64,000 nt of DNA from Streptomyces sp. NBC_01750 (lineage in GTDB: Bacteria; Actinomycetota; Actinomycetes; Streptomycetales; Streptomycetaceae): contig NZ_CP109137.1 in the NCBI RefSeq assembly GCF_035918095.1, positions 620,001 through 684,000 on the forward strand, written 5' to 3'. The notes beneath the pieces are model-generated. The model was not told where the DNA came from. It worked only from the letters and a program-made list of their open reading frames with translations, and did no database searches. Below, one piece after another: positions 1 to 64,000 of this stretch; positions within the stretch are counted from its first letter, which is position 1, and every line of letters begins with the position of its first letter. Made by a program: the position numbers and the translations under genes.

Positions 1-402
1 CCACGCCGCGAGCACGTCATTGAGGACGAACCTCAGGATCAGCAGCATGGCGCACACAATGGTGCACAGTAGGAGCAGGAGGCCCGTCACGGTAAGACGC
101 GAACTCCATGTCACCGCCTTCGGCTTCATCCGCTGGCCGGTGACCGCCCGGTGCAGCGGCACGGGCGCTATCAGAGCCGCTGTGGCGGCAGCGCCGAGCA
201 CGATCGTCACGACGTAGATGTCGCGGTCCGCACTGCTCAACTCGATGAAACGCGGCGTGAAGGCGACACTCAGCAGAAACGCCAACAGGATCTGCACCCC
301 GGTCTGCGCCACACGCACTTCCTGGAGAAGTTCGACCCAACGTCTGTCCGCACGTTCGGACTTGGATTCCCCGCTCGAGCTGGTTCCCTCGTCCTGAACC
401 AT
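1..402 (-). CDS. DUF6328-type membrane protein, 3' end cut by window edge
   Basis: Leftward reading frame of 134 codons with no stop before the window edge, so the C-terminus is missing. It starts at an ATG (402) preceded by AAAGGGGCGG, a good ribosome binding site. The N-terminus is acidic and hydrophilic (about 20 residues), followed by a segment RRWVELLQEVRVAQTGVQIL and three hydrophobic stretches near residues 33-50, 57-77 and 101-121, so it is an integral membrane protein. The layout resembles the short DUF6328 family of actinobacteria, which has no known function. The family name is from recall of the pattern; the membrane nature is seen directly. Confidence 0.7.
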   Translation of the reverse strand, partial: MVQDEGTSSSGESKSERADRRWVELLQEVRVAQTGVQILLAFLLSVAFTPRFIELSSADRDIYVVTIVLGAAATAALIAPVPLHRAVTGQRMKPKAVTWSSRLTVTGLLLLLCTIVCAMLLILRFVLNDVLAAW

Positions 403-848
403 CACTGCCGCCCCTTTGTGCGTCCTCCGGCCCCGTCCTGCTGAATCGCGCCTGGTGTCCCCGCTGTGTCCTGCAACATTGGCGCAGGTGGCCGCGTACG
501 TCGGCGGCTGTGCGTGCAGGTGGCCGACAACGTCGTCACCGGTGGCTCGAGCGGAGGCGGGTGCGCAGAGAATGGACGAGCCCACGGACGACAGCCACTG
601 TCGAGACGCTGTGCGGACCCCTCCCGATGCGGGAGGGCGGGGCCGAGCGACGTCGGCGCGCGGTCCCGTACCGCCGCAGTTCACGGACGACCGTGGTCAG
701 TCTGGAAGACATCTTCGGCATCCCCCTTCTTCGGTGCGGCACTCGGGGCCGAGTGACCCCGCACACCGGTTGCCCCGTAAGCCCCGCGGTATGCCCCCTC
801 GCCCCGCCGAGCGGGCCACGAGGTACACGCACGGGCGCTCCTACGCGC
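403..848. other. Intergenic region without a convincing gene
   Basis: No open frame here has a ribosome binding site and recognisable protein. It holds an 8-bp stem around 619-637 (CCCTCCCG, loop ATG, CGGGAGGG) and a larger hairpin at 735-763 listed separately. The left part must carry the promoter of the leftward gene starting at 402. Confidence 0.6.
735..763 (-). terminator. Hairpin downstream of the BrkB-type gene
   Basis: TGCGG and CACTCG pair with CGAGTG and CCGCA around a GGGC loop, with a 3-nt bulge on one side. It lies about 85 bp past the stop of the leftward gene ending at 849. No U-tract, as is common in Streptomyces. Confidence 0.4.
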
Positions 849-1748
849 TCAGCCGGACATGGCCTTGGCGAGCTCCGCGTTGAACTGGGCGCCGATCAGC
901 AGGGCGAGATTGGACACCCAGAGCCAGACCAGGAAGACGATGATCCCGGCGAGAGAACCGTAGAGGCGGTCGTACGTGCCGACGTGAGCCGTGTACAGGG
1001 CGAATCCCACGGAGGAGACGAGCCAGAGGACAACCGCGAGAGCCCCGCCGAGCGCCCGGCGCCGTACACCGCGCGTCTGGGCGGGTCCCGAGCGGAACAG
1101 CACCAGAACCATCGTCGCCACCAGGCAGAGCAGCAGAGGCCACTTCATGACATCCCAGGTGACGGTTGCCGCGCTCCCCATTCCCAGGGCCTGGCCGAGA
1201 GTTCGGGCCAGGCGGCCGCTGAGCATGAGCACGAGCGCGCTGGAGACCAGGACGCCCAGCAGTAGGCACGCGGTGAGGACAACCCGTGGCGCCGTTCGCC
1301 ACGCGGAACGCTGGTCCCGTACGCCGTGCATCGCGTGCAGCGCCCGGCGGAACACGGCGAGATAGCTCGACGCGGACCACACCGCGCTGGCAGTTCCGGC
1401 AACAGCGAGAAACCATGCGGCTGAGCGACGGCCCGCCATGTCCTGCAGCGCGCTCTCCAGCACCGGGCGCGAAATGGTCGGCACGACTGCGGCCACGCGC
1501 TCGATGAGTGGCTGGGTCTGTGAGGAATCGGCGATCCCGATGAAGGACACCGTGACGAGCAGAGTCGGGAAGAGGGCCAGAACGGCGTAGTACGTCAGGG
1601 CCGCGGCCCAGTCGGTGACGTCATCGGACCATACCGATACGGGCGTGCGGCCCAGGGCGCCGAGCACATCGCGCCTGGACGGCAGCCCGTGCGAAACGGC
1701 GGCCGGGTCGCGTTGCAGACCCAAAGGTGCTGTCCGTTCACCTTGCAT
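849..1748 (-). CDS. YihY/BrkB family inner-membrane protein
   Basis: About 299 residues from the ATG at 1748 (MQGERTAPL), which has AGGAG five bases upstream; a start nine codons earlier has no such site. The N-terminal part carries the family hallmark TDWAAALTYYAVLALFPTLL, followed by five further hydrophobic helices and a conserved end (YGSLAGIIVFLVWLWVSNLA, then GAQFNAEL). This is the six-helix YihY/BrkB fold, formerly called ribonuclease BN, with no established activity. It stands alone and faces away from the STAS gene at 2097. Confidence 0.85.
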   Translation of the reverse strand: MQGERTAPLGLQRDPAAVSHGLPSRRDVLGALGRTPVSVWSDDVTDWAAALTYYAVLALFPTLLVTVSFIGIADSSQTQPLIERVAAVVPTISRPVLESALQDMAGRRSAAWFLAVAGTASAVWSASSYLAVFRRALHAMHGVRDQRSAWRTAPRVVLTACLLLGVLVSSALVLMLSGRLARTLGQALGMGSAATVTWDVMKWPLLLCLVATMVLVLFRSGPAQTRGVRRRALGGALAVVLWLVSSVGFALYTAHVGTYDRLYGSLAGIIVFLVWLWVSNLALLIGAQFNAELAKAMSG

Positions 1749-2096
1749 GCGCTCTCCTGCGGCCCAGTGAGTCATCCGAACGTGTCGGCGGTCGACAGAC
1801 GACCACCGACGAGCATTCCGTACGGCAGTGGCTCACCCGTCCTGACGCGCTGTCTCCGCGCCCCACCTGCAGCTCTTTCCCCCCACGGATTCGCCGACGC
1901 AGTCAATCACTGATAATCGACCGCTTCGCGGGCGGGGCTGCCCAGGGGCTCCCTCACCGGACCCCCTCGTGTCACATGGACAGCGCAGGATACATTTGCC
2001 GCACAACAACAGTTGCGCGTCTGCGCGGCAGTAGTCGGTCACCAGCGACCGCAGCGCGGACGCGCCAGTCGATGAACCAACGGAAGAGGCCGCAGC
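1749..2096. other. Divergent intergenic region between brkB-like and STAS genes
   Basis: No gene seen. It must contain promoters for both flanking genes. The only recognisable element is a weak sigma-B-like match at 1969-1993, listed separately. Confidence 0.5.
1969..1993 (+). promoter_or_regulatory. Possible sigma-B-type promoter before the STAS gene
   Basis: GTGT, 15 bases, GGATAC resembles the Streptomyces sigma-B consensus GTTT-N14/15-GGGTAC with two mismatches. It would give a leader of about 95 nt before the ATG at 2097. Weak evidence from sequence alone. Confidence 0.25.
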
Positions 2097-2519
2097 ATGT
2101 CCTCCATGGAGACCAACCTCAACATCGAGGTCGTCATCCACGATGCCGACACTGCCATCCTGACTATTGGTGGCGAACTGGACATCGATACCGCAACGTC
2201 ACTTCATCACCACATGGCCAATCAGTTCCTCCATGGACGCCGCCACCTCGTTCTGGACCTTTCAGATCTGCAGTTCATGGACTCATCGGGTCTGAACGTC
2301 CTGATCAAGGCCGGTCGCGAAGCACGCGACACAGGAGGCGATGTCCACCTCGCCGCGCCCACTCCTATCGTTCTCCGGCTCTTCGAGATCACCGGCCTCA
2401 GCGTGGCCATGCCTATTCACTCCACCGTCGACGAGGCGCTGGCAACAGCTTGCTCACCATCCGTTCCGACCGCGGATCGCACGGCCCCTTCCGCGCATCA
2501 GACGGATGAGACGTCGTGA
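2097..2519 (+). CDS. STAS-domain anti-anti-sigma factor
   Basis: 140 residues, starting at ATG 2097 with AGAGG eight bases upstream. It has the STAS core: GGELDIDTA, then VLDLSDLQFMDSSGLNVLI, where the serine pair in MDSSGL is the usual site phosphorylated by a partner anti-sigma kinase, then FEITGL. Proteins of this class (SpoIIAA, RsbV, BldG) release a sigma factor by binding its anti-sigma kinase. No anti-sigma factor or sigma factor lies next to it. The C-terminal 25 residues are a low-complexity Thr/Ser/Ala tail. Its stop codon overlaps the GTG start of the next gene (GTGA), so the two are translationally coupled. Confidence 0.88.
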   Translation: MSSMETNLNIEVVIHDADTAILTIGGELDIDTATSLHHHMANQFLHGRRHLVLDLSDLQFMDSSGLNVLIKAGREARDTGGDVHLAAPTPIVLRLFEITGLSVAMPIHSTVDEALATACSPSVPTADRTAPSAHQTDETS

Positions 2520-2857
2520 CCGGCCCCGAGCGGCAGGCACCCCCGAGCGGGACAGTCGCATCTTTCGAGCCCTTGCTGGACATCCAACTCCAATTGCTGA
2601 TCCGCTTGCTGGAAGCGGAGCGGGCGCGGAGTGTGCGCCAACTGGGCGGAAGGGGAGCTCAGCTTCTCGCGGAGTTCCCGGAGACAGTGGACCGGAGCCT
2701 GGACGAGGTGATCGGCGAGGAGGCACCGGAACACCTGCCACGCTGGATCCACCTGCGCGACGCAACGCCGGCGGGAGCGGAGGGTCCGTTCACCGTACCG
2801 GCGTGGCGTGGGCGGCTCGCCGACGTGTCGGGGTGGTCGCTGACGAGGCCCAAGTAA
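2516..2857 (+). CDS. Small hypothetical protein coupled to the STAS gene
   Basis: 113 residues from a GTG that overlaps the upstream stop by four bases. Family not recognised. Residues 18-50 form a hydrophobic-acidic helical stretch (LLDIQLQLLIRLLEAERA), then a soluble region ending in WRGRLADVSGW. No signal peptide or membrane helix. The GTGA overlap argues that it is translated and works with the STAS protein, perhaps as a binding partner, but nothing in the sequence proves this. Codon use is normal for the window. Confidence 0.55.
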   Translation: MTGPERQAPPSGTVASFEPLLDIQLQLLIRLLEAERARSVRQLGGRGAQLLAEFPETVDRSLDEVIGEEAPEHLPRWIHLRDATPAGAEGPFTVPAWRGRLADVSGWSLTRPK

Positions 2858-2906
2858 TCGATCACCGGTCGCCCTCTACCTCGCTGTTGGCAGCTGAAGA
2901 GGATCT

Positions 2907-3842
2907 TCAGTGGGCGATGCCGTCGATCAGCTCACGTGCGCCCTGGCGCAGCAGGGTGACGGCGACGGAGGTGCCCAGGGTGGCGGGGTCCAGGGGCCCG
3001 GCCCATTCGTGGGCGTTGAGGACGGTCTTGCCGTCGGGGGTGAACACGCAGGCCCGCAGGGACAGGTCGCCGTTGCGATGAGCCTTGGCGTAGCCGGCGA
3101 TGGGGCTGTTGCAGTGGCCCTGGAGGACGTGGAGAAACATACGTTCTGCAGTGGTCTCGCGGTAGGTGTCGGGGTCGCCGAGCGCGCTGACCGTGTCGAT
3201 GAGGGTGGTGTCGTCCTCGCGGCATTGCAGGGCGAGGACTCCGGCTCCGATCGGCGGGCACATCACCTCGGGCGGGAGGACCTCGGTGATCACGTCGGTG
3301 CGGCCGATGCGTTTCAGGCCGGAGACGGCGAGGAGGAGGGCGTCGGCCTCGCCGGCGGCGAGTTTCTCCAGCCGTCGGTTGGCGTTGCCGCGGAACGGCA
3401 CACACTCCAGGTGGGGATGGGAAGCGGCGAGCTGGGCGATGCGGCGCACCGAGGAGGTGCCGATCCTTGTGCCGGCCGGGAGTTCGTCGAGGGTGAGGCC
3501 GTCGGGGTGGATGAGGGCGTCCCGGATGTCGTCGCGCTTGAGGAATGCGGCGAACGTCGTGCCCGCGGGGAGGGGCCGGTCGGCGGGAACGTCCTTGACA
3601 CAGTGCACCGCGAGGTCCGCCTCGCCGGCGAGAAGGGCGGCATCGACCTCCTTGGTGAACGCCCCCTTCCCCTCGACCAGGGAAAGGTCGCCCATCCACT
3701 TGTCGCCGGTGGTCTTGACCGGGACGACTTCGGTCGTGGTGCCGGGGTGCAGCGCGGCCAGTTCGGCGCGGACGCGCTCCACCTGGGCCAGGGCCATGGG
3801 CGAGTCGCGGGAGACGATACGGATCAGCTCAGGGGCGGACAT
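2907..3842 (-). CDS. hemC: Hydroxymethylbilane synthase (porphobilinogen deaminase) paralogue
   Basis: 311 residues from ATG 3842 ([20 protein letters not shown]); in-frame codons extend further upstream but lack homology. It joins four porphobilinogens into hydroxymethylbilane in tetrapyrrole synthesis. Visible family marks are the N-terminal [51 protein letters not shown], the substrate-binding arginines and the cofactor cysteine in [14 protein letters not shown]. The usual GGC or AGC around that cysteine is GHC here. No hemA, hemB, hemD or hemE is adjacent, which suggests a second, displaced copy rather than the main pathway gene. Confidence 0.85.
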
Positions 3843-4242
3843 GCCACCCACGATAGACCGTCGGATGCGCGCGCCCGCCCCCAGCCCGGACGCCCATCTC
3901 AGTGGTGTGGCAAGCGGGTTGGGTTGCTCGGGCAGATGTGCGAGGAAGGCGCCGGCGCGTGGCCGGCGGCCGACGGGCCGGGTGGCCTGCGGCATCAGTT
4001 CGTCCGCAACGTACAGTTCGCCCGGGCTCCCGAAGGCCGGTGAGGTCTGCCGGCCCCCCGGCAAGGCCCCGCCTCCGGGCTCATCCCGCCGACGAGTTCA
4101 TCCTCACCGGGGTTCGCTTCCGCGCGGGGACCCAGGTGATTGAACTGAAACCTCCGGCGAGCCGTACTCATAACGGCGGCCCCGACCTCTCGGGCCTGGT
4201 CCGTCGTGCCACCACCGGGCTTCGCACGGAAGGAACTTCGGG
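3843..4242. other. Divergent intergenic region, hemC / membrane sulfatase
   Basis: No gene seen in either strand. It must carry two divergent promoters. A TTGAAC box near 4140 with TACTCA 19 bases on is a poor promoter candidate for the rightward gene. Confidence 0.4.
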
Positions 4243-6096
4243 TTGTCGCTCTTCACACGCGCTCATCAGCTGCCGAATCCGGACAAGATATCCGCGGAGG
4301 AGGGCCCGGCGCCGGACGATACCGCTGTCGGCAGGGACGCCGCCGAGAGCGACGGCACCGGCGGTCGGGAGGATGCCACCACCACAGGTGACGCGACCGG
4401 TGACGACCCCGACGAGGCTGTCGCACGTGGCTGGCGGGACAAGCACCCGGCCGCGGCAAGGGCCGTGTCCGTGGTGACCACAGCCCTGGCTGCGGTGTTT
4501 GTGCTCTTCGCCCTCCTCGTGCCCAACGAACTCACCCGCCTCACGCCCAGCGCCTTCGCGCGCATCCCGGTGGAGGGGATTTTCGGCGCCGCCGTGCTGC
4601 TCGTCCTGCCGCCCAGAGCGAGGCGGGTGGGAGCGGTCCTCGCCGGAGTCGGCCTCGGCCTGGTGACCATCCTGAACTTGCTGGACATGGGGTTCTACTC
4701 GGTTCTCGACCGGCCTTTCGACCTGGTGCTCGACTGGATCCTGTTCGACGACGCCGAGGCGTTCCTCAAGGACTCGGTCGGCCCGGCCGGCGCGATCGGC
4801 GCGATGATCGGGGTCGTGCTCCTCGTCCTCGCCGTGCTTGTGCTCACGACGCTGGCGGTCGTGAGGCTGAGCCGCCTCATGGTCCGCCACAGTGCCGTGG
4901 CAACCCGCACCACCTTCGCACTCGGGACCGCCTGGATCACCTGCGCGGCGCTCGGCGTGCAGATAGCAGCAGGCGTACCGCTCGCTTCCAGGAACACGGC
5001 CGACCTGGCCCAGCACCGCGCGCAGGTGCTGCGTGCCGGCATCAAGGACGAGCGGGCGTTCGCCAAGGAGGCCGCGGTCGACAGGTTCAGCGACACCCCG
5101 GCCGACCAGCTGCTGACCGGGCTGCGCGGCAAGGACGTGATCTTCGCCTTCATCGAGAGCTACGGCCGCAGCGCGGTCCAGGACCCGGCCATGGCGTCGC
5201 AGGTCGGCGCGGTGCTCGCGAACGGGACCAGCCGGCTGCACGCGGCCGGGTTCGCCTCCCGGAGCGCCTTCCTCACCTCGCCGACCTTCGGCGGTGGCAG
5301 CTGGCTGGCGCACTCCACCTTCATGTCAGGCCTCTGGATCAAGAACCAGCAGCGCTACCGCAGTGTCACCTCGAGCGACCATCTGACCCTCACCGGCGCT
5401 TTCAAGCGCGCCAACGCCTGGCGAACGGTGGGGATCATGCCGGGTGTCACCCGGTCCTGGCCGGAGGGGAAGTTCTACGGTCTCGACAACATCTACGACT
5501 CCCACGAGCTCGGCTACAAGGGCCCGAAGTTCAGCTGGGCGCCCGTACCCGACCAGTACAGCCTGTCGGCCTTCGAGCGCCTGGAGCACGGCAAGCCGGG
5601 CCCCAAGCCGTTGATGAGCGAGATCATCCTTGTCTCCAGCCACAACCCCTGGGCGCCCATACCCAAGGCGATCGGCTGGGACGAGGTCGGTGACGGCTCG
5701 GTCTACAAAGACATCAACAAGGAAGGCAAGGACCCCAAAGAGGTGTGGAAGGACGCCGACCAGGTGCGCACCGAGTACCGGCGTTCCATCGAATACTCGG
5801 TGAACAGCCTCATCTCCTACGTCGAGAAGTACGGCAACGACAACACGGTGCTCGTCTTCCTCGGCGACCATCAGCCCGCCCCGATCGTCACCGGCCCGCA
5901 CGCCAGCCGGGACGTACCCGTCGCGATCGTCGCCCACGACCCGGCCGTGATGGACCGGATATCCGGCTGGGGCTGGCAGGACGGCCTCAAACCCGGCCCG
6001 CAGGCCCCGGTCTGGCGGATGGACTCCTTCCGCGACCGCTTCCTGACCGCCTACGGTCCGAAGCCCGGCCCCACCCCGGCGACGCCAACCCCGTAA
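4243..6096 (+). CDS. Membrane sulfatase / LTA-synthase-like phosphotransferase
   Basis: 617 residues from a TTG at 4243 with GGAAGG eight bases upstream. An acidic N-terminal tail (residues 1-70) precedes about five membrane helices between residues 77 and 265, then an extracellular alkaline-phosphatase-superfamily domain. Visible marks are FAFIESYGRSAV (metal-binding Glu), LTSPTFGGGSWLAHSTFMSG (region of the nucleophile Thr), SSHNPWAP and FLGDHQP (metal-binding Asp-His). This is the layout of lipoteichoic acid synthase and related phosphoglycerol transferases; in actinobacteria the substrate is unknown. A short Pro/Thr tail ends the protein. It converges on the alcohol dehydrogenase gene. 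Confidence 0.8.
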   Translation: MSLFTRAHQLPNPDKISAEEGPAPDDTAVGRDAAESDGTGGREDATTTGDATGDDPDEAVARGWRDKHPAAARAVSVVTTALAAVFVLFALLVPNELTRLTPSAFARIPVEGIFGAAVLLVLPPRARRVGAVLAGVGLGLVTILNLLDMGFYSVLDRPFDLVLDWILFDDAEAFLKDSVGPAGAIGAMIGVVLLVLAVLVLTTLAVVRLSRLMVRHSAVATRTTFALGTAWITCAALGVQIAAGVPLASRNTADLAQHRAQVLRAGIKDERAFAKEAAVDRFSDTPADQLLTGLRGKDVIFAFIESYGRSAVQDPAMASQVGAVLANGTSRLHAAGFASRSAFLTSPTFGGGSWLAHSTFMSGLWIKNQQRYRSVTSSDHLTLTGAFKRANAWRTVGIMPGVTRSWPEGKFYGLDNIYDSHELGYKGPKFSWAPVPDQYSLSAFERLEHGKPGPKPLMSEIILVSSHNPWAPIPKAIGWDEVGDGSVYKDINKEGKDPKEVWKDADQVRTEYRRSIEYSVNSLISYVEKYGNDNTVLVFLGDHQPAPIVTGPHASRDVPVAIVAHDPAVMDRISGWGWQDGLKPGPQAPVWRMDSFRDRFLTAYGPKPGPTPATPTP

Positions 6097-6152
6097 CCGC
6101 CGGTCACACCAGGGGCGCGGAGGAGTCGGCGGCGTGTTCGCCCCGGCTCGGT

Positions 6153-6183
6153 CCGGGTGGCGCCCGTGCGAGCGGGCACCCGG
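6153..6183. terminator. Bidirectional terminator hairpin
   Basis: CCGGGT and GCCCG pair with CGGGC and ACCCGG around a TGCGAG loop, with a 3-nt bulge. It lies between convergent genes ending at 6096 and 6192. Confidence 0.5.
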
Positions 6184-6191
6184 GCAATGGA

Positions 6192-7214
6192 TCAGGACGT
6201 GACGAGTACCGCGACCCCGACGATCCGACCTGCCGCCAGATCCCGCAGGGCTTGGTCGGCCCTGCGCATCGGATAGCGCGTGACGCGCACGGTGGGCCGC
6301 AGCCGCGCCGCTTCGGCGAGGAAGGCACGGCCGTCCTCGCGGGTGTTGGCGGTGACGCTGCGCACGGTCCGCTCCTGAAAGAGATGCCGGTCGTAGTCGA
6401 GCGGCGGTACGGCACTCAGGTAGATCCCGGCGATCGCGAGTGTGCCGCCGCGGTCCAGCGCCTCGAGCGCCACCGGCACAAGCCGACCGGCCGGGGCGAA
6501 CAAGATCGCGGAATCCAGCGGGCGCGGGGGTGCGCCCTCTCCGGCGGACGCCGCCCCCAGCTCAAGCGCCAGCCGTTGCGCAAGCGGCGACCGAGTGACG
6601 ACATGGACCTCGGCACCCCGCGCGACGGCGAGCTGGGCGGTCAGATGCGCGGAAGCTCCGAACCCGTAGATACCGAGCCGACCTCCGGGCGGCAGGTCGG
6701 CCCGCTGAAGCGCCCGATAGCCGATGATCCCCGCGCACAGCAGTGGCGCGACCTCCTCGTCACCCCACCCTTCCGGCAGGCCGTAGGCAAATCGAGCATC
6801 CACGATCATGTAGTCGGCGAAGCCGCCGTGAATGTCCCAGCCGGTGTAGCGGGAGTGGGGACACAGGTTCTCCCGCCCGGTACGGCAGTAGCGGCACCTA
6901 CCGCAGGTTCCCGCCAGCCAGGCCGCCCCTGCCCGGTCACCGACGCGGAAGTCCTGGACGGCGGGCCCGGCGGCGATCACCTCACCCACGACCTCGTGGC
7001 CCGGGGTGCAGCGCGGCCTGCGGGGTGCCAGATCACCCTCGGCCAGATGCAGGTCCGTCCGGCACACCCCGCAAGCGCGCACGCGCAGCAGCAGCTCGCT
7101 CGGGCCGGGTGCGGGAGTCTCGCGCTCGACAAACCGCAGCGGGGCGGATGTGATCGGCCCGGGGTGCTCGACCACCCAGGCGGATGTAGTGACTGAACTC
7201 GGGGACGCCGTCAT
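6192..7214 (-). CDS. Zinc-dependent alcohol dehydrogenase (MDR family)
   Basis: About 340 residues from ATG 7214; AGGAG sits four bases upstream, whereas the GTG one codon earlier is too close to it. The catalytic zinc ligands appear in CGVCRTDLH and GHE, the structural zinc site in [15 protein letters not shown], and the NAD(P) fold in [15 protein letters not shown]. The motif [13 protein letters not shown] is typical of the AdhP-like group that oxidises primary alcohols or aldehydes. It is transcribed leftward, apparently alone. The substrate cannot be told from sequence. Confidence 0.85.
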
Positions 7215-7340
7215 CACTCTCCTGCCCGCTCTTGTCTGCCGGGCGGGCGCGCTGCCCGTCGGCGGCGGCCGCCCGCGCCCGCCGCCGGATTCACCTGCCC
7301 GGTGGACCGAGGAACGCCGCTGGGGCGAACGGACGCTGTT

Positions 7341-7895
7341 TCAGGGATATTTCGCAGAACGGGGCTGCTGGGGGACGTCCACTGCCGCATCCGCTGAGCT
7401 CTCCTGCTCCCCGGCACGTTCACGCACCAACCGCTCCACAGCAGTTGGGATGGTGGTCTCGAAATCCAGTAGCTTCGCCCACTCGGGGGTGACGGTGATA
7501 CCAACCATCTGCTGGTAGAGCGACCGCACCTCGGCTTCGAATGCGGGCCACTGTTGGCCCGTGACGTATTTCCTCGCCGCTTCCAGGTACTCGGCGGGGA
7601 CGCCTTCGACAACTTCGGTGTCAGCCGTGCCGCGGACGAGCAGCACATGCGGTGGCTGCCGGCCGGTCGTGTCGATGGTCAGCGCCACCTTCGGGTCGGC
7701 GGCGAGCGCTCGCACCTTGTACGAACCCGGCAGGGTGCAGATGAGGATCTCGGCGCCGGACCAGAGGAAGCCGAGGGGGACGACGCGTGGCCCTCCGTCC
7801 AGTCCGGTGCAAGCCATGCGGGCCGGGATGTCCGAGGACATGAGCTGGAGCGCGAGCGGCTTGTTGAGGACCTGTGCGACTTCTCTTCGATCCAC
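7341..7895 (-). CDS. Pyridoxamine 5'-phosphate oxidase fold protein
   Basis: 184 residues from a GTG at 7895 with AGGAGG five bases upstream, which is clearly better than the long upstream extension of the frame. It starts VDRREVAQVLNKPLALQL and continues with IPARMACTGLDGGPRVVPLG and ALTIDT, the split-barrel flavin-binding pattern of small PNPOx-like proteins (F420- or FMN-binding in actinobacteria). Such proteins reduce or bind small molecules, and the cofactor here is not certain. The last 25 residues are a variable tail. It is divergent from the HAD phosphatase gene at 8031. Confidence 0.78.
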   Translation of the reverse strand: MDRREVAQVLNKPLALQLMSSDIPARMACTGLDGGPRVVPLGFLWSGAEILICTLPGSYKVRALAADPKVALTIDTTGRQPPHVLLVRGTADTEVVEGVPAEYLEAARKYVTGQQWPAFEAEVRSLYQQMVGITVTPEWAKLLDFETTIPTAVERLVRERAGEQESSADAAVDVPQQPRSAKYP

Positions 7896-8030
7896 TCCGG
7901 CCTCCTGCGGGGGCGTTTGGCCTGTCGCCAGAGCACGATACGTCCCGGTGCGGCCGACCGCGCGACGCCGCGCCCGGCACGCCGCACCTCCTACGCCGAC
8001 GCGCGCCCGGCAGTTCAATAGCATCGGGCA

Positions 8031-8840
8031 ATGAGACCTCCTCGATTGATCGCCACCGATCTCGACGGCACGCTCCTGCGCCGGGGCGGCGTTCTCTCGG
8101 ACCGCACCCTGCGCGCCCTGCGCAGCGCCGTCGGCGCCGGTGCGGAGATCGTCCTCGTCACCGCCCGGCCGCCCCGCTTCGTCGACATGCTCACCGCCGC
8201 GTCCGGTCTGGTCGGAACGGCGGTATGCAGCAACGGTGCCCTCGTCTACGACGTCGCGGTGCGCACCGTCGTCGAACAACGGGCCCTGTCGGTAGCCGCC
8301 GCCCGTCAGGTGGCCGCCGTACTCTCAAAAGCCGCCCCCGGACTGGGCTTCGCCGTGGAGACCGGTCATCAGGTCCTGTACGAGCCTGGGTTCGGGCTTC
8401 GGTTCCCCGGGGGCGCCGACACCGAGGTGGCAGTGGCGTCCTTGCCGGACCTGTGGCTGACGGATGTTCCCATCACCAAGCTGCTCGCCTGGTCGGCGCA
8501 GCTCGACGCGGACTTCCTGCTCGCAGCCGCGGAGGCGGCGGCGGGCGGGGTGGCACAGTTCACCCACTCGGGCGGAGCGGGTCTGCTGGAGATCAGCGCG
8601 CCGGGTGTCAGCAAGGCGAGCACTCTCGCCGCCCTGTGCGCCGCGCGCGGAATCGACTCCTCGGAAGTGGTCGCGTTCGGCGACATGCCGAACGACCTGA
8701 CCATCCTGCAGTGGGCAGGCGTCGGCTATGCGATGGCCAACGCGCATCCTGCCGTGCTCTCCGCGGTGCGGCGGCACACCGCGTCGAACGAGGAGGACGG
8801 GGTGGCCGTCATCCTCGAACAGCTCTTCAACAAGGCCTGA
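8031..8840 (+). CDS. Cof-type HAD-IIB phosphatase
   Basis: 269 residues. The catalytic motif IATDLDGTLL lies at residues 7-16, motif II in IVLVTARP, the lysine of motif III near SKAST, and motif IV in GDMPNDL, then YAMANAHPAV and the usual Cof ending EEDGVAVILEQLF. These enzymes dephosphorylate sugar phosphates, FMN or pyridoxal phosphate in the cytosol. The length matches the family and there is no sign of truncation. It is a single rightward gene with no functionally linked neighbours. Confidence 0.88.
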   Translation: MRPPRLIATDLDGTLLRRGGVLSDRTLRALRSAVGAGAEIVLVTARPPRFVDMLTAASGLVGTAVCSNGALVYDVAVRTVVEQRALSVAAARQVAAVLSKAAPGLGFAVETGHQVLYEPGFGLRFPGGADTEVAVASLPDLWLTDVPITKLLAWSAQLDADFLLAAAEAAAGGVAQFTHSGGAGLLEISAPGVSKASTLAALCAARGIDSSEVVAFGDMPNDLTILQWAGVGYAMANAHPAVLSAVRRHTASNEEDGVAVILEQLFNKA

Positions 8841-8931
8841 TCGGGCTCGTTCCGGAGTGGTGGCCGCTGCTTCTGTCCCGGCGAGGGCGGCTTGCATGAC
8901 GAGCCTGTCCCCCACTAGCGTGACCGGCACG

Positions 8932-8959
8932 CCTTAATGCGCGAACGCGAGCATTAAGG
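8932..8959. promoter_or_regulatory. Perfect 9-bp inverted repeat, operator or hairpin
   Basis: CCTTAATGC, a 10-base centre, then GCATTAAGG. The arms are far more AT-rich than their surroundings. It lies 92 bp after the HAD gene and 110 bp before the secreted-protein gene, so it could end the first or regulate the second. Confidence 0.45.
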
Positions 8960-9068
8960 ATTGGGGGGCGACGGGGAACTGCGCATGAGGGCACGGAGGT
9001 TGGAGTGCTTCGTGGGCTCGTTCCTCTCCGGCGCCGCCCGGGGTTCTGAATCAACGGGAGGAATTGTG

Positions 9069-9452
9069 ATGCACTTTCGACGAGGGCTGACCCTCACCGC
9101 GGCCACGGGGGCCGCGCTGATCTTCGCTGGGACACCCGCCTTCGCTGGATCCAGCATTCAGGTGGAGACAACCAACGGTGCGGGGGCGGCTTCGTTCCAC
9201 TCGACCGGCGAGACCGTCACTGTTTGCGACTTCGCGCCTGACGGCAAGCGGGTCACCGCCTACATCTCAGCCTTTGAGCCGTCGGTGGACTGGACGGACA
9301 GCGTCTCGAACGCCAAGGGCTCCGGGGGCGGCTGCGTAAGCAGGGACTTCAACATTGCCGAGGGCAGCCGAGTGCTGCTGCGGGTGTGCCTGCAGGACGG
9401 TAGCGGCGGCCCCCTCTCGAACTGCAGCAGCCGAAAAGAGGGTAGGGCCTGA
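9069..9452 (+). CDS. Small secreted protein with four cysteines
   Basis: 127 residues from ATG 9069 with GGGAGG seven bases upstream. Residues 1-26 form a Sec signal peptide: MHFRRG, a hydrophobic core, then a TPAFA cleavage motif before GSS. The mature part of about 100 residues contains four cysteines (in TVCDF, GGCVS, RVCLQ, NCSS), so two disulfides are likely, and a beta-rich composition. It matches the general class of small Streptomyces secreted proteins of unknown role. A strong terminator follows directly. Confidence 0.75.
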   Translation: MHFRRGLTLTAATGAALIFAGTPAFAGSSIQVETTNGAGAASFHSTGETVTVCDFAPDGKRVTAYISAFEPSVDWTDSVSNAKGSGGGCVSRDFNIAEGSRVLLRVCLQDGSGGPLSNCSSRKEGRA

Positions 9453-9461
9453 GAAGTTCCG

Positions 9462-9497
9462 CTCGAGAGCTCATTCCGGCGGGAATGAGCTCTCGAG
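9462..9497. terminator. Strong 16-bp terminator stem
   Basis: Perfect inverted repeat CTCGAGAGCTCATTCC, loop GGCG, GGAATGAGCTCTCGAG. It starts 10 bases after the stop of the secreted-protein gene and can serve the leftward genes as well. Confidence 0.8.
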
Positions 9498-9650
9498 TCG
9501 GGAGTCGGCAGGGCTCGACCGCCCGGGTCTCGTCCATGTGGATCACCGCGTCGACGTCGAGCGAGTTCAGCCGCCGGGGTGCAGGGCGGTGCGCAGCATG
9601 GTCATTGGCCGTTCCTGCCGCGAACTCCGCGGCAGCCTGTTCCAGTTGCT

Positions 9651-10010
9651 TCAGTGCAGCTGCTGCTCCCAGTCGGCGGGCACCGCACCCCGAGGTCCCG
9701 GCGTCGGCTGTGTCAGCGGATGCGAGGTGGGGGCAGCCAACTCCGACCCCTCGTAGTACTCCTGTGTGTCCACGTTCCAGAACCAGTCCTCCCCCGGCTC
9801 GAAGCTGGTGAGGAACGGGTGCCCCGCCTGCTTGGCGTGTTTCGTTCCATGCTGGGAGGGCGATGAGTCACAGCAGCCGATGTGTCCGCATGCGGCGCAG
9901 CGGCGCAGGTGCATCCACCAGCCCGGCCCGTCACCGGCCAGGCATTCGACGCACCCCTCACCGCTCGGCACGGCTGCGAGGTCGATTCCTGGAATCTGGT
10001 CCCGTGCCAT
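9651..10010 (-). CDS. UBP-type zinc finger protein
   Basis: 119 residues from ATG 10010 with GAGGAG upstream. The first 80 residues hold the zf-UBP (BUZ) pattern: GCVECLAGDGPGWWMHLRRC, CAACGHIGCCDSS, QHGTKHAKQAGHPFLTSF, EDWFWNVD, with the expected Cys and His ligands. In eukaryotes this finger binds the ubiquitin C-terminus; actinobacteria use the stand-alone form next to redox signalling genes, with no proven ligand. Its 5' end overlaps the 3' end of the histidine kinase gene by 53 bases in another frame, so the two are co-transcribed. Confidence 0.85.
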   Translation of the reverse strand: MARDQIPGIDLAAVPSGEGCVECLAGDGPGWWMHLRRCAACGHIGCCDSSPSQHGTKHAKQAGHPFLTSFEPGEDWFWNVDTQEYYEGSELAAPTSHPLTQPTPGPRGAVPADWEQQLH

Positions 10011-11520
10011 GTTGTCTCTCCTCACTTCTCTGGGGGGCAGGTGCAGTTCGGGAGTTCTCGACAGCGGCGGGCGGCGGTTCCTCCTCGTCCGAGGGCAGTG
10101 TGATCGGCAGACAGACGCGGAATCTCGTATCGCCCGGCTGCGACTCCACCCTGATGTCGCCGTGGTGCTTGTTGACGACGATGCGGTAGGAGATGTCCAG
10201 GCCCAGACCGGTGCCCTCGCCGACCGGCTTCGTCGTGAAGAAGGGCTCGAAGATCCGCGGGCGGATGTCCGCCGGAATTCCGGAGCCGGTGTCGCGGACT
10301 TCGACGAAGACGTGGTCGCCGTCGCGCCAGGTGGCGATCGTGAGTGTGCCACTGCCGTTCATCGCGCCGAGCGCGTTGTCGATCAGGTTCGTCCAGACCT
10401 GGTTGAGCTCCGCGCCGTACGCCGGGACGGGCGGCAGGTCGGGGTCGTATTCCTTCACCACCCGCACGCCCGATGGGATTTTGGCCTGCAGCATCACCAC
10501 GGTGGCGTCGAGGAGTTCGTGGACGTCGACGGGCTGCTGAGCGGCACGGTCGAGCTGGGAGTACTGGCGTGCCGCATCCACCAGACCTGAGATGCGGTTG
10601 ACGGACTCCTCGATCTCTCCCATCAAGAGCTCGGTGTCGATGGTGTAGGTCAGCCATCCCACTGCGGCCTGACGGTTCTCGTCGCCCAGGCTGTCGGTCG
10701 CCTCGGACAGCCAGGAGGCGTCGATGCCGCCGGCGACCAGGGTGGGGGCGATGTCCCAGGGCCTGCCGACGTCGTGGTCCTCCAGCCAGTCGGTGACTTC
10801 GTCCTCGGCGTCGGAGGCCTCTATCGCCGACAGCTTGGGGGCGTTGATGGCGCGCTGAACGGCCGCGTCCTGCATCGCGACCAGGTGGTGCAGACGCGTG
10901 CCGTCCACACGGCCGTCGGCGATGAGGGCGAGCTTGTGGCGCATTTTGGTGACCCGGTCGCGCAGGGAGTCGGTGGCGCGTACGGCTGCCGCCGCGGGGT
11001 TGTTGAGCTCGTGGGTGAGTCCGGCGGTGAGCGAGCCGAGGGCTTCCAGGCGTTCACGTTCGCCGATGATGGTGTTGCTGGCACGGCTGCCGAAGAAGAG
11101 GCCTTCGAGCAGATGCAGGGCCATGGGGAACCAGGTGCGTACCGCGTGGGCGAACTCTTCGGCCGACAGGACGAAGAGTTCGACGTCGGTGATGGCTCTG
11201 AGCGTGTTGGGGTAGACCTGGTCCACCCGGTCCCCGAGGTAGGCCTGAGTGGCTCCCGCGTAGACACCCTTCTGGTCGGTGCGGCCGAGCTCGATGTCGT
11301 CGCCGTGAAGGTGCCGGACGACGGCGACCGTGCCGCTGAGAAGAACGAAGAAGCAGGTGGCGACCTCGCCCTGGGAGTAGACGGGCGCTCCGCCCGGCCG
11401 CAGCTCGACCTGGCCGCGCTCGGCGAGCCAGTCCAGTTGCCTGTCGTCGAGGGCTTCGAAGAGGAACAGGGTCCGCAGTTCGGCCGGGCTGAGCCCGGCG
11501 CGGGGACTCGGGGCATTCAT
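9958..11520 (-). CDS. Cyclic-nucleotide-domain sensor histidine kinase
   Basis: 520 residues from ATG 11520, which overlaps the stop of the upstream fusion gene (ATGA). Residues 12-140 form a Crp-like cyclic-nucleotide-binding domain ([22 protein letters not shown]). The H-box is [14 protein letters not shown] with His170, the N-box [10 protein letters not shown] with Asn382, then [15 protein letters not shown] and GTGLGLD. No membrane segment, so it is cytosolic. The H-box to N-box distance is about 212 residues, roughly twice the usual, so an extra domain of about 100 residues lies between them. The fused receiver upstream is its likely partner. The C-terminal 45 residues are disordered and Arg/Pro-rich. 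Confidence 0.88.
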
Positions 11521-13175
11521 TGCGCCTCCAGGTAGCGGTGCACCAGAGAGACGGCCATGGCGCCTTCCCCCACCGCGGATGCGACCCGCTTGACCGACTC
11601 GGCCCGTACGTCGCCGGCGGCGAAGACACCGGGCACGCTGGTCTCCAGGTGGTACGGATGGCGTGACAGCGGCCATCCCGCGGGGCGCGCTCCCCCGGAC
11701 AGCAGGTCGGGACCGGTCAGCACGAAACCCCGCTCGTCACAGGACACGACGCCGTCCAGCCATTGCGTGGGTGGCTCGGCGCCGATGAAGACGAAGAGCC
11801 ATGAGGCATCGGTAGTGGTGACGGCACCTGTGCGGTTGTCCCGCAGCATCAGCCGCTGCAGATGCATCTCGCCCTCGCCGCCCGCGACTTCGGTGTGCGC
11901 GTGAACCTCGATACTGGCGATGCCGTCGATCTGCTCTATCAGGTAGTGCGACATCGCCCGGGTCAGGTCGGCCCCCCGCACGAGGAGATGGACGCGGTCG
12001 GCGTAACGGGAGAAGTAGACGGCGGCCTGGCCTGCGGAGTTGGCACCGCCGACGATGTACACGTCCTGCCCTGTGCAGCTGGCTGCTTCGAAGGACGCCG
12101 AGCCGTAGAAGACGCCCGCTCCGCTGAACTCGTCAAGGCCCGGCGCCTCCAGCCGCCGGTAGGACACCCCAGTGGCCAGGACGACGGTATGCGCCCCTAT
12201 CGAGGTCCCGTCACTGAAGTGCAGCACCCGGCCTGCCCCTGCCACCTCGAGCGACACCACTTCGCGCGCACTGAGGATCTCGGCACCGAAGCGGGTGGCC
12301 TGCCTACGTGCCCGGTCCGTCAGCTGCGCCCCTGACACTCCGTCGGGGAAACCCAGATAGTTCTCGATACGGCTGCTCTGGCCGGCCTGCCCCCCGGTCG
12401 CCCTCCGCTCCACCAGCACCGTGCGCAGCCCCTCGGAGGCCGCGTAAACGGCGGCGCCGAGCCCGGCGGGCCCAGCGCCGATGACGACAACGTCGTAGAA
12501 GTCGGCTGCCGGCGTGGTGCTCAGCCCCACCTGGGCGGCCAGCTCGGTCTCGCTCGGCGCCTGCAGGGTTTTGCCGTCGGACGTGATCACCAGCGGCACG
12601 TCGTCGGCGCTGAGCCCGGCCGCATCGAGGAGCCGTCTGCCTTCGGGGTCATCCGCGGCGATCCAGCTGTAGGGGACAAGATTGCGGGCAAGGAATTCCC
12701 GCACCGCGAAGGACGGCGCCGACCAGCGGTGGCCGACGATCCGTGTCTCCCCCGCCTCCGGGCCGGGCGCACTCGCCCACACTTCCAGCAGCGCGTCCAG
12801 CACCGGATAGAGATTCTCCTCCGGCGGACTCCACGGCTTGAGCAGGTAGTGATCGAGATCGACGATGTTGATGGCATCAATGGCCGCGCCCGTGTCGGCG
12901 TACGCCGTCAGAAGCACCCGTCTGGCCAGCGGGAAGAGATCCATGGCCGCTTCCAGGAACTGCACCCCGTTCATCGTCGGCATGCGGTAGTCGGCGATCA
13001 TCACGGCGAGCGGCTCGCCTCGCAGTTTGACCTCCCGCAAAGCCTCCAATGCCTCTGCACCCGAAGGCGCGCGGAGCACGCGGTACTGCTCGCCGTACCT
13101 GCGCCGGAGGTCGCGGGCGATGGCGCGGGACACTCCCGGATCGTCGTCGACGGTCAGGATGGTCGGCTTCGCCAT
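11517..13175 (-). CDS. Response regulator fused to thioredoxin-reductase-like flavoprotein
   Basis: 552 residues from ATG 13175 (MAKPTILTVDDDP); other starts nearby lack better ribosome sites. Residues 1-125 form a receiver domain with Asp10-12, phospho-acceptor Asp62 (MIADYRMP), Thr90 and Lys113. Residues 145-215 look like a glutaredoxin-like fold in which the CxxC position reads SAPS. Residues 225-552 are a thioredoxin-reductase-type flavoprotein: VVVIGAGPAGLGAA, ATGVSYR, VYIVGGANSAGQAAV, FAAGDV. The CATC redox pair of true reductases is replaced by GSAS, so disulfide exchange is unlikely. It is coupled to the kinase gene by a 4-base overlap and follows the SpoIIE gene by 73 bp. Confidence 0.85.
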   Translation of the reverse strand: MAKPTILTVDDDPGVSRAIARDLRRRYGEQYRVLRAPSGAEALEALREVKLRGEPLAVMIADYRMPTMNGVQFLEAAMDLFPLARRVLLTAYADTGAAIDAINIVDLDHYLLKPWSPPEENLYPVLDALLEVWASAPGPEAGETRIVGHRWSAPSFAVREFLARNLVPYSWIAADDPEGRRLLDAAGLSADDVPLVITSDGKTLQAPSETELAAQVGLSTTPAADFYDVVVIGAGPAGLGAAVYAASEGLRTVLVERRATGGQAGQSSRIENYLGFPDGVSGAQLTDRARRQATRFGAEILSAREVVSLEVAGAGRVLHFSDGTSIGAHTVVLATGVSYRRLEAPGLDEFSGAGVFYGSASFEAASCTGQDVYIVGGANSAGQAAVYFSRYADRVHLLVRGADLTRAMSHYLIEQIDGIASIEVHAHTEVAGGEGEMHLQRLMLRDNRTGAVTTTDASWLFVFIGAEPPTQWLDGVVSCDERGFVLTGPDLLSGGARPAGWPLSRHPYHLETSVPGVFAAGDVRAESVKRVASAVGEGAMAVSLVHRYLEAQ

Positions 13176-13248
13176 GCCCACCATCATGCGCCGCACCGAT
13201 ATCGAACGCGATGGGAAAACCGACGTCCCCGGGGTGCGGCGGCTGGAA

Positions 13249-14505
13249 TCACAGGCGGACGATGACGAGAGCGATGTCGTCGCGGGCGCCGCCACTCACG
13301 TCGAGACGGGTCAGTACGGCGTCAGCGAGGCGTTCCGCTCCGAGTCGCCGGTGGTGGGTCAGGGCATCGGTGAGGCGGGCGAGGCCGATGTCGATGTCTT
13401 CATAACGGCGTTCGATGAGTCCGTCGGTGTAAAGGGCAAGGGTGGCGCCGGGCAGGTAGGCACGGCTGCTCTGGGGGCGGGGAGCGTGCGCGGGGCGGGC
13501 GCCCAGCGGCGGGTCGGTGGCCTGGTCCAGGAGCTCGCAGGAACCGTCGGGGTGCAGCAGGACGGGCGGTGGATGGCCGGCGCTGCTGTAGGTGACCAGG
13601 CGGCGATTGCTGTCGATCAGTACCTGGGTGGCGGTGGCGGCCAGCGCCCCGTCGACGGAACGGGCGTAGAGGCCCAGCACTTCCAGTGCTTTGGCCGGGC
13701 CGTCGACAGCGCGGGCGGCTGCGCTCAACGCACTGCGGAGCATTCCCATGACGGTGGCGGCCTGCAGCCCGTGGCCCACGACATCACCGACCGCTACGGC
13801 GAATCGGTCGTCGGGAAGGTCGACGATGTCGTACCAGTCGCCGCACACGTTCAATGATCCGATGGCAGGCAGATAGCGCACCGCAATGCCCGGGTGCTTG
13901 CTCAGATCGGGTACATGGAGCATGGCCTCCTGCAGAGCGAGCGCGACGTGGCGTTCACGGGCGTGTGCATGGCGCAGCTCTTCGTTCAGTCGCTGCAACT
14001 CGAGTGCCCGCGCGTAGAGCTCGGCCTCCATCCCCTCCTCCCGCACGGTGCGGGTGGTGCCAGGGCGACGGGCGCGGATGAAGGCGGTCACGTCCTCGAC
14101 CCGGTGAATGACCCATGCCACGCTGCCGTCCGCATTCAGGACCGGGGTGTTGATCGTGGACCACCACCGCTCCTCGAACCGACCGGGGCTGTTGGTGAGC
14201 GGGATGTCGTACCTCTGCAGGGCCATCGAGTCGGCCTCACGGGTGATCAGGACGCGGTGAAGCGACGACTGGAGATTCTGCACCCCATCTGCCTCGAGGT
14301 CATCGGGGTTGTCGGGAAAGGCGTCGAAGACGTACTGCCCGATCAGTTGTTTTCTGGTGCGGAGCGTTGCCAGAAGGTACGCGTGGTTGACATCGACGAT
14401 GACGAAATTTGTGTCGAGCACCAGATAAGGGCTGGGTGTGGCGGCGAACAGCGCTGCGTAGTCGAGAGTCATGCCATCACGCGCCTGCCCGTTCCTGCGG
14501 TCCAT
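13249..14505 (-). CDS. PAS-SpoIIE serine phosphatase
   Basis: 418 residues. Residues 15-140 form a PAS domain (FAATPSPYLVLDTNFVIVDV, RWWSTINTPV, WVIHRVEDVT), a short coiled coil follows near residues 155-185, and residues 200-418 form a PP2C-type SpoIIE phosphatase with GDWYDIVDL, GDVVGHGLQAA, YSSAGHPPPVLL, LYTDGLIE and GGARDDIALVIV, including the metal-binding aspartates. Such enzymes dephosphorylate STAS-type antagonists. It is the first gene of a leftward group with the receiver fusion, the kinase and the zinc finger, so it may report on the same signal. Confidence 0.87.
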   Translation of the reverse strand: MDRRNGQARDGMTLDYAALFAATPSPYLVLDTNFVIVDVNHAYLLATLRTRKQLIGQYVFDAFPDNPDDLEADGVQNLQSSLHRVLITREADSMALQRYDIPLTNSPGRFEERWWSTINTPVLNADGSVAWVIHRVEDVTAFIRARRPGTTRTVREEGMEAELYARALELQRLNEELRHAHARERHVALALQEAMLHVPDLSKHPGIAVRYLPAIGSLNVCGDWYDIVDLPDDRFAVAVGDVVGHGLQAATVMGMLRSALSAAARAVDGPAKALEVLGLYARSVDGALAATATQVLIDSNRRLVTYSSAGHPPPVLLHPDGSCELLDQATDPPLGARPAHAPRPQSSRAYLPGATLALYTDGLIERRYEDIDIGLARLTDALTHHRRLGAERLADAVLTRLDVSGGARDDIALVIVRL

Positions 14506-14520
14506 GGCCCTGCCCCCTGA

Positions 14521-15159
14521 TCAATCTACGAGGCTTCCAGCACTCGCGCGCGGCACCGGCAGCCGTTCGTCGCCGCTCGGCCCACTTCCCGGACGCCTCT
14601 CCTTGCTCATCAGTGCGAGATTCCACCAGTCCATGGCAGACGGCATCTCGAGGGGCGGGCGGCCGGTACTGACGACGAACCGGTGTCGCTCCGGCGCCTC
14701 CGGCCTGGGGTGACCAGGTCGCCGTCCCCGCCCCAGTCGCAGCCCTCCTCGTCCCATTCGCCGAGCGCCAGGCTGCCGCCGGAGGCGAGCGCCCTCGCCG
14801 CCGCGGCGAGGGTGGCGGTGCGGGCGGGGCCGGGCCGCCATACGGCGTTGTCGGCGACCAGAAGCTCCAGGCCGCGGGCACTGGCCCGGACACTGGCGAT
14901 AGCCCGGGGAGTGATGTGGGTGCCGGTGACGCGGCGGCCGCGCTCGGCGAGTGTGCCAGGGCGTTGCCGCCCGCGCCGCAGCCCAGGTCCAGGACCTTCC
15001 CGGAGGTGAGGGTGCCGACGGGGGCGAACAGCAGCGGGTCGGGGGCGGTGGTGTCGCTTCCGTCGCCGCGGTAGACGTCGTCCGGGTCGAACTCGGGCCG
15101 CACTGGAGTCGCTCGGGGTCGAGCCTGATCTCGTCGATGTCGCGGCTCACCCATCTCAT
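14521..15159 (-). pseudogene. Frameshifted SAM-dependent methyltransferase remnant
   Basis: Three pieces of one class I methyltransferase can be read in different frames. The start MRWVSRDIDEIRLDPERLQ is in one; VRPEFDPDDVYRGDGS and VLDLGCGAGGNALA (SAM-binding motif I) are in a second; RRVTGTHITPRAIASVRASA and SLALGEWDEEG are in the next; the end GRPPLEMPSAMDWWNLALM returns to the first. At least three frame changes make it non-functional unless the assembly is wrong. The ATG overlaps the last codon of the dead tetR gene upstream (ATGA), so they were once a coupled pair. Confidence 0.75.
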
Positions 15160-15627
15160 TTACCGGGCGGCACCGGCAGGCCGGCAGCGACTTCCGCGAT
15201 AGCGCGCTGCAGCAGCGCGGAGTACGACGCGCTCTCCTGGTTGTCGAGCCAGAACTGGAGCGCAGCGCGGATCGCGGCGACGGTCGCGCAGGCTGCAAGC
15301 CGGGGGGAAGAGGTCACTCTGGGGGTCAGTGCCGGTCCGATCCGCGATATCCAGGGCCAGGTCGCGTTCGAGCGAGGCATTGGCCCTGAGGTACACCCGC
15401 CTCCAGCGACGGAGTGCACATGATGAGCCCAACCCACTGCCGCCACTGGTGCGTTTCACTCGCCGTCGGCACCAGAGCGAGGGCCGCCTCGCCGATCACG
15501 TCCCACAGGCGTTCTTCGGCGGCATGGCGCGCGATTGGGCGAGCCTCAGAGCCGTCTCGCTCAGAGCCGCCCGCGTGGCCGTCTTCTTGCGCTCCCTGAG
15601 GCCGGGCACCTCCGGCTCACTCGGCAT
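15156..15627 (-). pseudogene. Decayed TetR-family regulator
   Basis: From ATG 15627 the frame reads MPSEPEVPGLRERKKTATRA and LSETALRLA, the classic N-terminus of an actinobacterial TetR. The helix-turn-helix segment is then missing, a stop follows soon, and the C-terminal half continues in other frames: WDVIGEAALALVPTASETHQ, RRVYLRANASLERDLALDIA, then ATVAAIRAALQFWLDNQ and AIAEVAAGLPVPPGK. One deletion plus two frame changes explain it. It ends by overlapping the dead methyltransferase start. Confidence 0.75.
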
Positions 15628-15647
15628 ACGACCACGCTAGAACCATC

Positions 15648-15678
15648 TTGCCGACCCCGCAATTTTGCCGACCCCGCA
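15648..15678. repeat. Direct repeat of TTGCCGACCCCGCA before the dead tetR
   Basis: Two exact 14-bp copies at 15648-15661 and 15665-15678, 17 bp apart, about 20 bp upstream of the pseudogene start. Each has TTGC...GCA ends. It may be the old operator of the regulator. Confidence 0.55.
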
Positions 15679-15864
15679 CGAGTTCGCGGGCGTCGCTCCT
15701 CGCAGCGTTCCCTGAAGGACGCCTGCACAACCCGCACGGGAAGCCGTGGCACCCGCCCGCCCCTCGTCCGCTCCCCGACTGCAGGGTGGTGAGGCAGGCG
15801 GTTCCGCCCCGATCCGAGACGTTCGGCTCCACCTCCCCGCTCCCGGCCGCCGGAGAATGGACAC

Positions 15865-16875
15865 ATGCGGAACAGATCGCGCTGTGGTCAGTCCACGGCC
15901 GCCCGAAAGCGTGCCGGGCGGCGGACGCAGAACAGATCAGCAGTGGCCACGCTCGCGATGCTGGTGGCCACGCTCGCCCTCGCGGCGTCGGGCTGCCACG
16001 GCGGCTCCGGCTCGAAGTCGCCGGACCGTCCTGGCACGCCCACCGGCGAGCCCGTACCGGGCTCGCACATACTCGCGGTGAAGGTCGACAACGTCGGCCC
16101 GGCCCGCCCCCAGACCGGGCTCGACAAGGCGGACATCGTCTACGTCGAGCAGGTCGAGTCGGGGCTCAGCCGAATACTCGCCGTCTACTCCTCCCAGGTG
16201 CCGCCCATCGTCGGCCCGGTGCGCAGCGCTCGTGAAACCGATCTGGAGTTGCTCCGGCAGTTCGACCGGCCGACCCTCGCCTTCTCCGGGGCACAGAGCA
16301 AGCTGCTTCCGCTCATCGAGGCAGCTCCCCTGAACGCACTTCCGCCCGCCGAGGCACCGGCCGCGTACTTCCGCAGCCGGGACCGAGCCGCCCCGCACAA
16401 CCTCTATCTGCGGCCCGAGCGCGCCCTGCGCGACACCCCTGGTGTGAACGCCGCCGGATACGCCGGCCTCAGCTTCGGCCCCGCGCCCCCGGGCGGGAAG
16501 CCGACCGCCACGTATACCGTCCGCTATCCAGCCGCACGCTTCGGCTTCACCTGGTCGGCAGGCCGGCACCAGTGGCTCCTGGCCATGGACGGGACCCCTT
16601 CCCGGACAGCGTCAGGGGAGCAACTGGGTGCGGCCACGGTCATATTGCAGTACGTGACGGTACGACCGTCGAGCTTCCACGACAGGTGGGGCAACAACTC
16701 CCCGTACACCGAGACCGTGGGCTCCGGCGCCGCGCTCGTCCTGCGCAACGGCGCAGCGTACGAGGCCGACTGGGAGCGGGACACAGCCGATTCCGGGACC
16801 GCGTTCACCACGCCGGACGGCGAGCCCATGCCGTTCGCCCCAGGACAGATCTGGATCGTGTACGAGGCTCGCTGA
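15865..16875 (+). CDS. DUF3048 lipoprotein
   Basis: 336 residues from ATG 15865 with GGAG nine bases upstream. A basic N-terminus is followed by a hydrophobic stretch and a lipobox (LALAASGC), so the mature protein is anchored outside the membrane by about residue 44. The rest matches DUF3048 (YerB-like): VKVDNVGPARPQTGLDKADI, YVEQVESGLSRILAVY, VGPVRSARETDLELL, PHNLY, QYVTV and PGQIWIVYE at the end. Function unknown; the domain is common in Gram-positive cell envelopes. Single rightward gene. Confidence 0.87.
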   Translation: MRNRSRCGQSTAARKRAGRRTQNRSAVATLAMLVATLALAASGCHGGSGSKSPDRPGTPTGEPVPGSHILAVKVDNVGPARPQTGLDKADIVYVEQVESGLSRILAVYSSQVPPIVGPVRSARETDLELLRQFDRPTLAFSGAQSKLLPLIEAAPLNALPPAEAPAAYFRSRDRAAPHNLYLRPERALRDTPGVNAAGYAGLSFGPAPPGGKPTATYTVRYPAARFGFTWSAGRHQWLLAMDGTPSRTASGEQLGAATVILQYVTVRPSSFHDRWGNNSPYTETVGSGAALVLRNGAAYEADWERDTADSGTAFTTPDGEPMPFAPGQIWIVYEAR

Positions 16876-17015
16876 CACTGTGGGCGCAGACCCCTCTGAG
16901 CCGGCCACCCGGGGCGGGAAGCAGTTCGGCACAGCTGGTTGGCAGACTCTCGTTCGAAGATCGCCTCGCCCGTCGCGGACGGCCCGCGCCTGCCCGCCCA
17001 CACGTTGGAGTGTCC

Positions 17016-18272
17016 ATGGGACTGACCCAGTGCCCGCTCTTCTCGCTCGACCCGGATGCCGACCCCGCCGAAGAGGCGAGACAGCTCCACGCGCAAGGCT
17101 CTCTGGTCCCGGTGGAGCTGCCGGGGGGTGTAGCAGCCTGGGCAGCCACCGACCTGGCCACCGCGCAGCGGGTCTTTGGTGACGAACGGCTGACCAAGGA
17201 CCCCGCGCACTGGCCTGCGCTGGCGGACGGTCGGATACCCGACGACTGGGAACTGATCGCCCTCGTGCGCGGAGCCGGGATGGTTCACTCAGGCCGTGAC
17301 GATCACCGCCGACTGCGCCAACTGGTGAGCGCTGCCTTCACCCGTGCGCCGGTCGAAGCGCTTCGTCCCCGTATCGCAGAGATTGCCGACGAACTCCTGG
17401 ACTCGCTGGGCACCGTGGGTCCGGGCGAGCCGGTCGACCTGCGCGAGCACTTCGCCTACCCGCTTCCGGTACGCGTCATTTGCGAGGTCCTCGGGGTGCC
17501 CAACACCGCTATCACCGAACTGCGCCATCGCTTCGACCGCCTGGTGACACCTCAGGTTGCGCCCTCCGGCGAGGCCGATATCCGCGTCGCCGTCGCGGAC
17601 ATACACCGCTCCCTCACAGCTCTGATCGAGATCAAACGCGAAGATCCCGGGGACGATCTCACCACGGCACTGATTCAGGCACGCGACGACGGCGACCGGC
17701 TCACCGACCAGGAGCTGGTCGAGACCCTCTTCCTGATCCTCATCGCGGGACACGAGACGACGATCAACTCGATCACCAACACGGCGTACGCACTGCTGCA
17801 GAACCCGAAGATGCTGGCCGCACTCCGTGATACCGACGCTGAAGCCCCCACGTGGGTCGATGCGGTCGAGGAGGGGCTTCGCTTCTTCTCCCCCATCCGG
17901 CACGCCCTCATGAGGTATGCCACCCAGGGCACCGACATCGCCGGGGTCCGGGTGGCCAAAGGGGATCCCGTCATCGCCAGCCTGGTCGCCGTAGGCCGAG
18001 ACCCACGTCGGCACGAAAATCCCGACGACTTCGACGTCACCCGCCCCACCCGCCGCGACCACGTCGCGTTCGGCCACGGCGCGCACTACTGCCTGGGTGC
18101 TCGCCTGGCCAAGCTCGAGACCGAGATCGCCCTGCGCGCCCTGTTCACCCGCTATCCCGGTCTCACTCTTGCCGCCGAGCCCGAGCGTCTCGCCTCCATC
18201 CCCCTCCAGGGCTTGCGGGCCCTGCGCGCCTATCTCCATGCCGGCGAACAGCCGCCGCCGGCTGCGCAGTAG
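17016..18272 (+). CDS. Cytochrome P450 (CYP105/107-like)
   Basis: 418 residues from ATG 17016 with GGAG five bases upstream. The I-helix reads LFLILIAGHETT, the K-helix EXXR is VEEGLRFF, and the heme loop is FGHGAHYCLGARLAKLE with the thiolate cysteine. N-terminal WELIALVRGAGMVHSGRDDH and HRRLRQLVSAAFT are the usual B/C-helix features. It is a soluble bacterial monooxygenase that needs ferredoxin partners; none is adjacent. The substrate is unknown. It converges on another P450, with a long terminator stem between them. Confidence 0.9.
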   Translation: MGLTQCPLFSLDPDADPAEEARQLHAQGSLVPVELPGGVAAWAATDLATAQRVFGDERLTKDPAHWPALADGRIPDDWELIALVRGAGMVHSGRDDHRRLRQLVSAAFTRAPVEALRPRIAEIADELLDSLGTVGPGEPVDLREHFAYPLPVRVICEVLGVPNTAITELRHRFDRLVTPQVAPSGEADIRVAVADIHRSLTALIEIKREDPGDDLTTALIQARDDGDRLTDQELVETLFLILIAGHETTINSITNTAYALLQNPKMLAALRDTDAEAPTWVDAVEEGLRFFSPIRHALMRYATQGTDIAGVRVAKGDPVIASLVAVGRDPRRHENPDDFDVTRPTRRDHVAFGHGAHYCLGARLAKLETEIALRALFTRYPGLTLAAEPERLASIPLQGLRALRAYLHAGEQPPPAAQ

Positions 18273-18307
18273 GCCAGGTACAGAGAAGGTCACCGCCGTC
18301 CCGGTAG

Positions 18308-18352
18308 GGCAGGCGGGGGCCGGACGGCGACGCCGTCCGGCCCCCGCCTGCC
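18308..18352. terminator. Perfect 21-bp bidirectional terminator stem
   Basis: Positions 18308-18328 are exactly complementary to 18332-18352 around a GAC loop; both arms are GC-rich (CGGGGGCCGGACGGC part). It lies between the stops of two convergent P450 genes (18272 and 18360). Confidence 0.88.
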
Positions 18353-18359
18353 GCGGGCG

Positions 18360-19784
18360 CTAGCCCTTACGCCGCAGGACCCTTCGCAGGACGCTCTGCC
18401 ACCAGGTCTCGCGGGCGCCGACGCCACTGACGGAAGCCGGTGAGGGTGCCGGGAGCCGCGCAGCCGGAAGCGGTTGCCCCCCGGCGGCCGCCTGCGCGCT
18501 GTCAACGGCCGCTGCGCCGCCGACTGCTGTCCTCTTGAAGAAAACGGGAAGGTTGTCGAGGCGTTGGGAGATCAAGGAGCTGGTCACGTGCAGCTCACCC
18601 TCGAGCACGGCGAGCTGTACGTCGGGTATCCGCGCGAGCAGTGTGTCGATGCCTGTGTCCGCGATGGCCCGTCCGATGTCCATCCCGGGGCACTCGTGCG
18701 GTCCTCCGCTGAAGGCGAGGTGCGAGCGATTGCCGTGTACCGGCGCGGTCAGATCGGGCCGGATCTCGGGGTCGGTGTTACCGGCCGCCAAACCAAGCAT
18801 GACCATGTCGCCGGCCCTGATCTGCTGTCCTCCGAGCATCGTGTCGCCCGTCGACCAACGGGTCGGCACCACCGCGAGCGGTGGTGCGTCCCACATCACC
18901 TGCTCCAGTGCGTCCGGCAGAGTCATCTGGCCGCCGGACAGACTCCCGCGGAAGCGGCGATCGGTCAGCACCATCCGCAGCGTGTTCGCGATCAGGTTCG
19001 TTGTGTTCTCGTGCGCGGCGACGATCGCGTGCCGCAGATGTTCCAAGACCTCGTCGTCAGTGAGATGCGACTCGTGACCGAGCAGCCAACTGGCGAAGTC
19101 CTCACCGGGCTTGTCCTTCTTGCTCTTTACCAGGTCCGACATGGTGTCCACCACGAACTGGTTGCTCTGGAGGGCCGTCGGGGTGCCCTTGACCATGTCG
19201 CGCACAGCCTGGCCGAGCGGAAGCGCGTAGCTCTCGGCAATGCCGAACTGCCGGGCCAGGACCAGAATCGGAAGCTTCTCGGCGAAGTCGGCCACCAAGT
19301 CCGCGTGGCCTGTTGCCGCGAAGCCGTCGATGAGCTGGTTCGTGAACCGGACGACGTAGCGGCGGACTCCGTGGCGGTTGAAGTTCCCGAGGCTCTCGGT
19401 GATCGCGCTGCGCAGCCGCGCGTGCTCCGCGCCATCGGCGAATGCCACCAGCGGCTGCCATGCGGTAATCGGGAGCAGCGGGGAGTCCGCGGGCAGTTGG
19501 ACATTCCAATGACGGGAGTCACAGGAGAACAGGCTGGACTGGCGCATCACATCCAGATTCTCCCGGTGTCCCAGGACCAACCAGGCCTGCACGTCGCCGG
19601 GGAGCAGGACCGGCGCCACCTGGCCGTGTTGCCGACGGAGCTTCTCATACAGCTCGTGCGGCGAGCCCTCGGCCTCGGGCCCGTACATCCGCTGCAACCC
19701 GCCGGGCGCCTGAGCATGCGCGGGGCACCCCGGAGGCGGCGCGGGCACGGACGAGGTTCTGGGGTCTGAGTTCGAGGTTGTCAC
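18360..19784 (-). CDS. Cytochrome P450 of the CYP157 type, EXXR missing
   Basis: 474 residues from a GTG at 19784 with GGAGG four bases upstream (a TTG six codons earlier has none). The heme loop FSGGPHECPGMDIGR and I-helix AIVAAHENTTNLI are clear. The K-helix, where nearly all P450s have EXXR, reads LEQVMWDAPPL: the motif is QVMW. This matches the EQSLW-like signature described for the Streptomyces CYP157 family. A C-terminal tail of about 60 residues (Ala/Gly-rich, then WWQSVLRRVLRRKG) could be a membrane or partner contact. CYP157 genes usually sit in conservons beside CYP154; here the partners are other P450s. Confidence 0.88.
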   Translation of the reverse strand: MTTSNSDPRTSSVPAPPPGCPAHAQAPGGLQRMYGPEAEGSPHELYEKLRRQHGQVAPVLLPGDVQAWLVLGHRENLDVMRQSSLFSCDSRHWNVQLPADSPLLPITAWQPLVAFADGAEHARLRSAITESLGNFNRHGVRRYVVRFTNQLIDGFAATGHADLVADFAEKLPILVLARQFGIAESYALPLGQAVRDMVKGTPTALQSNQFVVDTMSDLVKSKKDKPGEDFASWLLGHESHLTDDEVLEHLRHAIVAAHENTTNLIANTLRMVLTDRRFRGSLSGGQMTLPDALEQVMWDAPPLAVVPTRWSTGDTMLGGQQIRAGDMVMLGLAAGNTDPEIRPDLTAPVHGNRSHLAFSGGPHECPGMDIGRAIADTGIDTLLARIPDVQLAVLEGELHVTSSLISQRLDNLPVFFKRTAVGGAAAVDSAQAAAGGQPLPAARLPAPSPASVSGVGARETWWQSVLRRVLRRKG

Positions 19785-20246
19785 GAGGCCTCCGAGAAGC
19801 AACGGCGTAGTAGTAAGAACGGCGATGGAGTCAGCCCGCTGTTCCCCGTCGACTTCGAGATCATCAGCAGTGCCTTTGGGTCAGAGGACCGACGTGCGGG
19901 TGGGCTTTCTTCGCGCGCCATCAGCTCTCTCCGGGGGTGCACAACGAAGGTTCGGGAGTCGCCACACGCTGTGCCAGGTGTTACCTCGCACAGGCAGTGA
20001 GGTAGCAGGAGCGCCCGCAGCATATCCATGGCCCACTCGGGTCAGGCAGCCAGGTCCGCGGTGAACTCTCCGGCGCACGACCCAACTTGGCGCCACGTCC
20101 CCTCTCCGGGTCGATTGCTCCGGCCGGACGGTGCGGACTCGCGCTGCTGGAGTCCTAGTGGTGAGATCTCCCTCAGCACGAGACCGCACGGCGCGCGCAG
20201 AGCACTGCCCAGTGCAACGCACTGCCTAGAGCAAAGGACTTCCCCG
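19785..20246. other. Divergent region between two P450 genes
   Basis: No gene seen. It must carry divergent promoters. Near its right end lies the GCACTG repeat array described separately. Confidence 0.5.
20202..20226. promoter_or_regulatory. GCACTG operator-like array upstream of a P450
   Basis: GCACTG-CC-CAGTGC palindrome (20202-20215) followed by a further GCACTGCC copy at 20219-20226, 17 bp on. It ends 20 bp before the GTG start at 20247, where a repressor would block transcription or translation. Confidence 0.4.
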
Positions 20247-21611
20247 GTGTCAGTTGGATTGCAGACGGCCGAACCGCGAACGGTGCCGCGCGCCCCCGGA
20301 GCGGTGCCGCTTCTCGGGCACGCCCTGAAGCTGTGGCGCGACCCCCTCGGATTCCTGAAGTCGCTACGGGAGCAGGGCGACATAGTCCGCGTCGACCTTG
20401 GAACCATGCCCATGTACGTCGTCACCTCGGCGAAGCTCGTCCACGAGGTGACCGTGACCCACGCGCGCAGCTTCGAGAAGGGTCGCTTCTTCGACCGGCT
20501 GCGGCCGCTCGCCGGCAACGGCCTGGCCAACGCCGACGGAGAGCTCCACCGCAAGCACCGGCGCATGGTCCAGCCGATGTTCTCCAAGGAGCGCATCGCG
20601 GGCTACTCCGAGATCATGAGCCGCAATGCACGCGCCCTGGCCGACTCCTGGCAACCGGGGCAGGTGATCGAGCTGGAGCAGGCGATGGCGGGGTACGCCA
20701 TCGAGACGCTGGCGGCGACGATGTTCTCCACGGATATCGGACTGCCCGCGGTGGAAGCCGTACGCAAGAACCTGCCCGTCCTGCTGAAGAACCTGCTGAT
20801 ACGGGCGGCGTCCCCCAAGCTCCTGGACCGCCTGCCGATCCGCGCCAACCGCGACTTCGACGCCGCGGCGGCGAACCTCCGCGAAGTCATCGACCTCGTC
20901 GTCAAGACGGCCCGCAGCTCCAAGGCCGACGACCCGGCCGACCTGTTGTCCCTGCTGCTCGCGGCCCAGGACGCGGAGAGCGGAGAGGCACTCTCCGACA
21001 CGGAGGTCAGGGACGAGCTCAGCACCATCCTCTTCGCCGGTGCCGAGACCACCGCGGCAATGCTCGCCTGGACATTCCACGAGCTGGCGGCCCATCCCGA
21101 GGTGGAGGAGCAGCTGGTGGCGGAGATCCGGGAGGTCGTCGTCGACCGTCCGGTCACCATCGAGGACATACCCCGGCTGGAGGGGATTCGGCGGGTGCTG
21201 GACGAGGTGATCAGACTGCACGGCGTCACCCTGTTGATGCGCCGCACGACGGCACCCGTGGAACTCGGCGGCATCACGTTCCCCGTCGGTACCGAGGTCG
21301 CGTTCAGCCTCTACGCCATCCACCGTGATCCGGGTCTCTACGCGAAAGCCGACAGTTTCGATCCCCACCGGTGGCTGCCGGAACGACAGGCGGCGGCCGG
21401 GCTCGGGCGCGAAGCCTACATCCCGTTCGGGGCGGGCAACCGGAAGTGCATCGGCGACACGTTCGTCTGGACAGAGGCGACCATCGCCATCGCCACGATT
21501 CTCGCCCGCTGGCAACTCGTGCCCGCGCCCGGACACACACCCAAGGAAGTGGCCTCGGCGGTGGCCCATGCCGACCGCATCCCCATGACGGTCCACCCCC
21601 GCCGCCTCTGA
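20247..21611 (+). CDS. Cytochrome P450 (terpene-oxidase-like)
   Basis: 454 residues from GTG 20247 (VSVGLQTAEPRT), with AAAGGA nine bases upstream; the open frame extends further left without homology. A proline-rich start (RAPGAVPLLGHALKLWRDPL) precedes the fold. The I-helix is ILFAGAETTAAMLAW, the K-helix EXXR is LDEVIRLHG, the PERF-like region is FDPHRWLPER, and the heme loop is FGAGNRKCIGDTF. The eukaryote-like long meander and WTEATIAIA resemble bacterial sesquiterpene P450s such as PtlI, so a terpene substrate is possible. No terpene synthase is in the window. Confidence 0.88.
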   Translation: MSVGLQTAEPRTVPRAPGAVPLLGHALKLWRDPLGFLKSLREQGDIVRVDLGTMPMYVVTSAKLVHEVTVTHARSFEKGRFFDRLRPLAGNGLANADGELHRKHRRMVQPMFSKERIAGYSEIMSRNARALADSWQPGQVIELEQAMAGYAIETLAATMFSTDIGLPAVEAVRKNLPVLLKNLLIRAASPKLLDRLPIRANRDFDAAAANLREVIDLVVKTARSSKADDPADLLSLLLAAQDAESGEALSDTEVRDELSTILFAGAETTAAMLAWTFHELAAHPEVEEQLVAEIREVVVDRPVTIEDIPRLEGIRRVLDEVIRLHGVTLLMRRTTAPVELGGITFPVGTEVAFSLYAIHRDPGLYAKADSFDPHRWLPERQAAAGLGREAYIPFGAGNRKCIGDTFVWTEATIAIATILARWQLVPAPGHTPKEVASAVAHADRIPMTVHPRRL

Positions 21612-22093
21612 ATCCGCTGCCGAGAACGCTTCGGCCCTGTCGCGGGCAGCTGAGCCTCGCGCCGGCAAGCCGGGCCCGGGGCCGGTCCTGCCGGCCGTGA
21701 GCACGGCTCGCGACTCCTCGCTTGCCGCGACTTGTTACTCGCCGGGGCGCCGGCCCCGACGCAGGGCCGAGGTCGCGCTCGAGGCCGCGACGGTGCACGT
21801 CACGAACTGGCGTTTCGGCGCGCCTTCCGCTGGTCTCCCCTGCCGCGAGAGCTGGAAGCTGTCGGCGGTGCCCGGCGTGCGGTCACCGGTACCCGTGGGG
21901 GTCGTCAATCGGGCTCGGGCGGCCGAAGAGAAGGTCGGCCCGGGGTCGGAGTCCGAGTCACACGGCGCTTGTCGCAACGCGTCACCCGATCGGAGCCGTA
22001 CCGGATTCCCAAGGAAGTCACTCCGAAACACATGCGTTTCTATTGCATGGACGGCTATTGGCCGGGCACTCGAAGCCCCGGAGGTTGATAATC
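21612..22093. other. Intergenic region, no gene supported
   Basis: Open frames here lack homology, ribosome sites and normal composition. The left end holds a hairpin (21661-21695); the right end must hold the promoter of the small hydrophobic protein gene. Confidence 0.5.
21661..21695 (+). terminator. Hairpin after the third P450
   Basis: GCCGGCA pairs with TGCCGGC, and inner CCGG with CCGG, about 50 bp past the stop codon at 21611. It has an internal loop, so it is less convincing than the other stems. Confidence 0.4.
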
Positions 22094-22264
22094 ATGGTTC
22101 CACTGCTTGTCGTTCTACTGCTCGCCCTGCTTCTCTTCGGCGCCGGATTTGCGCTGAAGGCCTTGTGGATCGTCGCCGTGGTCGTGCTCGCCGTATGGCT
22201 GCTCGGCTTCGTGATGCGCTCTGCCGGGGCCGGAGGCCGACGCGGACGCTGGTACCGCTGGTAG
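22094..22264 (+). CDS. Small hydrophobic membrane protein
   Basis: 56 residues, ATG 22094 with GGAGG ten bases upstream. It has two hydrophobic helices (MVPLLVVLLLALLLFGAGFA, then LWIVAVVVLAVWLLGFVM) and a basic, glycine-rich C-terminus ending RGRWYRW. This is the widely conserved Streptomyces hydrophobic protein, of unknown function. A near-ideal terminator starts 20 bp after the stop, which shows that it is a complete transcription unit of its own. Confidence 0.85.
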   Translation: MVPLLVVLLLALLLFGAGFALKALWIVAVVVLAVWLLGFVMRSAGAGGRRGRWYRW

Positions 22265-22283
22265 AAGCACCTGCATCGGCAAC

Positions 22284-22323
22284 GCGGGGTGGCTCCGGAC
22301 GTTCATGTCCGGAGCCACCCCGC
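22284..22323 (+). terminator. 17-bp intrinsic terminator
   Basis: GCGGGGTGGCTCCGGAC, loop GTTCAT, perfect complement, then ATTT. Directly follows the hydrophobic-protein gene. Confidence 0.9.
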
Positions 22324-22896
22324 ATTTCGTGTCGTTCATGGCCGCAGCTGCGGAATGCCTGGATGGTGGGAGGGCAGGAGATCGGCACGTCCGGGAAGTC
22401 CGTCTGTCACGCGCAGGGAACCGCGCCTCCAAACAGCCGACTTCCCTGTTGCTTTTGTACGCGGTCAACGCATGGATTCCCACTCGTCGGCAGGAATGCC
22501 CGGGGTCGGGCCCGTGCCCGCTTTGACGGGAGCTCGGCCGGCGGGGACGGGAGGGACGCCCGACGCCGGTGGCACGCGGCGGAACTGCCGGTTCCGTACC
22601 GACCGGCCTGCCGTCCCCGTCGCGACGCTGATACTGCTGTGCGGCCGCCGCCCTTCACCCCGGCTGCCGAGTGGGCCCTGGCCGAACCCCGCCGCCTGAC
22701 TTGCGTGGGCGGCGGAAGGGCTGTCGGGTAGAGGAAGAGTGGAAGGGCGCCCGGCACAGGCACACCTCGATGCGGTCAGCCCCGGACAACCGCCATGCGG
22801 CGGTTTCGGTGCCCCCGGGGCACGTCGGCCTCGCCCGCCTGCAGCAAAGCATCAATGTTTGGCCGCAGAGGACCTAGCGGTGTTAGAAAGGTCAGC
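22324..22896. other. Intergenic region before the sensor phosphatase
   Basis: No gene is supported. Frames crossing it are short and lack recognisable domains. It must contain the promoter for the gene at 22897. Confidence 0.5.
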
Positions 22897-25569
22897 GTGG
22901 TCAAACTTTTCGGCCGATTCCGGAGCACACCGGTTCGGTCACTGACCGACAAGCATCCCCGGAGCGTCGCCGGGCAGGTCTTCGCCCTGCAGGTGGCTGT
23001 GGTGGTGCTGCTCGTGACGGCCACGGTCCTGGCGCTTGTGCTGCAGTCCCGGCACGACAGCAGCACGGAGGCGAAGCGCCGTTCCATTGCCGTCGCGGAG
23101 ACGTTCGCGCACTCTCCGGGCCTCCTGGCCGCGCTGAAGACCCCTGATCCCTCCAAGGTGCTCCAGCCTCTCACCGAGGCGGGGCGGAAAGCGGCCGGCG
23201 TCGACTTCATCGTGGTCATGGACACGAAGGGGATCCGCTACACCCACCCCAAGCCGGACCGGATCGGGAAGAGGTTCGTCGGCACCATCGAGCCCTCACT
23301 GGCCGGCCGCGTGTACACAGAGAGCGTCTACGGCCCGCTCGGTCACGAGGTGCAGGCGACCGTCCCCGTCTTCGACCTCAAGGGCAAGGTCGTGGCCCTG
23401 GTGTCCGCCGGCTTGAAGGTCAAGAACGTGACCAGCGTGGTGGACAGACAGCTGCCGATCATCCTCGGGGCCGGAGCGGCCGCGCTCGCCCTCGCCACGG
23501 GCGGCACGGCGCTGGTGGCCAGGCGGCTGCGGCGGCAGACCCACCGACTGGGCCCGGCCGAGATGACCCGCATGTACGAGCATCACGACGCCGTGCTCCA
23601 CTCCGTGCGGGAAGGTGTCCTCATCGTCGGCAACGACGGTCGACTGCTGCTGGCCAACGACGAGGCCAGGCGGCTTCTGGATCTGCCGCCCGACGCCGAG
23701 GGGCGGTACATCTCGGAACTGTCCAGCCTCGATCCCCCCACGGTGGAGCTGCTGGCCTCGGGCCGGGTGGCCACGGACGAGGTGCACCTGGCCGGGGATC
23801 GGTTGCTTGCGGTGAACCAGCGGCCCACGGATCGTCACGGCGGGCCCAAGGGGACGGTCGCGACCCTGCGTGACTCCACGGAGCTGCGGGCGCTGTACGG
23901 CAGGGCGGAGACGGCCCGTGAGCGGCTGAAACTGCTGTACGACGCCGGTCTGGGCATCGGTACGACCCTCGACGTGGTGCGTACGGCCGAGGAACTGGCG
24001 AAGGTCGCGGTGCCCCGCTTCGCCGACTTCGTCACCGTCGACCTGGCCGACCCGGTCCTGCGCGGGGAGGAGCCGACCGTTGCGGACAGGGACATGCGCC
24101 GCACCGCCGTCCACGGCATCCGGGACGATCATCCCCTCTATGAGCTCGACCGCCTGATCTACTTCCTCCCCTCCACACCGCAGGCACGGGGTTTCGGCAG
24201 CGGCCGGTCGGAGCTGGTGCCCGACCTGTCCGACGCGCCCGGCTGGCATGCCCAGGACCCTGCGCGCACACAGGCGATCGTGGATTACGGCATCCATTCG
24301 CTCATCACCGTGCCCCTCCAGGCGCGGGGCGTCATCCTGGGCGTGGCCAACTTCTGGCGCTCGGAGGAGCCTCAGCCGTTCGAGGAGGACGACCTGTCGC
24401 TCGCCGAAGAACTGGTCGCCCGGGCGGCGGTCAGCATCGACAACGCCCGCCGCTACACCCGTGAGCACACTCTGGCCGTGGCTCTGCAGCGCAGCCTGCT
24501 GCCGCGGGCACTGCCCGAGCAGAGCGCCCTGGATGTCGCCCACCGCTATCTGCCCGCGCTCTCCGGGGTGAGCGGTGACTGGTTCGATGTGATCCCGCTG
24601 CCGGGCGGTCGCGTGGCGCTGGTCGTCGGTGATGTCGTCGGCCACGGCCTGCACGCGGCCGCCACCATGGGACGGCTGCGCACGGCGGTGCACAACTTCT
24701 CCACGCTCGACCTGCCGCCCGACGAGATCCTCAGCCATCTCGACGACCTGGTCGGGCGCATCGACCAGGAGGAGGTGGGGGCGGACGCCGGTGCGGGGAT
24801 CACCGGCGCCACCTGCGTGTACGCGATCTACGATCCCGTCGCCCGCCATTGCGCCATGGCGCGGGCCGGGCATCCCGCGCCCGCGCTGGTCCACCCCGAC
24901 GGCAGTGTGTCGTTCCCCGATCTGCCGGCCGGCCCGCCCCTGGGCCTGGGCGGTATGCCCTTCGAGACCGCCGAACTGGAACTGGAGGAGGGCACGCAAC
25001 TCGTCCTCTACACCGACGGCCTCATCGAGGACCGCACCCGGGACATCGACGTGGGGATCGAGCTGCTGCGTCAGGCCCTGGCGTCCCATCCCGACCGGAC
25101 CCCGGAGGAGAGCTGTCAGGCGGTGCTCGACGAGCTGCTGCCCGGCCGGCCGAAGGACGACGTGGCGCTGCTCATCGCCCGCACACGGGCGGTCCCGCCC
25201 GACCGCGTCGCCGAATGGGACGTGCCGTTCGATCCCGCCGCCGTTGCGGGGATGCGCGCCGCCGTGGCCGAAAAGCTGGACGAGTGGGGTCTGTCCGAGC
25301 TGGCTTTCGCCATGGAGCTGGTACTCAGCGAGCTGATCACCAACGCTCTCCGCTACGGTTCCGAACCGGTCACGATGCGACTGCTCCGCGACCGCACCCT
25401 GACCTGCGAGGTCGCCGATGGCAGCAGCACATCGCCCCATCTGCGGTACGCGGCCACGACGGACGAAGGAGGCCGCGGCCTGTTCCTCGTCGCACAGATG
25501 GCCGAACGCTGGGGCACCCGATACACCCCACAGGGGAAGGTCATCTGGGCGGAGCTGTCGCTGCCCTGA
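22897..25569 (+). CDS. Membrane sensor with SpoIIE phosphatase and RsbW-like kinase domains
   Basis: 890 residues from GTG 22897 with GAAAGG five bases upstream. Order of parts: membrane helix (about residues 24-50), extracellular sCache/CitA-type sensor (TEAGRKAAGVDFIVVMDTKG, SVYGPLGHEVQATVPVFD), second helix (about 205-230), cytosolic PAS (LIVGNDGRLLLANDEARRLL), GAF, PP2C-type SpoIIE phosphatase (GDWFDVIPL, GDVVGHGLHAA, LYTDGLIED, DDVALLIAR) and a C-terminal GHKL ATPase (ELVLSELITNALRYG, GGRGLFLVAQMAERWG). It can thus both phosphorylate and dephosphorylate STAS-type antagonists in response to an outside ligand, possibly a small carboxylate as in CitA/DcuS. Confidence 0.9.
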   Translation: MVKLFGRFRSTPVRSLTDKHPRSVAGQVFALQVAVVVLLVTATVLALVLQSRHDSSTEAKRRSIAVAETFAHSPGLLAALKTPDPSKVLQPLTEAGRKAAGVDFIVVMDTKGIRYTHPKPDRIGKRFVGTIEPSLAGRVYTESVYGPLGHEVQATVPVFDLKGKVVALVSAGLKVKNVTSVVDRQLPIILGAGAAALALATGGTALVARRLRRQTHRLGPAEMTRMYEHHDAVLHSVREGVLIVGNDGRLLLANDEARRLLDLPPDAEGRYISELSSLDPPTVELLASGRVATDEVHLAGDRLLAVNQRPTDRHGGPKGTVATLRDSTELRALYGRAETARERLKLLYDAGLGIGTTLDVVRTAEELAKVAVPRFADFVTVDLADPVLRGEEPTVADRDMRRTAVHGIRDDHPLYELDRLIYFLPSTPQARGFGSGRSELVPDLSDAPGWHAQDPARTQAIVDYGIHSLITVPLQARGVILGVANFWRSEEPQPFEEDDLSLAEELVARAAVSIDNARRYTREHTLAVALQRSLLPRALPEQSALDVAHRYLPALSGVSGDWFDVIPLPGGRVALVVGDVVGHGLHAAATMGRLRTAVHNFSTLDLPPDEILSHLDDLVGRIDQEEVGADAGAGITGATCVYAIYDPVARHCAMARAGHPAPALVHPDGSVSFPDLPAGPPLGLGGMPFETAELELEEGTQLVLYTDGLIEDRTRDIDVGIELLRQALASHPDRTPEESCQAVLDELLPGRPKDDVALLIARTRAVPPDRVAEWDVPFDPAAVAGMRAAVAEKLDEWGLSELAFAMELVLSELITNALRYGSEPVTMRLLRDRTLTCEVADGSSTSPHLRYAATTDEGGRGLFLVAQMAERWGTRYTPQGKVIWAELSLP

Positions 25570-25880
25570 TCCGGCGGGAGCGTGGCCGGCGCGGGGCAGC
25601 TCGACGTCCTGGACGCGGAACCCCGGCTGCCGGGCCCCATGGAAAGCCGCCACTCGACGAGCCGGTCACGGTGGCCGGGGAACCCCGGGCGTTCGTCGAG
25701 CGGTGTTTCCGGAGTGCCACGTGCCGAGAGTCGGCCGGGACGACTGCCGGGTCCGCCGCCACCCCGTCCTCGCATCGGCGCGCATCCGTAGCCACAGGGG
25801 CGTTGCCGGGCGAGGTGACGGGAGCTAGATTCATGCGTGACATACCGACCAGTCGGTCACCGCGTCGAGGAGAAGCCCGC
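25570..25880. other. Intergenic region with a TetR-like operator at its end
   Basis: No gene seen. The last 40 bp carry the operator palindrome and the ribosome site of the oxidoreductase gene. Confidence 0.5.
25845..25858. promoter_or_regulatory. TetR/AcrR-type operator ACCGAC-CA-GTCGGT
   Basis: A 6-bp perfect inverted repeat with a 2-bp centre, the typical site of AcrR/BetI-like repressors, extended by outer TGA...TCA. It ends 22 bp before the ATG at 25881. No tetR gene is adjacent, so the regulator acts from elsewhere. Confidence 0.6.
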
Positions 25881-26894
25881 ATGAGCCGCATCAACCACCA
25901 AGTCCGTCTGGCCGCCCGCCCGGTGGGGCTGCCCCGGCCCACCGACTGGGAACTGACCGAGGAGCCGGTTGGTGAGCCGGGCGAGGGCGAGCTGCTGGTG
26001 CAGGTGCTTCAGCTCTCGCTCGACCCGGCGATGCGCGGCTGGATGAATGAGGGCAAGTCGTACATTCCGCCAGTGAAGCTCGGCGAGGTGATGCGCGCGG
26101 GTGCGGTCGGGCGGGTCATCGCCTCCCGGCACCCCCGCTTCGCCGAGGGCGACCATGTCTCCGGCGGTTTCGGGGTCCAGGAGTACTGCACCTCGGACGG
26201 CACCGGGGTCATCGGTATCGACCCGAAGTTGGCGCCACTGCCCGTCCACCTCGGAACCCTGGGCATGACGGGTATGACGGCCTACTTCGGACTGCTCGAC
26301 ATCGGCCGCCCGGAAGCCGGCCAGACGGTCGTGGTGTCCGGCGCCGCCGGGGCCGTGGGGAGCGTGGTCGGCCAGATCGCCAAAATCAAGGGATGCCGGG
26401 TCATCGGCATCGCCGGCGGTGAGCGCAAGTGCCGGATGCTGGTGGACGAGTTCGGCTTCGACGCCGCGATCGACTACCAGTCCGACGACGTGAAGAAGTC
26501 GCTGCGTGAGCTGGCCCCCGACGGTGTGGACGTCTACTTCGACAACGTCGGCGGCGACATCCTCGACGCGGTGCTGACCCGGCTGGCGCGCGGCGCCCGC
26601 ATCGTCATCTGCGGCGCGATCTCCCAGTACAACAGCGTGGAGCCGGTCAAGGGCCCCGCCAACTACCTGTCCCTGCTGGTGAACCGCGCCACCATGACCG
26701 GCATGGTGGTGTTCGACTACGCCGACCGGTACGCCGAGGCCGCGGCCGAGCTGGCCGGGTGGCTGGCGGAAGGGAAGCTGCAGACGCGGGAGGACGTCGT
26801 GCAGGGCGGAATCGACGCGTTCCACGACACCCTGCTGCGACTCTTCCGTGGCGAGAACCACGGCAAGCTCGTCCTCGAAGTGGCGGACGAGTAA
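25881..26894 (+). CDS. NADP-dependent MDR-type oxidoreductase (CurA-like)
   Basis: 337 residues from ATG 25881 with GAGGAGAA upstream. It lacks zinc ligands, as expected of the leukotriene B4 dehydrogenase / prostaglandin reductase / CurA group. Marks are LSLDPAMRGWMNEGKSY, the nucleotide-binding VVVSGAAGAVGSVVGQIAKI, VYFDNVGGDILDAVL and GAISQYN. These enzymes reduce activated double bonds of enones with NADPH. The upstream palindrome points to induction by a toxic or signalling enone through a TetR repressor. The gene stands alone and is followed by a bidirectional terminator. Confidence 0.88.
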   Translation: MSRINHQVRLAARPVGLPRPTDWELTEEPVGEPGEGELLVQVLQLSLDPAMRGWMNEGKSYIPPVKLGEVMRAGAVGRVIASRHPRFAEGDHVSGGFGVQEYCTSDGTGVIGIDPKLAPLPVHLGTLGMTGMTAYFGLLDIGRPEAGQTVVVSGAAGAVGSVVGQIAKIKGCRVIGIAGGERKCRMLVDEFGFDAAIDYQSDDVKKSLRELAPDGVDVYFDNVGGDILDAVLTRLARGARIVICGAISQYNSVEPVKGPANYLSLLVNRATMTGMVVFDYADRYAEAAAELAGWLAEGKLQTREDVVQGGIDAFHDTLLRLFRGENHGKLVLEVADE

Positions 26895-27251
26895 GGCGCA
26901 CGAACGACACCTGAGCGGCCCGGGCCCGGCCGGCGCAGGGGGCACGCTCCCCTCCGGCCGGCGCCAACCCGCCCCCGCTGACCGGGCGATCAGGCCTGTC
27001 CCGCCGCGTTCACGGCTGGACAGGCCTGATCCGGTACTCGCCCCCGTACACGGTCACAGGGATAGGCAGCGGACCGTCGGCAGAACCAGGTCGCCTCCTG
27101 GAATCACGCACCGGCGGCACCGCCCGCACGCAAGGGAACTCACCCGCCGCCTCCCGCGGGAGCGCCGTCGCCCCGGTACGGGATCTCACAGCTCCGCCGC
27201 CGGACGGGCGGCCCGGAGATCCCTTCACCGGGCCGCCCTCCACGACGAGCG
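26895..27251. other. Convergent intergenic region
   Basis: Between the oxidoreductase and pyruvate carboxylase stops. Apart from the terminator at 26926-26961 nothing is seen. Confidence 0.55.
26926..26961. terminator. Bidirectional terminator between convergent genes
   Basis: CCGGCCGG (26926-26933) pairs with CCGGCCGG (26954-26961), and AGGGG with CCCCT inside, with a 3-nt bulge. Confidence 0.6.
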
Positions 27252-30200
27252 TCAGCTGAGCTCGATGAGCAGATCACCGGCCTCGACCTGCTGGATCCTG
27301 CCGATCGCGAGCCGGCTCACCGTGCCGGCTGTCTGGGCCGTGATGGAAGCCTCCATCTTCATCGCCTCGATGGTGGCGACGGTCTGGCCTGCCGACACCG
27401 AGGCGCCCTCCTCCACCTGAAGGGTGACCACTCCGGCGAAGGGGGCCGCGATGTGGCGTTCGTTGCCCCGCTCGGCCTTCTCCGCCGCCTTGACCTCCGT
27501 CGCGATGGATTTGTCCCGGACCGGGACCGGCCTCAGTTGTCCGTTGAGCGTGGCCAGCACCGTGCGGAAGCCCCGCTCGTCGGCTTCGGAGATGGCTTCC
27601 AGCTCGATCAGCAGGGTGACTCCGGGTTCGAGCGTGACGGTGTGCTCGGTCTCCGGCTCCAGGCCGTAGAGGAAGTCCCGGGTGGGCAGGACGGAGGTGT
27701 CGCCGTATGCCTCGCGGTGGGCGTCGAACTCCTTGGTCGGGCCGGGGAAGAGCAGCCGGTTCAGAGTCGCCCGGCGCGATTCCCGAAGACCCTGCCGGTC
27801 CTCGTCGGACAGCGTCGGCGCCTCGGCCTGCTCCGGACGGCCGTGCAGTGCGCGGGTGCGGAGCGGCTCCGGCCAGCCGCCGGGCGGGACGCCCAGTTCA
27901 CCGCGGAGGAATCCGATAACCGAGTCCGGTACGTCGAACTTGCCCGGGTCCGACTCGAAGTCCGCGGCCTCGACCCCGGCTCCGACGAGATGCAGCGCCA
28001 GGTCGCCGACGACCTTCGACGAGGGGGTCACCTTCACCAGACGGCCCAGCATCCGGTCCGCCGCGGCGTAGCAGTCCTCGATCAGCTCGAAGCGGTCGCC
28101 GAGGCCCAGCGCGATGGCCTGCTGACGCAGGTTCGACAGCTGGCCTCCGGGAATCTCGTGGTGGTAGATCCGGCCGGTGGGTGAGGCGAGACCGGACTCG
28201 AAGGGCGCGTAGACCTTCCGCGTCGCCTCCCAGTACGGCTCCAGATCACCGACTGCCTGCAGCGACAGGCCGGTCTCCCGCTCACTGTGATCGGTGGCGG
28301 CGACCAGCGCCGACAACGGCGGCTGGCTGGTGGTGCCTGCCATCGAGGCGACAGCGGCGTCCACCGCGTCGACTCCCGCGTCGATCGCGGCGATGAGCGT
28401 GGCGAGCTGGCCGCCCGCCGTGTCGTGCGTGTGCAGATGCACCGGCAGGTCGAACCGCTCCCGCAGGGCCGTCACCAGCTTGCGGGCGGCGGGCGGGCGC
28501 AGCAGCCCGGCCATGTCCTTGATGGCGAGCACATGTGCGCCCGCGTCCACGATCTGCTCGGCGAGGCGGAGGTAGTAGTCGAGGGTGTAGAGCGACTCAC
28601 CCGGGTCCGAGAGGTCGGCGGTGTAGCAGAGTGCGACCTCCGCGAGTGCCGTGCCCGTCGCCCGTACCGCGTCGATGGCGGGACGCATCTGCGAGACGTC
28701 GTTGAGCGCGTCGAAGATACGGAAGATGTCCATGCCGGTGGCGGCGGCCTCGGCGACGAATGCTTCCGTCACCTCGGTCGGATAGGGCGTATAGCCCACG
28801 GTGTTGCGCCCGCGCAGCAGCATCTGGGTGCAGATGTTGGGCACCGCCTCACGGATTCCCGCCAGACGCTCCCACGGGTCCTCGGCCAGGAAGCGGAGCG
28901 CCACGTCGTACGTCGCGCCACCCCAGCACTCGAGGCTCAGCAGCTCCGGCGCCGTGCGCGCGACGTACGGGGCGACGGCGAGCAGATCGCGGGTGCGCAC
29001 CCGGGTGGCCAGCAGGGACTGATGGGCGTCGCGGAAGGTGGTGTCCGTGACCGCTACGGCCTTCTGGCGGCGCAGTTCGGCGGCGAAGGCCTCGGGCCCC
29101 AGCGCGGCGAGGCGCTGCCGGGAACCCGCGGGCGGCGGCGTGGTGAAGGAGATGGCCGGCAGCTTGTCGACGGGGTCGATGACGACCGGGCGGGGCCCGT
29201 GTGGCCGGTTGACCGTCGTCTCGGCGAGGTAGTGGAGCATGCGACTGCCGCGGTCGGCCGACGGGCGGGCCCGGATCAGCTCGGGGTGCTCGTCGATGAA
29301 GCTCGTCGTGATGCGGCCCGCGCGGAACTCGGGGTGGTCGAGTACCGCGCCGAGGAACGGCAGGTTGGTGGACACTCCGCGGATACGGAACTCGGCGATG
29401 GCCCGGCGCGCGCGGCGGGCCGCATTGTCGAAGTCGTGCCCGTGGCAGGTGAGCTTGACCAGCATGGAGTCGAAGTGCGCCGACACCTCGGCCCCGGTGT
29501 GCACGGTGCCGCCGTCGAGCCGTACGCCGGGGCCGCCCGGCGAGCGGTAGGCGGAAATGGTGCCCGTGTCGGGCCGGAAGCCGTTGGCGGGGTCCTCGGT
29601 GGTGATCCGGCACTGCAGAGCCGAACCGTTCAGAACGATGTCGTCCTGTGTCAGGTGCAGTTCGGGCAGCGTCATACCCGCGGCGATGCGCAGCTGCCCG
29701 ATCACCAGGTCCCGGCCGGTGACCTGTTCGGTCACCGTGTGCTCCACCTGGATGCGCGGGTTCATCTCGATGAAGACGTGCTTGCCGCGTTCGTCGACGA
29801 GGAACTCGACCGTGCCGGCGTTGACATAGCCGATGTGGCGCGCGAAGGCGACGGCGTCGGCGCAGATCCGCTCGCGCAGCTCCGGGTCGAGGTTCGGCGC
29901 GGGAGCGATCTCGACGACCTTCTGGTGGCGGCGCTGCACCGAGCAGTCACGCTCGTAGAGGTGCACGACGTTGCCCTCGGCGTCCGCGAGGATCTGCACC
30001 TCGATGTGGCGCGGGTTGACCACCGCCTGCTCGAGAAAGACCGTCGCGTCGCCGAACGCGGACTGCGCCTCGCGCATCGCCGCGTCGATCGACTCGCGCA
30101 GTTCACCGGGCTCGGCCACCCGCCGCATGCCCCGCCCGCCACCACCGGCGACGGCTTTCACGAACAGCGGGAAGCCAATGCCGTCGGCCGCCGCCAGCAG

Positions 30201-30629
30201 CGCCGCCACGTCCGTGGAGGGTTCCGACGACTCGAGTACCGGGACGCCGGCCTCCCGCGCCGCCGCGACCGCGCGGGACTTGTTCCCCGTCAGATTCAGT
30301 ACCGACGAGGGTGGCCCGACAAAGGTGATCCCCGCATCCGCGCAGGCCGCTGCCAGGTCCGGGTTCTCCGACAGGAACCCGTAGCCGGGGTAGATCGCGT
30401 CGGCGCCGGCCTTGCGCGCGGCCTTGATCACCTCATCGACCGACAGGTATGCCCGCACAGGATGGCCGGGTTCACCGATCTGGTACGCCTCGTCCGCCTT
30501 GGCGCGGTGCAATGAGTTGCGGTCCTCGTGGGGGAACACCGCCACTGTGGAGATGCCCAGCTCGAATGCTGCGCGGAACGCGCGGATCGCGATCTCACCA
30601 CGGTTGGCGACCAATACCTTGCCGAACAT
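27252..30629 (-). CDS. pyc: Pyruvate carboxylase
   Basis: 1125 residues from ATG 30629 with GGGGAG four bases upstream; the longer frame to 31133 has no homology. It converts pyruvate, bicarbonate and ATP into oxaloacetate, refilling the TCA cycle. Domains in order: biotin carboxylase (residues 1-450; KAVAGGGGRGMR, FIEMNPRIQVEHTVTEQVTG), carboxyltransferase (about 520-820; DTTFRDAHQSLLATR, AIKDMAGLL, HTHDTAG), and the C-terminal biotin carrier with the biotinylated lysine in IEAMKMEASI. Length and order match the single-chain enzyme. It stands alone. Confidence 0.95.
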   Translation of the reverse strand: MFGKVLVANRGEIAIRAFRAAFELGISTVAVFPHEDRNSLHRAKADEAYQIGEPGHPVRAYLSVDEVIKAARKAGADAIYPGYGFLSENPDLAAACADAGITFVGPPSSVLNLTGNKSRAVAAAREAGVPVLESSEPSTDVAALLAAADGIGFPLFVKAVAGGGGRGMRRVAEPGELRESIDAAMREAQSAFGDATVFLEQAVVNPRHIEVQILADAEGNVVHLYERDCSVQRRHQKVVEIAPAPNLDPELRERICADAVAFARHIGYVNAGTVEFLVDERGKHVFIEMNPRIQVEHTVTEQVTGRDLVIGQLRIAAGMTLPELHLTQDDIVLNGSALQCRITTEDPANGFRPDTGTISAYRSPGGPGVRLDGGTVHTGAEVSAHFDSMLVKLTCHGHDFDNAARRARRAIAEFRIRGVSTNLPFLGAVLDHPEFRAGRITTSFIDEHPELIRARPSADRGSRMLHYLAETTVNRPHGPRPVVIDPVDKLPAISFTTPPPAGSRQRLAALGPEAFAAELRRQKAVAVTDTTFRDAHQSLLATRVRTRDLLAVAPYVARTAPELLSLECWGGATYDVALRFLAEDPWERLAGIREAVPNICTQMLLRGRNTVGYTPYPTEVTEAFVAEAAATGMDIFRIFDALNDVSQMRPAIDAVRATGTALAEVALCYTADLSDPGESLYTLDYYLRLAEQIVDAGAHVLAIKDMAGLLRPPAARKLVTALRERFDLPVHLHTHDTAGGQLATLIAAIDAGVDAVDAAVASMAGTTSQPPLSALVAATDHSERETGLSLQAVGDLEPYWEATRKVYAPFESGLASPTGRIYHHEIPGGQLSNLRQQAIALGLGDRFELIEDCYAAADRMLGRLVKVTPSSKVVGDLALHLVGAGVEAADFESDPGKFDVPDSVIGFLRGELGVPPGGWPEPLRTRALHGRPEQAEAPTLSDEDRQGLRESRRATLNRLLFPGPTKEFDAHREAYGDTSVLPTRDFLYGLEPETEHTVTLEPGVTLLIELEAISEADERGFRTVLATLNGQLRPVPVRDKSIATEVKAAEKAERGNERHIAAPFAGVVTLQVEEGASVSAGQTVATIEAMKMEASITAQTAGTVSRLAIGRIQQVEAGDLLIELS

Positions 30630-31526
30630 CAAACTCCCCTGTTGCGTCGCGGGCGAGGCGGCCTGAGGACCGGCGATGTCGTCACCGGCGCCGTAATGGG
30701 CCTCTGGCTGCCTCGTGGAAGGTTTCGATGAGTTTGTTTGGTCTGGGCACCGCATCGGCCGATACTGATCGGCAGGGGTGCATCCCTCATGTGTAGGCAT
30801 GAATGCCTCGTTCCGGTGAAAGCCGACGACGCTGTCGGCCTCGGCCCTCCGGAGCCGGGGCCTGGCCACCGTACCCGACGGCATGTGATCGCCGTCGTAC
30901 GTGTCCACCGCAGCACACTTCCGCTCCCGGAGCGCGCCCAGCAGGCCCGATGTCTCTTCAGCGGGAGCCCACCGGCGGCGCCTGAGCCCGGCGACCACGG
31001 GCCCGGGCGCTCCCGGGGCGCGCCGGCCACCAAGTTCCACCTGCCGGTCGAACGGGGGCAGAAGTTGCCGCGCCCGACACCTCTGGCAATAGCGACCTCG
31101 GCGCACGTCTCGTCTCAGAACTCGGCATATCACGCACCGCCGGCAGTTGGCGCGGCTCCGACAGCCGCCGAGACGCAGCGCGAAGCCCCGGGCATGCCCG
31201 CGCCGAGTGGGCGGCGGCCCCGCGACCCCGGCCCGGGTTCCACAGAACTCGATCGGCGTGGAGCCTCCGAAGGCCGATCAATCAGCGGTGAAACGTTTAC
31301 CTGTGGGCGTCATACAGAAACAATCGACAATGTCTCAACTACCGAGTCCCTACTACCACCCGCGGTCCCCGAAGTACAGGTATCCGTCATTACTTCAGGT
31401 GAACTCCATATCATACGTGCCGATTAGAGAAGGGGACCTTCTACCTTTCTACCGTCCCTATTTCCATCCATCGTGGAGATCCAGGGCTGCGGATTCTGAG
31501 CTGGGCACAATCTCGGGGAGTTCGAG
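30630..31526. other. Long divergent intergenic region, pyc / diguanylate cyclase
   Basis: About 900 bp with no convincing gene. Positions 31280-31520 are clearly poorer in GC than the rest of the window, as expected of a promoter region. A short inverted repeat AGAAGG-GGA-CCTTCT lies at 31428-31442. Confidence 0.5.
30754..30773. promoter_or_regulatory. ATCGGC half-site cluster upstream of pyc
   Basis: ATCGGCCGAT (30754-30763) overlaps GCCGAT-ACTG-ATCGGC (30758-30773), giving three half-sites in alternating orientation about 130 bp upstream of the pyc start. Operator-like, regulator unknown. Confidence 0.3.
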
Positions 31527-33503
31527 TTGCATACGGTGCTTGAGCGCGGTGACGGTGGCGGGCCGCCTCAGGTCGACCTGCGCAGCCGCTGGCTGTACGT
31601 GGCGGGAGTTGGCCAGGCTGTGTGTATCGGCTCCACGGTCGCCGCGGCCGTGGGCGGGCGGCTGGCCCAGTGGGGGCTGCTGGTGGCGGAGGTCGGCGTG
31701 CCCGCTGCGCACGGTGTGGCCCTTCTCTCCATCCTCGCGCGGGCCCGATCAGCCACGGGACGGGTACGTCTGCGCCTGTTGCTGCTTGGCGTATCGACCG
31801 GCGCGGCAGGCGTGCATGAGCTTGTGCTGCGCCAGCTAAGAGCACTTCGAGGGTCCACCGGGATGCTCTATGCCGCGATCGAGCTGCTGGCAGTGGCCGG
31901 GATCGCCGTCGCGCTCGGTCTGGGCGTAGCCGGGCTGGTGGTCGCGGCCGGTGACGGCGGCACGGTGCTGACCTGGTTACGAAGGCTCCTGGACGGGTGG
32001 ATGATCGCTGGATCGTTGTTCACCCTTGGCTGGGTACTCCTGCTGCACCGGGCCGATCTCGGCGGTGACGTCCTGGCAGCGCTGTCCGGTCTCGGCCGAG
32101 TGGTCGCGGACGTCCTCGTTCTGGGACTGCTGCTGGTCCTGCGCTTCGCCATGCGGCGCGGGCAACGCGCGTCCGTCACCGTGGCGGCATTCGGTCTCGC
32201 GATCCTCGCGGTGAGCGACACGCTCCGTATCTTCGCGGCAGACCCTGTCGTCTCCACGACGATTCCGCTCACCGAGACCTGCTCGATGACCGGTATGTTC
32301 CTCATCGCCGCGGCGCCATGGCTCCCCGGCGGCAACAGCGCCCTGGCCGTGGTCCGGCGGGAGTTGCCCGTGGCGGGGGTGGTGGCCGCGTTCCTCCCCG
32401 TGGTCGTCTGTGCGGTTGCCGTGGTGGTGCACGCCGTGTCCGGCAACCGCCTTGATGTGGTCACCCCGGTGGTCGGAGGCACCGTGCTGCTCGCCCTGAG
32501 TGCGCGTCAAGGCGTGGTGCATGCCGAGAGTCTCTGCCTCACACGAGAGGTGGCCACCCGCGAGGATCACTTCCGTACGCTCGTCCAGGGTTCGAGCGAC
32601 GTGATCGCCGTCGCCCGGGAAGACTGTGTCCTGCTCTACATCAGTCCGGCTGTGCGACAGGTTTTCGGATACCGGCCCGAGGATCTGCTCGGCACCCGCT
32701 TGCCGCTGCTCATTCACCCCGACGACCTGCCGCCGTTGACAAGGGCCGTCAGGAAATTGCGGGAGGAAGACCAGCTCGGCGGTCACAGCCTCAGCCGCCG
32801 CGTGTCCTGCCGGATGCGGTCGGCCGACGGACAATGGCGCCACATCGAATCAACGATCAGCCGTCACGCCAACGGGTTGATCGTCAACAGCCGGGATATG
32901 AGCGAGCGAGTTGCGCTGCAGACACGGCTGGAGTATTTGGCGTTCCACGATGCGCTGACCGGCCTGCCCAACCGTGCTTTGTTCACCGACCGGATCACGC
33001 ACGCTCTGGCCAAGCGGTCGGCCGACGGTACCCCGCCCGCGGTGCTCTTCCTCGACCTGGACGGCTTCAAGAAAGTGAACGATTCGGCCGGGCATGCAGC
33101 GGGTGACGAACTGCTCATCCAGGCTGCTCGGCGACTACGGGCCGCAGTACGAGCGGAGGACACCGTTGCCCGCCTCGGCGGGGATGAGTTCGCCGCCCTG
33201 CTGGAGGGGGATGCCGGAGCGTGCGACTCCCGGACGCGGGAGGTGGCGGAACGGCTGCTGTCCGCCTTGACCATGCCCTACCGCCTCGCCGGTACGGAAG
33301 CCATGGTGACCGCTTCGATCGGGCTCGCGGTGGCCACCCCGGGAATCACCCCAGCCGAATTGATGCGCAACGCCGATCTGGCGATGTACGGCGCCAAGGC
33401 CGCGGGCAAGGGACACATTCAGGCGTATCGGGCGCAGACCCACGACACTGAGCGCCCAGGTTCTTCAATCCTCCGGGAGGATTCCTGTATCTCACGGAGA
33501 TAG
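31527..33503 (+). CDS. Membrane PAS-GGDEF diguanylate cyclase
   Basis: 658 residues from a TTG at 31527 with GGGGAG six bases upstream. Up to ten membrane helices fill residues 20-330, a PAS domain lies near 345-460 (EDHFRTLVQGSSDVIAVARE), and a GGDEF domain near 470-635. The catalytic loop is RLGGDEF and the inhibitory I-site RAED lies five residues before it, so it should make c-di-GMP with product feedback. There is no EAL domain, unlike RmdA-type relatives. Codon 151 (31977-31979, Trp-Leu-Arg context) is TTA, so translation needs the bldA tRNA and is probably tied to development. Confidence 0.9.
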   Translation: MHTVLERGDGGGPPQVDLRSRWLYVAGVGQAVCIGSTVAAAVGGRLAQWGLLVAEVGVPAAHGVALLSILARARSATGRVRLRLLLLGVSTGAAGVHELVLRQLRALRGSTGMLYAAIELLAVAGIAVALGLGVAGLVVAAGDGGTVLTWLRRLLDGWMIAGSLFTLGWVLLLHRADLGGDVLAALSGLGRVVADVLVLGLLLVLRFAMRRGQRASVTVAAFGLAILAVSDTLRIFAADPVVSTTIPLTETCSMTGMFLIAAAPWLPGGNSALAVVRRELPVAGVVAAFLPVVVCAVAVVVHAVSGNRLDVVTPVVGGTVLLALSARQGVVHAESLCLTREVATREDHFRTLVQGSSDVIAVAREDCVLLYISPAVRQVFGYRPEDLLGTRLPLLIHPDDLPPLTRAVRKLREEDQLGGHSLSRRVSCRMRSADGQWRHIESTISRHANGLIVNSRDMSERVALQTRLEYLAFHDALTGLPNRALFTDRITHALAKRSADGTPPAVLFLDLDGFKKVNDSAGHAAGDELLIQAARRLRAAVRAEDTVARLGGDEFAALLEGDAGACDSRTREVAERLLSALTMPYRLAGTEAMVTASIGLAVATPGITPAELMRNADLAMYGAKAAGKGHIQAYRAQTHDTERPGSSILREDSCISRR

Positions 33504-33554
33504 AGATAGAAGGCCGATGTCGCGCAGAGGTCCGGTGCCGCTGTCGGCTCCGGC

Positions 33555-34250
33555 TCACCTTTCGTCCAGCGTATCGACGGGGCGCGACCAGCTCGAAGTG
33601 CCGGGCATCTGCGTCCCAAGGGCGTCCAGTTGGCGGTCGTGCTGCCGGCTGAAGAGCAGCAGCGACAGCACCGCGCCGACGAGGGCACAGAACATGTCCC
33701 ACTGGGTGTCCCAGACATCGCCCTGGGTAGCGAGGAAATCGTTCGCCGCCGCACCGCCGATGACCGCGGCTGCCCATTCGAGCATCTCGAAGACAGCGCT
33801 GAACGCCAGGCAGGCGCACACGGTCAGCGGCGCGAGCCAGCGGCTGCCGCGCAGCGGCGACGTGCGGCTGAGAAGTTCGCGTACAAGGACGGCGGGCACG
33901 AAACCCTGCATGAGGTGGCCGATTCTGTCGTACGGGTTGCGTGCCAGGCCGAGCGTGTCGCGCAGCCACTCCCCCACCGGCACCCTGGCGTAGGTGTAGT
34001 GGCCGCCCATCGCCAGCACCAGCGCGTGCAGCGCCAGCAGGCAGCACAACAGACCGGTCAGCGGAAACCGTCGCCAGGCGAGCACGATCAGGGGAAGGCC
34101 CACCAGGACCCATACGGTCTCCAGCAGCCACGTCGTACGGTCGTAGGGCTGGATGCCCGAGAAGGAGACTCCGAGCAGCACCGTCACCGCGAGCGCGCCG
34201 GGCCACACGGCCCGTGTGAACGGCGCGCCGGTCACACGTATCTTCGCCAT
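33555..34250 (-). CDS. DUF2238 (YjdF-like) membrane protein
   Basis: 231 residues from ATG 34250 (MAKIRVTGAP), with AGGAG nine bases upstream. Six or seven hydrophobic helices. Conserved parts of the family are NPYDRIGHLMQGFVPAVLVR, FSAVFEMLEWAAAV, and GDVWDTQWDMFCALVGA, with charged residues inside membrane segments. The function is unknown. It converges on the diguanylate cyclase gene. The start region faces the palindrome at 34310, which may control it. Confidence 0.85.
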   Translation of the reverse strand: MAKIRVTGAPFTRAVWPGALAVTVLLGVSFSGIQPYDRTTWLLETVWVLVGLPLIVLAWRRFPLTGLLCCLLALHALVLAMGGHYTYARVPVGEWLRDTLGLARNPYDRIGHLMQGFVPAVLVRELLSRTSPLRGSRWLAPLTVCACLAFSAVFEMLEWAAAVIGGAAANDFLATQGDVWDTQWDMFCALVGAVLSLLLFSRQHDRQLDALGTQMPGTSSWSRPVDTLDER

Positions 34251-34309
34251 CGCAGATCGCTCCTTCGTCGCGGGGTGCTTCATCATGACGAGGCCGACGG
34301 CCGGTGTGG

Positions 34310-34325
34310 TGAGTACTCCTACTCA
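34310..34325. promoter_or_regulatory. TGAGTA-CTCC-TACTCA palindrome upstream of DUF2238 gene
   Basis: Perfect 6-bp inverted repeat with a 4-bp spacer, 60 bp upstream of the leftward start at 34250. It is AT-rich for this DNA. Resembles an operator; it does not fit the HspR HAIR spacing. Confidence 0.4.
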
Positions 34326-34521
34326 GATCGGTGTCGGCACGACACCCGGCAATGGATTGCTGCGGCGCTCGGCGCACCTCGGCCGGCTTCGACAGGGTCT
34401 CCGACGCGCCTGTCCGCGAGGGCGACTGCGATCTCGAAGGGTCCGAGCACTGTGCCTCCAGCCCCTCCAGCCAGAGCTGAGGAGCCATCATGCAGCGGCC
34501 GGGTCCGCGCGTAGGGGCCAA

Positions 34522-35286
34522 TCACGGGGTCGGGATGCCGCCGGGGCGGGCCGGGCGGCCGAAGCGTACCGGGACGCCCGGCGAATACAGCACGCTCACC
34601 GGCTCTCCCACCGGTTCCGGCAGTCCAGCCGCTGTCACCAGGTCCTCGTCACACTCGATGAGACCGGCACGGTGCAGCGGCCAGCGAGGATGCGTGTTCG
34701 GCAAGTACATGGGCCGTCCGAAGAAGGTGTTGTGCATGCCCCAGCGGGCTGTCAGAAAGTGCTCGAGCTCGGTGGGGGCCTCGATGCGTTCGCCGATCCG
34801 CAGAGCGATGCGGCTGTGCGCACCTCGCGGTCCGGGCCAGCGCCGCGTGCTGGTGTACGTGAGTGTGTCGCCCTCGCGCCGGATCGCCATCCGGGACCAC
34901 AGATACGGCAGCCGGAAGACCGTGCGCGCGACGGCCACCGGGATCAGCCGGGAGGCGTCCAGCGATCGGAAGACCACCCCGCGACGCCCCTGTGCATCCC
35001 TGGAGTAGAGACGGACATTCGTCTCGGGAAAGGTGCCCAGGTAAGGGACGCCGGGGAGGCGGAACCAGCCCACCCGGTGCATCCGGAAGGCGACGAGTCC
35101 GACGTAGGTGACCCCGTGGAGGGTGTCGGGAACGGTCTCGGCCGGCAGGAGCGGTGCCACGTCGGCCGGATCGGCGGCCCAGTGCAGGAACGCGAGGTCC
35201 AGCCAGGACTGGGTCAGCAGCGGGCTTACCCCGGGGTGGGGTGAGTCGGCCGTTATGGATTGGGGAGCACGGGGCGACAGGGGCAC
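34522..35286 (-). CDS. DUF2071 (YqjF-like) protein
   Basis: 254 residues from GTG 35286 (VPLSPRAPQS); an upstream extension of 51 codons covers a tandem repeat and has no homology. The ribosome site (AAAGG) is very close, so the start is uncertain. It matches DUF2071: LTQSWLDLAFLHWAADPADV, YVGLVAFRM, GTFPETNVRLYSRDAQG, VVFRSLDAS, FLTARWGMHNTFFGR and LPNTHPRWPLHRAGLI. The family resembles acetoacetate decarboxylase in fold, with no proven role. It follows the phenolic-lipid operon on the same strand, with 199 bp between. Confidence 0.83.
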   Translation of the reverse strand: MPLSPRAPQSITADSPHPGVSPLLTQSWLDLAFLHWAADPADVAPLLPAETVPDTLHGVTYVGLVAFRMHRVGWFRLPGVPYLGTFPETNVRLYSRDAQGRRGVVFRSLDASRLIPVAVARTVFRLPYLWSRMAIRREGDTLTYTSTRRWPGPRGAHSRIALRIGERIEAPTELEHFLTARWGMHNTFFGRPMYLPNTHPRWPLHRAGLIECDEDLVTAAGLPEPVGEPVSVLYSPGVPVRFGRPARPGGIPTP

Positions 35287-35363
35287 CCTTTCAGCATCGC
35301 AGAGTCCACTCGGCGGACATGCGGGGCGGGGCACGCTCTCGTGATCGGCTCCCCGTGCGTCGA

Positions 35364-35431
35364 GGAGCCCCGAACGGCGGGGAGCCCCGAACGGCGCGGA
35401 AATCCGTACGGCGCGGAGCCCGCAAGGCGCC
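35364..35431. repeat. 17-bp degenerate tandem repeat, about four units
   Basis: Unit GGAGCCCCGAACGGCG plus one base: near-identical copies at 35364-35380 and 35381-35397, then diverged units GGAAATCCGTACGGCGC (35398-35414) and GGAGCCCGCAAGGCGCC (35415-35431). It lies in the spacer between the flavoprotein and DUF2071 genes. Confidence 0.7.
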
Positions 35432-35485
35432 CAAAGCATCTCGTGCGGTCAACGCGGCAGCACGGACAGGATTCCGCGGCCGCGC

Positions 35486-36499
35486 CTACTGCAATGCGTG
35501 TACCGCCGCTCTGAAGGCCGCCGGCGCGCGATGGGCCGCGGGGACGATCAGACGGGCTGTGGCAGGGTACCGAGCCGCTCGCAGCAGGCCCTCGGTGAGC
35601 AGTCGGTGACGTCTCGTCAGCCGTGCCCACTGCCCGGGATAGGCCTGAGGTCGCACGGCGGCCAGGCACCTGACAGCCGCCGCGGCCGTCGCCATGGCCA
35701 GGGCGATGCCCTCGCCCGTCAGGGCGTCGACGTAGCCCGCCGCGTCACCGACCAGCAGGGCACGTCCGGCCCGCTGGCTCCACGCCCGCTGCCGCAGCGG
35801 CCCGGCGCCGCGCACCGAATTCGCCCCGTGGCCCCGGAGCCGAGCGGCGAGGGCGGGAAACCCCGCCAGGTGCTCGTCGTAGGAACAACGGTTCCGGCTG
35901 AGCACGGCGACGCCCACCAGGTTGTCCCCGACCGGCGTCACGTACGCCTCGCCGTGGCGGGACCAGTGGACTTCCACGAAGTCGGTCCAGGGGGCGATTC
36001 GGTAGTGGCGGCGCAGACCGTAGCGGCGCGATGCACCCCCTGGACGGTCCAGGCCGAGCTCGCGGCGTAGCGGAGAATGCAGGCCGTCGGCGGCGATCAA
36101 CCACCGGGCCGTCAGCCCCGCCGCGCTGACACGGTCGTCACCCTGGCGGATCTCCCCCACCTTGCCCGGCACGATCCGTACCCCGAGTTCCACGGCCCGC
36201 TGGTGCAGGGCTGCGTGCAGTTCGGTCCGCCGGACGCCGAGCCCGGGGCGGCCCTGGAACGCCGCCTCCGCGCGACGGGCGCCTTCGAGATAGCGGATCC
36301 CGCGCAGGTCGTGGCCGTAGACCTCGACGCCCAGCGAACGCAGCGCCGCCACACCGCTGGGCATGATTCCCTCGCCGCAGGCCTTGTCGACGGGAGCGGT
36401 GCGCGGCTCGACCACGACGGCTTCCATACCCACCCGAGCGGCATGGATCGCCGCTGCCAGGCCGGCCGGCCCGCCGCCCGCCACGAGCAGGTCGATCAC
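35486..36499 (-). CDS. srsC: FAD-dependent monooxygenase of phenolic lipid operon (SrsC-like)
   Basis: 337 residues from GTG 36499, overlapping the upstream stop by four bases (GTGA). It belongs to the geranylgeranyl-reductase / aromatic hydroxylase flavoproteins: LLVAGGGPAGLAAAIHAARV (FAD), CGEGIMPSG, LIAADGLHSPLRRELGL, VGDAAGYVDALTGEGIALA. In S. griseus the flavoprotein SrsC hydroxylates alkylresorcinol methyl ethers, leading to quinones. Gene order type III PKS, methyltransferase, flavoprotein is the same here. The symbol is assigned from this order and family, not from a sequence search. Confidence 0.8.
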   Translation of the reverse strand: MIDLLVAGGGPAGLAAAIHAARVGMEAVVVEPRTAPVDKACGEGIMPSGVAALRSLGVEVYGHDLRGIRYLEGARRAEAAFQGRPGLGVRRTELHAALHQRAVELGVRIVPGKVGEIRQGDDRVSAAGLTARWLIAADGLHSPLRRELGLDRPGGASRRYGLRRHYRIAPWTDFVEVHWSRHGEAYVTPVGDNLVGVAVLSRNRCSYDEHLAGFPALAARLRGHGANSVRGAGPLRQRAWSQRAGRALLVGDAAGYVDALTGEGIALAMATAAAAVRCLAAVRPQAYPGQWARLTRRHRLLTEGLLRAARYPATARLIVPAAHRAPAAFRAAVHALQ

Positions 36500-37020
36500 G
36501 ACCGTACGTCCGCCGCCACGGAGGCCAGCGCCCCGTCCTCGCACCGGATGCGGACAGCCATGAGCACCGCGTTGAGTACGGTGAAGCAGACTGCGGTCAC
36601 CCACGCACCGTGGACCAGCGGCAGCGCGAGCCCCTCGGCGGCGACCGCGACGTAGTTGGGGTGGCGCAGCCATCGGTAGGGCCCGTCGGTCACCCGGGGC
36701 AGGCCCGGCACGACGATGACCCGGGTGTTCCACTGATGTCCGAGCGTACGGATGCACCACCAGCGCAACGTCTGCGCGGCGACGACCACAACCACCATGG
36801 TCCAGCCGAACAGCGGGTGGAACGGGCGGCCGGCCAGCCAGACTTCGGTGAGGCAGCCCGCCAGCAGAGCGGTGTGCAGGGCGACCATGGCCGGGTAGTG
36901 CCCGCTGCCGGCTTCGGTGCCGCCGCGGGCCAGGCTCCAACGCGTGTTGCGCAGCGCCACGGCGAGTTCGGCGAAACGCTCGACCGCGACAGCCAGCACC
37001 AGAGCCGTGTACCACATCAT
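36496..37020 (-). CDS. srsB: Isoprenylcysteine-type methyltransferase (SrsB-like)
   Basis: 174 residues; ATG 37020 or the next codon, both served by GGAGG. Five membrane helices. The C-terminal half has the ICMT pattern: RTLGHQWNTRVIVV, GPYRWLRHPNYVAV and a final Glu-rich helix with RIRCEDGAL. In the srs pathway this enzyme methylates a phenolic hydroxyl of the alkylresorcinol. It starts 12 bases after the type III PKS stop and overlaps the next gene, so the three are translated as one operon. Confidence 0.82.
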   Translation of the reverse strand: MMWYTALVLAVAVERFAELAVALRNTRWSLARGGTEAGSGHYPAMVALHTALLAGCLTEVWLAGRPFHPLFGWTMVVVVVAAQTLRWWCIRTLGHQWNTRVIVVPGLPRVTDGPYRWLRHPNYVAVAAEGLALPLVHGAWVTAVCFTVLNAVLMAVRIRCEDGALASVAADVRS

Positions 37021-37032
37021 GCGTCCTCCGAC

Positions 37033-38088
37033 CTACCAGCGCAGCAGCACCAGTTCGCAACAGAATCCGGGGCCCATGGCCATCAGCAGACCCGGCGTTC
37101 CCGGTTCGGGCCGCCGCTGCTCCAGCGTGTCCCGCAGGACATACAGCACCGAGGACGACGACAGGTTCCCCACCTCGGCCAGCGAGCGCCAGGTGACGTC
37201 GAGGGCGCCCTCGGGCAAGGAGAGAACATCGGAGACGGCTTCCAGGACCTTGGGGCCGCCGGGATGGCACACCCAGTGAGCGACATCCTTCGGCTTGAGC
37301 CCGAACTCTTCCAGGAATCCGTGGACGTCGTCGGCGAGATACCGGCGGACGACGTCCGGGACGGCCACGTCGAGCACCACCCTGAAGCCGGAGCTGCGGA
37401 TGTCCCAGCCCATCACGCGTTCGGTGTCCGGGTACATACGGCTGCGGGTGGCCACGACCTCCGGACCGGCCGTCGAGGCCCGGCGATCGCCGACGGCGAC
37501 GACGGCGGCTGCCCCGTCGCCGAACAGCCCGGTCGCCACCAGGTTGGCGGGTCTCGCGTCATTGCGCTGAAAGGTCAGGGAACAGAGTTCGACCGAGAGC
37601 AGCACAGCCACGTGATCGGGCCAGCCGAGCAGGTAGTCGTGCAGCCGAGCCACACCGGCGGCCCCGGCGACGCAGCCCAGGCCGAAGATGGGCAGCCGTT
37701 TCACATCGGGCCGCAGGCCGAGACGCCCGACGAGCCGGGCGTCGATGGAGGGCGCGGCCACTCCGGTGACTGAAGTGAACATCAGCAGGTCCACGTCGGT
37801 GGGCCGCAGCCCAGCCGTCCGCAGGGCACCACGGATGGCCTCGGCGCCCAGATCGGCAGCCGCGCCGATGAAGACGTCGTTGGCCGCGCCGAGGCCATCC
37901 AGCTCGCCATAGCGCTCCAGCGGCAGCACCATGTGCCGCGTGCGCACCTGCGCGTTCTCGTGAAGGCGGTCAAGGACACGGCGGTCGGCGCCCGGTGGCA
38001 GGCAGGTGCCCGCCACCATGTCTGTGATCTCGCGCTGGGTGTGGCGGTACGGTGCCAGGGAGCCGTGAACGGCAGCGATCCGGGTCAT
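37033..38088 (-). CDS. srsA: Type III polyketide synthase (alkylresorcinol synthase-like, SrsA)
   Basis: 351 residues from ATG 38088. The chalcone-synthase fold triad is complete: Cys139 (GLGCVAGAAG), His275 (HWVCHPGGPK) and Asn308 (EVGNLSSSSVLYVL); the C-terminal GPG loop is MAMGPGFCCELVLL. Grouped with an ICMT-like methyltransferase and flavoprotein, it should extend a fatty acyl starter with malonyl-CoA to an alkylresorcinol, as SrsA does. First gene of the leftward operon, divergent from the UbiA gene across 121 bp. Confidence 0.88.
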   Translation of the reverse strand: MTRIAAVHGSLAPYRHTQREITDMVAGTCLPPGADRRVLDRLHENAQVRTRHMVLPLERYGELDGLGAANDVFIGAAADLGAEAIRGALRTAGLRPTDVDLLMFTSVTGVAAPSIDARLVGRLGLRPDVKRLPIFGLGCVAGAAGVARLHDYLLGWPDHVAVLLSVELCSLTFQRNDARPANLVATGLFGDGAAAVVAVGDRRASTAGPEVVATRSRMYPDTERVMGWDIRSSGFRVVLDVAVPDVVRRYLADDVHGFLEEFGLKPKDVAHWVCHPGGPKVLEAVSDVLSLPEGALDVTWRSLAEVGNLSSSSVLYVLRDTLEQRRPEPGTPGLLMAMGPGFCCELVLLRW

Positions 38089-38209
38089 CCCGCTTCCCGC
38101 TTCGGAGGCGTCATGGCCCCATTCCTTGCCCGCACAAGGGCGGGGGACACCTCAAGTAGCCCGTGCGGCTGTCACACCCGTTCCGCCCCGGAGTGCCTAC
38201 CATCGCCCG

Positions 38210-39079
38210 GTGGGCACTACGGATCAGGCACAGGTACGCGACGCGACCGCGTGGCCGCTCCGCTGCGCGGCGGGACTGGCTCTGTCCTGCCATCCGGGGC
38301 CGGTGGTCGCTGTGAGCGTCCTGGCTACCGCACTGGCAGTCAGTACCGGCCTCGGCGCCGCGCGTTGCGCGCTGATCGGCACCGCGGTGCTGGCGGGCCA
38401 GCTCTCGGTGGGCTGGTGCAACGACGCCTTCGACGCCCGGCGCGACGCCGCGGTCGGCCGCCGCGGCAAACCGGTGGCCGACGGTGCGGTGAGCCGCGGC
38501 GCGGTGTGGACGGCGGCGTTCGCCGCCCTCCTGCTGTGTGTGCCTCTGTCGCTGGCCTGTGGCCTCATCGCCGGTACGGTGCACCTGACCTCGGTCGCTG
38601 CGGCGTGGCTGTACAACCTGAAGCTCAAGGCGACAGTGCTGTCCTGGCTCCCGTACGTGATCGGATTCGGTACTCTGCCGGCCGTCGTCACCCTGAGCAC
38701 GCCCGGCCGTCTCTGGCCCCAGTGGTGGGCCGTGACGGCCGGAGCACTGCTGGGCATCGCGGCCCATCTGGGCGATGTACTCCCGGACATCGGCGATGAT
38801 CTGGGGACCGGGATGCGCGGTCTGCCGCAGCGGCTGGGCGTCGCCCGAACGCGGCTGCTGTTGCCGGTCCCCCTGGTGGCGGCGACGGCGGTACTGGTGC
38901 TCGGACCCGCGGGCCCGCCGGGCGCGTGGGGAGTGGCCACACTGCTGGCGGCGCCGCCGACAGCGGTCGCGGGGCTCACACTTGGCCGGTACTGGCGCAA
39001 AGCGGCGTTCGCCGGGACAGTCGCCGTGGCGGCGGCAGATGTGGTGCTGCTCCTGGTGCGGGGCACCGCCCTTGCCTGA
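38210..39079 (+). CDS. UbiA-family prenyltransferase
   Basis: 289 residues from GTG 38210; the frame extends 28 codons upstream without homology, and no start has a good ribosome site. About eight membrane helices. The two aspartate motifs that bind Mg-prenyl diphosphate are present: NDAFDARRDAAVGR near residue 76, and DVLPDIGDDLGTG near residue 190. It moves a prenyl chain to an aromatic or quinone acceptor. It is divergent from the srs-like operon, so the acceptor may be its alkylresorcinol or quinone product. That link is inference from position. Confidence 0.85.
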   Translation: MGTTDQAQVRDATAWPLRCAAGLALSCHPGPVVAVSVLATALAVSTGLGAARCALIGTAVLAGQLSVGWCNDAFDARRDAAVGRRGKPVADGAVSRGAVWTAAFAALLLCVPLSLACGLIAGTVHLTSVAAAWLYNLKLKATVLSWLPYVIGFGTLPAVVTLSTPGRLWPQWWAVTAGALLGIAAHLGDVLPDIGDDLGTGMRGLPQRLGVARTRLLLPVPLVAATAVLVLGPAGPPGAWGVATLLAAPPTAVAGLTLGRYWRKAAFAGTVAVAAADVVLLLVRGTALA

Positions 39080-39195
39080 CCTGGATGTCAACACCGCCTC
39101 GGACAAGGCAATGTCCCGAGTCACGGCACCGGGGCCTTCCCCGATCCCCGCCGGCGGATCTCCGGCCTCCCCCGGTGACCCGGACCGCACCGGCG

Positions 39196-40227
39196 TCACC
39201 GTCGCCGCAGGGACGTGTCGGACAGCGCCGGCGGCGTGTAATAGAAATCGTCCCGGTTCAGATCCGTGCCCGGAGGCACGATCTCGTCGATCCGGTCCAG
39301 GACGTCCTCACTCAGCTCGATGTCCACGCCCTCCAGCAGGTCATCGAGGTGGGCGGCCGTCCGGGGGCCGATGATGACCGAGGTGACGGCCGGGTGGGCG
39401 CGTACAAACGCGACCGCCAGGTGAGCGAGCTTCAGGCCCGCGTCGTCGGCCAGCGTCGTCAGTTCGCCGAGGGCCTCCAGCTTGCGGGCGTTGCCCGGCA
39501 CCGACGGGTCGAACTTGTGCCGCTCAAGGGCTGCCCGGCCGCTGCCCGCCGTGAGGTTGATGTCCGTCGGCCTGGCGTACTTGCCGGAGAGCCAGCCCGC
39601 GCTGAGCGGGCCCCAGGTCAGCACACCCATGCCGTAGCGCTGGGCGGTCGGCAGTACCGCTGCCTCGACGCCCCGGGCCAGGATCGAATACGGCGGCTGC
39701 TCGGTGCGGAAACGGATGTGGCCGCGCCGCTCGGCCGTCCACTGAGCCTCGACGATCTGTTCCACCGGGAATGTGGAGTGGCCGATCGCGCGTGCCTTGC
39801 CCGCGCGCACGAGATCGGACAGGGCGGAAAGGGTCTCGTCGATGTCCGTGTCCGCGTCGGGCCGGTGGACCTGGTACAGGTCGACGTAGTCGGTGCCCAG
39901 GCGCCGCAGACTGTTCTCCAGGGCGCGGGTGAGCCAGCGCCGCGAGTTTCCGCTGTGGTTGGGATCGTCGCCCATCGAACTGCTGCCTTTGGTGGCGAGC
40001 ACAACGTCGTCCCGGCGGCCCTTGAGCGCCTTGCCGACGATCTCCTCCGATTCACCCTGGCTGTAGACGTCGGCGGTGTCCACGAGGTTGATCCCCGCGT
40101 CAAGAGCCCGGTGGATCATACGGACCGACTCGTGCTGGTCGCCATTGCCCCAGGTGCCGAACATCATGGCGCCCAGGGCGTATTCGCTGACCGAGATGCC
40201 CGTACCGCCGAGGGTCCTGCGCTTCAT
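39196..40227 (-). CDS. Aldo/keto reductase
   Basis: 343 residues from ATG 40227. Full catalytic set: Asp50, Tyr55 (DTADVYSQGESEE), Lys80 (VLATKGS), His121 (DLYQVHRPD). NADPH-binding SVIIGPRTAAHLDDLL near the end. It resembles the YajO/PdxI group that reduces aldehydes or ketones with NADPH. Located between the UbiA gene (convergent) and a quinone-reductase-like gene on the same strand, 70 bp apart, with which it may be co-transcribed. Confidence 0.88.
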   Translation of the reverse strand: MKRRTLGGTGISVSEYALGAMMFGTWGNGDQHESVRMIHRALDAGINLVDTADVYSQGESEEIVGKALKGRRDDVVLATKGSSSMGDDPNHSGNSRRWLTRALENSLRRLGTDYVDLYQVHRPDADTDIDETLSALSDLVRAGKARAIGHSTFPVEQIVEAQWTAERRGHIRFRTEQPPYSILARGVEAAVLPTAQRYGMGVLTWGPLSAGWLSGKYARPTDINLTAGSGRAALERHKFDPSVPGNARKLEALGELTTLADDAGLKLAHLAVAFVRAHPAVTSVIIGPRTAAHLDDLLEGVDIELSEDVLDRIDEIVPPGTDLNRDDFYYTPPALSDTSLRRR

Positions 40228-40298
40228 GAGAGCCGCGCCTTTCGTAGGCCGGGTGCAGTGAATTGCCCCCGGTGCCGGTCCCGCTCAGAAATCGTCGT

Positions 40299-41234
40299 TC
40301 ATGAGGTGGTGATGACGACCTTGCCCCGGATGTGCTTCCCGGCGAAGTCGACGACTGCCTGTACAGCGTCGTCGAACGCGTAGCGTGCGCCGATTTCCAC
40401 CCGCAGCCGCCCGTCCGCCGCCCGGGCCGCCAGATCCTCGAGATCGCCCGGCTCCGCCTGGAAGGAGCCGATGTAGACGGGCGAAACGTCGCGGCCCAGA
40501 TCGTCGGGCCCGAAGAGCGGCGACACCAGCCGGCCGCCCGGACGGACCGCACGCGCGGTGTTCGTGAGCCCCTCCCCGGAATTGACCAGGTCGACGACGA
40601 CGTCGACGCCGCCGGGCACCAGCCGCAGGGTCTCCTCCACGACATCGGCATTCTTGTAGTCGACGGTGTCGGCTGCGCCGAGGCCGCGCACGTACTCCTC
40701 GTCGTCCGCGACGGACGTGGCAATCACACGGGCCCCGAGCGCGTCGGCCAGCTGCACGGCGTACAGTCCGATCCCGCCGGTCGCCCCGACAACGAGCACG
40801 CTCTCGCCCGCCGTCAGCCGGACGGCGCGCAGCAGGCAGACAGCGGTGAGCCCCGATTCGGGGATGGCGGCGCCGTGCACGCTGTCCAGGCCCGCAGGCC
40901 GCCGGGCCAGCAGGGGACCGGGCGAGGCCACCGTGTAGTCGGCCACGGCGCCCGCCCGCCCCGTGAAGGCGAGTACCGGATCGCCCGGCGCGTATCCGGA
41001 AACGCCCTCCCCCACCTCGGCAACGGTGCCCGCCGCGTCCATTCCGATCACCAGCGGGTGGTCGACCGGGAAGAGGTCCTTCGCCGCTCCGGTGATCAGC
41101 GCCAGGTCGAGCGGGTTGAGTGCCGCTGCCTCGACCCTGATCAGCACCTGGCCGGGTTCCGGGGCAGGCGTGGGGAGTTCGGTGACCGTGATCCGGTCCA
41201 GCGGCATGTAGTCGGTGGCAACGAGAGCTTTCAC
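40299..41234 (-). CDS. NADPH:quinone reductase-like MDR protein
   Basis: 311 residues from GTG 41234 (VKALVATDYMPL), with GGGAG eight bases upstream. Zinc-free MDR fold: AAALNPLDLALITG, IGMDAAGTVAEVG, PESGLTAVCLLRA, VLVVGATGGIGLYAVQLADA, VDLVNSGEGLTNTARAVRPG. It reduces quinones or enones with NADPH. It is upstream of the aldo/keto reductase on the same strand. Confidence 0.86.
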   Translation of the reverse strand: MKALVATDYMPLDRITVTELPTPAPEPGQVLIRVEAAALNPLDLALITGAAKDLFPVDHPLVIGMDAAGTVAEVGEGVSGYAPGDPVLAFTGRAGAVADYTVASPGPLLARRPAGLDSVHGAAIPESGLTAVCLLRAVRLTAGESVLVVGATGGIGLYAVQLADALGARVIATSVADDEEYVRGLGAADTVDYKNADVVEETLRLVPGGVDVVVDLVNSGEGLTNTARAVRPGGRLVSPLFGPDDLGRDVSPVYIGSFQAEPGDLEDLAARAADGRLRVEIGARYAFDDAVQAVVDFAGKHIRGKVVITTS

Positions 41235-41539
41235 GGGCGCGACTCCCTGACCTGAGTAGACCACCGCCACGCGGCAGCCTGCGACTGGGGCACCTGGGGT
41301 GAGCGCCCTTCTCCCTTCTACTCGGTCGGAACCGCCCAAGCGAGGAGCCCGACCGTAGGCACCGCCGGACGAGGCGCCGGCCGGCGGATCGCCGCGGGTC
41401 GCAGCCTCCGCCCTTGTGCGCACCCGATGATCCCCGGTGGGCGGGTCACGAGCCGCTCACCGGGGATCGCCCGTGTGCGGCTCGTCGTCGCGGACGATCT
41501 CGTGGCCGGCTGACATCGCCCGCTCATCACACCGCGGCG
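41235..41539. other. Intergenic region left of the SARP gene
   Basis: No gene seen. It holds the SARP terminator (41429-41468) and the promoter region of the quinone-reductase-like gene. It looks like the left border of the biosynthetic region. Confidence 0.5.
41429..41468 (-). terminator. 16-bp terminator stem after the SARP gene
   Basis: GATCCCCGGTGGGCGG pairs with CCGCTCACCGGGGATC (one G-T wobble) around an 8-base loop. It lies 72 bp beyond the stop of the leftward SARP gene. Confidence 0.75.
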
Positions 41540-42343
41540 TCAGCGAAAGGAAGGCGCCAAGCCCCCGGCGGGGTCGGCCCGCAGGATGGCCTCCTGGGCG
41601 TGCCGCAGCGGCGGGCCGGGTTCGATCCCGAGCTCTTCCCTGATGATCTTCCGGACCCTGCGGTACACGCCGAGCGCGTCGCTCTGCCGGCCCACCCGGT
41701 ACAGAGCGACCATCAACTGCCGGTGGAAGGGCTCCCGCAGCGGATGCTGGACCACCAGGCCCTTGAGTTCCTCGATGACGGCGTAGTGGCGGCCGAGAGC
41801 CATGGCGGATTCGATATTCAACTCGATGCAATTGAGCCGTTTCTCCTCCTCCACGGCCGCAAATGAGTTGATCTCCAGAGAACCTGCAATACCATCCAGG
41901 ACAGGCCCCCGCCACATGGCGAGGGCCTGTCCGAGATGCTCCGACGCGGCCAGGTGGTCAGCCGCGAAGTAACGGGATCTGCCGCTTTCGTAGAGTTCGT
42001 CGAACAGCCGGACGTCGAGCTGCGCCTTACTGACATTGAGAATGTAACCGGGCGACACCGTAATGATCGGCGAGATCCTTCCGGGTTCGCTGAGGAGTTT
42101 CCGTAATTGCGACACATAGACGCGCAGGCTCGCGGTCGCCGAGCGCGGCGGCTGCTGCTCCCACAGCTCGGCGACCAGCTTGTCCCCCGGTACGGTCTCG
42201 CCCGCCCGGACGGCCAGGAGGGCCAGCAGCTTGGCGATCTTCGGTGGCGCCGGCGTCAGGTCGACCCCGCCGCGGGTCACCCTCAGCCGGCCGAGCACCT
42301 CATAGCGCAGCGACTGGCCGTTTTGCGCAGAGTGCAGGGACAC
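41540..42343 (-). CDS. SARP-family pathway activator with a TTA codon
   Basis: 267 residues from GTG 42343 with AGGGGG five bases upstream. Residues 10-100 are an OmpR-like winged helix (LRYEVLGRLRV, LLALLAVRAGETVPGDKLV, SLRVYVSQLRKLLS); residues 105-260 are the bacterial transcriptional activation domain (LFDELYESGRSRYFA, GPVLDGIAGS, LREPFHRQLMVALYRVGRQ, YRRVRKIIREELG). Such proteins bind heptamer repeats and switch on antibiotic clusters. The leucine in SQLRKLL is encoded by TTA at 42104-42106, so the gene depends on the bldA tRNA. It is the likely activator of the adjacent PKS region. Confidence 0.92.
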   Translation of the reverse strand: MSLHSAQNGQSLRYEVLGRLRVTRGGVDLTPAPPKIAKLLALLAVRAGETVPGDKLVAELWEQQPPRSATASLRVYVSQLRKLLSEPGRISPIITVSPGYILNVSKAQLDVRLFDELYESGRSRYFAADHLAASEHLGQALAMWRGPVLDGIAGSLEINSFAAVEEEKRLNCIELNIESAMALGRHYAVIEELKGLVVQHPLREPFHRQLMVALYRVGRQSDALGVYRRVRKIIREELGIEPGPPLRHAQEAILRADPAGGLAPSFR

Positions 42344-42372
42344 GTAAACCCCCTGAATGCGTGTCACGCATT

Positions 42373-42457
42373 CGATCGTTACCAATCCCCCGTGTGCTCC
42401 CTGATGCCGCATGGAGTACACGCTTGCCAATAAACAGCCTAGCGCGGCGATCGTTAC
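42373..42457. repeat. CGATCGTTAC direct repeat upstream of the SARP gene
   Basis: Two exact 10-bp copies at 42373-42382 and 42448-42457, 75 bp apart, in the AT-rich leader of the SARP gene. They may be binding sites for autoregulation or an upstream regulator. Confidence 0.4.
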
Positions 42458-42556
42458 GTGGTCATTAAATGAAAGATAACAGCCGAGATGAGGTCCGAAT
42501 GTGCTATTTCCAGCCATTGAATCAGCTGGAATTCAATTGTTGAAGCGGTAGCGACG

Positions 42557-42597
42557 GAGGCGGCCCGCTCGGGAGAATCCCCTTCGCGGGCCGCCTC
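42557..42597 (-). terminator. 12-bp terminator after the hydrolase gene
   Basis: GAGGCGGCCCGC pairs with GCGGGCCGCCTC around a 17-base loop, 22 bp beyond the leftward stop at 42619. Confidence 0.75.
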
Positions 42598-42618
42598 TTG
42601 TCCTGGCAGGTACGACGG

Positions 42619-43836
42619 TCAGGTAACGGGCACCCGGTCAGGGGCGAGAGTCTCGTCCAGCCAGGAGAACAGCCGGTCGTGGTAGAGACCCATGGCTCCC
42701 GAGTGGCAGTGTGCGCCCCCGCCTTCGTCCGCGGTGAAGACGTGCAGCGTCTTGGCGCTGTTCAGCCCCGTGTACACCTTCTTCGCGTGTTCCAGACCGG
42801 CGAAGAACATGTCCTCCTCGGCGTCGAGCACGAGCACGGGACAGCGCACCTGTCCCACGACCTCCGAAAGGTTGAAGGCCGGCATGCGGCGGAGCAGTTC
42901 GGCGGGCGTATCGACGCCGAACGTCCACAGTGCCTGCCGCAGCAGCCAGCGGGTGAAAGTCTGCTGGACCGCGATCCCGTACATCACGGGATTGGCGAAG
43001 TCGTCGCAGCCCTGCTCGACCCACTCCAGCACGAATTGGGGCAGCGCCACGACATCACCGAGCTGCCAGACCGCGTCGTGGGCCACGCAGCCTGCCAGCC
43101 GGTGCTCGAACGCCGCGGCGCGTACGGCCAGCAGACCACCGAGACTGGTGCCGATCAGCGCCAGACGCTCGGCATCCACGCCCGGCTGAGCCAGCGCGAA
43201 GTCCACAGCCGGGGCGACGACGTTCTCCCAGTCGGGCCTGAAGGTGAGGCCTTGTTCGCGCAGCACCGAGCCCTGTCCCGGCCCTTCGATGCAGAGGCAG
43301 TGGTAACCGCGTGCCACTGCGGCGGCCGCGACGAAGAAGTAGCCCTCTTCGAGTGTGGAGTCGATCCCGCCGTGGTGAATGATGGTGGGCCGTGGCCCGG
43401 CGGAGTCGTCGGCCCGGTAGAAGTGGCCCGGCAGCGAACCGTTCTCGTACGGGATGCGGACGAACTGCGGTGGGCGCTCCATCAGTTCGGCGGCCTGGGT
43501 GAACGTGTCCTTGGAGAGCCGCATCAGCCGGGCGGCCTCGGGGTCGTGGGTGGGGTCGTCGCGCAGGAAGAACTCGGCCGTCCGGTAGTAGTTGTGCGCG
43601 CGCAGCAGTGCGGCACGGGCGTCGACGGTCCGCTTCTCACCGAGTGCCGCCGTGCCCAGCCGGTGTACGCGCTCGGCCATGGCGGTCCACTCGCGCCGCC
43701 AGGCGTCGGTGTCGCCGTCCTGGATCCGCGAGGCGACGGCGATGACCTCGCCGAGCTGTGCACCGCCGAGGTCGGCGTAACCGGCGGCGCGCAATGCCTC
43801 GTAATCGAAGGCAGGGTCGTCGAAGAGGAATTTCAT
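42619..43836 (-). CDS. Alpha/beta hydrolase (FrsA / C-C hydrolase-like)
   Basis: 405 residues from ATG 43836 with AGGAG eight bases upstream. An N-terminal helical cap of about 140 residues (MKFLFDDPAFDYEALRAAGY, LRAHNYYRTAEFFLRDDP) precedes the hydrolase core: HHGGIDS oxyanion region, IGTSLGGLLA nucleophile elbow, VLDAEEDMFF acid, GGGAHCHSG histidine. The cap-plus-core plan is that of 2,6-dihydroxypseudooxynicotine hydrolase and FrsA-like proteins. It may trim or cleave a 1,3-diketone. It lies 125 bp after the TetR gene on the same strand. Its first residues recur in a short ORF at 62056. Confidence 0.83.
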   Translation of the reverse strand: MKFLFDDPAFDYEALRAAGYADLGGAQLGEVIAVASRIQDGDTDAWRREWTAMAERVHRLGTAALGEKRTVDARAALLRAHNYYRTAEFFLRDDPTHDPEAARLMRLSKDTFTQAAELMERPPQFVRIPYENGSLPGHFYRADDSAGPRPTIIHHGGIDSTLEEGYFFVAAAAVARGYHCLCIEGPGQGSVLREQGLTFRPDWENVVAPAVDFALAQPGVDAERLALIGTSLGGLLAVRAAAFEHRLAGCVAHDAVWQLGDVVALPQFVLEWVEQGCDDFANPVMYGIAVQQTFTRWLLRQALWTFGVDTPAELLRRMPAFNLSEVVGQVRCPVLVLDAEEDMFFAGLEHAKKVYTGLNSAKTLHVFTADEGGGAHCHSGAMGLYHDRLFSWLDETLAPDRVPVT

Positions 43837-43961
43837 GGCTGCGGCTCCTGGGTCGAATGTGGTGCTCCAATGCCCTGGATCGGGCGTGTTGCGTGACTGA
43901 TCTGTGCGTGCCGAGAGTGGCGCCGGTCCTGCGTAGGCTGAGGTGGGGGTGGGGGGAATGC

Positions 43962-44660
43962 CTACCGGGGTTCGGGGTGAGCCCTCGTCCCGTTGAGGAA
44001 GGTGTCGACGATCGACTCGGCGAACGCGGCGGACTCCACCGGTCGTTGCCGGAGGATCAGCCGGGAGAGCATCGGTCCGGTGAGCAGTTCGATGGCCTGG
44101 TCCACGTCCAGGCCCGGACGCAGCTCTCCGCTGTCCATGCCTTCGCGCAGCGCCCGGCGCAACGCGTCCCGCCGCGCGGCGACCACCGAATTCTCGAACC
44201 GCTCGACCAACTGCGGGCGGCGCACCGCCTCGCCGAGCAGTCCGGCGAGCAGACGGTGCAGATTGGTGTCCTGACCCCGGCTGCGGATCTGGTCGACCAG
44301 GCTCACCAGCCGGTCCCGCAGCAGGAGTCCGTCCAGCGGCGGGACGGGGAGGTCGAGGCTGCTCAGGGCGGCGAGTACCAGTTCTTCCTTGTTGCGCCAG
44401 CGGCGGTAGATGGTGGCACGGGCGACCGAGGCCCGCTGCGCCACCAGGTCCATGGACAGGGCGCTGAAGCTGCACCCTTCGCCGAGCAGGGCGAGTGTGC
44501 TCTTCAGGATCGCCCGGTCCGCGGCGGGATCGCGCTGGCGGCCGCCCCGGGCGGTACGCACCGGAACGGCATCGGGCCCGCGCCGGTCCGGGGACGCGGA
44601 TATGGACCGGAGGCCGTCGGGCGTGTCGCCCTCGGCCTCCGGCTGAACGTGTGCCGGCAT
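43962..44660 (-). CDS. TetR-family regulator of the adjacent exporter
   Basis: 232 residues from ATG 44660, directly after the exporter stop (TGA then ATG). A disordered N-terminus of about 45 residues precedes the helix-turn-helix: FSALSMDLVAQRASVARATI, YRRWRNKEELVLAAL. The C-terminal part (LLAGLLGEAVRRPQLVERFE, SRLILRQRP) is the ligand and dimer domain. It likely represses the exporter operon and responds to the pathway product. A candidate operator is the inverted repeat at 46344-46377. Confidence 0.88.
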   Translation of the reverse strand: MPAHVQPEAEGDTPDGLRSISASPDRRGPDAVPVRTARGGRQRDPAADRAILKSTLALLGEGCSFSALSMDLVAQRASVARATIYRRWRNKEELVLAALSSLDLPVPPLDGLLLRDRLVSLVDQIRSRGQDTNLHRLLAGLLGEAVRRPQLVERFENSVVAARRDALRRALREGMDSGELRPGLDVDQAIELLTGPMLSRLILRQRPVESAAFAESIVDTFLNGTRAHPEPR

Positions 44661-46259
44661 TCAGACCTCCGTGGTGTGGTCGGCTCTTGCCGCTTCCTGG
44701 ATGTCGGAGCGGTCCGCACTCCTGCGAAGGGGCAGGAGCAACAGGCTGACGAGGGCGCCGAGAAGGGTGACTCCAGCGGCGACCAGAGCGGTGACATGCA
44801 TGGCGGACACGAACGAGTCGACGGCCCCAGCCGCAAGCCCGGACCCGCGCGGGCCGAGCGAATCGGCGACGGCCAGCGTGCTTTCGACGGACTCCTCGGC
44901 CCGGTCGCGGACTGCGCCCGGCAGGTCCGCCAGTCGGCCGGCCACCTCGGAGCGATAGACAGTGGACAGGACCGAGCCCAGCACGGCGACCCCTAGAGCG
45001 CCGCCGACCTGGCGGAACGTGGTGTTGACGGCCGAGCCGGTGCCCGCCCTCTCGCGCGGCAGGGCGGACATGACCGCGGTCGTGGCGGGTGGCATCACGC
45101 ACGCGATGCCGACGCCCAGGACGAAGAAGACGGATTCCAGCAGCCACAGTTCGGTGTGCTCGTCGATGGTGGCGACGGTGAGAAACGCGAGTGTGGTCAG
45201 CACCATGCCGGTGACGCACACCGGGCGGATCCCGATCCGCTTGGCCACGAGACTGGCCGGCGGGGAGAAGGCCAACTGGGCCACGGCCAGGGGCAGCAGG
45301 CAGTACCCGGCCTCCAGTGGAGACCATCCGCGCACGCTCTGCAGATAGAAGACGAGGAAGAAGGTCGCACCGAGCAGCGCGAAGAACACCAGGCCGATGA
45401 CAGTCACCGCCGCCGAGAAACGCGGGATACGGAAGAGGGCTATGTCCAGGGCGGGACGGCGGGTTCGCCGCTCCCAGGCGACGAAGGCGGCCAGCACGGC
45501 GAGCCCGCCGAACAGGGGCCCCCACACCTGGGCCGCCGCCCAGTCGTCCGATTCACCGCCCTTGATGACGCCGTACACCAGCAGGGTCAGGCCGACGACG
45601 GACAGGGCGACGCCGACCGGGTCGAAGCCGCCGCGTCGCGGGTCGCTGGACTCCGGCACGACGAGGAGAGCGGCGACGGCGCCGACCACGACGATCGGGA
45701 TGTTGATCAGGAAGACCGAGCCCCACCAGAAGTGTTCGAGGAGTGCGCCACCGGCTATCGGGCCGATGGCGACGGCGAGGCCGGCCGCGCCGGCCCAGAT
45801 GCCGACGGCCTTGGCATGCTCCGCGGGTGGGAAGACGTTCATGATGATCGCCAATGTCGCGGGCATCGCCAGCGCGCCGCCGACACCGAGTCCGGCGCGG
45901 GCGACGATCAGCTCGTCGGCGCTGCCCGCGTATGCGGACCACAGCGAGCAGGCGCCGAAGACCACGAGCCCGGCCACCAGCGTGCGCTTGCGGCCCCAGC
46001 GGTCGGCGAGCACGCCGGTGGTGAAGAGCAGCGCGGCGAAAACGAGCGTGTAGGAGTCGACCGACCACTGCAGCTCGCTCTGCGAGGCGCCCAGGCCGAT
46101 GGGTTCGGGCTGAGCCAGCGTCTTCAGTGCCACGCTCAGTATTGATGTGTCGAGGACCACGAGCAGGAGGCTGACGAGCAGGACGCCCAGTACCCACCAG
46201 CGGCGGGCGTCGGGGGCGGGGAGCTGCCCGGCGGTACGGAGTAGGGGCTGTGCTGTCAC
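44661..46259 (-). CDS. DHA2-type MFS multidrug exporter
   Basis: 532 residues from GTG 46259 with GAGGAG eight bases upstream; a TTG six codons earlier is poorer. Fourteen membrane helices in the DHA2 pattern: motif C near GIWAGAAGLAVAIGPIAGG, motif A GVLADRWGRKRTLVAG, LDTSILSVALKTL in helix 1. These proton-driven pumps export drugs and antibiotics. Followed without a gap by its TetR, it is the probable self-resistance and export gene of the polyketide region. Confidence 0.9.
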   Translation of the reverse strand: MTAQPLLRTAGQLPAPDARRWWVLGVLLVSLLLVVLDTSILSVALKTLAQPEPIGLGASQSELQWSVDSYTLVFAALLFTTGVLADRWGRKRTLVAGLVVFGACSLWSAYAGSADELIVARAGLGVGGALAMPATLAIIMNVFPPAEHAKAVGIWAGAAGLAVAIGPIAGGALLEHFWWGSVFLINIPIVVVGAVAALLVVPESSDPRRGGFDPVGVALSVVGLTLLVYGVIKGGESDDWAAAQVWGPLFGGLAVLAAFVAWERRTRRPALDIALFRIPRFSAAVTVIGLVFFALLGATFFLVFYLQSVRGWSPLEAGYCLLPLAVAQLAFSPPASLVAKRIGIRPVCVTGMVLTTLAFLTVATIDEHTELWLLESVFFVLGVGIACVMPPATTAVMSALPRERAGTGSAVNTTFRQVGGALGVAVLGSVLSTVYRSEVAGRLADLPGAVRDRAEESVESTLAVADSLGPRGSGLAAGAVDSFVSAMHVTALVAAGVTLLGALVSLLLLPLRRSADRSDIQEAARADHTTEV

Positions 46260-46322
46260 GGATTCCGCTCCTCGCAAGAAGAGGGTGCTGCGTGAACTGC
46301 CGTCTGATGCCGTGCGGTTCGC

Positions 46323-46351
46323 ACGTTAGGCCCGACTCTCCATCGAGTCAA
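46323..46351 (-). promoter_or_regulatory. Promoter for the exporter-TetR operon
   Basis: On the minus strand TTGACT, 17 bases, TAACGT; a good vegetative promoter 64 bases from the GTG start. The -35 lies inside an 8-bp inverted repeat. Confidence 0.6.
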
Positions 46352-46377
46352 TGCCGTATCGAAACAACGTTGACTCG
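46344..46377. promoter_or_regulatory. Inverted repeat CGAGTCAA...TTGACTCG
   Basis: 8-bp perfect arms with an 18-bp spacer overlapping the -35 of the exporter promoter. Plausible operator for the neighbouring TetR. Confidence 0.45.
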
Positions 46378-46387
46378 TATCTGGCCA

Positions 46388-47128
46388 TCAAAGGCCGGCC
46401 GCCGGTCCGACCGCGCACGCGACAACGAAGTGCTGTGCGACGACGCCGCTTTGGAAGTGCCAGTCCGGTGCTGTCCGGCAGCGCCAGAGAGTGGCGTCCC
46501 GCCCGACCCGGCGCGGCTGAAAATACATACTCGGGAAGTCCAGCCCCAACCCGAGGCCCAGGGCCTTCGCATACGCCTCTTTGAGCGTCCAGAGCCGCAC
46601 GAGCATGCGGTTGCGCTCGGCGTACGGGAGCAGCCGCAGGGCGGCGAGCTCCTCCGGATGGCAGACCTTCTCCGGCAGCCCCGGCGTGAGCAGCAGCCGG
46701 TCCTGCGCCTCCACGTCCACGCCGATCCGGAACCTGCCGGCCACACCGACCACCAGGAGACCGGCGGTGTGACTGATGCCCCCGTCGAAGCCCGCCGGCT
46801 CGCGCACGCCGGGGCGCCCGCGTGCGCCCCGCCCCAGCACCACGCCCGCAGGACCGATGCCGGCCGCGGCGGCCACCGCCTGGCGCAGCAGCAACCGGGA
46901 GCCGAACAGCCGTGCCCGCGCCGTGGGTTCACGCATCGCCCGATACCTCGGCCAGTCAGCGCCGAGCAGCTCACGGGCGGGTGCGCACGGTGCGGACGCC
47001 CAGTCGGTCAGCCGTCCGTGACACACCGCGTACCCGTGGCGCCGCACGTTCTCGCCGACGGCACCCCAGGGTCCCGAACCGGGAAGTAGAGGTCCGACCG
47101 AAAAGGGCACCACACCTGGTTCCGCCAC
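46388..47128 (-). CDS. Sfp-type 4'-phosphopantetheinyl transferase
   Basis: 246 residues from GTG 47128 with AGGAGGG five bases upstream; earlier in-frame starts have no ribosome site. It attaches the phosphopantetheine arm of CoA to carrier proteins. Marks: GGISHTAGLLVVGV, GVDVEAQDRLL (metal-binding acidic pair) and LWTLKEAYAKALGLGLGLD. Placed divergently from the fatty acyl-AMP ligase operon, it should activate the two free-standing ACPs and the PKS ACP. Confidence 0.9.
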   Translation of the reverse strand: MAEPGVVPFSVGPLLPGSGPWGAVGENVRRHGYAVCHGRLTDWASAPCAPARELLGADWPRYRAMREPTARARLFGSRLLLRQAVAAAAGIGPAGVVLGRGARGRPGVREPAGFDGGISHTAGLLVVGVAGRFRIGVDVEAQDRLLLTPGLPEKVCHPEELAALRLLPYAERNRMLVRLWTLKEAYAKALGLGLGLDFPSMYFQPRRVGRDATLWRCRTAPDWHFQSGVVAQHFVVACAVGPAAGL

Positions 47129-47409
47129 CGCAGCCCTCCTCTCGTTCCCCACGCGCTCCGCCTCGGCCGCCTCATCCGGGAACGGCACCGAGTGCCAACA
47201 CACGGCGTACACAAGGATTTACCCACTGTTCTATCGCCTCCGGGCGGCACCGTCCTGGAAACGCTGGACCTGCGACGTGCGCATCAAGCGCGCCTTTACG
47301 ACTCCTTTTCACCGCCCTCCAACGATGGAGGAACCGGGTGGCACTTGGTGCCGCCCCGTCCCATATCCCGTACCGGCGGAGCAACCGCCGACGAGCGACA
47401 GGGGAAGAG
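47129..47409. promoter_or_regulatory. Divergent promoter region, PPTase / biosynthetic operon
   Basis: No gene. It must carry the main promoter of the rightward biosynthetic operon. A GGGTGGCAC-TTG-GTGCCGCCC hairpin lies at 47337-47357, about 50 bases before the FAAL start, in its leader. Confidence 0.45.
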
Positions 47410-49209
47410 ATGCGCAGAACCTTGACGGACGCCGTACGCGCCGGCGTGGAACAGCACCCCGAGCGGGCCGCGTTCGTGTACCTGCACGAAGACGGCCGGA
47501 GCATGCGGCCCGAGCGGCTCACGTACAGGGAACTGGACCGCAGGGCCCGCCTGGTGGCCACCCGGCTGCGCGAGGCGGCCAGGGGAGACGACTCACGCCC
47601 GGTGCTGCTCCTCTATCCGCCCACACTGGACTTCGTCACCGCATTCCTGGGCTGCTTCTACGCCGGGCGCACCGCCATCCCCGCGCCGCTCCCCGATGAG
47701 CCCGGTGAACGGCTGGCCCGGGTGCGCGGCATCCTGCGGGACGCCTCGGCGGGCGCTGTGCTGACACTTCCCGAACACCGGCATGCCCTCGCCGCCTGGC
47801 TGACCGCCGCCGGAGAACGGGATGTGGTGTGCCTCGCGGCCGGCGGCGACGACGCCACGGAGCCGGACGTCTGGTTCCCGCCACACGTACGGGACGAGGA
47901 CCTGGCCTTCCTGCAGTACAGCTCGGGCTCCACCAGCGAGCCCAAGGGAATCATGGTCACGCACGCCAATCTGGCCGCCAACCAGGAAGCCATCCAACGG
48001 GCCATGGACACCCGCAAGGGCGTCGTCACCGGCAGTTGGCTGCCGCTCTACCACGACATGGGCCTCATCGGGATGACGCTGCACCCCCTGTGGATGGGCG
48101 GCACGAGCGTACAGATGTCACCCATCTCGTTCATCAAGCAGCCGCACCGCTGGCTGCGCATGATTCACGACTACCGGGTCGAGGGCACCGCCTCACCCAA
48201 CTTCGGCTACGAGCTGTGCACCCGCCGGGTCACCGAGGAACAGTCCGCCGGACTCGACCTGTCCACCCTGCGAGTGGCGCTCAACGGGGCCGAGCCCGTA
48301 CGCGCCGGCACGATCCGCGCCTTCAGCGCGCGCTTCGCCGCCAACAGACTTCGCCCCCAGGCCATGCTCCCCTGTTACGGACTGGCCGAGAACACCCTGC
48401 TGGTCTCCGGCGGCGACACCGCAGGACCGCACGTCGAACTGGTCGTGGATGCCCACGGTCTGGAGCAGGACGAGCTGCAGCCCGCGCAACCCGGCCGGGC
48501 AACCAGGACCCTGGTCGGCTGCGGCCGCCCGAAGGGCACCGAGGTCCTCCTCGTGGACCCGATGACCCTCGGGGTCCTGCCGGACGGCCGGGTCGGCGAG
48601 ATCTGGCTGCACGGCCCCTCGGTGACCGCCGGCTACTGGAACCGCCCCCAGGAGACCGCCGAGTCCTTCCGGGCGTCGACCGCGGACGGACGCTCGGGGT
48701 ACTTCCGCACCGGCGACCTCGGCGCCCTGCTCGGCGGGGAGTTGTACGTCACCGGCCGGATCAAGGAGATGCTCATCCACCACGGCCGCAATCTCTACCC
48801 CCAGGACATCGAACATGCCGTGCAGGACTCGGGGCCCGCGTTCCGCCGTGGCGGCGGCGCCGTGTTCACCGTCTCGGACACGGAGGCCGAGCGCGCCCAC
48901 GTGGTGGTGGTCCAGGAGATCCGTCCGCGCACCTACGACGAGCCGGACCTGCCGGGACTCGCCGCTTCGGTACGGGAGTTGGTGAGCCGCGAGTTCCAGC
49001 TGCCCGCCGCGAGCGTGGTGCTGGTACGACCCGGCGCGATCCGCAAGACCACCAGCGGCAAGACGCAGCGCACCCTCATGCGGCAGCTCTTCCTCGACGG
49101 CGCCCTGCACGTACTGCACCAACGCCTGGAACGACCGGTCGAGGCCCTGATCGACAGCCGCGCCGAGGACGACCCGGAGTCCGCCCCGCTGGCCGCCCCC
49201 GGCCGCTGA
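47410..49209 (+). CDS. Fatty acyl-AMP ligase (FAAL)
   Basis: 599 residues from ATG 47410. It activates a fatty acid as acyl-AMP and passes it to an ACP. ANL-family motifs: YSSGSTSEPKGIMVTH (P-loop), LPLYHDMGLIG, CYGLAENTLLVSGG, YFRTGDLG, GRIKEMLIHHGRNLYPQDIE and the C-terminal catalytic lysine in RKTTSGKTQR. HDMGLIG and HGRNLYPQDIE are typical of FAALs rather than acyl-CoA ligases. First gene of the rightward operon, followed by an ACP after 32 bp, its probable acceptor. Confidence 0.92.
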   Translation: MRRTLTDAVRAGVEQHPERAAFVYLHEDGRSMRPERLTYRELDRRARLVATRLREAARGDDSRPVLLLYPPTLDFVTAFLGCFYAGRTAIPAPLPDEPGERLARVRGILRDASAGAVLTLPEHRHALAAWLTAAGERDVVCLAAGGDDATEPDVWFPPHVRDEDLAFLQYSSGSTSEPKGIMVTHANLAANQEAIQRAMDTRKGVVTGSWLPLYHDMGLIGMTLHPLWMGGTSVQMSPISFIKQPHRWLRMIHDYRVEGTASPNFGYELCTRRVTEEQSAGLDLSTLRVALNGAEPVRAGTIRAFSARFAANRLRPQAMLPCYGLAENTLLVSGGDTAGPHVELVVDAHGLEQDELQPAQPGRATRTLVGCGRPKGTEVLLVDPMTLGVLPDGRVGEIWLHGPSVTAGYWNRPQETAESFRASTADGRSGYFRTGDLGALLGGELYVTGRIKEMLIHHGRNLYPQDIEHAVQDSGPAFRRGGGAVFTVSDTEAERAHVVVVQEIRPRTYDEPDLPGLAASVRELVSREFQLPAASVVLVRPGAIRKTTSGKTQRTLMRQLFLDGALHVLHQRLERPVEALIDSRAEDDPESAPLAAPGR

Positions 49210-49241
49210 GACCACCCGGACCCCCAAGGGAGAGGTACGCC

Positions 49242-49562
49242 ATGCACATCGTCCCCGAAACCCGCCCCCAGAATCTGGACATCGCCTTGTCCGGCCTGAC
49301 CGCTCCGGACCTCGAGCAGTGGCTCACCGAACGTGTTGCCTTCCATCTGCACCGGTCCGCCGACGAGATCGACCCGACCACGCCGCTCGCGGACTACGGC
49401 ATCGACTCGGTAGCGGCGATCGGCATCTGCGGCGAGATCGAGGAGCGGCATCAGCTGCCGGTCTCCCCGACGATCGCCTACGACTTCCCCACGGTCCGCG
49501 CGATCAGCGCACATCTCGCCGAACGCCTCGCCGACGGCAGCAGCGGAGGAGGGGCGTCATGA
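49242..49562 (+). CDS. Acyl carrier protein, FAAL partner
   Basis: 106 residues from ATG 49242 with GGGAGAGG upstream. The phosphopantetheine site is Ser56 in DYGIDSVAAIGICGEIE. About 40 residues precede the helical core (LTAPDLEQWLTERVAFHL). Its stop overlaps the PKS start (ATGA). It should receive the fatty acyl chain from the FAAL and hand it to the ketosynthase. Confidence 0.9.
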   Translation: MHIVPETRPQNLDIALSGLTAPDLEQWLTERVAFHLHRSADEIDPTTPLADYGIDSVAAIGICGEIEERHQLPVSPTIAYDFPTVRAISAHLAERLADGSSGGGAS

Positions 49563-52500
49563 CCGAGCGCGAACCGGTTGCGGTCGTCGGCCTCGACTGC
49601 CGCTTTCCGGGTGCCCGCGACGCCAAGGAGTTCTGGGATCTTCTGATGGGAGGGCGGGACAGTACCAGCCGCGTCCCGGAACAGCGCTGGGACGCGGACC
49701 GCTACCACATGGCGCCCTCGGCCGCCCCCGCCAGTACGTCCGAGGCCCGGCCGCCCGGCCGCAGCAACACCGTGCGCGGTGGCTTCATCGACGATCCGGA
49801 CGCCTTCGACCCTCAGTTCTTCGGGATCTCACCACGCGAGGCGGCCGCCATGGACCCGCAGCAGCGGCTGCTGCTGCAGTGTTCCTGGCGCGCCATCGAG
49901 GACGCGGCGGTCGCCCCCGAGGATCTGGCCGGCACCGGAACCGGAGTGTTCGTCGGAGTCATGGCCAACGAATGGGCGTATCTGCAGCTGTCGGACTACG
50001 ACAGGATCACCGCCCGCTACGGCTCCGGAAACGGCTACTTCATGGGCGCCAACCGGGTCTCGTACCATCTCGACCTCAAAGGCCCGAGCCTGGCGGTGGA
50101 CACGGCCTGCTCCTCGTCGCTCGTCGCCGTCCACCTCGCGGCAGGCGCACTGCGCGCCGGCGACTGCGACTACGCCCTGGCAGCGGGCACCAACCTGATC
50201 ATGACGCCCGTCATCAATATCTTCTACGCCCAGGCCGGTCTCTCGGCGCCGGACGGACGATGCAAGCCCTTCAGCGCATCGGCCGACGGAATCGGACGGG
50301 CCGAGGGCGTCGCGGTCCTGGTGCTGCGCCGGCTCAGCGACGCTCTGGCCGACCGCCAGCCCGTGTACGCCGTGCTGAGCGGGAGCGGCGTCAACCAGGA
50401 CGGGCGGAGCAATGGGATCACCGCCCCCAATCGCTGGGCACAGCAGCAACTCATCGAGGGTGTCTGGCAGTCGGCCGGGGTCGGCGCGGACGACATCCGC
50501 TTCATCGAGGCGCACGGCACCGGCACCCTGCTCGGCGACATGATGGAGGCGCAGGCACTCGGTCACTTCGCCAGTGACCGCCGCGCCGGGAACATCGCGT
50601 TGGGTTCGGTCAAGAGCAACTTCGGGCATGCCGAGGGAGCGGCCGGGATTGCCGGGCTGGTCAAGACCGTGCTCGCGCTGCATCACCGGACCGTGCCCCC
50701 CAGTCGTTTCGCCGACGACGAGAACCCGCAACTCCAGCTTGCCGACCGGCGGCTGTCGCTGCTCAAGTCCCCGCTGCGGCTTCCCTCCGGCACCGTGCAC
50801 GCCGCTGTCAGCAGCTTCGGCATCGGCGGCACCAACGCGCACGCGGTCATGTCCTCCGCGCCTCGCGCGGTACACCGCTCAGGCGACAGGGCGCCGGGGG
50901 TGTTCACCGTGTCCGCCCGTTCCGCGCGGCAACTGCGCCCCAACCTGCTGGCCCAGGCCGATGCCCTCGCCCGCCTGCCCGAGGACCGGCTGGCACAACT
51001 GTGCTGGACCAGCAACCGGGTCAAGTCGCGGCTGCCGCACCGGGTGTCCGTCGCCGCCGCGGGCCTGCCCGAACTGGTGGCGGGGCTGCGCGAGGCGGCG
51101 GAGCGATCGGCCGATGACGGCGGGCCGGCCGGCGGCGCGACGCGGCGGACGGTACCCGCGGTGGCGTTCGCCTTCACCGGGCAGGGCGCGCAGTACCCCC
51201 GTATGGCCGCCTCCTGGTACGCCGAGTCCCCCGTCTACGCACGGCTGTTCGACGAGATCGACAAAATTCTCGCCGGCCACCTCGGTCTTTCGGTGCGCGA
51301 CGCCGTGCTCGACGGCGACCCGGGCATCGACCGTACGGGCCTGGCCCAGCCCGCGCTGTTCGCGGTGGAGTACGCGATGGCGGGCACCCTCGTCGAGGCG
51401 GGGATCAGGCCCTCGTTCGTCATCGGCCACAGCGTGGGTGAGTTCGCCGCGGCGTGCACGGCCGGTGCGCTCGACCCCGGGGACGCAGCCAGACTGGTCG
51501 CGCGCCGGGCCTCGCTGATGGAGGCCCTCCCCGACGGGGGCGGCATGCTCTCGGTGCCGCTGGACGCCGTCGGCGTCGAGGCGCTGCTGAGCGAGGGTAC
51601 GCGGCTGTGCATCGCCGCGGTCAATGCCCCGGACAGCACGGTGGTCGCCGGCGATCTCGCCGAACTGGACGCGCTGCGTGCCGCGTTGGCCGACCGGGGT
51701 TTGGCCTCGCGTCCGCTGGCCGTCTCGCACGCCTTCCATTCGCCGCTGATGCGGCCCGTCGTGGAGGAGTTCCGCCGGGAGGCGGACGTACCGGTGCGCC
51801 GGCCCGCAGTGCCGTACTTCTCGACCGTGTACGGGCACCGGATGGGCGATGACGAGACCCTGGACGCGGACTACTGGACGCGGCAGATCACCGAGCCCGT
51901 ACGGTTCGCCGAGGCCGCGGCCGCCTTGTTCGCCGCCGGAGCCACTCACATCGTGGAGATCGGCCCGCGGGCCGCCCTGACCCCGCTGCTCGCCCGCCTC
52001 AAGCCGGCCACCGGCCGCCCGGTGAGCTGCCATGCGGCCCACCCGGGGCACCGCGCGCCGGGACACCGGCTGCACCAGCTGCTGGGGGAGCTGTGGTGCG
52101 CAGGCCTCGCTCCCGACTGGGACGCGCTGTACCAGGAGGCGGACCGGGTGCCGCGCCGGCTGCCGCCATATCTCTTCGACGACACCTTCCGCGCCTGGCG
52201 CTCCGCCGACGCCCCAGAACTGCCCGTGTCCACTTCCCCCGCAACGGACGCGGCAGCCGCGGAACCGCCGACGGCGGACCGCGGAGAATCGTGCCCGCCG
52301 GCCCGCGCCGGTGAACCCCCGCACCCCGTTTCCGAGGTGACGCACCGTCTGGTCTGCCAGGTCGGCGGGCACGAACCGTCCCAGGTGCAGGGCCGTTCAC
52401 GCCTGCACGAGGACCTGGGCTTCGACTCGATCCAGGTGATGGAGCTCAAGACCCGTATCGAGGACGAACTGCCCCGGCTCGGCAGCCTTCCGATCGAGGA

Positions 52501-52594
52501 GCTGCTCGAGAGTCTGGAGACCGTGGGCGACCTCACCCGCTATCTGCGGAGGCGTCTGCTGACACCGTCCGTACCGGAAGGAAGGCTCTCATGA
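49559..52594 (+). CDS. Type I PKS module, KS-AT-ACP
   Basis: 1011 residues, ATG 49559 overlapping the ACP stop. Ketosynthase residues 5-430: Cys184 in VDTACSSSLVA, histidines in EAHGTGT and KSNFGHAEGAAG. Acyltransferase about residues 535-830: GQGAQYP, Ser625 in GHSVGEFAAA, and HAFH (724-727), the malonyl-CoA signature. ACP with Ser957 (DLGFDSIQVMELK). No KR, DH, ER or TE domain, so each added unit keeps its beta-keto group. It should take the fatty acyl chain from the upstream ACP and add malonyl unit(s) to give a 3-oxoacyl-ACP. Confidence 0.93.
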   Translation: MTEREPVAVVGLDCRFPGARDAKEFWDLLMGGRDSTSRVPEQRWDADRYHMAPSAAPASTSEARPPGRSNTVRGGFIDDPDAFDPQFFGISPREAAAMDPQQRLLLQCSWRAIEDAAVAPEDLAGTGTGVFVGVMANEWAYLQLSDYDRITARYGSGNGYFMGANRVSYHLDLKGPSLAVDTACSSSLVAVHLAAGALRAGDCDYALAAGTNLIMTPVINIFYAQAGLSAPDGRCKPFSASADGIGRAEGVAVLVLRRLSDALADRQPVYAVLSGSGVNQDGRSNGITAPNRWAQQQLIEGVWQSAGVGADDIRFIEAHGTGTLLGDMMEAQALGHFASDRRAGNIALGSVKSNFGHAEGAAGIAGLVKTVLALHHRTVPPSRFADDENPQLQLADRRLSLLKSPLRLPSGTVHAAVSSFGIGGTNAHAVMSSAPRAVHRSGDRAPGVFTVSARSARQLRPNLLAQADALARLPEDRLAQLCWTSNRVKSRLPHRVSVAAAGLPELVAGLREAAERSADDGGPAGGATRRTVPAVAFAFTGQGAQYPRMAASWYAESPVYARLFDEIDKILAGHLGLSVRDAVLDGDPGIDRTGLAQPALFAVEYAMAGTLVEAGIRPSFVIGHSVGEFAAACTAGALDPGDAARLVARRASLMEALPDGGGMLSVPLDAVGVEALLSEGTRLCIAAVNAPDSTVVAGDLAELDALRAALADRGLASRPLAVSHAFHSPLMRPVVEEFRREADVPVRRPAVPYFSTVYGHRMGDDETLDADYWTRQITEPVRFAEAAAALFAAGATHIVEIGPRAALTPLLARLKPATGRPVSCHAAHPGHRAPGHRLHQLLGELWCAGLAPDWDALYQEADRVPRRLPPYLFDDTFRAWRSADAPELPVSTSPATDAAAAEPPTADRGESCPPARAGEPPHPVSEVTHRLVCQVGGHEPSQVQGRSRLHEDLGFDSIQVMELKTRIEDELPRLGSLPIEELLESLETVGDLTRYLRRRLLTPSVPEGRLS

Positions 52595-53613
52595 CCGCCC
52601 CCACCGCACATCTGGTCTCGGTCGGCACCTGCCTTCCGGGCGAACCGGTGGACAACGCGACACTTGCGAAACTCGTCGGCGTCGACGAGCGGTGGGCCGA
52701 GATGTTCATCGGTAACACCAGCAGGTACTTCGCCGTCGACCTGGCGACCGGTCACGTCCGGCACAGCCTCGCCGACATCGCGGCGACCGCCGGGGACCGG
52801 GCTCTGACACAAGCGGGCCTGGAACCGGGGGACATCGACTGCATCGTCATGGGCACGGCCACCCCGGACCAGCTGATGCCCGCCACCGTGAACCTTGTGG
52901 CGGATCGTCTCGGCATCGACAACGTTCCCACCTACCAGCTCCAGTCCGGCTGCGCCGGGGCCGTTCAGGCACTCGACGTGGCCCGCACCCTGCTGATCGC
53001 CGGGCGCTGCGCGACCGTGCTGGTGATCGGCGGGGATGTGTGCGCCAAACACCTGGAGACCGACTTCGACCCCGGCTCCCGTACCTCCGCCGAACTCGTC
53101 AACTATGTGCTCTTCGGCGACGGAGCGGGTGCCGCGGTGCTCACCGCGGAGCCCCTCGGCCACGGCATCGCGATCCGCCAGGTGCTCAACCGGCTGGTGG
53201 GCCTGGGCAAGAAGCCGGGGCAGGTCATCGACTGGTTCGGCCTCGGCGACCGGCACAGCGACCGGACGGTGATTTCCGAGGACTACAAGGCCATCGAAGC
53301 GGCCGTGCCCGGCCTGGCGTCGCAGATGTTCTGGGAACTCCTCGACGACCTGGGCTGGGCTGCCCACCAGGTGGACTACCTGCTCCCGCCCCAGCTCTCC
53401 GGCCGGATGAGCGACCGTATCTCCGCGGAGATGCCCGCCCCGGACGCCCGGCGCATCAATGTCGTGCGCACCGTCGGCAACAACGGCAACGCCCTGCCGT
53501 TCCTCCAGCTCGCCGAGCTGACCGAGCAGTGGCAGGGCCCCGGACGCGCCGTCGCGGTCGCGGTCGAGTCCAGCAAGTGGATCAAGTCCGGCATCGCCCT
53601 GGAGCGCACATGA
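52591..53613 (+). CDS. KASIII-like condensing enzyme without the usual histidine
   Basis: 340 residues, coupled to the PKS by ATGA. FabH fold: Cys121 in LQSGCAGAVQA, FGDGAGAAVL, and Asn297 in TVGNNGNALPFLQLAEL. Where FabH has the catalytic His in PHQAN, this protein reads LLPPQLS, so the triad is Cys-Pro-Asn. In tetronate pathways a KASIII-like protein joins a glyceryl-ACP to a beta-ketoacyl-ACP, forming both the C-C and the C-O bond. The neighbour FkbH-like gene and the second ACP fit this. It could also be a plain acyltransferase. Confidence 0.87.
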   Translation: MTAPTAHLVSVGTCLPGEPVDNATLAKLVGVDERWAEMFIGNTSRYFAVDLATGHVRHSLADIAATAGDRALTQAGLEPGDIDCIVMGTATPDQLMPATVNLVADRLGIDNVPTYQLQSGCAGAVQALDVARTLLIAGRCATVLVIGGDVCAKHLETDFDPGSRTSAELVNYVLFGDGAGAAVLTAEPLGHGIAIRQVLNRLVGLGKKPGQVIDWFGLGDRHSDRTVISEDYKAIEAAVPGLASQMFWELLDDLGWAAHQVDYLLPPQLSGRMSDRISAEMPAPDARRINVVRTVGNNGNALPFLQLAELTEQWQGPGRAVAVAVESSKWIKSGIALERT

Positions 53614-55565
53614 CCACCACGGAAGACACAACGGCACACACCACCCTCACCACCGCGGGCGACAGCGGCCCCTGGCGGGATCCGGAAGCGCTGCGCACTC
53701 TGCGCAGCACATACGCCGCCGGCCGGCTGGAAGCCGAGTACGCATCGGTCCGTGCCCTGCTCGCCCGTCTGCCGGAGAGCGATCTTCCGGCGGCGGGTCA
53801 GCTGCTGGCCCGCCTCGACCGCGAGGCGGTGGGCCGGCTCCACCCGGACCTGCCGGTCGTCACCGTCGCCGTCACCGGCCAGTCCACGGTCGCACCGCTC
53901 GTCGGCCCGCTCACCGCCGAACTCGCCCGGCACGGGCTGCTGCTCGACCCGTTGGTCTCCCCCTACGGCTCGTACCTACACGACCTGCTGGGGCCCGCAG
54001 GGCCCGGCGACGGCCCCCGGCAGCCGCTGCTGACCCTGTGCCTCCTCGACCCGCACACGGTCTTCGAGCAGGTGCCCGTGCCCTGGCGGGTCGAGGACGT
54101 CGAGGCTGCGGTCCGGGAGAGACTGGCTCTCCTCGGCAAGGCCGTGAGCACCCACCAGGACGGCGGCCGGGGGCTCTTGGTACTCAACACCGTGCCACTG
54201 CTGCACCACCACACCCACCAGCTGGTCGATCTGCGCTCCCGGGCCCGGCTGGGCACGGTGTGGCGCGAGTTCAACAGCGGGCTGCTCGCCCTCGCCGGGC
54301 AGCACCCCGGGGTGGTCGTCGTCGACCTCGATCCGCTGGTGAGCCTGGGCACGCCCGCCTACGAGCCACGCACCGGCCAGTACGCCAAGGCCAGACTGGC
54401 CGAGGGACTGCTCACCGGCTATGCCAGGGAGGTCGGCCCTCTCGTGCTGGGCCGCCTGGGCAGGACCCGCAAATGCCTGGTGCTGGACCTGGACGGCACG
54501 CTGTGGGGCGGAGTGCTCGGTGAGGAGGGCCCCGACGGCATAGAACTCGGCGCCGGATTGCGCGGGGAGGCCTTCCTGGAGTTCCAGCGGGTGCTCGCCC
54601 AGCTCGGCTCGCAGGGCGTGCTGCTCGCCGTGAGCAGCAAGAACGACGCGGAGGCGGTCCGCGAGGTGCTGCGCAACCATCCATCGATGCTGCTGCACGA
54701 GGACGACTTCGTCTGTGTCAACGCCAACTGGTCGGCCAAGCACGACAATCTGCGCGACATCTCCGAGAGGCTGGGCCTTGGCCTTGACAGCTTCGTCTTC
54801 GTCGACGACAGCCTCTTCGAGTGCGGTCTGGTCAGGGAGCAACTGCCCGAGGTCGCCGTGGTCCATGTCGACCGGGAGCCGGCCCTGCATCCGTCCGCGC
54901 TGCTCGCCGACGGCTGGTTCGACCTGCCGCAGCTCACCGATGAGGACCGCGAACGGACGGGCCGCTACCGTACGGAGGCCAGGCGGCAGGAGTTCCGCGA
55001 GGACATCGGCTCCTACCAGGACTACCTGGAGGGGCTCGGAATCGAGGTCACGGTGCGGCCGGCGGCCCCGTCGGAGGTATCACGGGTTTCCCAACTCACC
55101 CTGCGCACCAACCAGTTCCACCTCGCAACCGAGCGCATGCAGGTTCCCCAGGTGCTTCAGTGGACCGCACTCCCGGGCCACAGCGCGCTCGTGGTGTCCG
55201 CCCGTGACCGGTTCGGCGACCACGGCCTCGTCGGTGCGGTGTTCCTGCGCCGCGACGCGGAGCAACTGCACATCGACAACTTCGTGCTGAGCTGCAGGGT
55301 TTTCTCCCGCGGCATCGAGAGCGGATGCCTGAGCGCGGTACTCGACCACGCCCGCGCCACCGGCGCCCGGGGCGCGACCGGCCGCTATCTGCCCACGTCC
55401 AGGAACACCGGCTTCGCCTCCTTCTACACCGACCACGGCTTCGCCCCCGCCGGGCCGGACCCGTCCGTCCCCGGCGTCGCCGTCTTCCACCACGACCTGC
55501 GCGACATCGCCCCCGCCCCCGCCCATCTGCGACTGCACACCACCTTCGAGGGAGACCGGACATGA
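53610..55565 (+). CDS. FkbH-like glyceryl-ACP synthase (HAD-IIIC)
   Basis: 651 residues, start overlapping the previous stop. Residues 75-270 form an SGNH-like N-terminal part, residues 285-430 a HAD-IIIC domain with the nucleophile aspartate in VLDLDGTLWGGVLGE (Asp293, Asp295), VSSKNDAEAVREVL and FVFVDDSLFE, and the end is an acetyltransferase-like domain (VSQLTLRTNQFHLATERM, SCRVFSRGIES). FkbH proteins take 1,3-bisphosphoglycerate, dephosphorylate it and load glyceryl on an ACP. The next gene is such an ACP. No acyl-CoA dehydrogenase or O-methyltransferase is present, which argues against methoxymalonate. Confidence 0.92.
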   Translation: MTTTEDTTAHTTLTTAGDSGPWRDPEALRTLRSTYAAGRLEAEYASVRALLARLPESDLPAAGQLLARLDREAVGRLHPDLPVVTVAVTGQSTVAPLVGPLTAELARHGLLLDPLVSPYGSYLHDLLGPAGPGDGPRQPLLTLCLLDPHTVFEQVPVPWRVEDVEAAVRERLALLGKAVSTHQDGGRGLLVLNTVPLLHHHTHQLVDLRSRARLGTVWREFNSGLLALAGQHPGVVVVDLDPLVSLGTPAYEPRTGQYAKARLAEGLLTGYAREVGPLVLGRLGRTRKCLVLDLDGTLWGGVLGEEGPDGIELGAGLRGEAFLEFQRVLAQLGSQGVLLAVSSKNDAEAVREVLRNHPSMLLHEDDFVCVNANWSAKHDNLRDISERLGLGLDSFVFVDDSLFECGLVREQLPEVAVVHVDREPALHPSALLADGWFDLPQLTDEDRERTGRYRTEARRQEFREDIGSYQDYLEGLGIEVTVRPAAPSEVSRVSQLTLRTNQFHLATERMQVPQVLQWTALPGHSALVVSARDRFGDHGLVGAVFLRRDAEQLHIDNFVLSCRVFSRGIESGCLSAVLDHARATGARGATGRYLPTSRNTGFASFYTDHGFAPAGPDPSVPGVAVFHHDLRDIAPAPAHLRLHTTFEGDRT

Positions 55566-55801
55566 CCACCGCCATCGCGGACAGCGCGGCGTTCTGCACC
55601 CTCCTGGAAGAGGAACTCGGCCTGCACATCACGCCCGAAGACCTCGACCGCCCACTGGACGAGGTCCCCGAATGGGACTCGGTGCACCTGCTGCGCCTGG
55701 TCACCGTCGTGGAAAGCCTCACCGGCCGGTCCGTGCCGGTGACCGGGCTGCTGGAGGCAGTCACCTTCCGGGAGATGTACGACGTGGTGGTCCGCACATG
55801 A
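55562..55801 (+). CDS. Acyl carrier protein for the glyceryl unit
   Basis: 79 residues, start overlapping the FkbH stop. Phosphopantetheine site Ser40 in VPEWDSVHLLRLVTVVE; helices before and after match small discrete ACPs paired with FkbH proteins. The expected cargo is D-glyceryl. Its stop region overlaps the thioesterase start (ATGA). Confidence 0.9.
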   Translation: MTTAIADSAAFCTLLEEELGLHITPEDLDRPLDEVPEWDSVHLLRLVTVVESLTGRSVPVTGLLEAVTFREMYDVVVRT

Positions 55802-56607
55802 CGACCACCGCCCCGACGTCGACGGCCTGCCTCGTCCGGGCGCCCCGCAAGGACGCCCGGCTGCGGCTGTTCTGCTTCCACCACGCGGGTGGCGGGGCCT
55901 CGTTCTTCGCCCCGTGGCCCGCCCGGGTGGCGCCCGAAATCGACGTCCTGCCGGTGCAGTTGCCCGGCCGGGAGTCACGCTACCGCGAGCCCCGCTTCCG
56001 CGATGCCCGGACGCTGGCCGAGGCCCTCGAACGCGAACTCGCCCCGTGGCTGGACCAGCCGTACGCCGTCTACGGGCACAGCATGGGCGCCCTGGTTGCC
56101 TTCGCGCTGACGGCAGCCCGAATGCGGGGCGGGGGCAGCGGGCCGCAGACGCTGTTCGTCGGCGCCTACGGTGCCCCGCACCTCACTCCGCCGCTGCCGC
56201 CGGCCGACCGGTACGCGGACGTGGAACTCGCCCGCTTCCTGGTGGGCATCGGAGGGCTGAGCCCACAGTTCCTCGGCCGGGACGACTGGCTGCGGGCCCT
56301 GCTTCCGATCGTCCGGGACGACTTGCGGATCTGCGCCAGCCACCAGCAGGCGGGGCTGCCTGATCCGGACGACGAGGAGGCGGGGCTGCCGCTCGACATC
56401 CACGCCTTCGCCGGTGAGGACGACCGGCTCGTGAACCCCGGCGCCGTGTGGTCCTGGGAGCAGTACGCCCAGCACTTCCGCATGTCCACCGTACCGGGCG
56501 GCCACTTCTTCCCGCGCGAGGAGCCCGGACCGTTCTTCGACGTACTCAACCGCTCGCTGGCCGAGATCATCACGGAGCGGGGGGAACCACACGGGGAACC
56601 TGTGTGA
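55798..56607 (+). CDS. Type II thioesterase
   Basis: 269 residues, coupled to the ACP. Alpha/beta hydrolase of the RifR/GrsT class: LFCFHHAGGGASFF, LPVQLPGRESRY, Ser95 in VYGHSMGALVAF, the acid in FAGEDDRLV and His in VPGGHFFPRE. It clears wrongly loaded ACPs or releases chains. Last gene of the rightward operon; its final 38 bases overlap the end of the convergent MBL gene. Confidence 0.9.
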   Translation: MTTTAPTSTACLVRAPRKDARLRLFCFHHAGGGASFFAPWPARVAPEIDVLPVQLPGRESRYREPRFRDARTLAEALERELAPWLDQPYAVYGHSMGALVAFALTAARMRGGGSGPQTLFVGAYGAPHLTPPLPPADRYADVELARFLVGIGGLSPQFLGRDDWLRALLPIVRDDLRICASHQQAGLPDPDDEEAGLPLDIHAFAGEDDRLVNPGAVWSWEQYAQHFRMSTVPGGHFFPREEPGPFFDVLNRSLAEIITERGEPHGEPV

Positions 56608-57424
56608 TCCGGCGTGCGCTCTCCTCGGCGTTCTTCTCGTACCTCGCGCGCTGGTCGTGGATGCCGGGCATGACCCACAGCGGGCGTGCCGAACCGTCCG
56701 CGAAGACAAGCCCGTCGGCGTCGGGCCGCAGCCCCGTCACGGTCAGCGCGAACGGCTCGAGGTAGTCGATCTCATTGGCGGCGGTGAGGCGGAAGGGGCG
56801 GTCGTGGCCGGGGTAAATGACATCCGCCAGATCGACGACCCGTTCGATGCTGCGTGATGCCTGCTCGGCGTCCCAGAAGACGAGTGGGTTGCGGCGCGTC
56901 CGGGCGACGTAGGCGAAGTGCAGTGCGTCGCCGGTGATCGCGCTCCGCCCTGCGTCGGTGTCCACCAGCACCCCGATGCTGCCGGGCGAATGCCCCGGCA
57001 GGCCGACAACGGTCACACCGGGGATGATGGCTTCTCCGTCCGCGACCTCGCGGACGGAGAGTTGTTCGAGCAGCAGCCCGGTCCACGCGGGAGTGGCCCA
57101 GTCGCTGGTGTGCGGTGTGTGGGCGTACCGCCGCTCGTCGGCGTGGATCAGCAGAGTCGCCCGCGGGAACAGATCGATGTTCTGTACGTGGTCCCAGTGG
57201 GCGTGGGTGAGCACCACGGTGTCGATGTCCGCCGCGGTCAGCCCGCGGGCGGCGAGTGCGTCCCACAGGTGGGGACGCCTCCCGACGTGCGCGGCGTCGA
57301 CGAGGATGTTCCGCTCGCGCCCCGCGGCGTCGGTTCCGCGGACCAGGAAGACTCCGCAGAAGGCGGGATAGCCCTGGTCCGTGTCGATGGCGAAGCCGGG
57401 CAGGAGAATGTCGATCGTCGGCAT
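56570..57424 (-). CDS. Metallo-beta-lactamase-fold lactonase-like protein
   Basis: 284 residues from ATG 57424. The zinc motif is LTHAHWDHVQN (HxHxDH), with further ligands in GLPGHSPGS and TGDALHF and the last in YPGHDRPF. The layout (LLPGFAIDTDQGYPAFCGVF at the start) resembles N-acyl homoserine lactonases such as AttM. It is the last gene of the leftward catabolic operon and overlaps the thioesterase end. A lactone made by the neighbouring pathway is a possible substrate; this is inference. Confidence 0.82.
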   Translation of the reverse strand: MPTIDILLPGFAIDTDQGYPAFCGVFLVRGTDAAGRERNILVDAAHVGRRPHLWDALAARGLTAADIDTVVLTHAHWDHVQNIDLFPRATLLIHADERRYAHTPHTSDWATPAWTGLLLEQLSVREVADGEAIIPGVTVVGLPGHSPGSIGVLVDTDAGRSAITGDALHFAYVARTRRNPLVFWDAEQASRSIERVVDLADVIYPGHDRPFRLTAANEIDYLEPFALTVTGLRPDADGLVFADGSARPLWVMPGIHDQRARYEKNAEESARRITQVPRVVPPAP

Positions 57425-57502
57425 GGAACTCCCTTGTCGCTGGCTGCTGTCGGTGGTCTGCAGGTGTGGTCCGGATCAGTGGTCCGGATCAGTGATTTCG
57501 GG

Positions 57503-59473
57503 TCAGTGGTCCGGCGCTTCGGGGACGACGGTGCGGAGTGCTTCGAGGCTCCGGGGATTCACGAGAGTGGACAGGTCGCCGGGCGGATCGCCGGTGACGC
57601 AGTCGCGGATCAGGCGCCGCATCACCTTTCCGGTACGGGTCCTGGGCAGTTCGGGCAGTGCGATCACGCGGCCGGGCCGGAAGGCGTGCCCGAGCGCTTC
57701 GGCCACCCGTTCCCGGATCCGGTCCGCGTCCGCCGCGGCAAGCGGGCCACGCGAGGGCACCACGAAGCACCAGAGGACTTCCCCCTTGATACGGTGCGGC
57801 ACCCCGACGGCCGCGGCCTCGGCCACAGCCGGGTCCCCGAGAACGGCCTCTTCGACCTCGGCGGGCCCGAGCCGCTTGCCCGCCACCTTGATGACATCGT
57901 CCAGCCGGCCGTGCAGGAACCACTCATCGCCCACACGGGAGGCGAGGTCGCCGTGGGACCAGCGCCCGGGCCGCCGGCTGAAGTACGTATGGGCGAAACG
58001 CTCCGGCGCCCGCCACAATCCACGGGTCATCCCCGGCCAGGATCGCCGGACCACCAGCTCTCCCAGTTCTCCCGCGGCGACCTCGGTGCCGTCGGCGTCG
58101 ACGACGGCGGCATCGATGCCCAGGCAGGGGCCGGCGAAGCTGCAGGGCGACTGCGGCACGGTGGGCGAGGATCCCAGGAGCGACCCGCCGACCTCCGTAC
58201 CTCCGCTGATGTTGATCACGGGGCAGCGCCGGCCGCCGAACTCCGCGAAATACCAGTGCCAGGCGTCCTCGGTCCACGGTTCCCCGGTGGAACCCAGAAT
58301 CCTCAGCCGGGAGGGGGCCGGCGGGGCAACCGCGGCGGGGTCTCGCGTCATCATCGTCCGCGACAGACTGGGCGAGCTGCCGAAGACCGTCACCCGGTGG
58401 TCGTCCAGCAGCCGCCACAGCCGGGCGGGGTCCGGATGGTCGATCGCGCCCTCGTACGCCAGGACGCAGGCGCCCGCGAGGGTACAGCCGACGGCGACGA
58501 GCGGAAACATGATCCAGCCGGGGTCGGTGACCCAGAAGGCCACATCGTCCGGGCGGACGTCGAGGTTGTAGCGGACTTCCGAACCGACCTGCAGCGGAAA
58601 TCCGCCGTGGGTGTGAACCGCGCCCTTGGGCCGGCCGGTGGTGCCGGAGGTGTGCATGAGGAGGAAGGGGGCGCTGCCGGGGAGCGAGAGGATCGCGGCC
58701 GGCTCCGCAGCGACCAGTCGGTCCCAGCTCGTGGCCGCCGGGCGGGGCGACCGCGCGTCGTCCGTCGGTTCGACCGCCGACTCGACCGTCGACTCCTCGT
58801 CGACGACGACGAGATGGCGTACTGCGGGCACCTTCTCCGCCGCCGTACGGGCGACCGCCTCCATGTCGTGCCGGGCGCCGCGACGGGTCGTGGCGGCGGC
58901 AGTGACGAGCACCGGCGCCTCGGCGTCGGCCAGCCGTACGGCGAGCGCCTCGGAGCCGAACCCGGAGAACATCGGCACCAGTACGGCTCCGATGCGGGCG
59001 CAGGCGAAGAGCAGCACGAAGGCCTCGGGACCGGGCGGCAGAAATGCCGCCACCCGGTCCCCCACCCCCACCCCGAGGCCGCGCAGCCCGGTGGCGACCC
59101 GGGCGCTCAGCTGCGCCACCTCGCCGTAGCCGAGCCGGCCGCCGGACCCGTCCTCACGCTCCCAGCGCAACGCGACGGCGTCACCACGCCCCTCCCGCAC
59201 ATGGCGTTCGAGGCAGGAGTCGACAAGATTCGTGCGACCGCCCGGAAACCAGCGCGTGGCGGCGATACCACCGCTGTCGTCGCAGGTGCGCAGCGGCGGT
59301 TCGTGCCAGACGATGCCGATGTCACGAGCGGCGTTGGACCAGTACCACTCCGGATCGGCGACGGAACGGCCGTGCAGCTCGCGATATCCGTCGATGCGAT
59401 GGGCGCGGCAGAACGCGGCGACATTGCTGTGCTCGGTCAACTCCCGGCTCGGGGACCACACATGCTCGCCCAT
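57503..59473 (-). CDS. Acetoacetyl-CoA synthetase-like acyl-CoA ligase
   Basis: 656 residues from ATG 59473, overlapping the thiolase stop. N-terminal ACAS_N-type region (SNVAAFCRAHRIDGYRELHG, DPEWYWSNAARDIGI), P-loop LMHTSGTTGRPKGAVHTHGG, GGTEVGGS, HGDLASRVGDEWFLHGRLDD, KVAGKRLGPAEVEE and the catalytic lysine in RTRTGKVMRRLIR. It makes an acyl-CoA from a short or beta-keto acid and ATP. With the thiolase before it, it could turn a 3-oxo acid into acyl-CoA units. Confidence 0.88.
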   Translation of the reverse strand: MGEHVWSPSRELTEHSNVAAFCRAHRIDGYRELHGRSVADPEWYWSNAARDIGIVWHEPPLRTCDDSGGIAATRWFPGGRTNLVDSCLERHVREGRGDAVALRWEREDGSGGRLGYGEVAQLSARVATGLRGLGVGVGDRVAAFLPPGPEAFVLLFACARIGAVLVPMFSGFGSEALAVRLADAEAPVLVTAAATTRRGARHDMEAVARTAAEKVPAVRHLVVVDEESTVESAVEPTDDARSPRPAATSWDRLVAAEPAAILSLPGSAPFLLMHTSGTTGRPKGAVHTHGGFPLQVGSEVRYNLDVRPDDVAFWVTDPGWIMFPLVAVGCTLAGACVLAYEGAIDHPDPARLWRLLDDHRVTVFGSSPSLSRTMMTRDPAAVAPPAPSRLRILGSTGEPWTEDAWHWYFAEFGGRRCPVINISGGTEVGGSLLGSSPTVPQSPCSFAGPCLGIDAAVVDADGTEVAAGELGELVVRRSWPGMTRGLWRAPERFAHTYFSRRPGRWSHGDLASRVGDEWFLHGRLDDVIKVAGKRLGPAEVEEAVLGDPAVAEAAAVGVPHRIKGEVLWCFVVPSRGPLAAADADRIRERVAEALGHAFRPGRVIALPELPRTRTGKVMRRLIRDCVTGDPPGDLSTLVNPRSLEALRTVVPEAPDH

Positions 59474-60645
59474 CAGGCACTCCCCGGGTTCTCGATCAGC
59501 GCAGCGATGCCCTGGCCGCCTCCGATGCACATGGCGATCACGGCGAACCGCCCGCCGGTACGGCGCAGTTCGTGCGCCGCCTTGAGCAGCAGGATCGTGC
59601 CCGTGGCACCGATGGGGTGTCCGAGTGCGATCGCCCCTCCGTTCGGATTGACCCGGTCGGGCTCGAGCTTGAGGTCGTCCATCACGGCCAGGACCTGGGC
59701 GGCGAAGGCCTCGTTGAGCTCGATCACCTGGATGTCGTCGAGGAAGAGGCCGGTGCGCCGCAGCAGTTTCCTGATGGCCTCGGCGGGCGCGAACCCCATG
59801 ATTTCCGGTTCGAGAGCAGTGACGACCGTGTCGCGCAGCCAGCACAAGGGGGAGGTTCCGTGGGTGAGATCAGCACCGCGCATCAGCACCACGGCGGCGG
59901 CACCGTCATTGAGCCCGGCCGAGTTGCCCGCGGTGATCGTGCCGTCCTCGGTGAACGCGGGAGCGAGCGCCTCGAGTTTCCGCAGCGTGGTGCCGGGGCG
60001 CGGGTGTTCGTCCTGCCCGACGGCGCCGTCCACAGTGATCACGGGCACGATCTGGTCGGCGAACCGCCCCTCCGCGAGGGCCACGGCGGCGCGGCGCTGA
60101 CTCTCGGCGGCCCAGCGGTCCTGGCGCTCCCGGGAGATGGAGAACCGTCGCGCCACGCACTCACCCGTCATACCCATCGGGGCGTGCGCGAACGGGTCGG
60201 TGACCAGCGAGACCGTGCCGTCGATCCGGTGCTGCCCGAAGAGTTCGTCGGGGGCCCGTTCGCTGTAGTCGAGCAGCGGTTGGCGGGTCATCGACTCGTT
60301 GCCGCCGGCCACCATGATCTCGGCCTCGCCGAGGGCGAGTGTCTGTGCGGCGGACCAGACGGCCTGGACACCGGACCCGCACAGCCGGTTGACGTTGTAC
60401 GCACGGACGTGGACCGGCAGTCCGGCGGCCAGGGCCGCGCGCCGGGCATTGAACGCGTCCGGCCCCACCTGTCCCACGCAGCCCAGGACCACTTCGTCGA
60501 CGGCGTACAGCTCGACGCCGGCGCGCACCATCGCTTCCTGGATCACCAGGGCCCCCAGCCGGTGCGCGGGAACCGAACGCAGCGCGCCCCGGTACCGCCC
60601 CACGGGCGTACGAGCCCCCTGGACAACGGCGATGTCGGACAGCAT
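59473..60645 (-). CDS. Acetyl-CoA acyltransferase (thiolase)
   Basis: 390 residues from ATG 60645, overlapping the carrier gene stop. Nucleophile Cys89 in VNRLCGSGVQAV, ELNEAFAAQVLAV, GHPIGATG with the active His, and the second catalytic Cys in CIGGGQG. It splits a 3-oxoacyl-CoA with CoA, or runs in reverse. Middle of a tightly coupled operon (MFS, thiolase, ligase). Confidence 0.92.
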   Translation of the reverse strand: MLSDIAVVQGARTPVGRYRGALRSVPAHRLGALVIQEAMVRAGVELYAVDEVVLGCVGQVGPDAFNARRAALAAGLPVHVRAYNVNRLCGSGVQAVWSAAQTLALGEAEIMVAGGNESMTRQPLLDYSERAPDELFGQHRIDGTVSLVTDPFAHAPMGMTGECVARRFSISRERQDRWAAESQRRAAVALAEGRFADQIVPVITVDGAVGQDEHPRPGTTLRKLEALAPAFTEDGTITAGNSAGLNDGAAAVVLMRGADLTHGTSPLCWLRDTVVTALEPEIMGFAPAEAIRKLLRRTGLFLDDIQVIELNEAFAAQVLAVMDDLKLEPDRVNPNGGAIALGHPIGATGTILLLKAAHELRRTGGRFAVIAMCIGGGQGIAALIENPGSA

Positions 60646-61982
60646 CAGAAATCACTCCTTCGCTGAGTACCCAGCAACTGGGCGTCCCGGTCGGGCCGTA
60701 CGAGAAGCATCGAGATCACACCGCCGGCGATCAGCAGCCAGGCCGCGAGGTCGAAGGCCCGGCCGTACCCCAGGGCCTCACTCGGCGCCGCATCGATGAT
60801 CCGGCCGGTGACGTACGGTGCGAGCAGACTGGAGAGGGCGGCAAGCGCGTACGACAGGCCCAGGGCGGCGCTGCGCCGTCCGGGCGGGCAGATGTCCGCG
60901 ATGGCCGAGTTGGTCAGCGGCGTCTGCCCGTTGCCGGCGGAGAAGGCCACCACCAGCGGCAGCAGGAGGGTGACGCCGGGCCCCGCGCGGGTGGTCAGCA
61001 GCAGGCAGGCCCCGGCGAGCAGGGGCAGCAGTGCGCCGAGCAGTCCCTGGGCGACCCGTGCGGTGGTGCCCCGGCGCAGCAGCCGCTGGGCGACGATTCC
61101 GGAGGTGAGGACGAGGACGGCCATGGACAGTGCGGGCAGCCCGAGGATCCCGCTGATCTCCGCGTCGCTGAATCCCGCCTGTTCCTCCAGGAACAACGGC
61201 AGCCAGGCGAACCCGATGGCCAGGGTCCACATCACGGTGAAGGCGGAGAACGTGGCCCCGAGCCAGGTGCCGGTGGTGACGATGCGCCGGAAGGGCACCT
61301 CGCCGTCAGCCGCGCCCGGTACAGCCCCGGACACGGCATCCCCGACCGCGGCGGTGGCGTCCAGGCGTGCGGCGTACGGTCCGCTTCCGCCGAGCCGTAA
61401 CCAGGCAAGCATCCAGAGGATCCCGATCCCGCCCAGCAGACCGAACGAGGCGCGCCACCCGAGAGTGTTGCTGACCAGAATGACGAGGGGGGCGGCCACG
61501 ACGGTGCCGCCCGCACCCCCGGCGACCACCACGGCGGAGGGCAGTGACCGCTCCTTGCCCGGAAACCAGGTGAACGCCGTGTAGTTGGCCAGCGGATACC
61601 CCGGCCCCTCGCCCGCGCCGAGCACCACACGGGTGGCGACGAGAGCGCCGAAGCCCGCCGCGGGCAGCAGAATCGGGAGCTGCGCGGCGGCCCAGACCAA
61701 CGCGAGCGCGGCGAGCAGCGGCCGGGTACGGATCCGGTCGCCGAGGAAGCCGACCGCGACTGCCGAGACACTGAACAGCAGGTAGAAGCTGCCGGCGACG
61801 GTACCGAACTCGGTCGCGGTGAGACCGAGTTCGTCCCTGATCGGGTCCGCGGTGAGGCCGAGTACGGCCTTGTCCGCGGCGTTGATCACGATGAAGAGCG
61901 CCAGCACGACCAGGACGGTGCGGGCGCGTCGGCGGGTGCCGTCGGCCGTACTGCCGGGGTGCACGCCGGCTTCGAGTCCCAT
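60645..61982 (-). CDS. MFS carrier of the anion:cation symporter type, with a TTA codon
   Basis: 445 residues from ATG 61982, which overlaps the stop of a 25-codon upstream ORF. Twelve helices; helix 1 INAADKAVLGLTADPI, motif A VGFLGDRIRTRPLLA, and GAGEGPGYPLANYTAFTWFP resemble ACS-family carriers for organic acids (sugar acids, phthalate, hydroxyphenylacetate). It probably imports an acid for the thiolase/ligase pair. Leucine in AWLRLGG is encoded by TTA (61398-61400), so this operon depends on bldA at its first large gene. Confidence 0.88.
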   Translation of the reverse strand: MGLEAGVHPGSTADGTRRRARTVLVVLALFIVINAADKAVLGLTADPIRDELGLTATEFGTVAGSFYLLFSVSAVAVGFLGDRIRTRPLLAALALVWAAAQLPILLPAAGFGALVATRVVLGAGEGPGYPLANYTAFTWFPGKERSLPSAVVVAGGAGGTVVAAPLVILVSNTLGWRASFGLLGGIGILWMLAWLRLGGSGPYAARLDATAAVGDAVSGAVPGAADGEVPFRRIVTTGTWLGATFSAFTVMWTLAIGFAWLPLFLEEQAGFSDAEISGILGLPALSMAVLVLTSGIVAQRLLRRGTTARVAQGLLGALLPLLAGACLLLTTRAGPGVTLLLPLVVAFSAGNGQTPLTNSAIADICPPGRRSAALGLSYALAALSSLLAPYVTGRIIDAAPSEALGYGRAFDLAAWLLIAGGVISMLLVRPDRDAQLLGTQRRSDF

Positions 61983-62056
61983 CACGAGGCCAGTCGCTCG
62001 TCCGGCCGGTCGTCCGGCCGGTCGGTGAACGCCTTGTCGTCGAAAAGGAACTTCAT
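61982..62056 (-). CDS. 24-residue leader ORF, N-terminal relic of a hydrolase
   Basis: Sequence MKFLFDDKAFTDRPDD then RPDERLAS, from ATG 62056 with GGGAGG seven bases upstream. Its first ten residues match the start of the alpha/beta hydrolase at 43836 (MKFLFDDPAF) in nine positions. It then runs into a short repeat (RPDD, RPDE) and ends by overlapping the MFS start (ATGA). It reads as the 5' end of a hydrolase gene lost by internal deletion, whose ribosome site now drives the operon by coupling. A regulatory peptide is the alternative. Confidence 0.6.
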   Translation of the reverse strand: MKFLFDDKAFTDRPDDRPDERLAS

Positions 62057-62076
62057 CAGGGACCCTCCCATCGGAA

Positions 62077-62094
62077 CGGAACGGCACCGTTCCG
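62077..62094. promoter_or_regulatory. TetR operator copy 1
   Basis: CGGAACGG-CA-CCGTTCCG, perfect 8-bp arms, with an extra CGGAACGG half-site just to the left. It lies 20 bp from the start of the leftward operon. Confidence 0.75.
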
Positions 62095-62125
62095 AAGCAT
62101 TGCGCGGAACGTACACCGGGAATTG

Positions 62126-62145
62126 ACGGAACGCAACCGTTCCGT
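62126..62145. promoter_or_regulatory. TetR operator copy 2
   Basis: ACGGAACG-CAAC-CGTTCCGT, 8-bp arms, with an extra TTCCGT half-site to the right, mirror-image to copy 1. It lies 19 bp before the tetR ATG and should give autorepression. Confidence 0.75.
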
Positions 62146-62164
62146 TCCGTGCTAATCTTCGATC

Positions 62165-62782
62165 ATGGACACAAGCTCCGACAGCGATCTCGTCCGCCCT
62201 GCCACCGGCGCCGCTCTCCTCCGGGAGTCCGTGACCGAGACGATCCGGCGGGCCATGTTCGAGGAGCTGGCGGAGACCGGGTACGCCCGTATGTCCATGG
62301 AGGCCGTGACCCGCCGCGCGGGCGTCGGCAAGGCCGCGCTCTACCGCCGCTGGCCTTCCAAAGAGGCGATGGTGGTGGACCTTGTGTCCGAGATGGCCAC
62401 CGAGCACATCCCCACCACGACTGACTCGGGGTCGCTGAGCGGCGATGTCGACAGATTCGTCAGGGAGACCATGAAGGCGCTGCGGCATCCGCTGGTGGGC
62501 AGGATCATCCCCGATCTGCTGGCCGAGTCGGCCCGCAACAGCACCTTGCAGGAGGCCCTTCATCACGCGGTCCTCGGGCCGCGTCGCGCAGCCGTCGCGA
62601 CACTCTTGCGCAGGGCGACGGAGCGTGGCGAGCTGCCGCCCGACATCGACACGAGCCTCGCCATCGACCTCTTCGGCGCCCCGCTGTACTTCCGCGTGCT
62701 GGCCGTCGGCGGACCGACCGACGACGGCTATGTCACACGCCTCGTCAAGGCCATCGTGGCGGCCATCGCCGCCGGCCGCTGA
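62165..62782 (+). CDS. TetR-family regulator of the leftward carrier operon
   Basis: 205 residues from ATG 62165. Helix-turn-helix: TGYARMSMEAVTRRAGVGKA then ALYRRWPSKEAMVVDLV. The C-terminal half (PLVGRIIPDLLAESARNSTL, LFGAPLYFRVLAVGG) is TetR_C_16-like. No ribosome site precedes the ATG; a TAATCT -10 box at 62153-62158 would put the transcript start at or next to the ATG, so a leaderless mRNA is possible. Divergent from the operon it very likely controls through the two operators. Confidence 0.9.
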   Translation: MDTSSDSDLVRPATGAALLRESVTETIRRAMFEELAETGYARMSMEAVTRRAGVGKAALYRRWPSKEAMVVDLVSEMATEHIPTTTDSGSLSGDVDRFVRETMKALRHPLVGRIIPDLLAESARNSTLQEALHHAVLGPRRAAVATLLRRATERGELPPDIDTSLAIDLFGAPLYFRVLAVGGPTDDGYVTRLVKAIVAAIAAGR

Positions 62783-62791
62783 CCGCGCCCC

Positions 62792-64000
62792 CTATTCGCG
62801 GACGCCGCCCTGGCGCAGGAAACTTCGCAGCTTGGTGAGCGGCCATGTGTTGATGACGTCGTCCTTCGTCAGCCATCCGCGCTGCGCCGTGCCAACTCCG
62901 TAGCGCATGTACGGCAGATGCGTGGTGGAGTGCGCGTCCGAGTTCACCGCGAACTTCACGCCGTACCGTTTCGCACGCAGGATGTCCTCGTCGCAGAGGT
63001 CGAGACGCTCCGGATGCGCGTTGATCTCCAGTGCGGTGCCCGTTCTCGCGCAGGCTTCGAAGACCGCGTCGAAGTCGGCGTCAATGCCGGGGCGCTTGCC
63101 TATCCGGCGCGTGGTGGGGTGTCCGATGACGGCGACGTTCGGGTTCTCGCAGGCGCGTACGAGCCGGCGCGTGAGCGCCTGTCGGCTCTGGTTGAAGTGT
63201 GAATGGACGGACGCCACGCACAGGTCGAATGCCTCCAGGAAGTCGTCGGGCCAGTCGACTTCCCCGTCCGGGCCGATGTTGAGTTCCGTTCCGTGCAGAA
63301 GCCGCATTCCGCGGTGCTTCCGGTCGAGCTCGCGTACGCGCTCGCGCTGCGCGAGGATCTTCTCGCTGGTCATGCGCTGCATATAGAGGTTCGGCGCGTG
63401 GTCGGTGATCGCGTAGTACGCGTAGCCACGCTCGGCAGCGGCGGCGACCATGTCCTCCAGTGGGGCGAGGCCGTCGGTGAGGTCGGTGTGGGTGTGCAGG
63501 TCGCCCCTGATGTCGTTCTCGTCCAGGAGGTCGGGGAGTTCGCCGCGCATTCCTGCCGCGATCTCTCCCCGGTCCTCACGCAGGGGCGGCGGGATCCAGG
63601 GCAGGCCGAGCCGGGCGTAGATGTCCTCCTCAGCGTCCGCGGTGATCCTCTTGCCGCTCTTGGCGTGGAAGAGTCCGTACTCGGAGAGCTTGAGCTTGCG
63701 GCGTACCGCGATCTCGCGGGTGCGGATGTTGTGCGCCTTGGACCCGGTGAAGTACTGCAGTCCCGCTCCCCAGGAAGCGAGCGGAAGGACCCGCAGATCC
63801 ACCTGGAGCCCCTTGTCGGTACGGATGGACATCTTCTTCTCCCCGTGCGTGATGACCTCGGCCGCGTACGGAAGCCTGCTCAGGGCCTCCATGAACAGCG
63901 CCGACCGCTCCGCCGCCACCAGGATGTCGATGTCCCCGATCGTCTCCCTCATACGGCGCAGCGATCCCGCGTAGGCGCACCGTTCGCATCCGGGGATTCC
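62792..64000 (-). CDS. polX: PolX-type DNA polymerase / PHP protein, 5' end cut by window edge
   Basis: 403 codons visible, without the N-terminus. The right part is the pol beta-like palm (AGSLRRMRETIGDIDILVAA, with the catalytic aspartates; VDLRVLPLASWGAGLQYFTG). The left part is a PHP phosphoesterase domain: GDLHTHTDLTDG, AITDHAPNLYM, HGTELNIGPDGEVDW, SVHSHFNQSR, IGHPTTRRIG, EINAHPERLDL, NSDAHST. PolX proteins combine gap-filling polymerase and 3'-5' exonuclease in base excision repair. It ends nine bases from the convergent tetR stop. Confidence 0.92.
   Translation of the reverse strand, partial: GIPGCERCAYAGSLRRMRETIGDIDILVAAERSALFMEALSRLPYAAEVITHGEKKMSIRTDKGLQVDLRVLPLASWGAGLQYFTGSKAHNIRTREIAVRRKLKLSEYGLFHAKSGKRITADAEEDIYARLGLPWIPPPLREDRGEIAAGMRGELPDLLDENDIRGDLHTHTDLTDGLAPLEDMVAAAAERGYAYYAITDHAPNLYMQRMTSEKILAQRERVRELDRKHRGMRLLHGTELNIGPDGEVDWPDDFLEAFDLCVASVHSHFNQSRQALTRRLVRACENPNVAVIGHPTTRRIGKRPGIDADFDAVFEACARTGTALEINAHPERLDLCDEDILRAKRYGVKFAVNSDAHSTTHLPYMRYGVGTAQRGWLTKDDVINTWPLTKLRSFLRQGGVRE

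Follow-up and report, generated by a model that had tools for sequence, protein, structure and literature searches.

A gene cluster in the analysed DNA of Streptomyces sp. NBC_01750 (64,000 nucleotides, the whole of which is called the window here) probably directs the synthesis of an RK-682-type 3-acyl-5-hydroxymethyl tetronic acid, a reading to which we give a probability of roughly 0.78. The cluster would be a short, complete gene set for a fatty-acid-primed tetronate pathway. Its core seems to be another instance of known chemistry, and the adjoining operon looks like an open lead.

Gene content and predicted pathway

A preliminary description of positions 41,540 to 56,607 had listed a SARP, an exporter, a PPTase, a FAAL, an ACP, a KS-AT-ACP protein, a KASIII-like enzyme, an FkbH-like protein, a second ACP and a TE, and all of these were found (Table 1). 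The alpha/beta hydrolase and TetR1 genes were absent from that list, and the right-hand operon also lay outside its coordinates, which ended too soon on the right. The MBL-fold hydrolase, acyl-CoA ligase, thiolase, MFS transporter and TetR2 (to 62,782) accompany the cluster in its relatives, and judged by this comparison the cluster extends to about 62.8 kb. From ACP1 to the TE, the coordinates give 4-base overlaps at five consecutive junctions.

Table 1. Features of the putative tetronate cluster and the adjoining operon
Feature	Position	Strand	Basis
SARP-type activator (Trans_reg_C + BTAD)	41540..42517	-	domain scan; adjoins core in several relatives
alpha/beta hydrolase, N-terminal cap, 405 aa; distantly Agg5-like, 26-32% over parts	42619..43836	-	domain scan; 76-86% identity in relatives
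TetR1, TetR-family regulator	43962..44660	-	domain scan
DHA2/EmrB-type MFS exporter	44661..46259	-	270.4 bits vs cut-off 230.2
inverted repeat CGAGTCAA-N18-TTGACTCG, candidate TetR1 operator	46344..46377	.	motif search
4'-phosphopantetheinyl transferase (PPTase)	46388..47212	-	PF01648 64.6 bits
putative fatty acyl-AMP ligase (FAAL)	47410..49209	+	FAAL subfamily models top-scoring; nearest solved chains
ACP1, presumed fatty acyl acceptor	49242..49562	+	PF00550 55.9 bits
single-module PKS KS-AT-ACP, malonyl-type AT, 1011 aa	49559..52594	+	Pfam; AT motif
KASIII-like (KS3), putative tetronate-forming; Cys121, Pro267, Asn297	52591..53613	+	family residues
FkbH-like, putative glyceryl-ACP synthase, 651 aa	53610..55565	+	TIGR01686 302.8 bits vs cut-off 146.65
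ACP2, 79 aa, presumed glyceryl carrier	55562..55801	+	PP-binding 19.9 bits, slightly below the 20.8 cut-off; candidate serine in WDSVH
type II thioesterase (TE)	55798..56607	+	PF00975 115 bits
MBL-fold metallohydrolase, lactonase-like, HAHWDH motif	56570..57424	-	domain + motif
acyl-CoA ligase, acetyl-CoA/acetoacetyl-CoA synthetase group	57503..59473	-	model match
beta-ketothiolase, BktB-like	59473..60645	-	TIGR01930 423 bits
MFS transporter; nearest families sugar acid / phosphoglycerate importers, far under cut-off	60645..61964	-	
palindrome CGGAACGGCACCGTTCCG, candidate TetR2 operator 1	62077..62094	.	
palindrome CGGAACGCAACCGTTCCG, candidate TetR2 operator 2	62127..62144	.	
TetR2, TetR-family, divergent from MFS-thiolase-ligase-MBL operon	62231..62782	+	TetR_C_11 112.4 bits

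In the proposed pathway the FAAL would adenylate a free fatty acid and load it onto ACP1, and the KS-AT-ACP protein would add one malonyl unit, leaving the beta-keto group. The FkbH-like protein would load a glyceryl unit from 1,3-bisphosphoglycerate onto ACP2, and KS3 would link the two through one C-C and one C-O bond, with release of the tetronate. The thioesterase would clear stalled chains and the MFS pump would export the product; no acetylation or elimination would follow, and the hydroxymethyl group would stay. Substrates, chain length, product and order of steps are all predicted.

According to the accessible part of the rk literature (Streptomyces sp. 88-682), the KASIII-like RkD, the FkbH-like RkE and the ACP RkF make the 3-acyl-5-hydroxymethyl tetronate. 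The published rk minimal set has six genes, and the window core also has six (FAAL, ACP, PKS, KS3, FkbH, ACP), with KS3, FkbH and ACP as numbers 4 to 6. By analogy the two may be the same core; one review legend, in the portion available, calls RkC an ACP, whereas the third core gene of the window encodes KS-AT-ACP. Only the abm and aby papers were relevant among those returned by a literature search for RkA-RkF. In the accessible parts of the published accounts, tetronate formation is attributed to a KS3-FkbH-ACP set in abm (343, 628 and 75 aa, deletions abolishing the product), aby (341, 622 and 78 aa) and mad (tetromadurin), and a review places the set in all tetronate clusters sequenced by 2016. 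As far as these accounts go, aby/abm (abyssomicin/neoabyssomicin) and mad are like the window in protein size (KS3 about 341-343 aa, FkbH about 622-628 aa, ACP 75-78 aa), and in having a type II thioesterase and a SARP. They differ in their large modular PKS and Agg4/Agg5-type genes, where the window has a FAAL, one module and no such pair.

Predicted fatty acid priming and the putative tetronate-forming set

For the FAAL protein, the FAAL subfamily models scored best, every one of them under its own cut-off, and the nearest solved chains were FAALs or PKS loading ligases. The Pfam matches in the 1011-aa PKS were limited to KS, AT, linker, thiolase-like and carrier models, with none for KR, DH or ER, which supports the earlier proposal that a single extension without reduction gives a beta-ketoacyl-ACP. 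Its AT has the motif SHAFH, which we take to be a malonyl signature.

Loading by a FAAL had been put forward as a distinct variant, and this was not borne out. In a set of 392 Streptomyces genomes, a FAAL gene was located within about 10 kb at 48 of the 69 fetched KS3 loci, and a cyanobacterial contig shows the order FAAL, ACP, PKS, KS3, FkbH, ACP as well, interrupted by extra genes. Predicted FAAL priming is thus common, not rare, among Streptomyces KS3 loci, and FAAL-linked tetronate-type loci are common in the genus. Other Streptomyces FAAL loci (e.g. L033, L036, L029 and L030) share FAAL, ACP, KS-AT-ACP, KS3, FkbH and ACP with the window but have one or two acyl-CoA dehydrogenases and, in many cases, Agg4/Agg5. 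The idea that acyl-CoA dehydrogenases always belong to FAAL tetronate loci was rejected, none being present in the nearest relatives of the cluster (type A loci). A text search, with most subscription papers outside its scope, found no paper pairing 'tetronate' with 'FAAL' or 'acyl-AMP ligase', and six tetronate terms were all absent from the FAAL review PMC11837247.

The components of a tetronate set are present in the sequence: an FkbH-like protein, a discrete ACP beside it, a FabH-like enzyme and a predicted supply of unreduced beta-ketoacyl-ACP. The tetronate logic of KS3, FkbH and small ACP, already recognised in the preliminary description, is well supported, as, across the 392 genomes, 64 of 71 KS3 places had an FkbH gene no more than 15 kb away and the same set occurs in abm/aby. 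Both genes were present in 63 of the 64 genomes with KS3. At seven of the 71 places there was no FkbH within 15 kb; FkbH was on other contigs in two of these and on the same contig at 40.8 kb, 70.3 kb and 7.1 Mb in three, and the remaining two belong to one genome, in which no FkbH was found at E 1e-60.

Members of the KS3 family retain Cys and Asn, but the catalytic His of FabH is replaced by Pro (90/90 rows, 85 distinct); FabH controls from the genome of the window itself all have the His (4/4). The Cys-His-Asn triad of FabH, a decarboxylating KASIII, is not found in the window KS3, the His position being Pro267, and the replacement fits a condensation needing no decarboxylation; the role of the FabH-type residues in tetronate KS3 enzymes is assumed here. 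KS3 relatives adjoin Agg4- and Agg5-like genes, and large PKS clusters are among the annotated neighbours of the family, so that family membership alone is no proof of an acyl tetronate product.

Fifteen further genomes or plasmids of Streptomyces carry the core (L009-L018, L034 and L072-L079, with loci of the same genome removed), with proteins 52-90% identical, and the window genes gave pN/pS values of 0.19-0.67 against three relatives, indicating purifying selection. Together, the recurrence, the identity and the pN/pS values argue that the gene set did not arise by chance. The MFS exporter was not seen in relatives L009, L013, L073, L074 and L079, nor the PPTase in L016 and L077. What the comparison shows directly is which genes are present and in what order, their conservation, the family residues and the lack of the Agg4/Agg5 pair.

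The right-hand operon and the putative TetR operators

Close copies of the MBL hydrolase and the ligase occur in 10 of the 392 genomes, all of them carriers of this cluster; an eleventh carrier, fragmentary, is without them. The fetched FAAL loci with acyl-CoA dehydrogenases gave no match to the right-hand MBL or thiolase. Two candidate operator palindromes between the operon and the divergent TetR2 gene are conserved, and in L016 and L077 the MFS gene of the operon is replaced by a second alpha/beta hydrolase gene.

From gene content, exclusive co-occurrence and operator conservation, the operon (MFS, beta-ketothiolase, acyl-CoA ligase and MBL) is tentatively assigned to product turnover. It is possible, if doubtful, that under TetR2 and the two putative operators the operon re-imports the acyl tetronate and dismantles it in reverse order. 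The importer-type MFS would take the tetronate back up, the MBL lactonase would open the ring, the alpha/beta hydrolase would act as a C-C hydrolase, the acyl-CoA ligase would activate the freed beta-keto acid, and the beta-ketothiolase would return acyl-CoA and acetyl-CoA. In that case the tetronate might serve as a signal or metal carrier that can be recycled and whose level TetR2 senses, and not simply as an antibiotic. If the operon does degrade the product, one could test whether acyl tetronates are signals or metal carriers that come with their own means of being switched off.

The same co-occurrence data would fit an operon that degrades no product and serves instead for precursor supply or for the salvage of aborted chains. 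The thioesterase would then release a 3-oxo acid from stalled ACPs, which the ligase would reactivate and the thiolase would convert back to acyl-CoA and acetyl-CoA. The ligase is indeed nearest to acetyl-CoA synthetases, the thiolase is of the broad beta-ketothiolase type, and a type II thioesterase is present in the cluster. We consider such supply or salvage unlikely, however, as it leaves unexplained the lactonase-like hydrolase, the importer-like MFS and the fact that the operon has its own TetR and a pair of operator-like palindromes. For the solved relative 5by7, a literature search gave one paper, which was unrelated.

The inverted repeat proposed as the TetR1 operator had one match in the window versus zero expected. 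Thirteen type A loci, and none of the other loci, have its exact core; the exact form was absent from five further type A loci covering the region.

Predicted fate of the hydroxymethyl group and placement of FkbH

The agglomerin cluster (agg), in the accessible part of its account, shares the tetronate set and the acyl side chain with the window; it differs in having the Agg4 acetyltransferase and the Agg5 eliminase, which lead to an exocyclic methylene. Neither an Agg4-like acyltransferase (PF00198) nor an Agg5-like hydrolase was found among the window cluster proteins scanned, an absence shared with the RK-682 type. Loci L033 and L028 served as comparison for the pair. An Agg4-like gene was not found in the type A loci either; only an Agg5-like gene was matched there, whose protein is without its His in 14/14 loci (10 distinct genomes), a residue retained in 44/44 other loci. 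A stepwise loss of the tailoring pair is visible in the type A lineage. With the pair absent here and decayed in a sister lineage, the hydroxymethyl group should stay, in agreement with the preliminary description. The His-less protein is under selection in the relatives, which suggests some role there beyond a simple story of decay.

A 5-methylene tetronate of the agglomerin type, with elimination by the alpha/beta hydrolase (42619-43836), is improbable. The hydrolase does show distant similarity to Agg5-like proteins (27-32% over partial stretches, with E 3e-6 to 4e-3 against a database of six sequences), and Agg4-like and often Agg5-like genes are present in those FAAL clusters that have two acyl-CoA dehydrogenases, but no PF00198 protein was found among the window cluster proteins scanned, and relatives have both a homologue of the hydrolase and a separate Agg5-like gene. 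Because the two coexist, the hydrolase is not an Agg5 replacement and was rejected as a stand-in. It is also distant kin of 2,6-dihydroxypseudooxynicotine hydrolase.

The FkbH domain covers residues 286-612 of the 651-aa protein, which has an N-terminal extension. FkbH length was rejected as a tetronate marker, FkbH-like proteins of about 605-650 aa being also present in loci where the KS3 family was not found, and a tree was therefore used instead. The possibility that the window FkbH groups with methoxymalonate enzymes was answered in part: in a tree of 71 rows, built by a quick method and including no named methoxymalonate FkbH, it fell in a 16-row clade (SH-aLRT 100) nested among KS3-linked FkbHs. 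That FkbH and ACP2 supply the PKS with a hydroxymalonyl or methoxymalonyl extender, and no tetronate is made, is very improbable: FkbH and a discrete ACP also begin methoxymalonyl-ACP synthesis, according to the accessible part of the literature, but neither the O-methyltransferase nor the two dehydrogenases of that cassette were seen among the cluster proteins scanned (39.2-64 kb), the AT is of the malonyl type, the window KS3 belongs to a tetronate-linked family, and the window FkbH groups with KS3-linked ones.

Thirteen rows of the tree have no KS3 in the fetched stretch, and seven of them form one separate clade. The FkbHs of L145, L146, L148, L149 and L151 fall among KS3-linked rows; the hosts of the last three (G189, G142 and G279, respectively) carry KS3 elsewhere. 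The L139 FkbH, with a branch length of 10, is uninformative. At several of the KS3-less loci with FkbH of similar length, FkbH adjoins a different protein, some 340 aa long, that shares only 17-22% identity with the window KS3; nine such proteins were taken, and the one from L142 starts like a flavin enzyme, not a KS.

Gene layout and the KS3-FkbH-ACP trio

The window lies within the Streptomyces chromosome of an 8.98 Mb genome in 3 contigs. Every gene listed for the cluster in the preliminary description was found. The cluster as a whole is arranged as two arms around central genes joined by 4-base overlaps (n = 5). The six-gene core (FAAL, ACP1, KS-AT-ACP, the KASIII-like KS3, FkbH and ACP2) fits what Sun et al. 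are reported to have found for the RK-682 (rk) genes. However, a review legend labels RkC an ACP, whereas the third core gene here encodes a KS-AT-ACP, which counts against a simple one-to-one match. The biosynthetic part is read as a new RK-682-type cluster.

Features of the cluster and its relatives (window coordinates unless a locus is named)
Feature	Position	Remark
Left arm: SARP, alpha/beta hydrolase, TetR1, MFS exporter, PPTase		minus strand
Central: FAAL, ACP1, KS-AT-ACP, KS3, FkbH, ACP2, TE	47410-56607	plus strand
Right arm: MBL-fold hydrolase, acyl-CoA ligase, thiolase, MFS2		minus strand; TetR2 divergent
Inverted repeat	46344-46377	upstream of exporter operon
Palindrome CGGAACGNNNCCGTTCCG, two copies	62077-62094, 62127-62144	between TetR2 and MFS2
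Agg5-like hydrolase	L009 13393-14502; L010 13429-14538	also in 12 further type A loci
Small ORF	L009 13208-13396; L010 13187-13432	at site of Agg4 in relatives outside type A

The window KS3, FkbH and ACP2 (340, 651 and 79 aa) resemble in size the trios assigned to tetronate formation in the available parts of the abm (343, 628 and 75 aa; deletions abolished the product; PMC5819245) and aby (341, 622 and 78 aa; PMC3625739) reports. The FkbH has a long N-terminal part ahead of its FkbH domain (residues 286-612); such a part is named NEX and tied to glycerate transfer in the accessible text of a 2025 paper (PMC12304814).

Alignment of the KS3 family (90 rows, 85 distinct) revealed that Cys121, Pro267 and Asn297 are invariant, and 5by7, a solved relative (359 bits), shows these three residues in its displayed alignment. 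Pro267 replaces a His found in 4/4 FabH proteins of the window genome (HQAN to PPQL). The FabH His has a role in decarboxylative condensation; tetronate formation would require no decarboxylation, since the carbon of a beta-keto thioester should be nucleophilic enough by itself.

Searching 392 Streptomyces genomes at E 1e-60 gave 71 KS3 places, spread over 64 genomes, and 84 FkbH places, spread over 74. FkbH starts less than 15 kb from KS3 at 64 of the 71 places and is present in 63 of the 64 KS3 genomes. It is on another contig in G044 and G277, and lies 40.8 kb, 70.3 kb and 7.1 Mb away in G296, G189 and G142, respectively; in G363, with two KS3 genes, no FkbH was found at this threshold. In L032 (an S. 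cattleyicolor plasmid), L131, L132 and L037, a member of the KS3 family lacks an FkbH neighbour over a distance of about 10 kb.

A quick-method FkbH tree of 71 rows, no named methoxymalonate enzyme among them, placed the window protein in a 16-row clade (15 from type A, the loci sharing the window's core cluster, plus L012; support 100) inside the KS3-linked FkbHs. Seven FkbHs of loci without this KS3 formed a separate clade, and six other rows without KS3 in the fetched stretch fell outside it. Eight loci (L136, L137, L140, L141, L143, L144, L147 and L035) pair FkbH with a protein of about 340 aa, 17-21% identical to the window KS3 and annotated KASIII-like in L035, most with a small ACP-sized gene; this set is possibly another glycerate-using pathway.

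FAAL priming and the fate of the hydroxymethyl

Apart from the window itself and a second end-copy in G237, all KS3 places were fetched (69/71), one of them, L012, being cut. FAAL priming is common among KS3 loci of Streptomyces: 48/69 have a FAAL gene in the fetched stretch. Of these 48, 24 carry Agg4 (PF00198 acetyltransferase) beside two acyl-CoA dehydrogenases, 4 carry both dehydrogenases but showed no Agg4, and 10 carry a single dehydrogenase without Agg4; 9 belong to type A, and one other lacks a dehydrogenase. Twelve have Agg4 and Agg5 (eliminase) but no FAAL, and 8 have neither FAAL nor Agg4/Agg5, some being ended by the contig. Because 48/69 KS3 loci show FAAL, many Streptomyces FAAL clusters look like tetronate factories.

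A FAAL-primed tetronate-type locus outside Streptomyces was seen in a cyanobacterial Xenococcaceae MAG (L019: FAAL, two dehydrogenases, ACP, PKS, KS3, FkbH, ACP, Agg4, Agg5 and TE; 38-55%). A Pseudalkalibacillus plasmid (L031) carries a Gram-positive tetronate-type cluster (KS3, FkbH, ACP and an Agg4-like gene), likewise with an MBL gene, upstream together with TetR and alpha/beta hydrolase genes. In G237, the same KS3 gene lies near both linear chromosome ends (C1:53145-54146 and 9751167-9752168), so its FAAL cluster seems to be in terminal inverted repeats.

In published pathways, exomethylene formation takes an acetyltransferase of the Agg4 type plus an eliminase of the Agg5 type. Both occur in relatives outside type A, as PF00198 and FrsA-like proteins; no Agg4-like match was found in type A loci. 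In ten type A genomes (14 loci), an Agg5-like gene has been retained in the interval separating ACP2 from TE; the window, L016, L017, L018 and L077 have none there. The DDVHG-motif His, catalytic as inferred from the fold, is lost in 14/14 of these loci and kept in 44 Agg5-like rows outside type A; L072 has lost the Ser too. Purifying selection still acts on the His-less gene (four pairs, pN/pS 0.36-0.49, versus 0.30-0.41 for TE in the same pairs), which therefore probably serves another function now, as either a conserved pseudo-enzyme or an enzyme in a new role. In L009 and L010, where genes were called, a small ORF of 62-81 aa precedes it; that of L010 had no Pfam match.

Type A relatives, the right arm and repeats

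The type A set combined loci from a KS3 scan of GTDB contigs (11 loci, of which the 10 from Streptomyces have 83-88% identity), one S. chartreusis plasmid and eight loci of the 392-genome draw, with same-genome loci removed. The core was found in 15 genomes besides the window's, and type A forms one clade in the KS3 tree (support 100/100). No PPTase or MFS2 was seen in L016 and L077, and no MFS exporter in L009/L074, L013/L073 and L079.

The MBL, ligase and thiolase genes are present in 14/14 type A genomes whose contig spans the right side. MBL matches at E 1e-30 occurred in 12/392 genomes, ten of type A (78-100% identity) and two distant (G061 and G308, 46-47%); ligase matches at the stricter E 1e-150 occurred only in the same ten. 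In the eleventh type A genome, G182, neither was found anywhere in the assembly (95% complete); its cluster contig, that of L012, is 6.5 kb and ends inside FkbH. Because both genes occur in 10/11 type A carriers versus 0/381 others (Fisher p 5e-19, kinship ignored), the right arm is taken as part of the cluster.

The MBL protein has an HAHWDH metal motif; among NCBIfam models it scores best with those for N-acyl homoserine lactonases (41-53 bits, cut-offs 325-390), and its nearest solved chains (best 4v0h, 5e-12) include lactonases (E 1e-8 and weaker). For the ligase, acetyl-CoA synthetases are the closest matches (E 2e-109) and acetoacetate-CoA ligase is farther (E 5e-64); its model scores stay below all cut-offs. 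The thiolase scores above the TIGR01930 cut-off and most resembles BktB, and MFS2 is nearest sugar-acid and phosphoglycerate transporters, with a score far below cut-off. The left-arm alpha/beta hydrolase is nearest 3fnb and 2,6-dihydroxypseudooxynicotine hydrolase (E 3e-15), with weak matches to fungal Yg1 proteins; the latter two act on C-C bonds beside carbonyls. The right arm could reverse the pathway under TetR2, by ring opening, C-C cleavage, CoA activation and thiolysis; alternatively, it could salvage stalled chains.

The core of the inverted repeat near the exporter operon was exact in 13 loci, every one type A, and not exact in five other type A loci covering the region (L016, L017, L018, L072 and L077). 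Exact CGGAACGNNNCCGTTCCG occurs in the window genome only as the two tabulated copies, with four more places at one mismatch. Among 154 fetched loci, it was found in 8, the window's own (L154) and the seven type A loci reaching the TetR2-MFS2 region, and in none of the others.

A chalcone/stilbene-synthase-like gene (window 37033-38088) with an ACP_syn_III_C match adjoins two short minus-strand genes; judged by their first residues, one resembles a membrane protein of methyltransferase type and the other a flavin enzyme; 35486-38088 is a possible separate type III PKS cluster.
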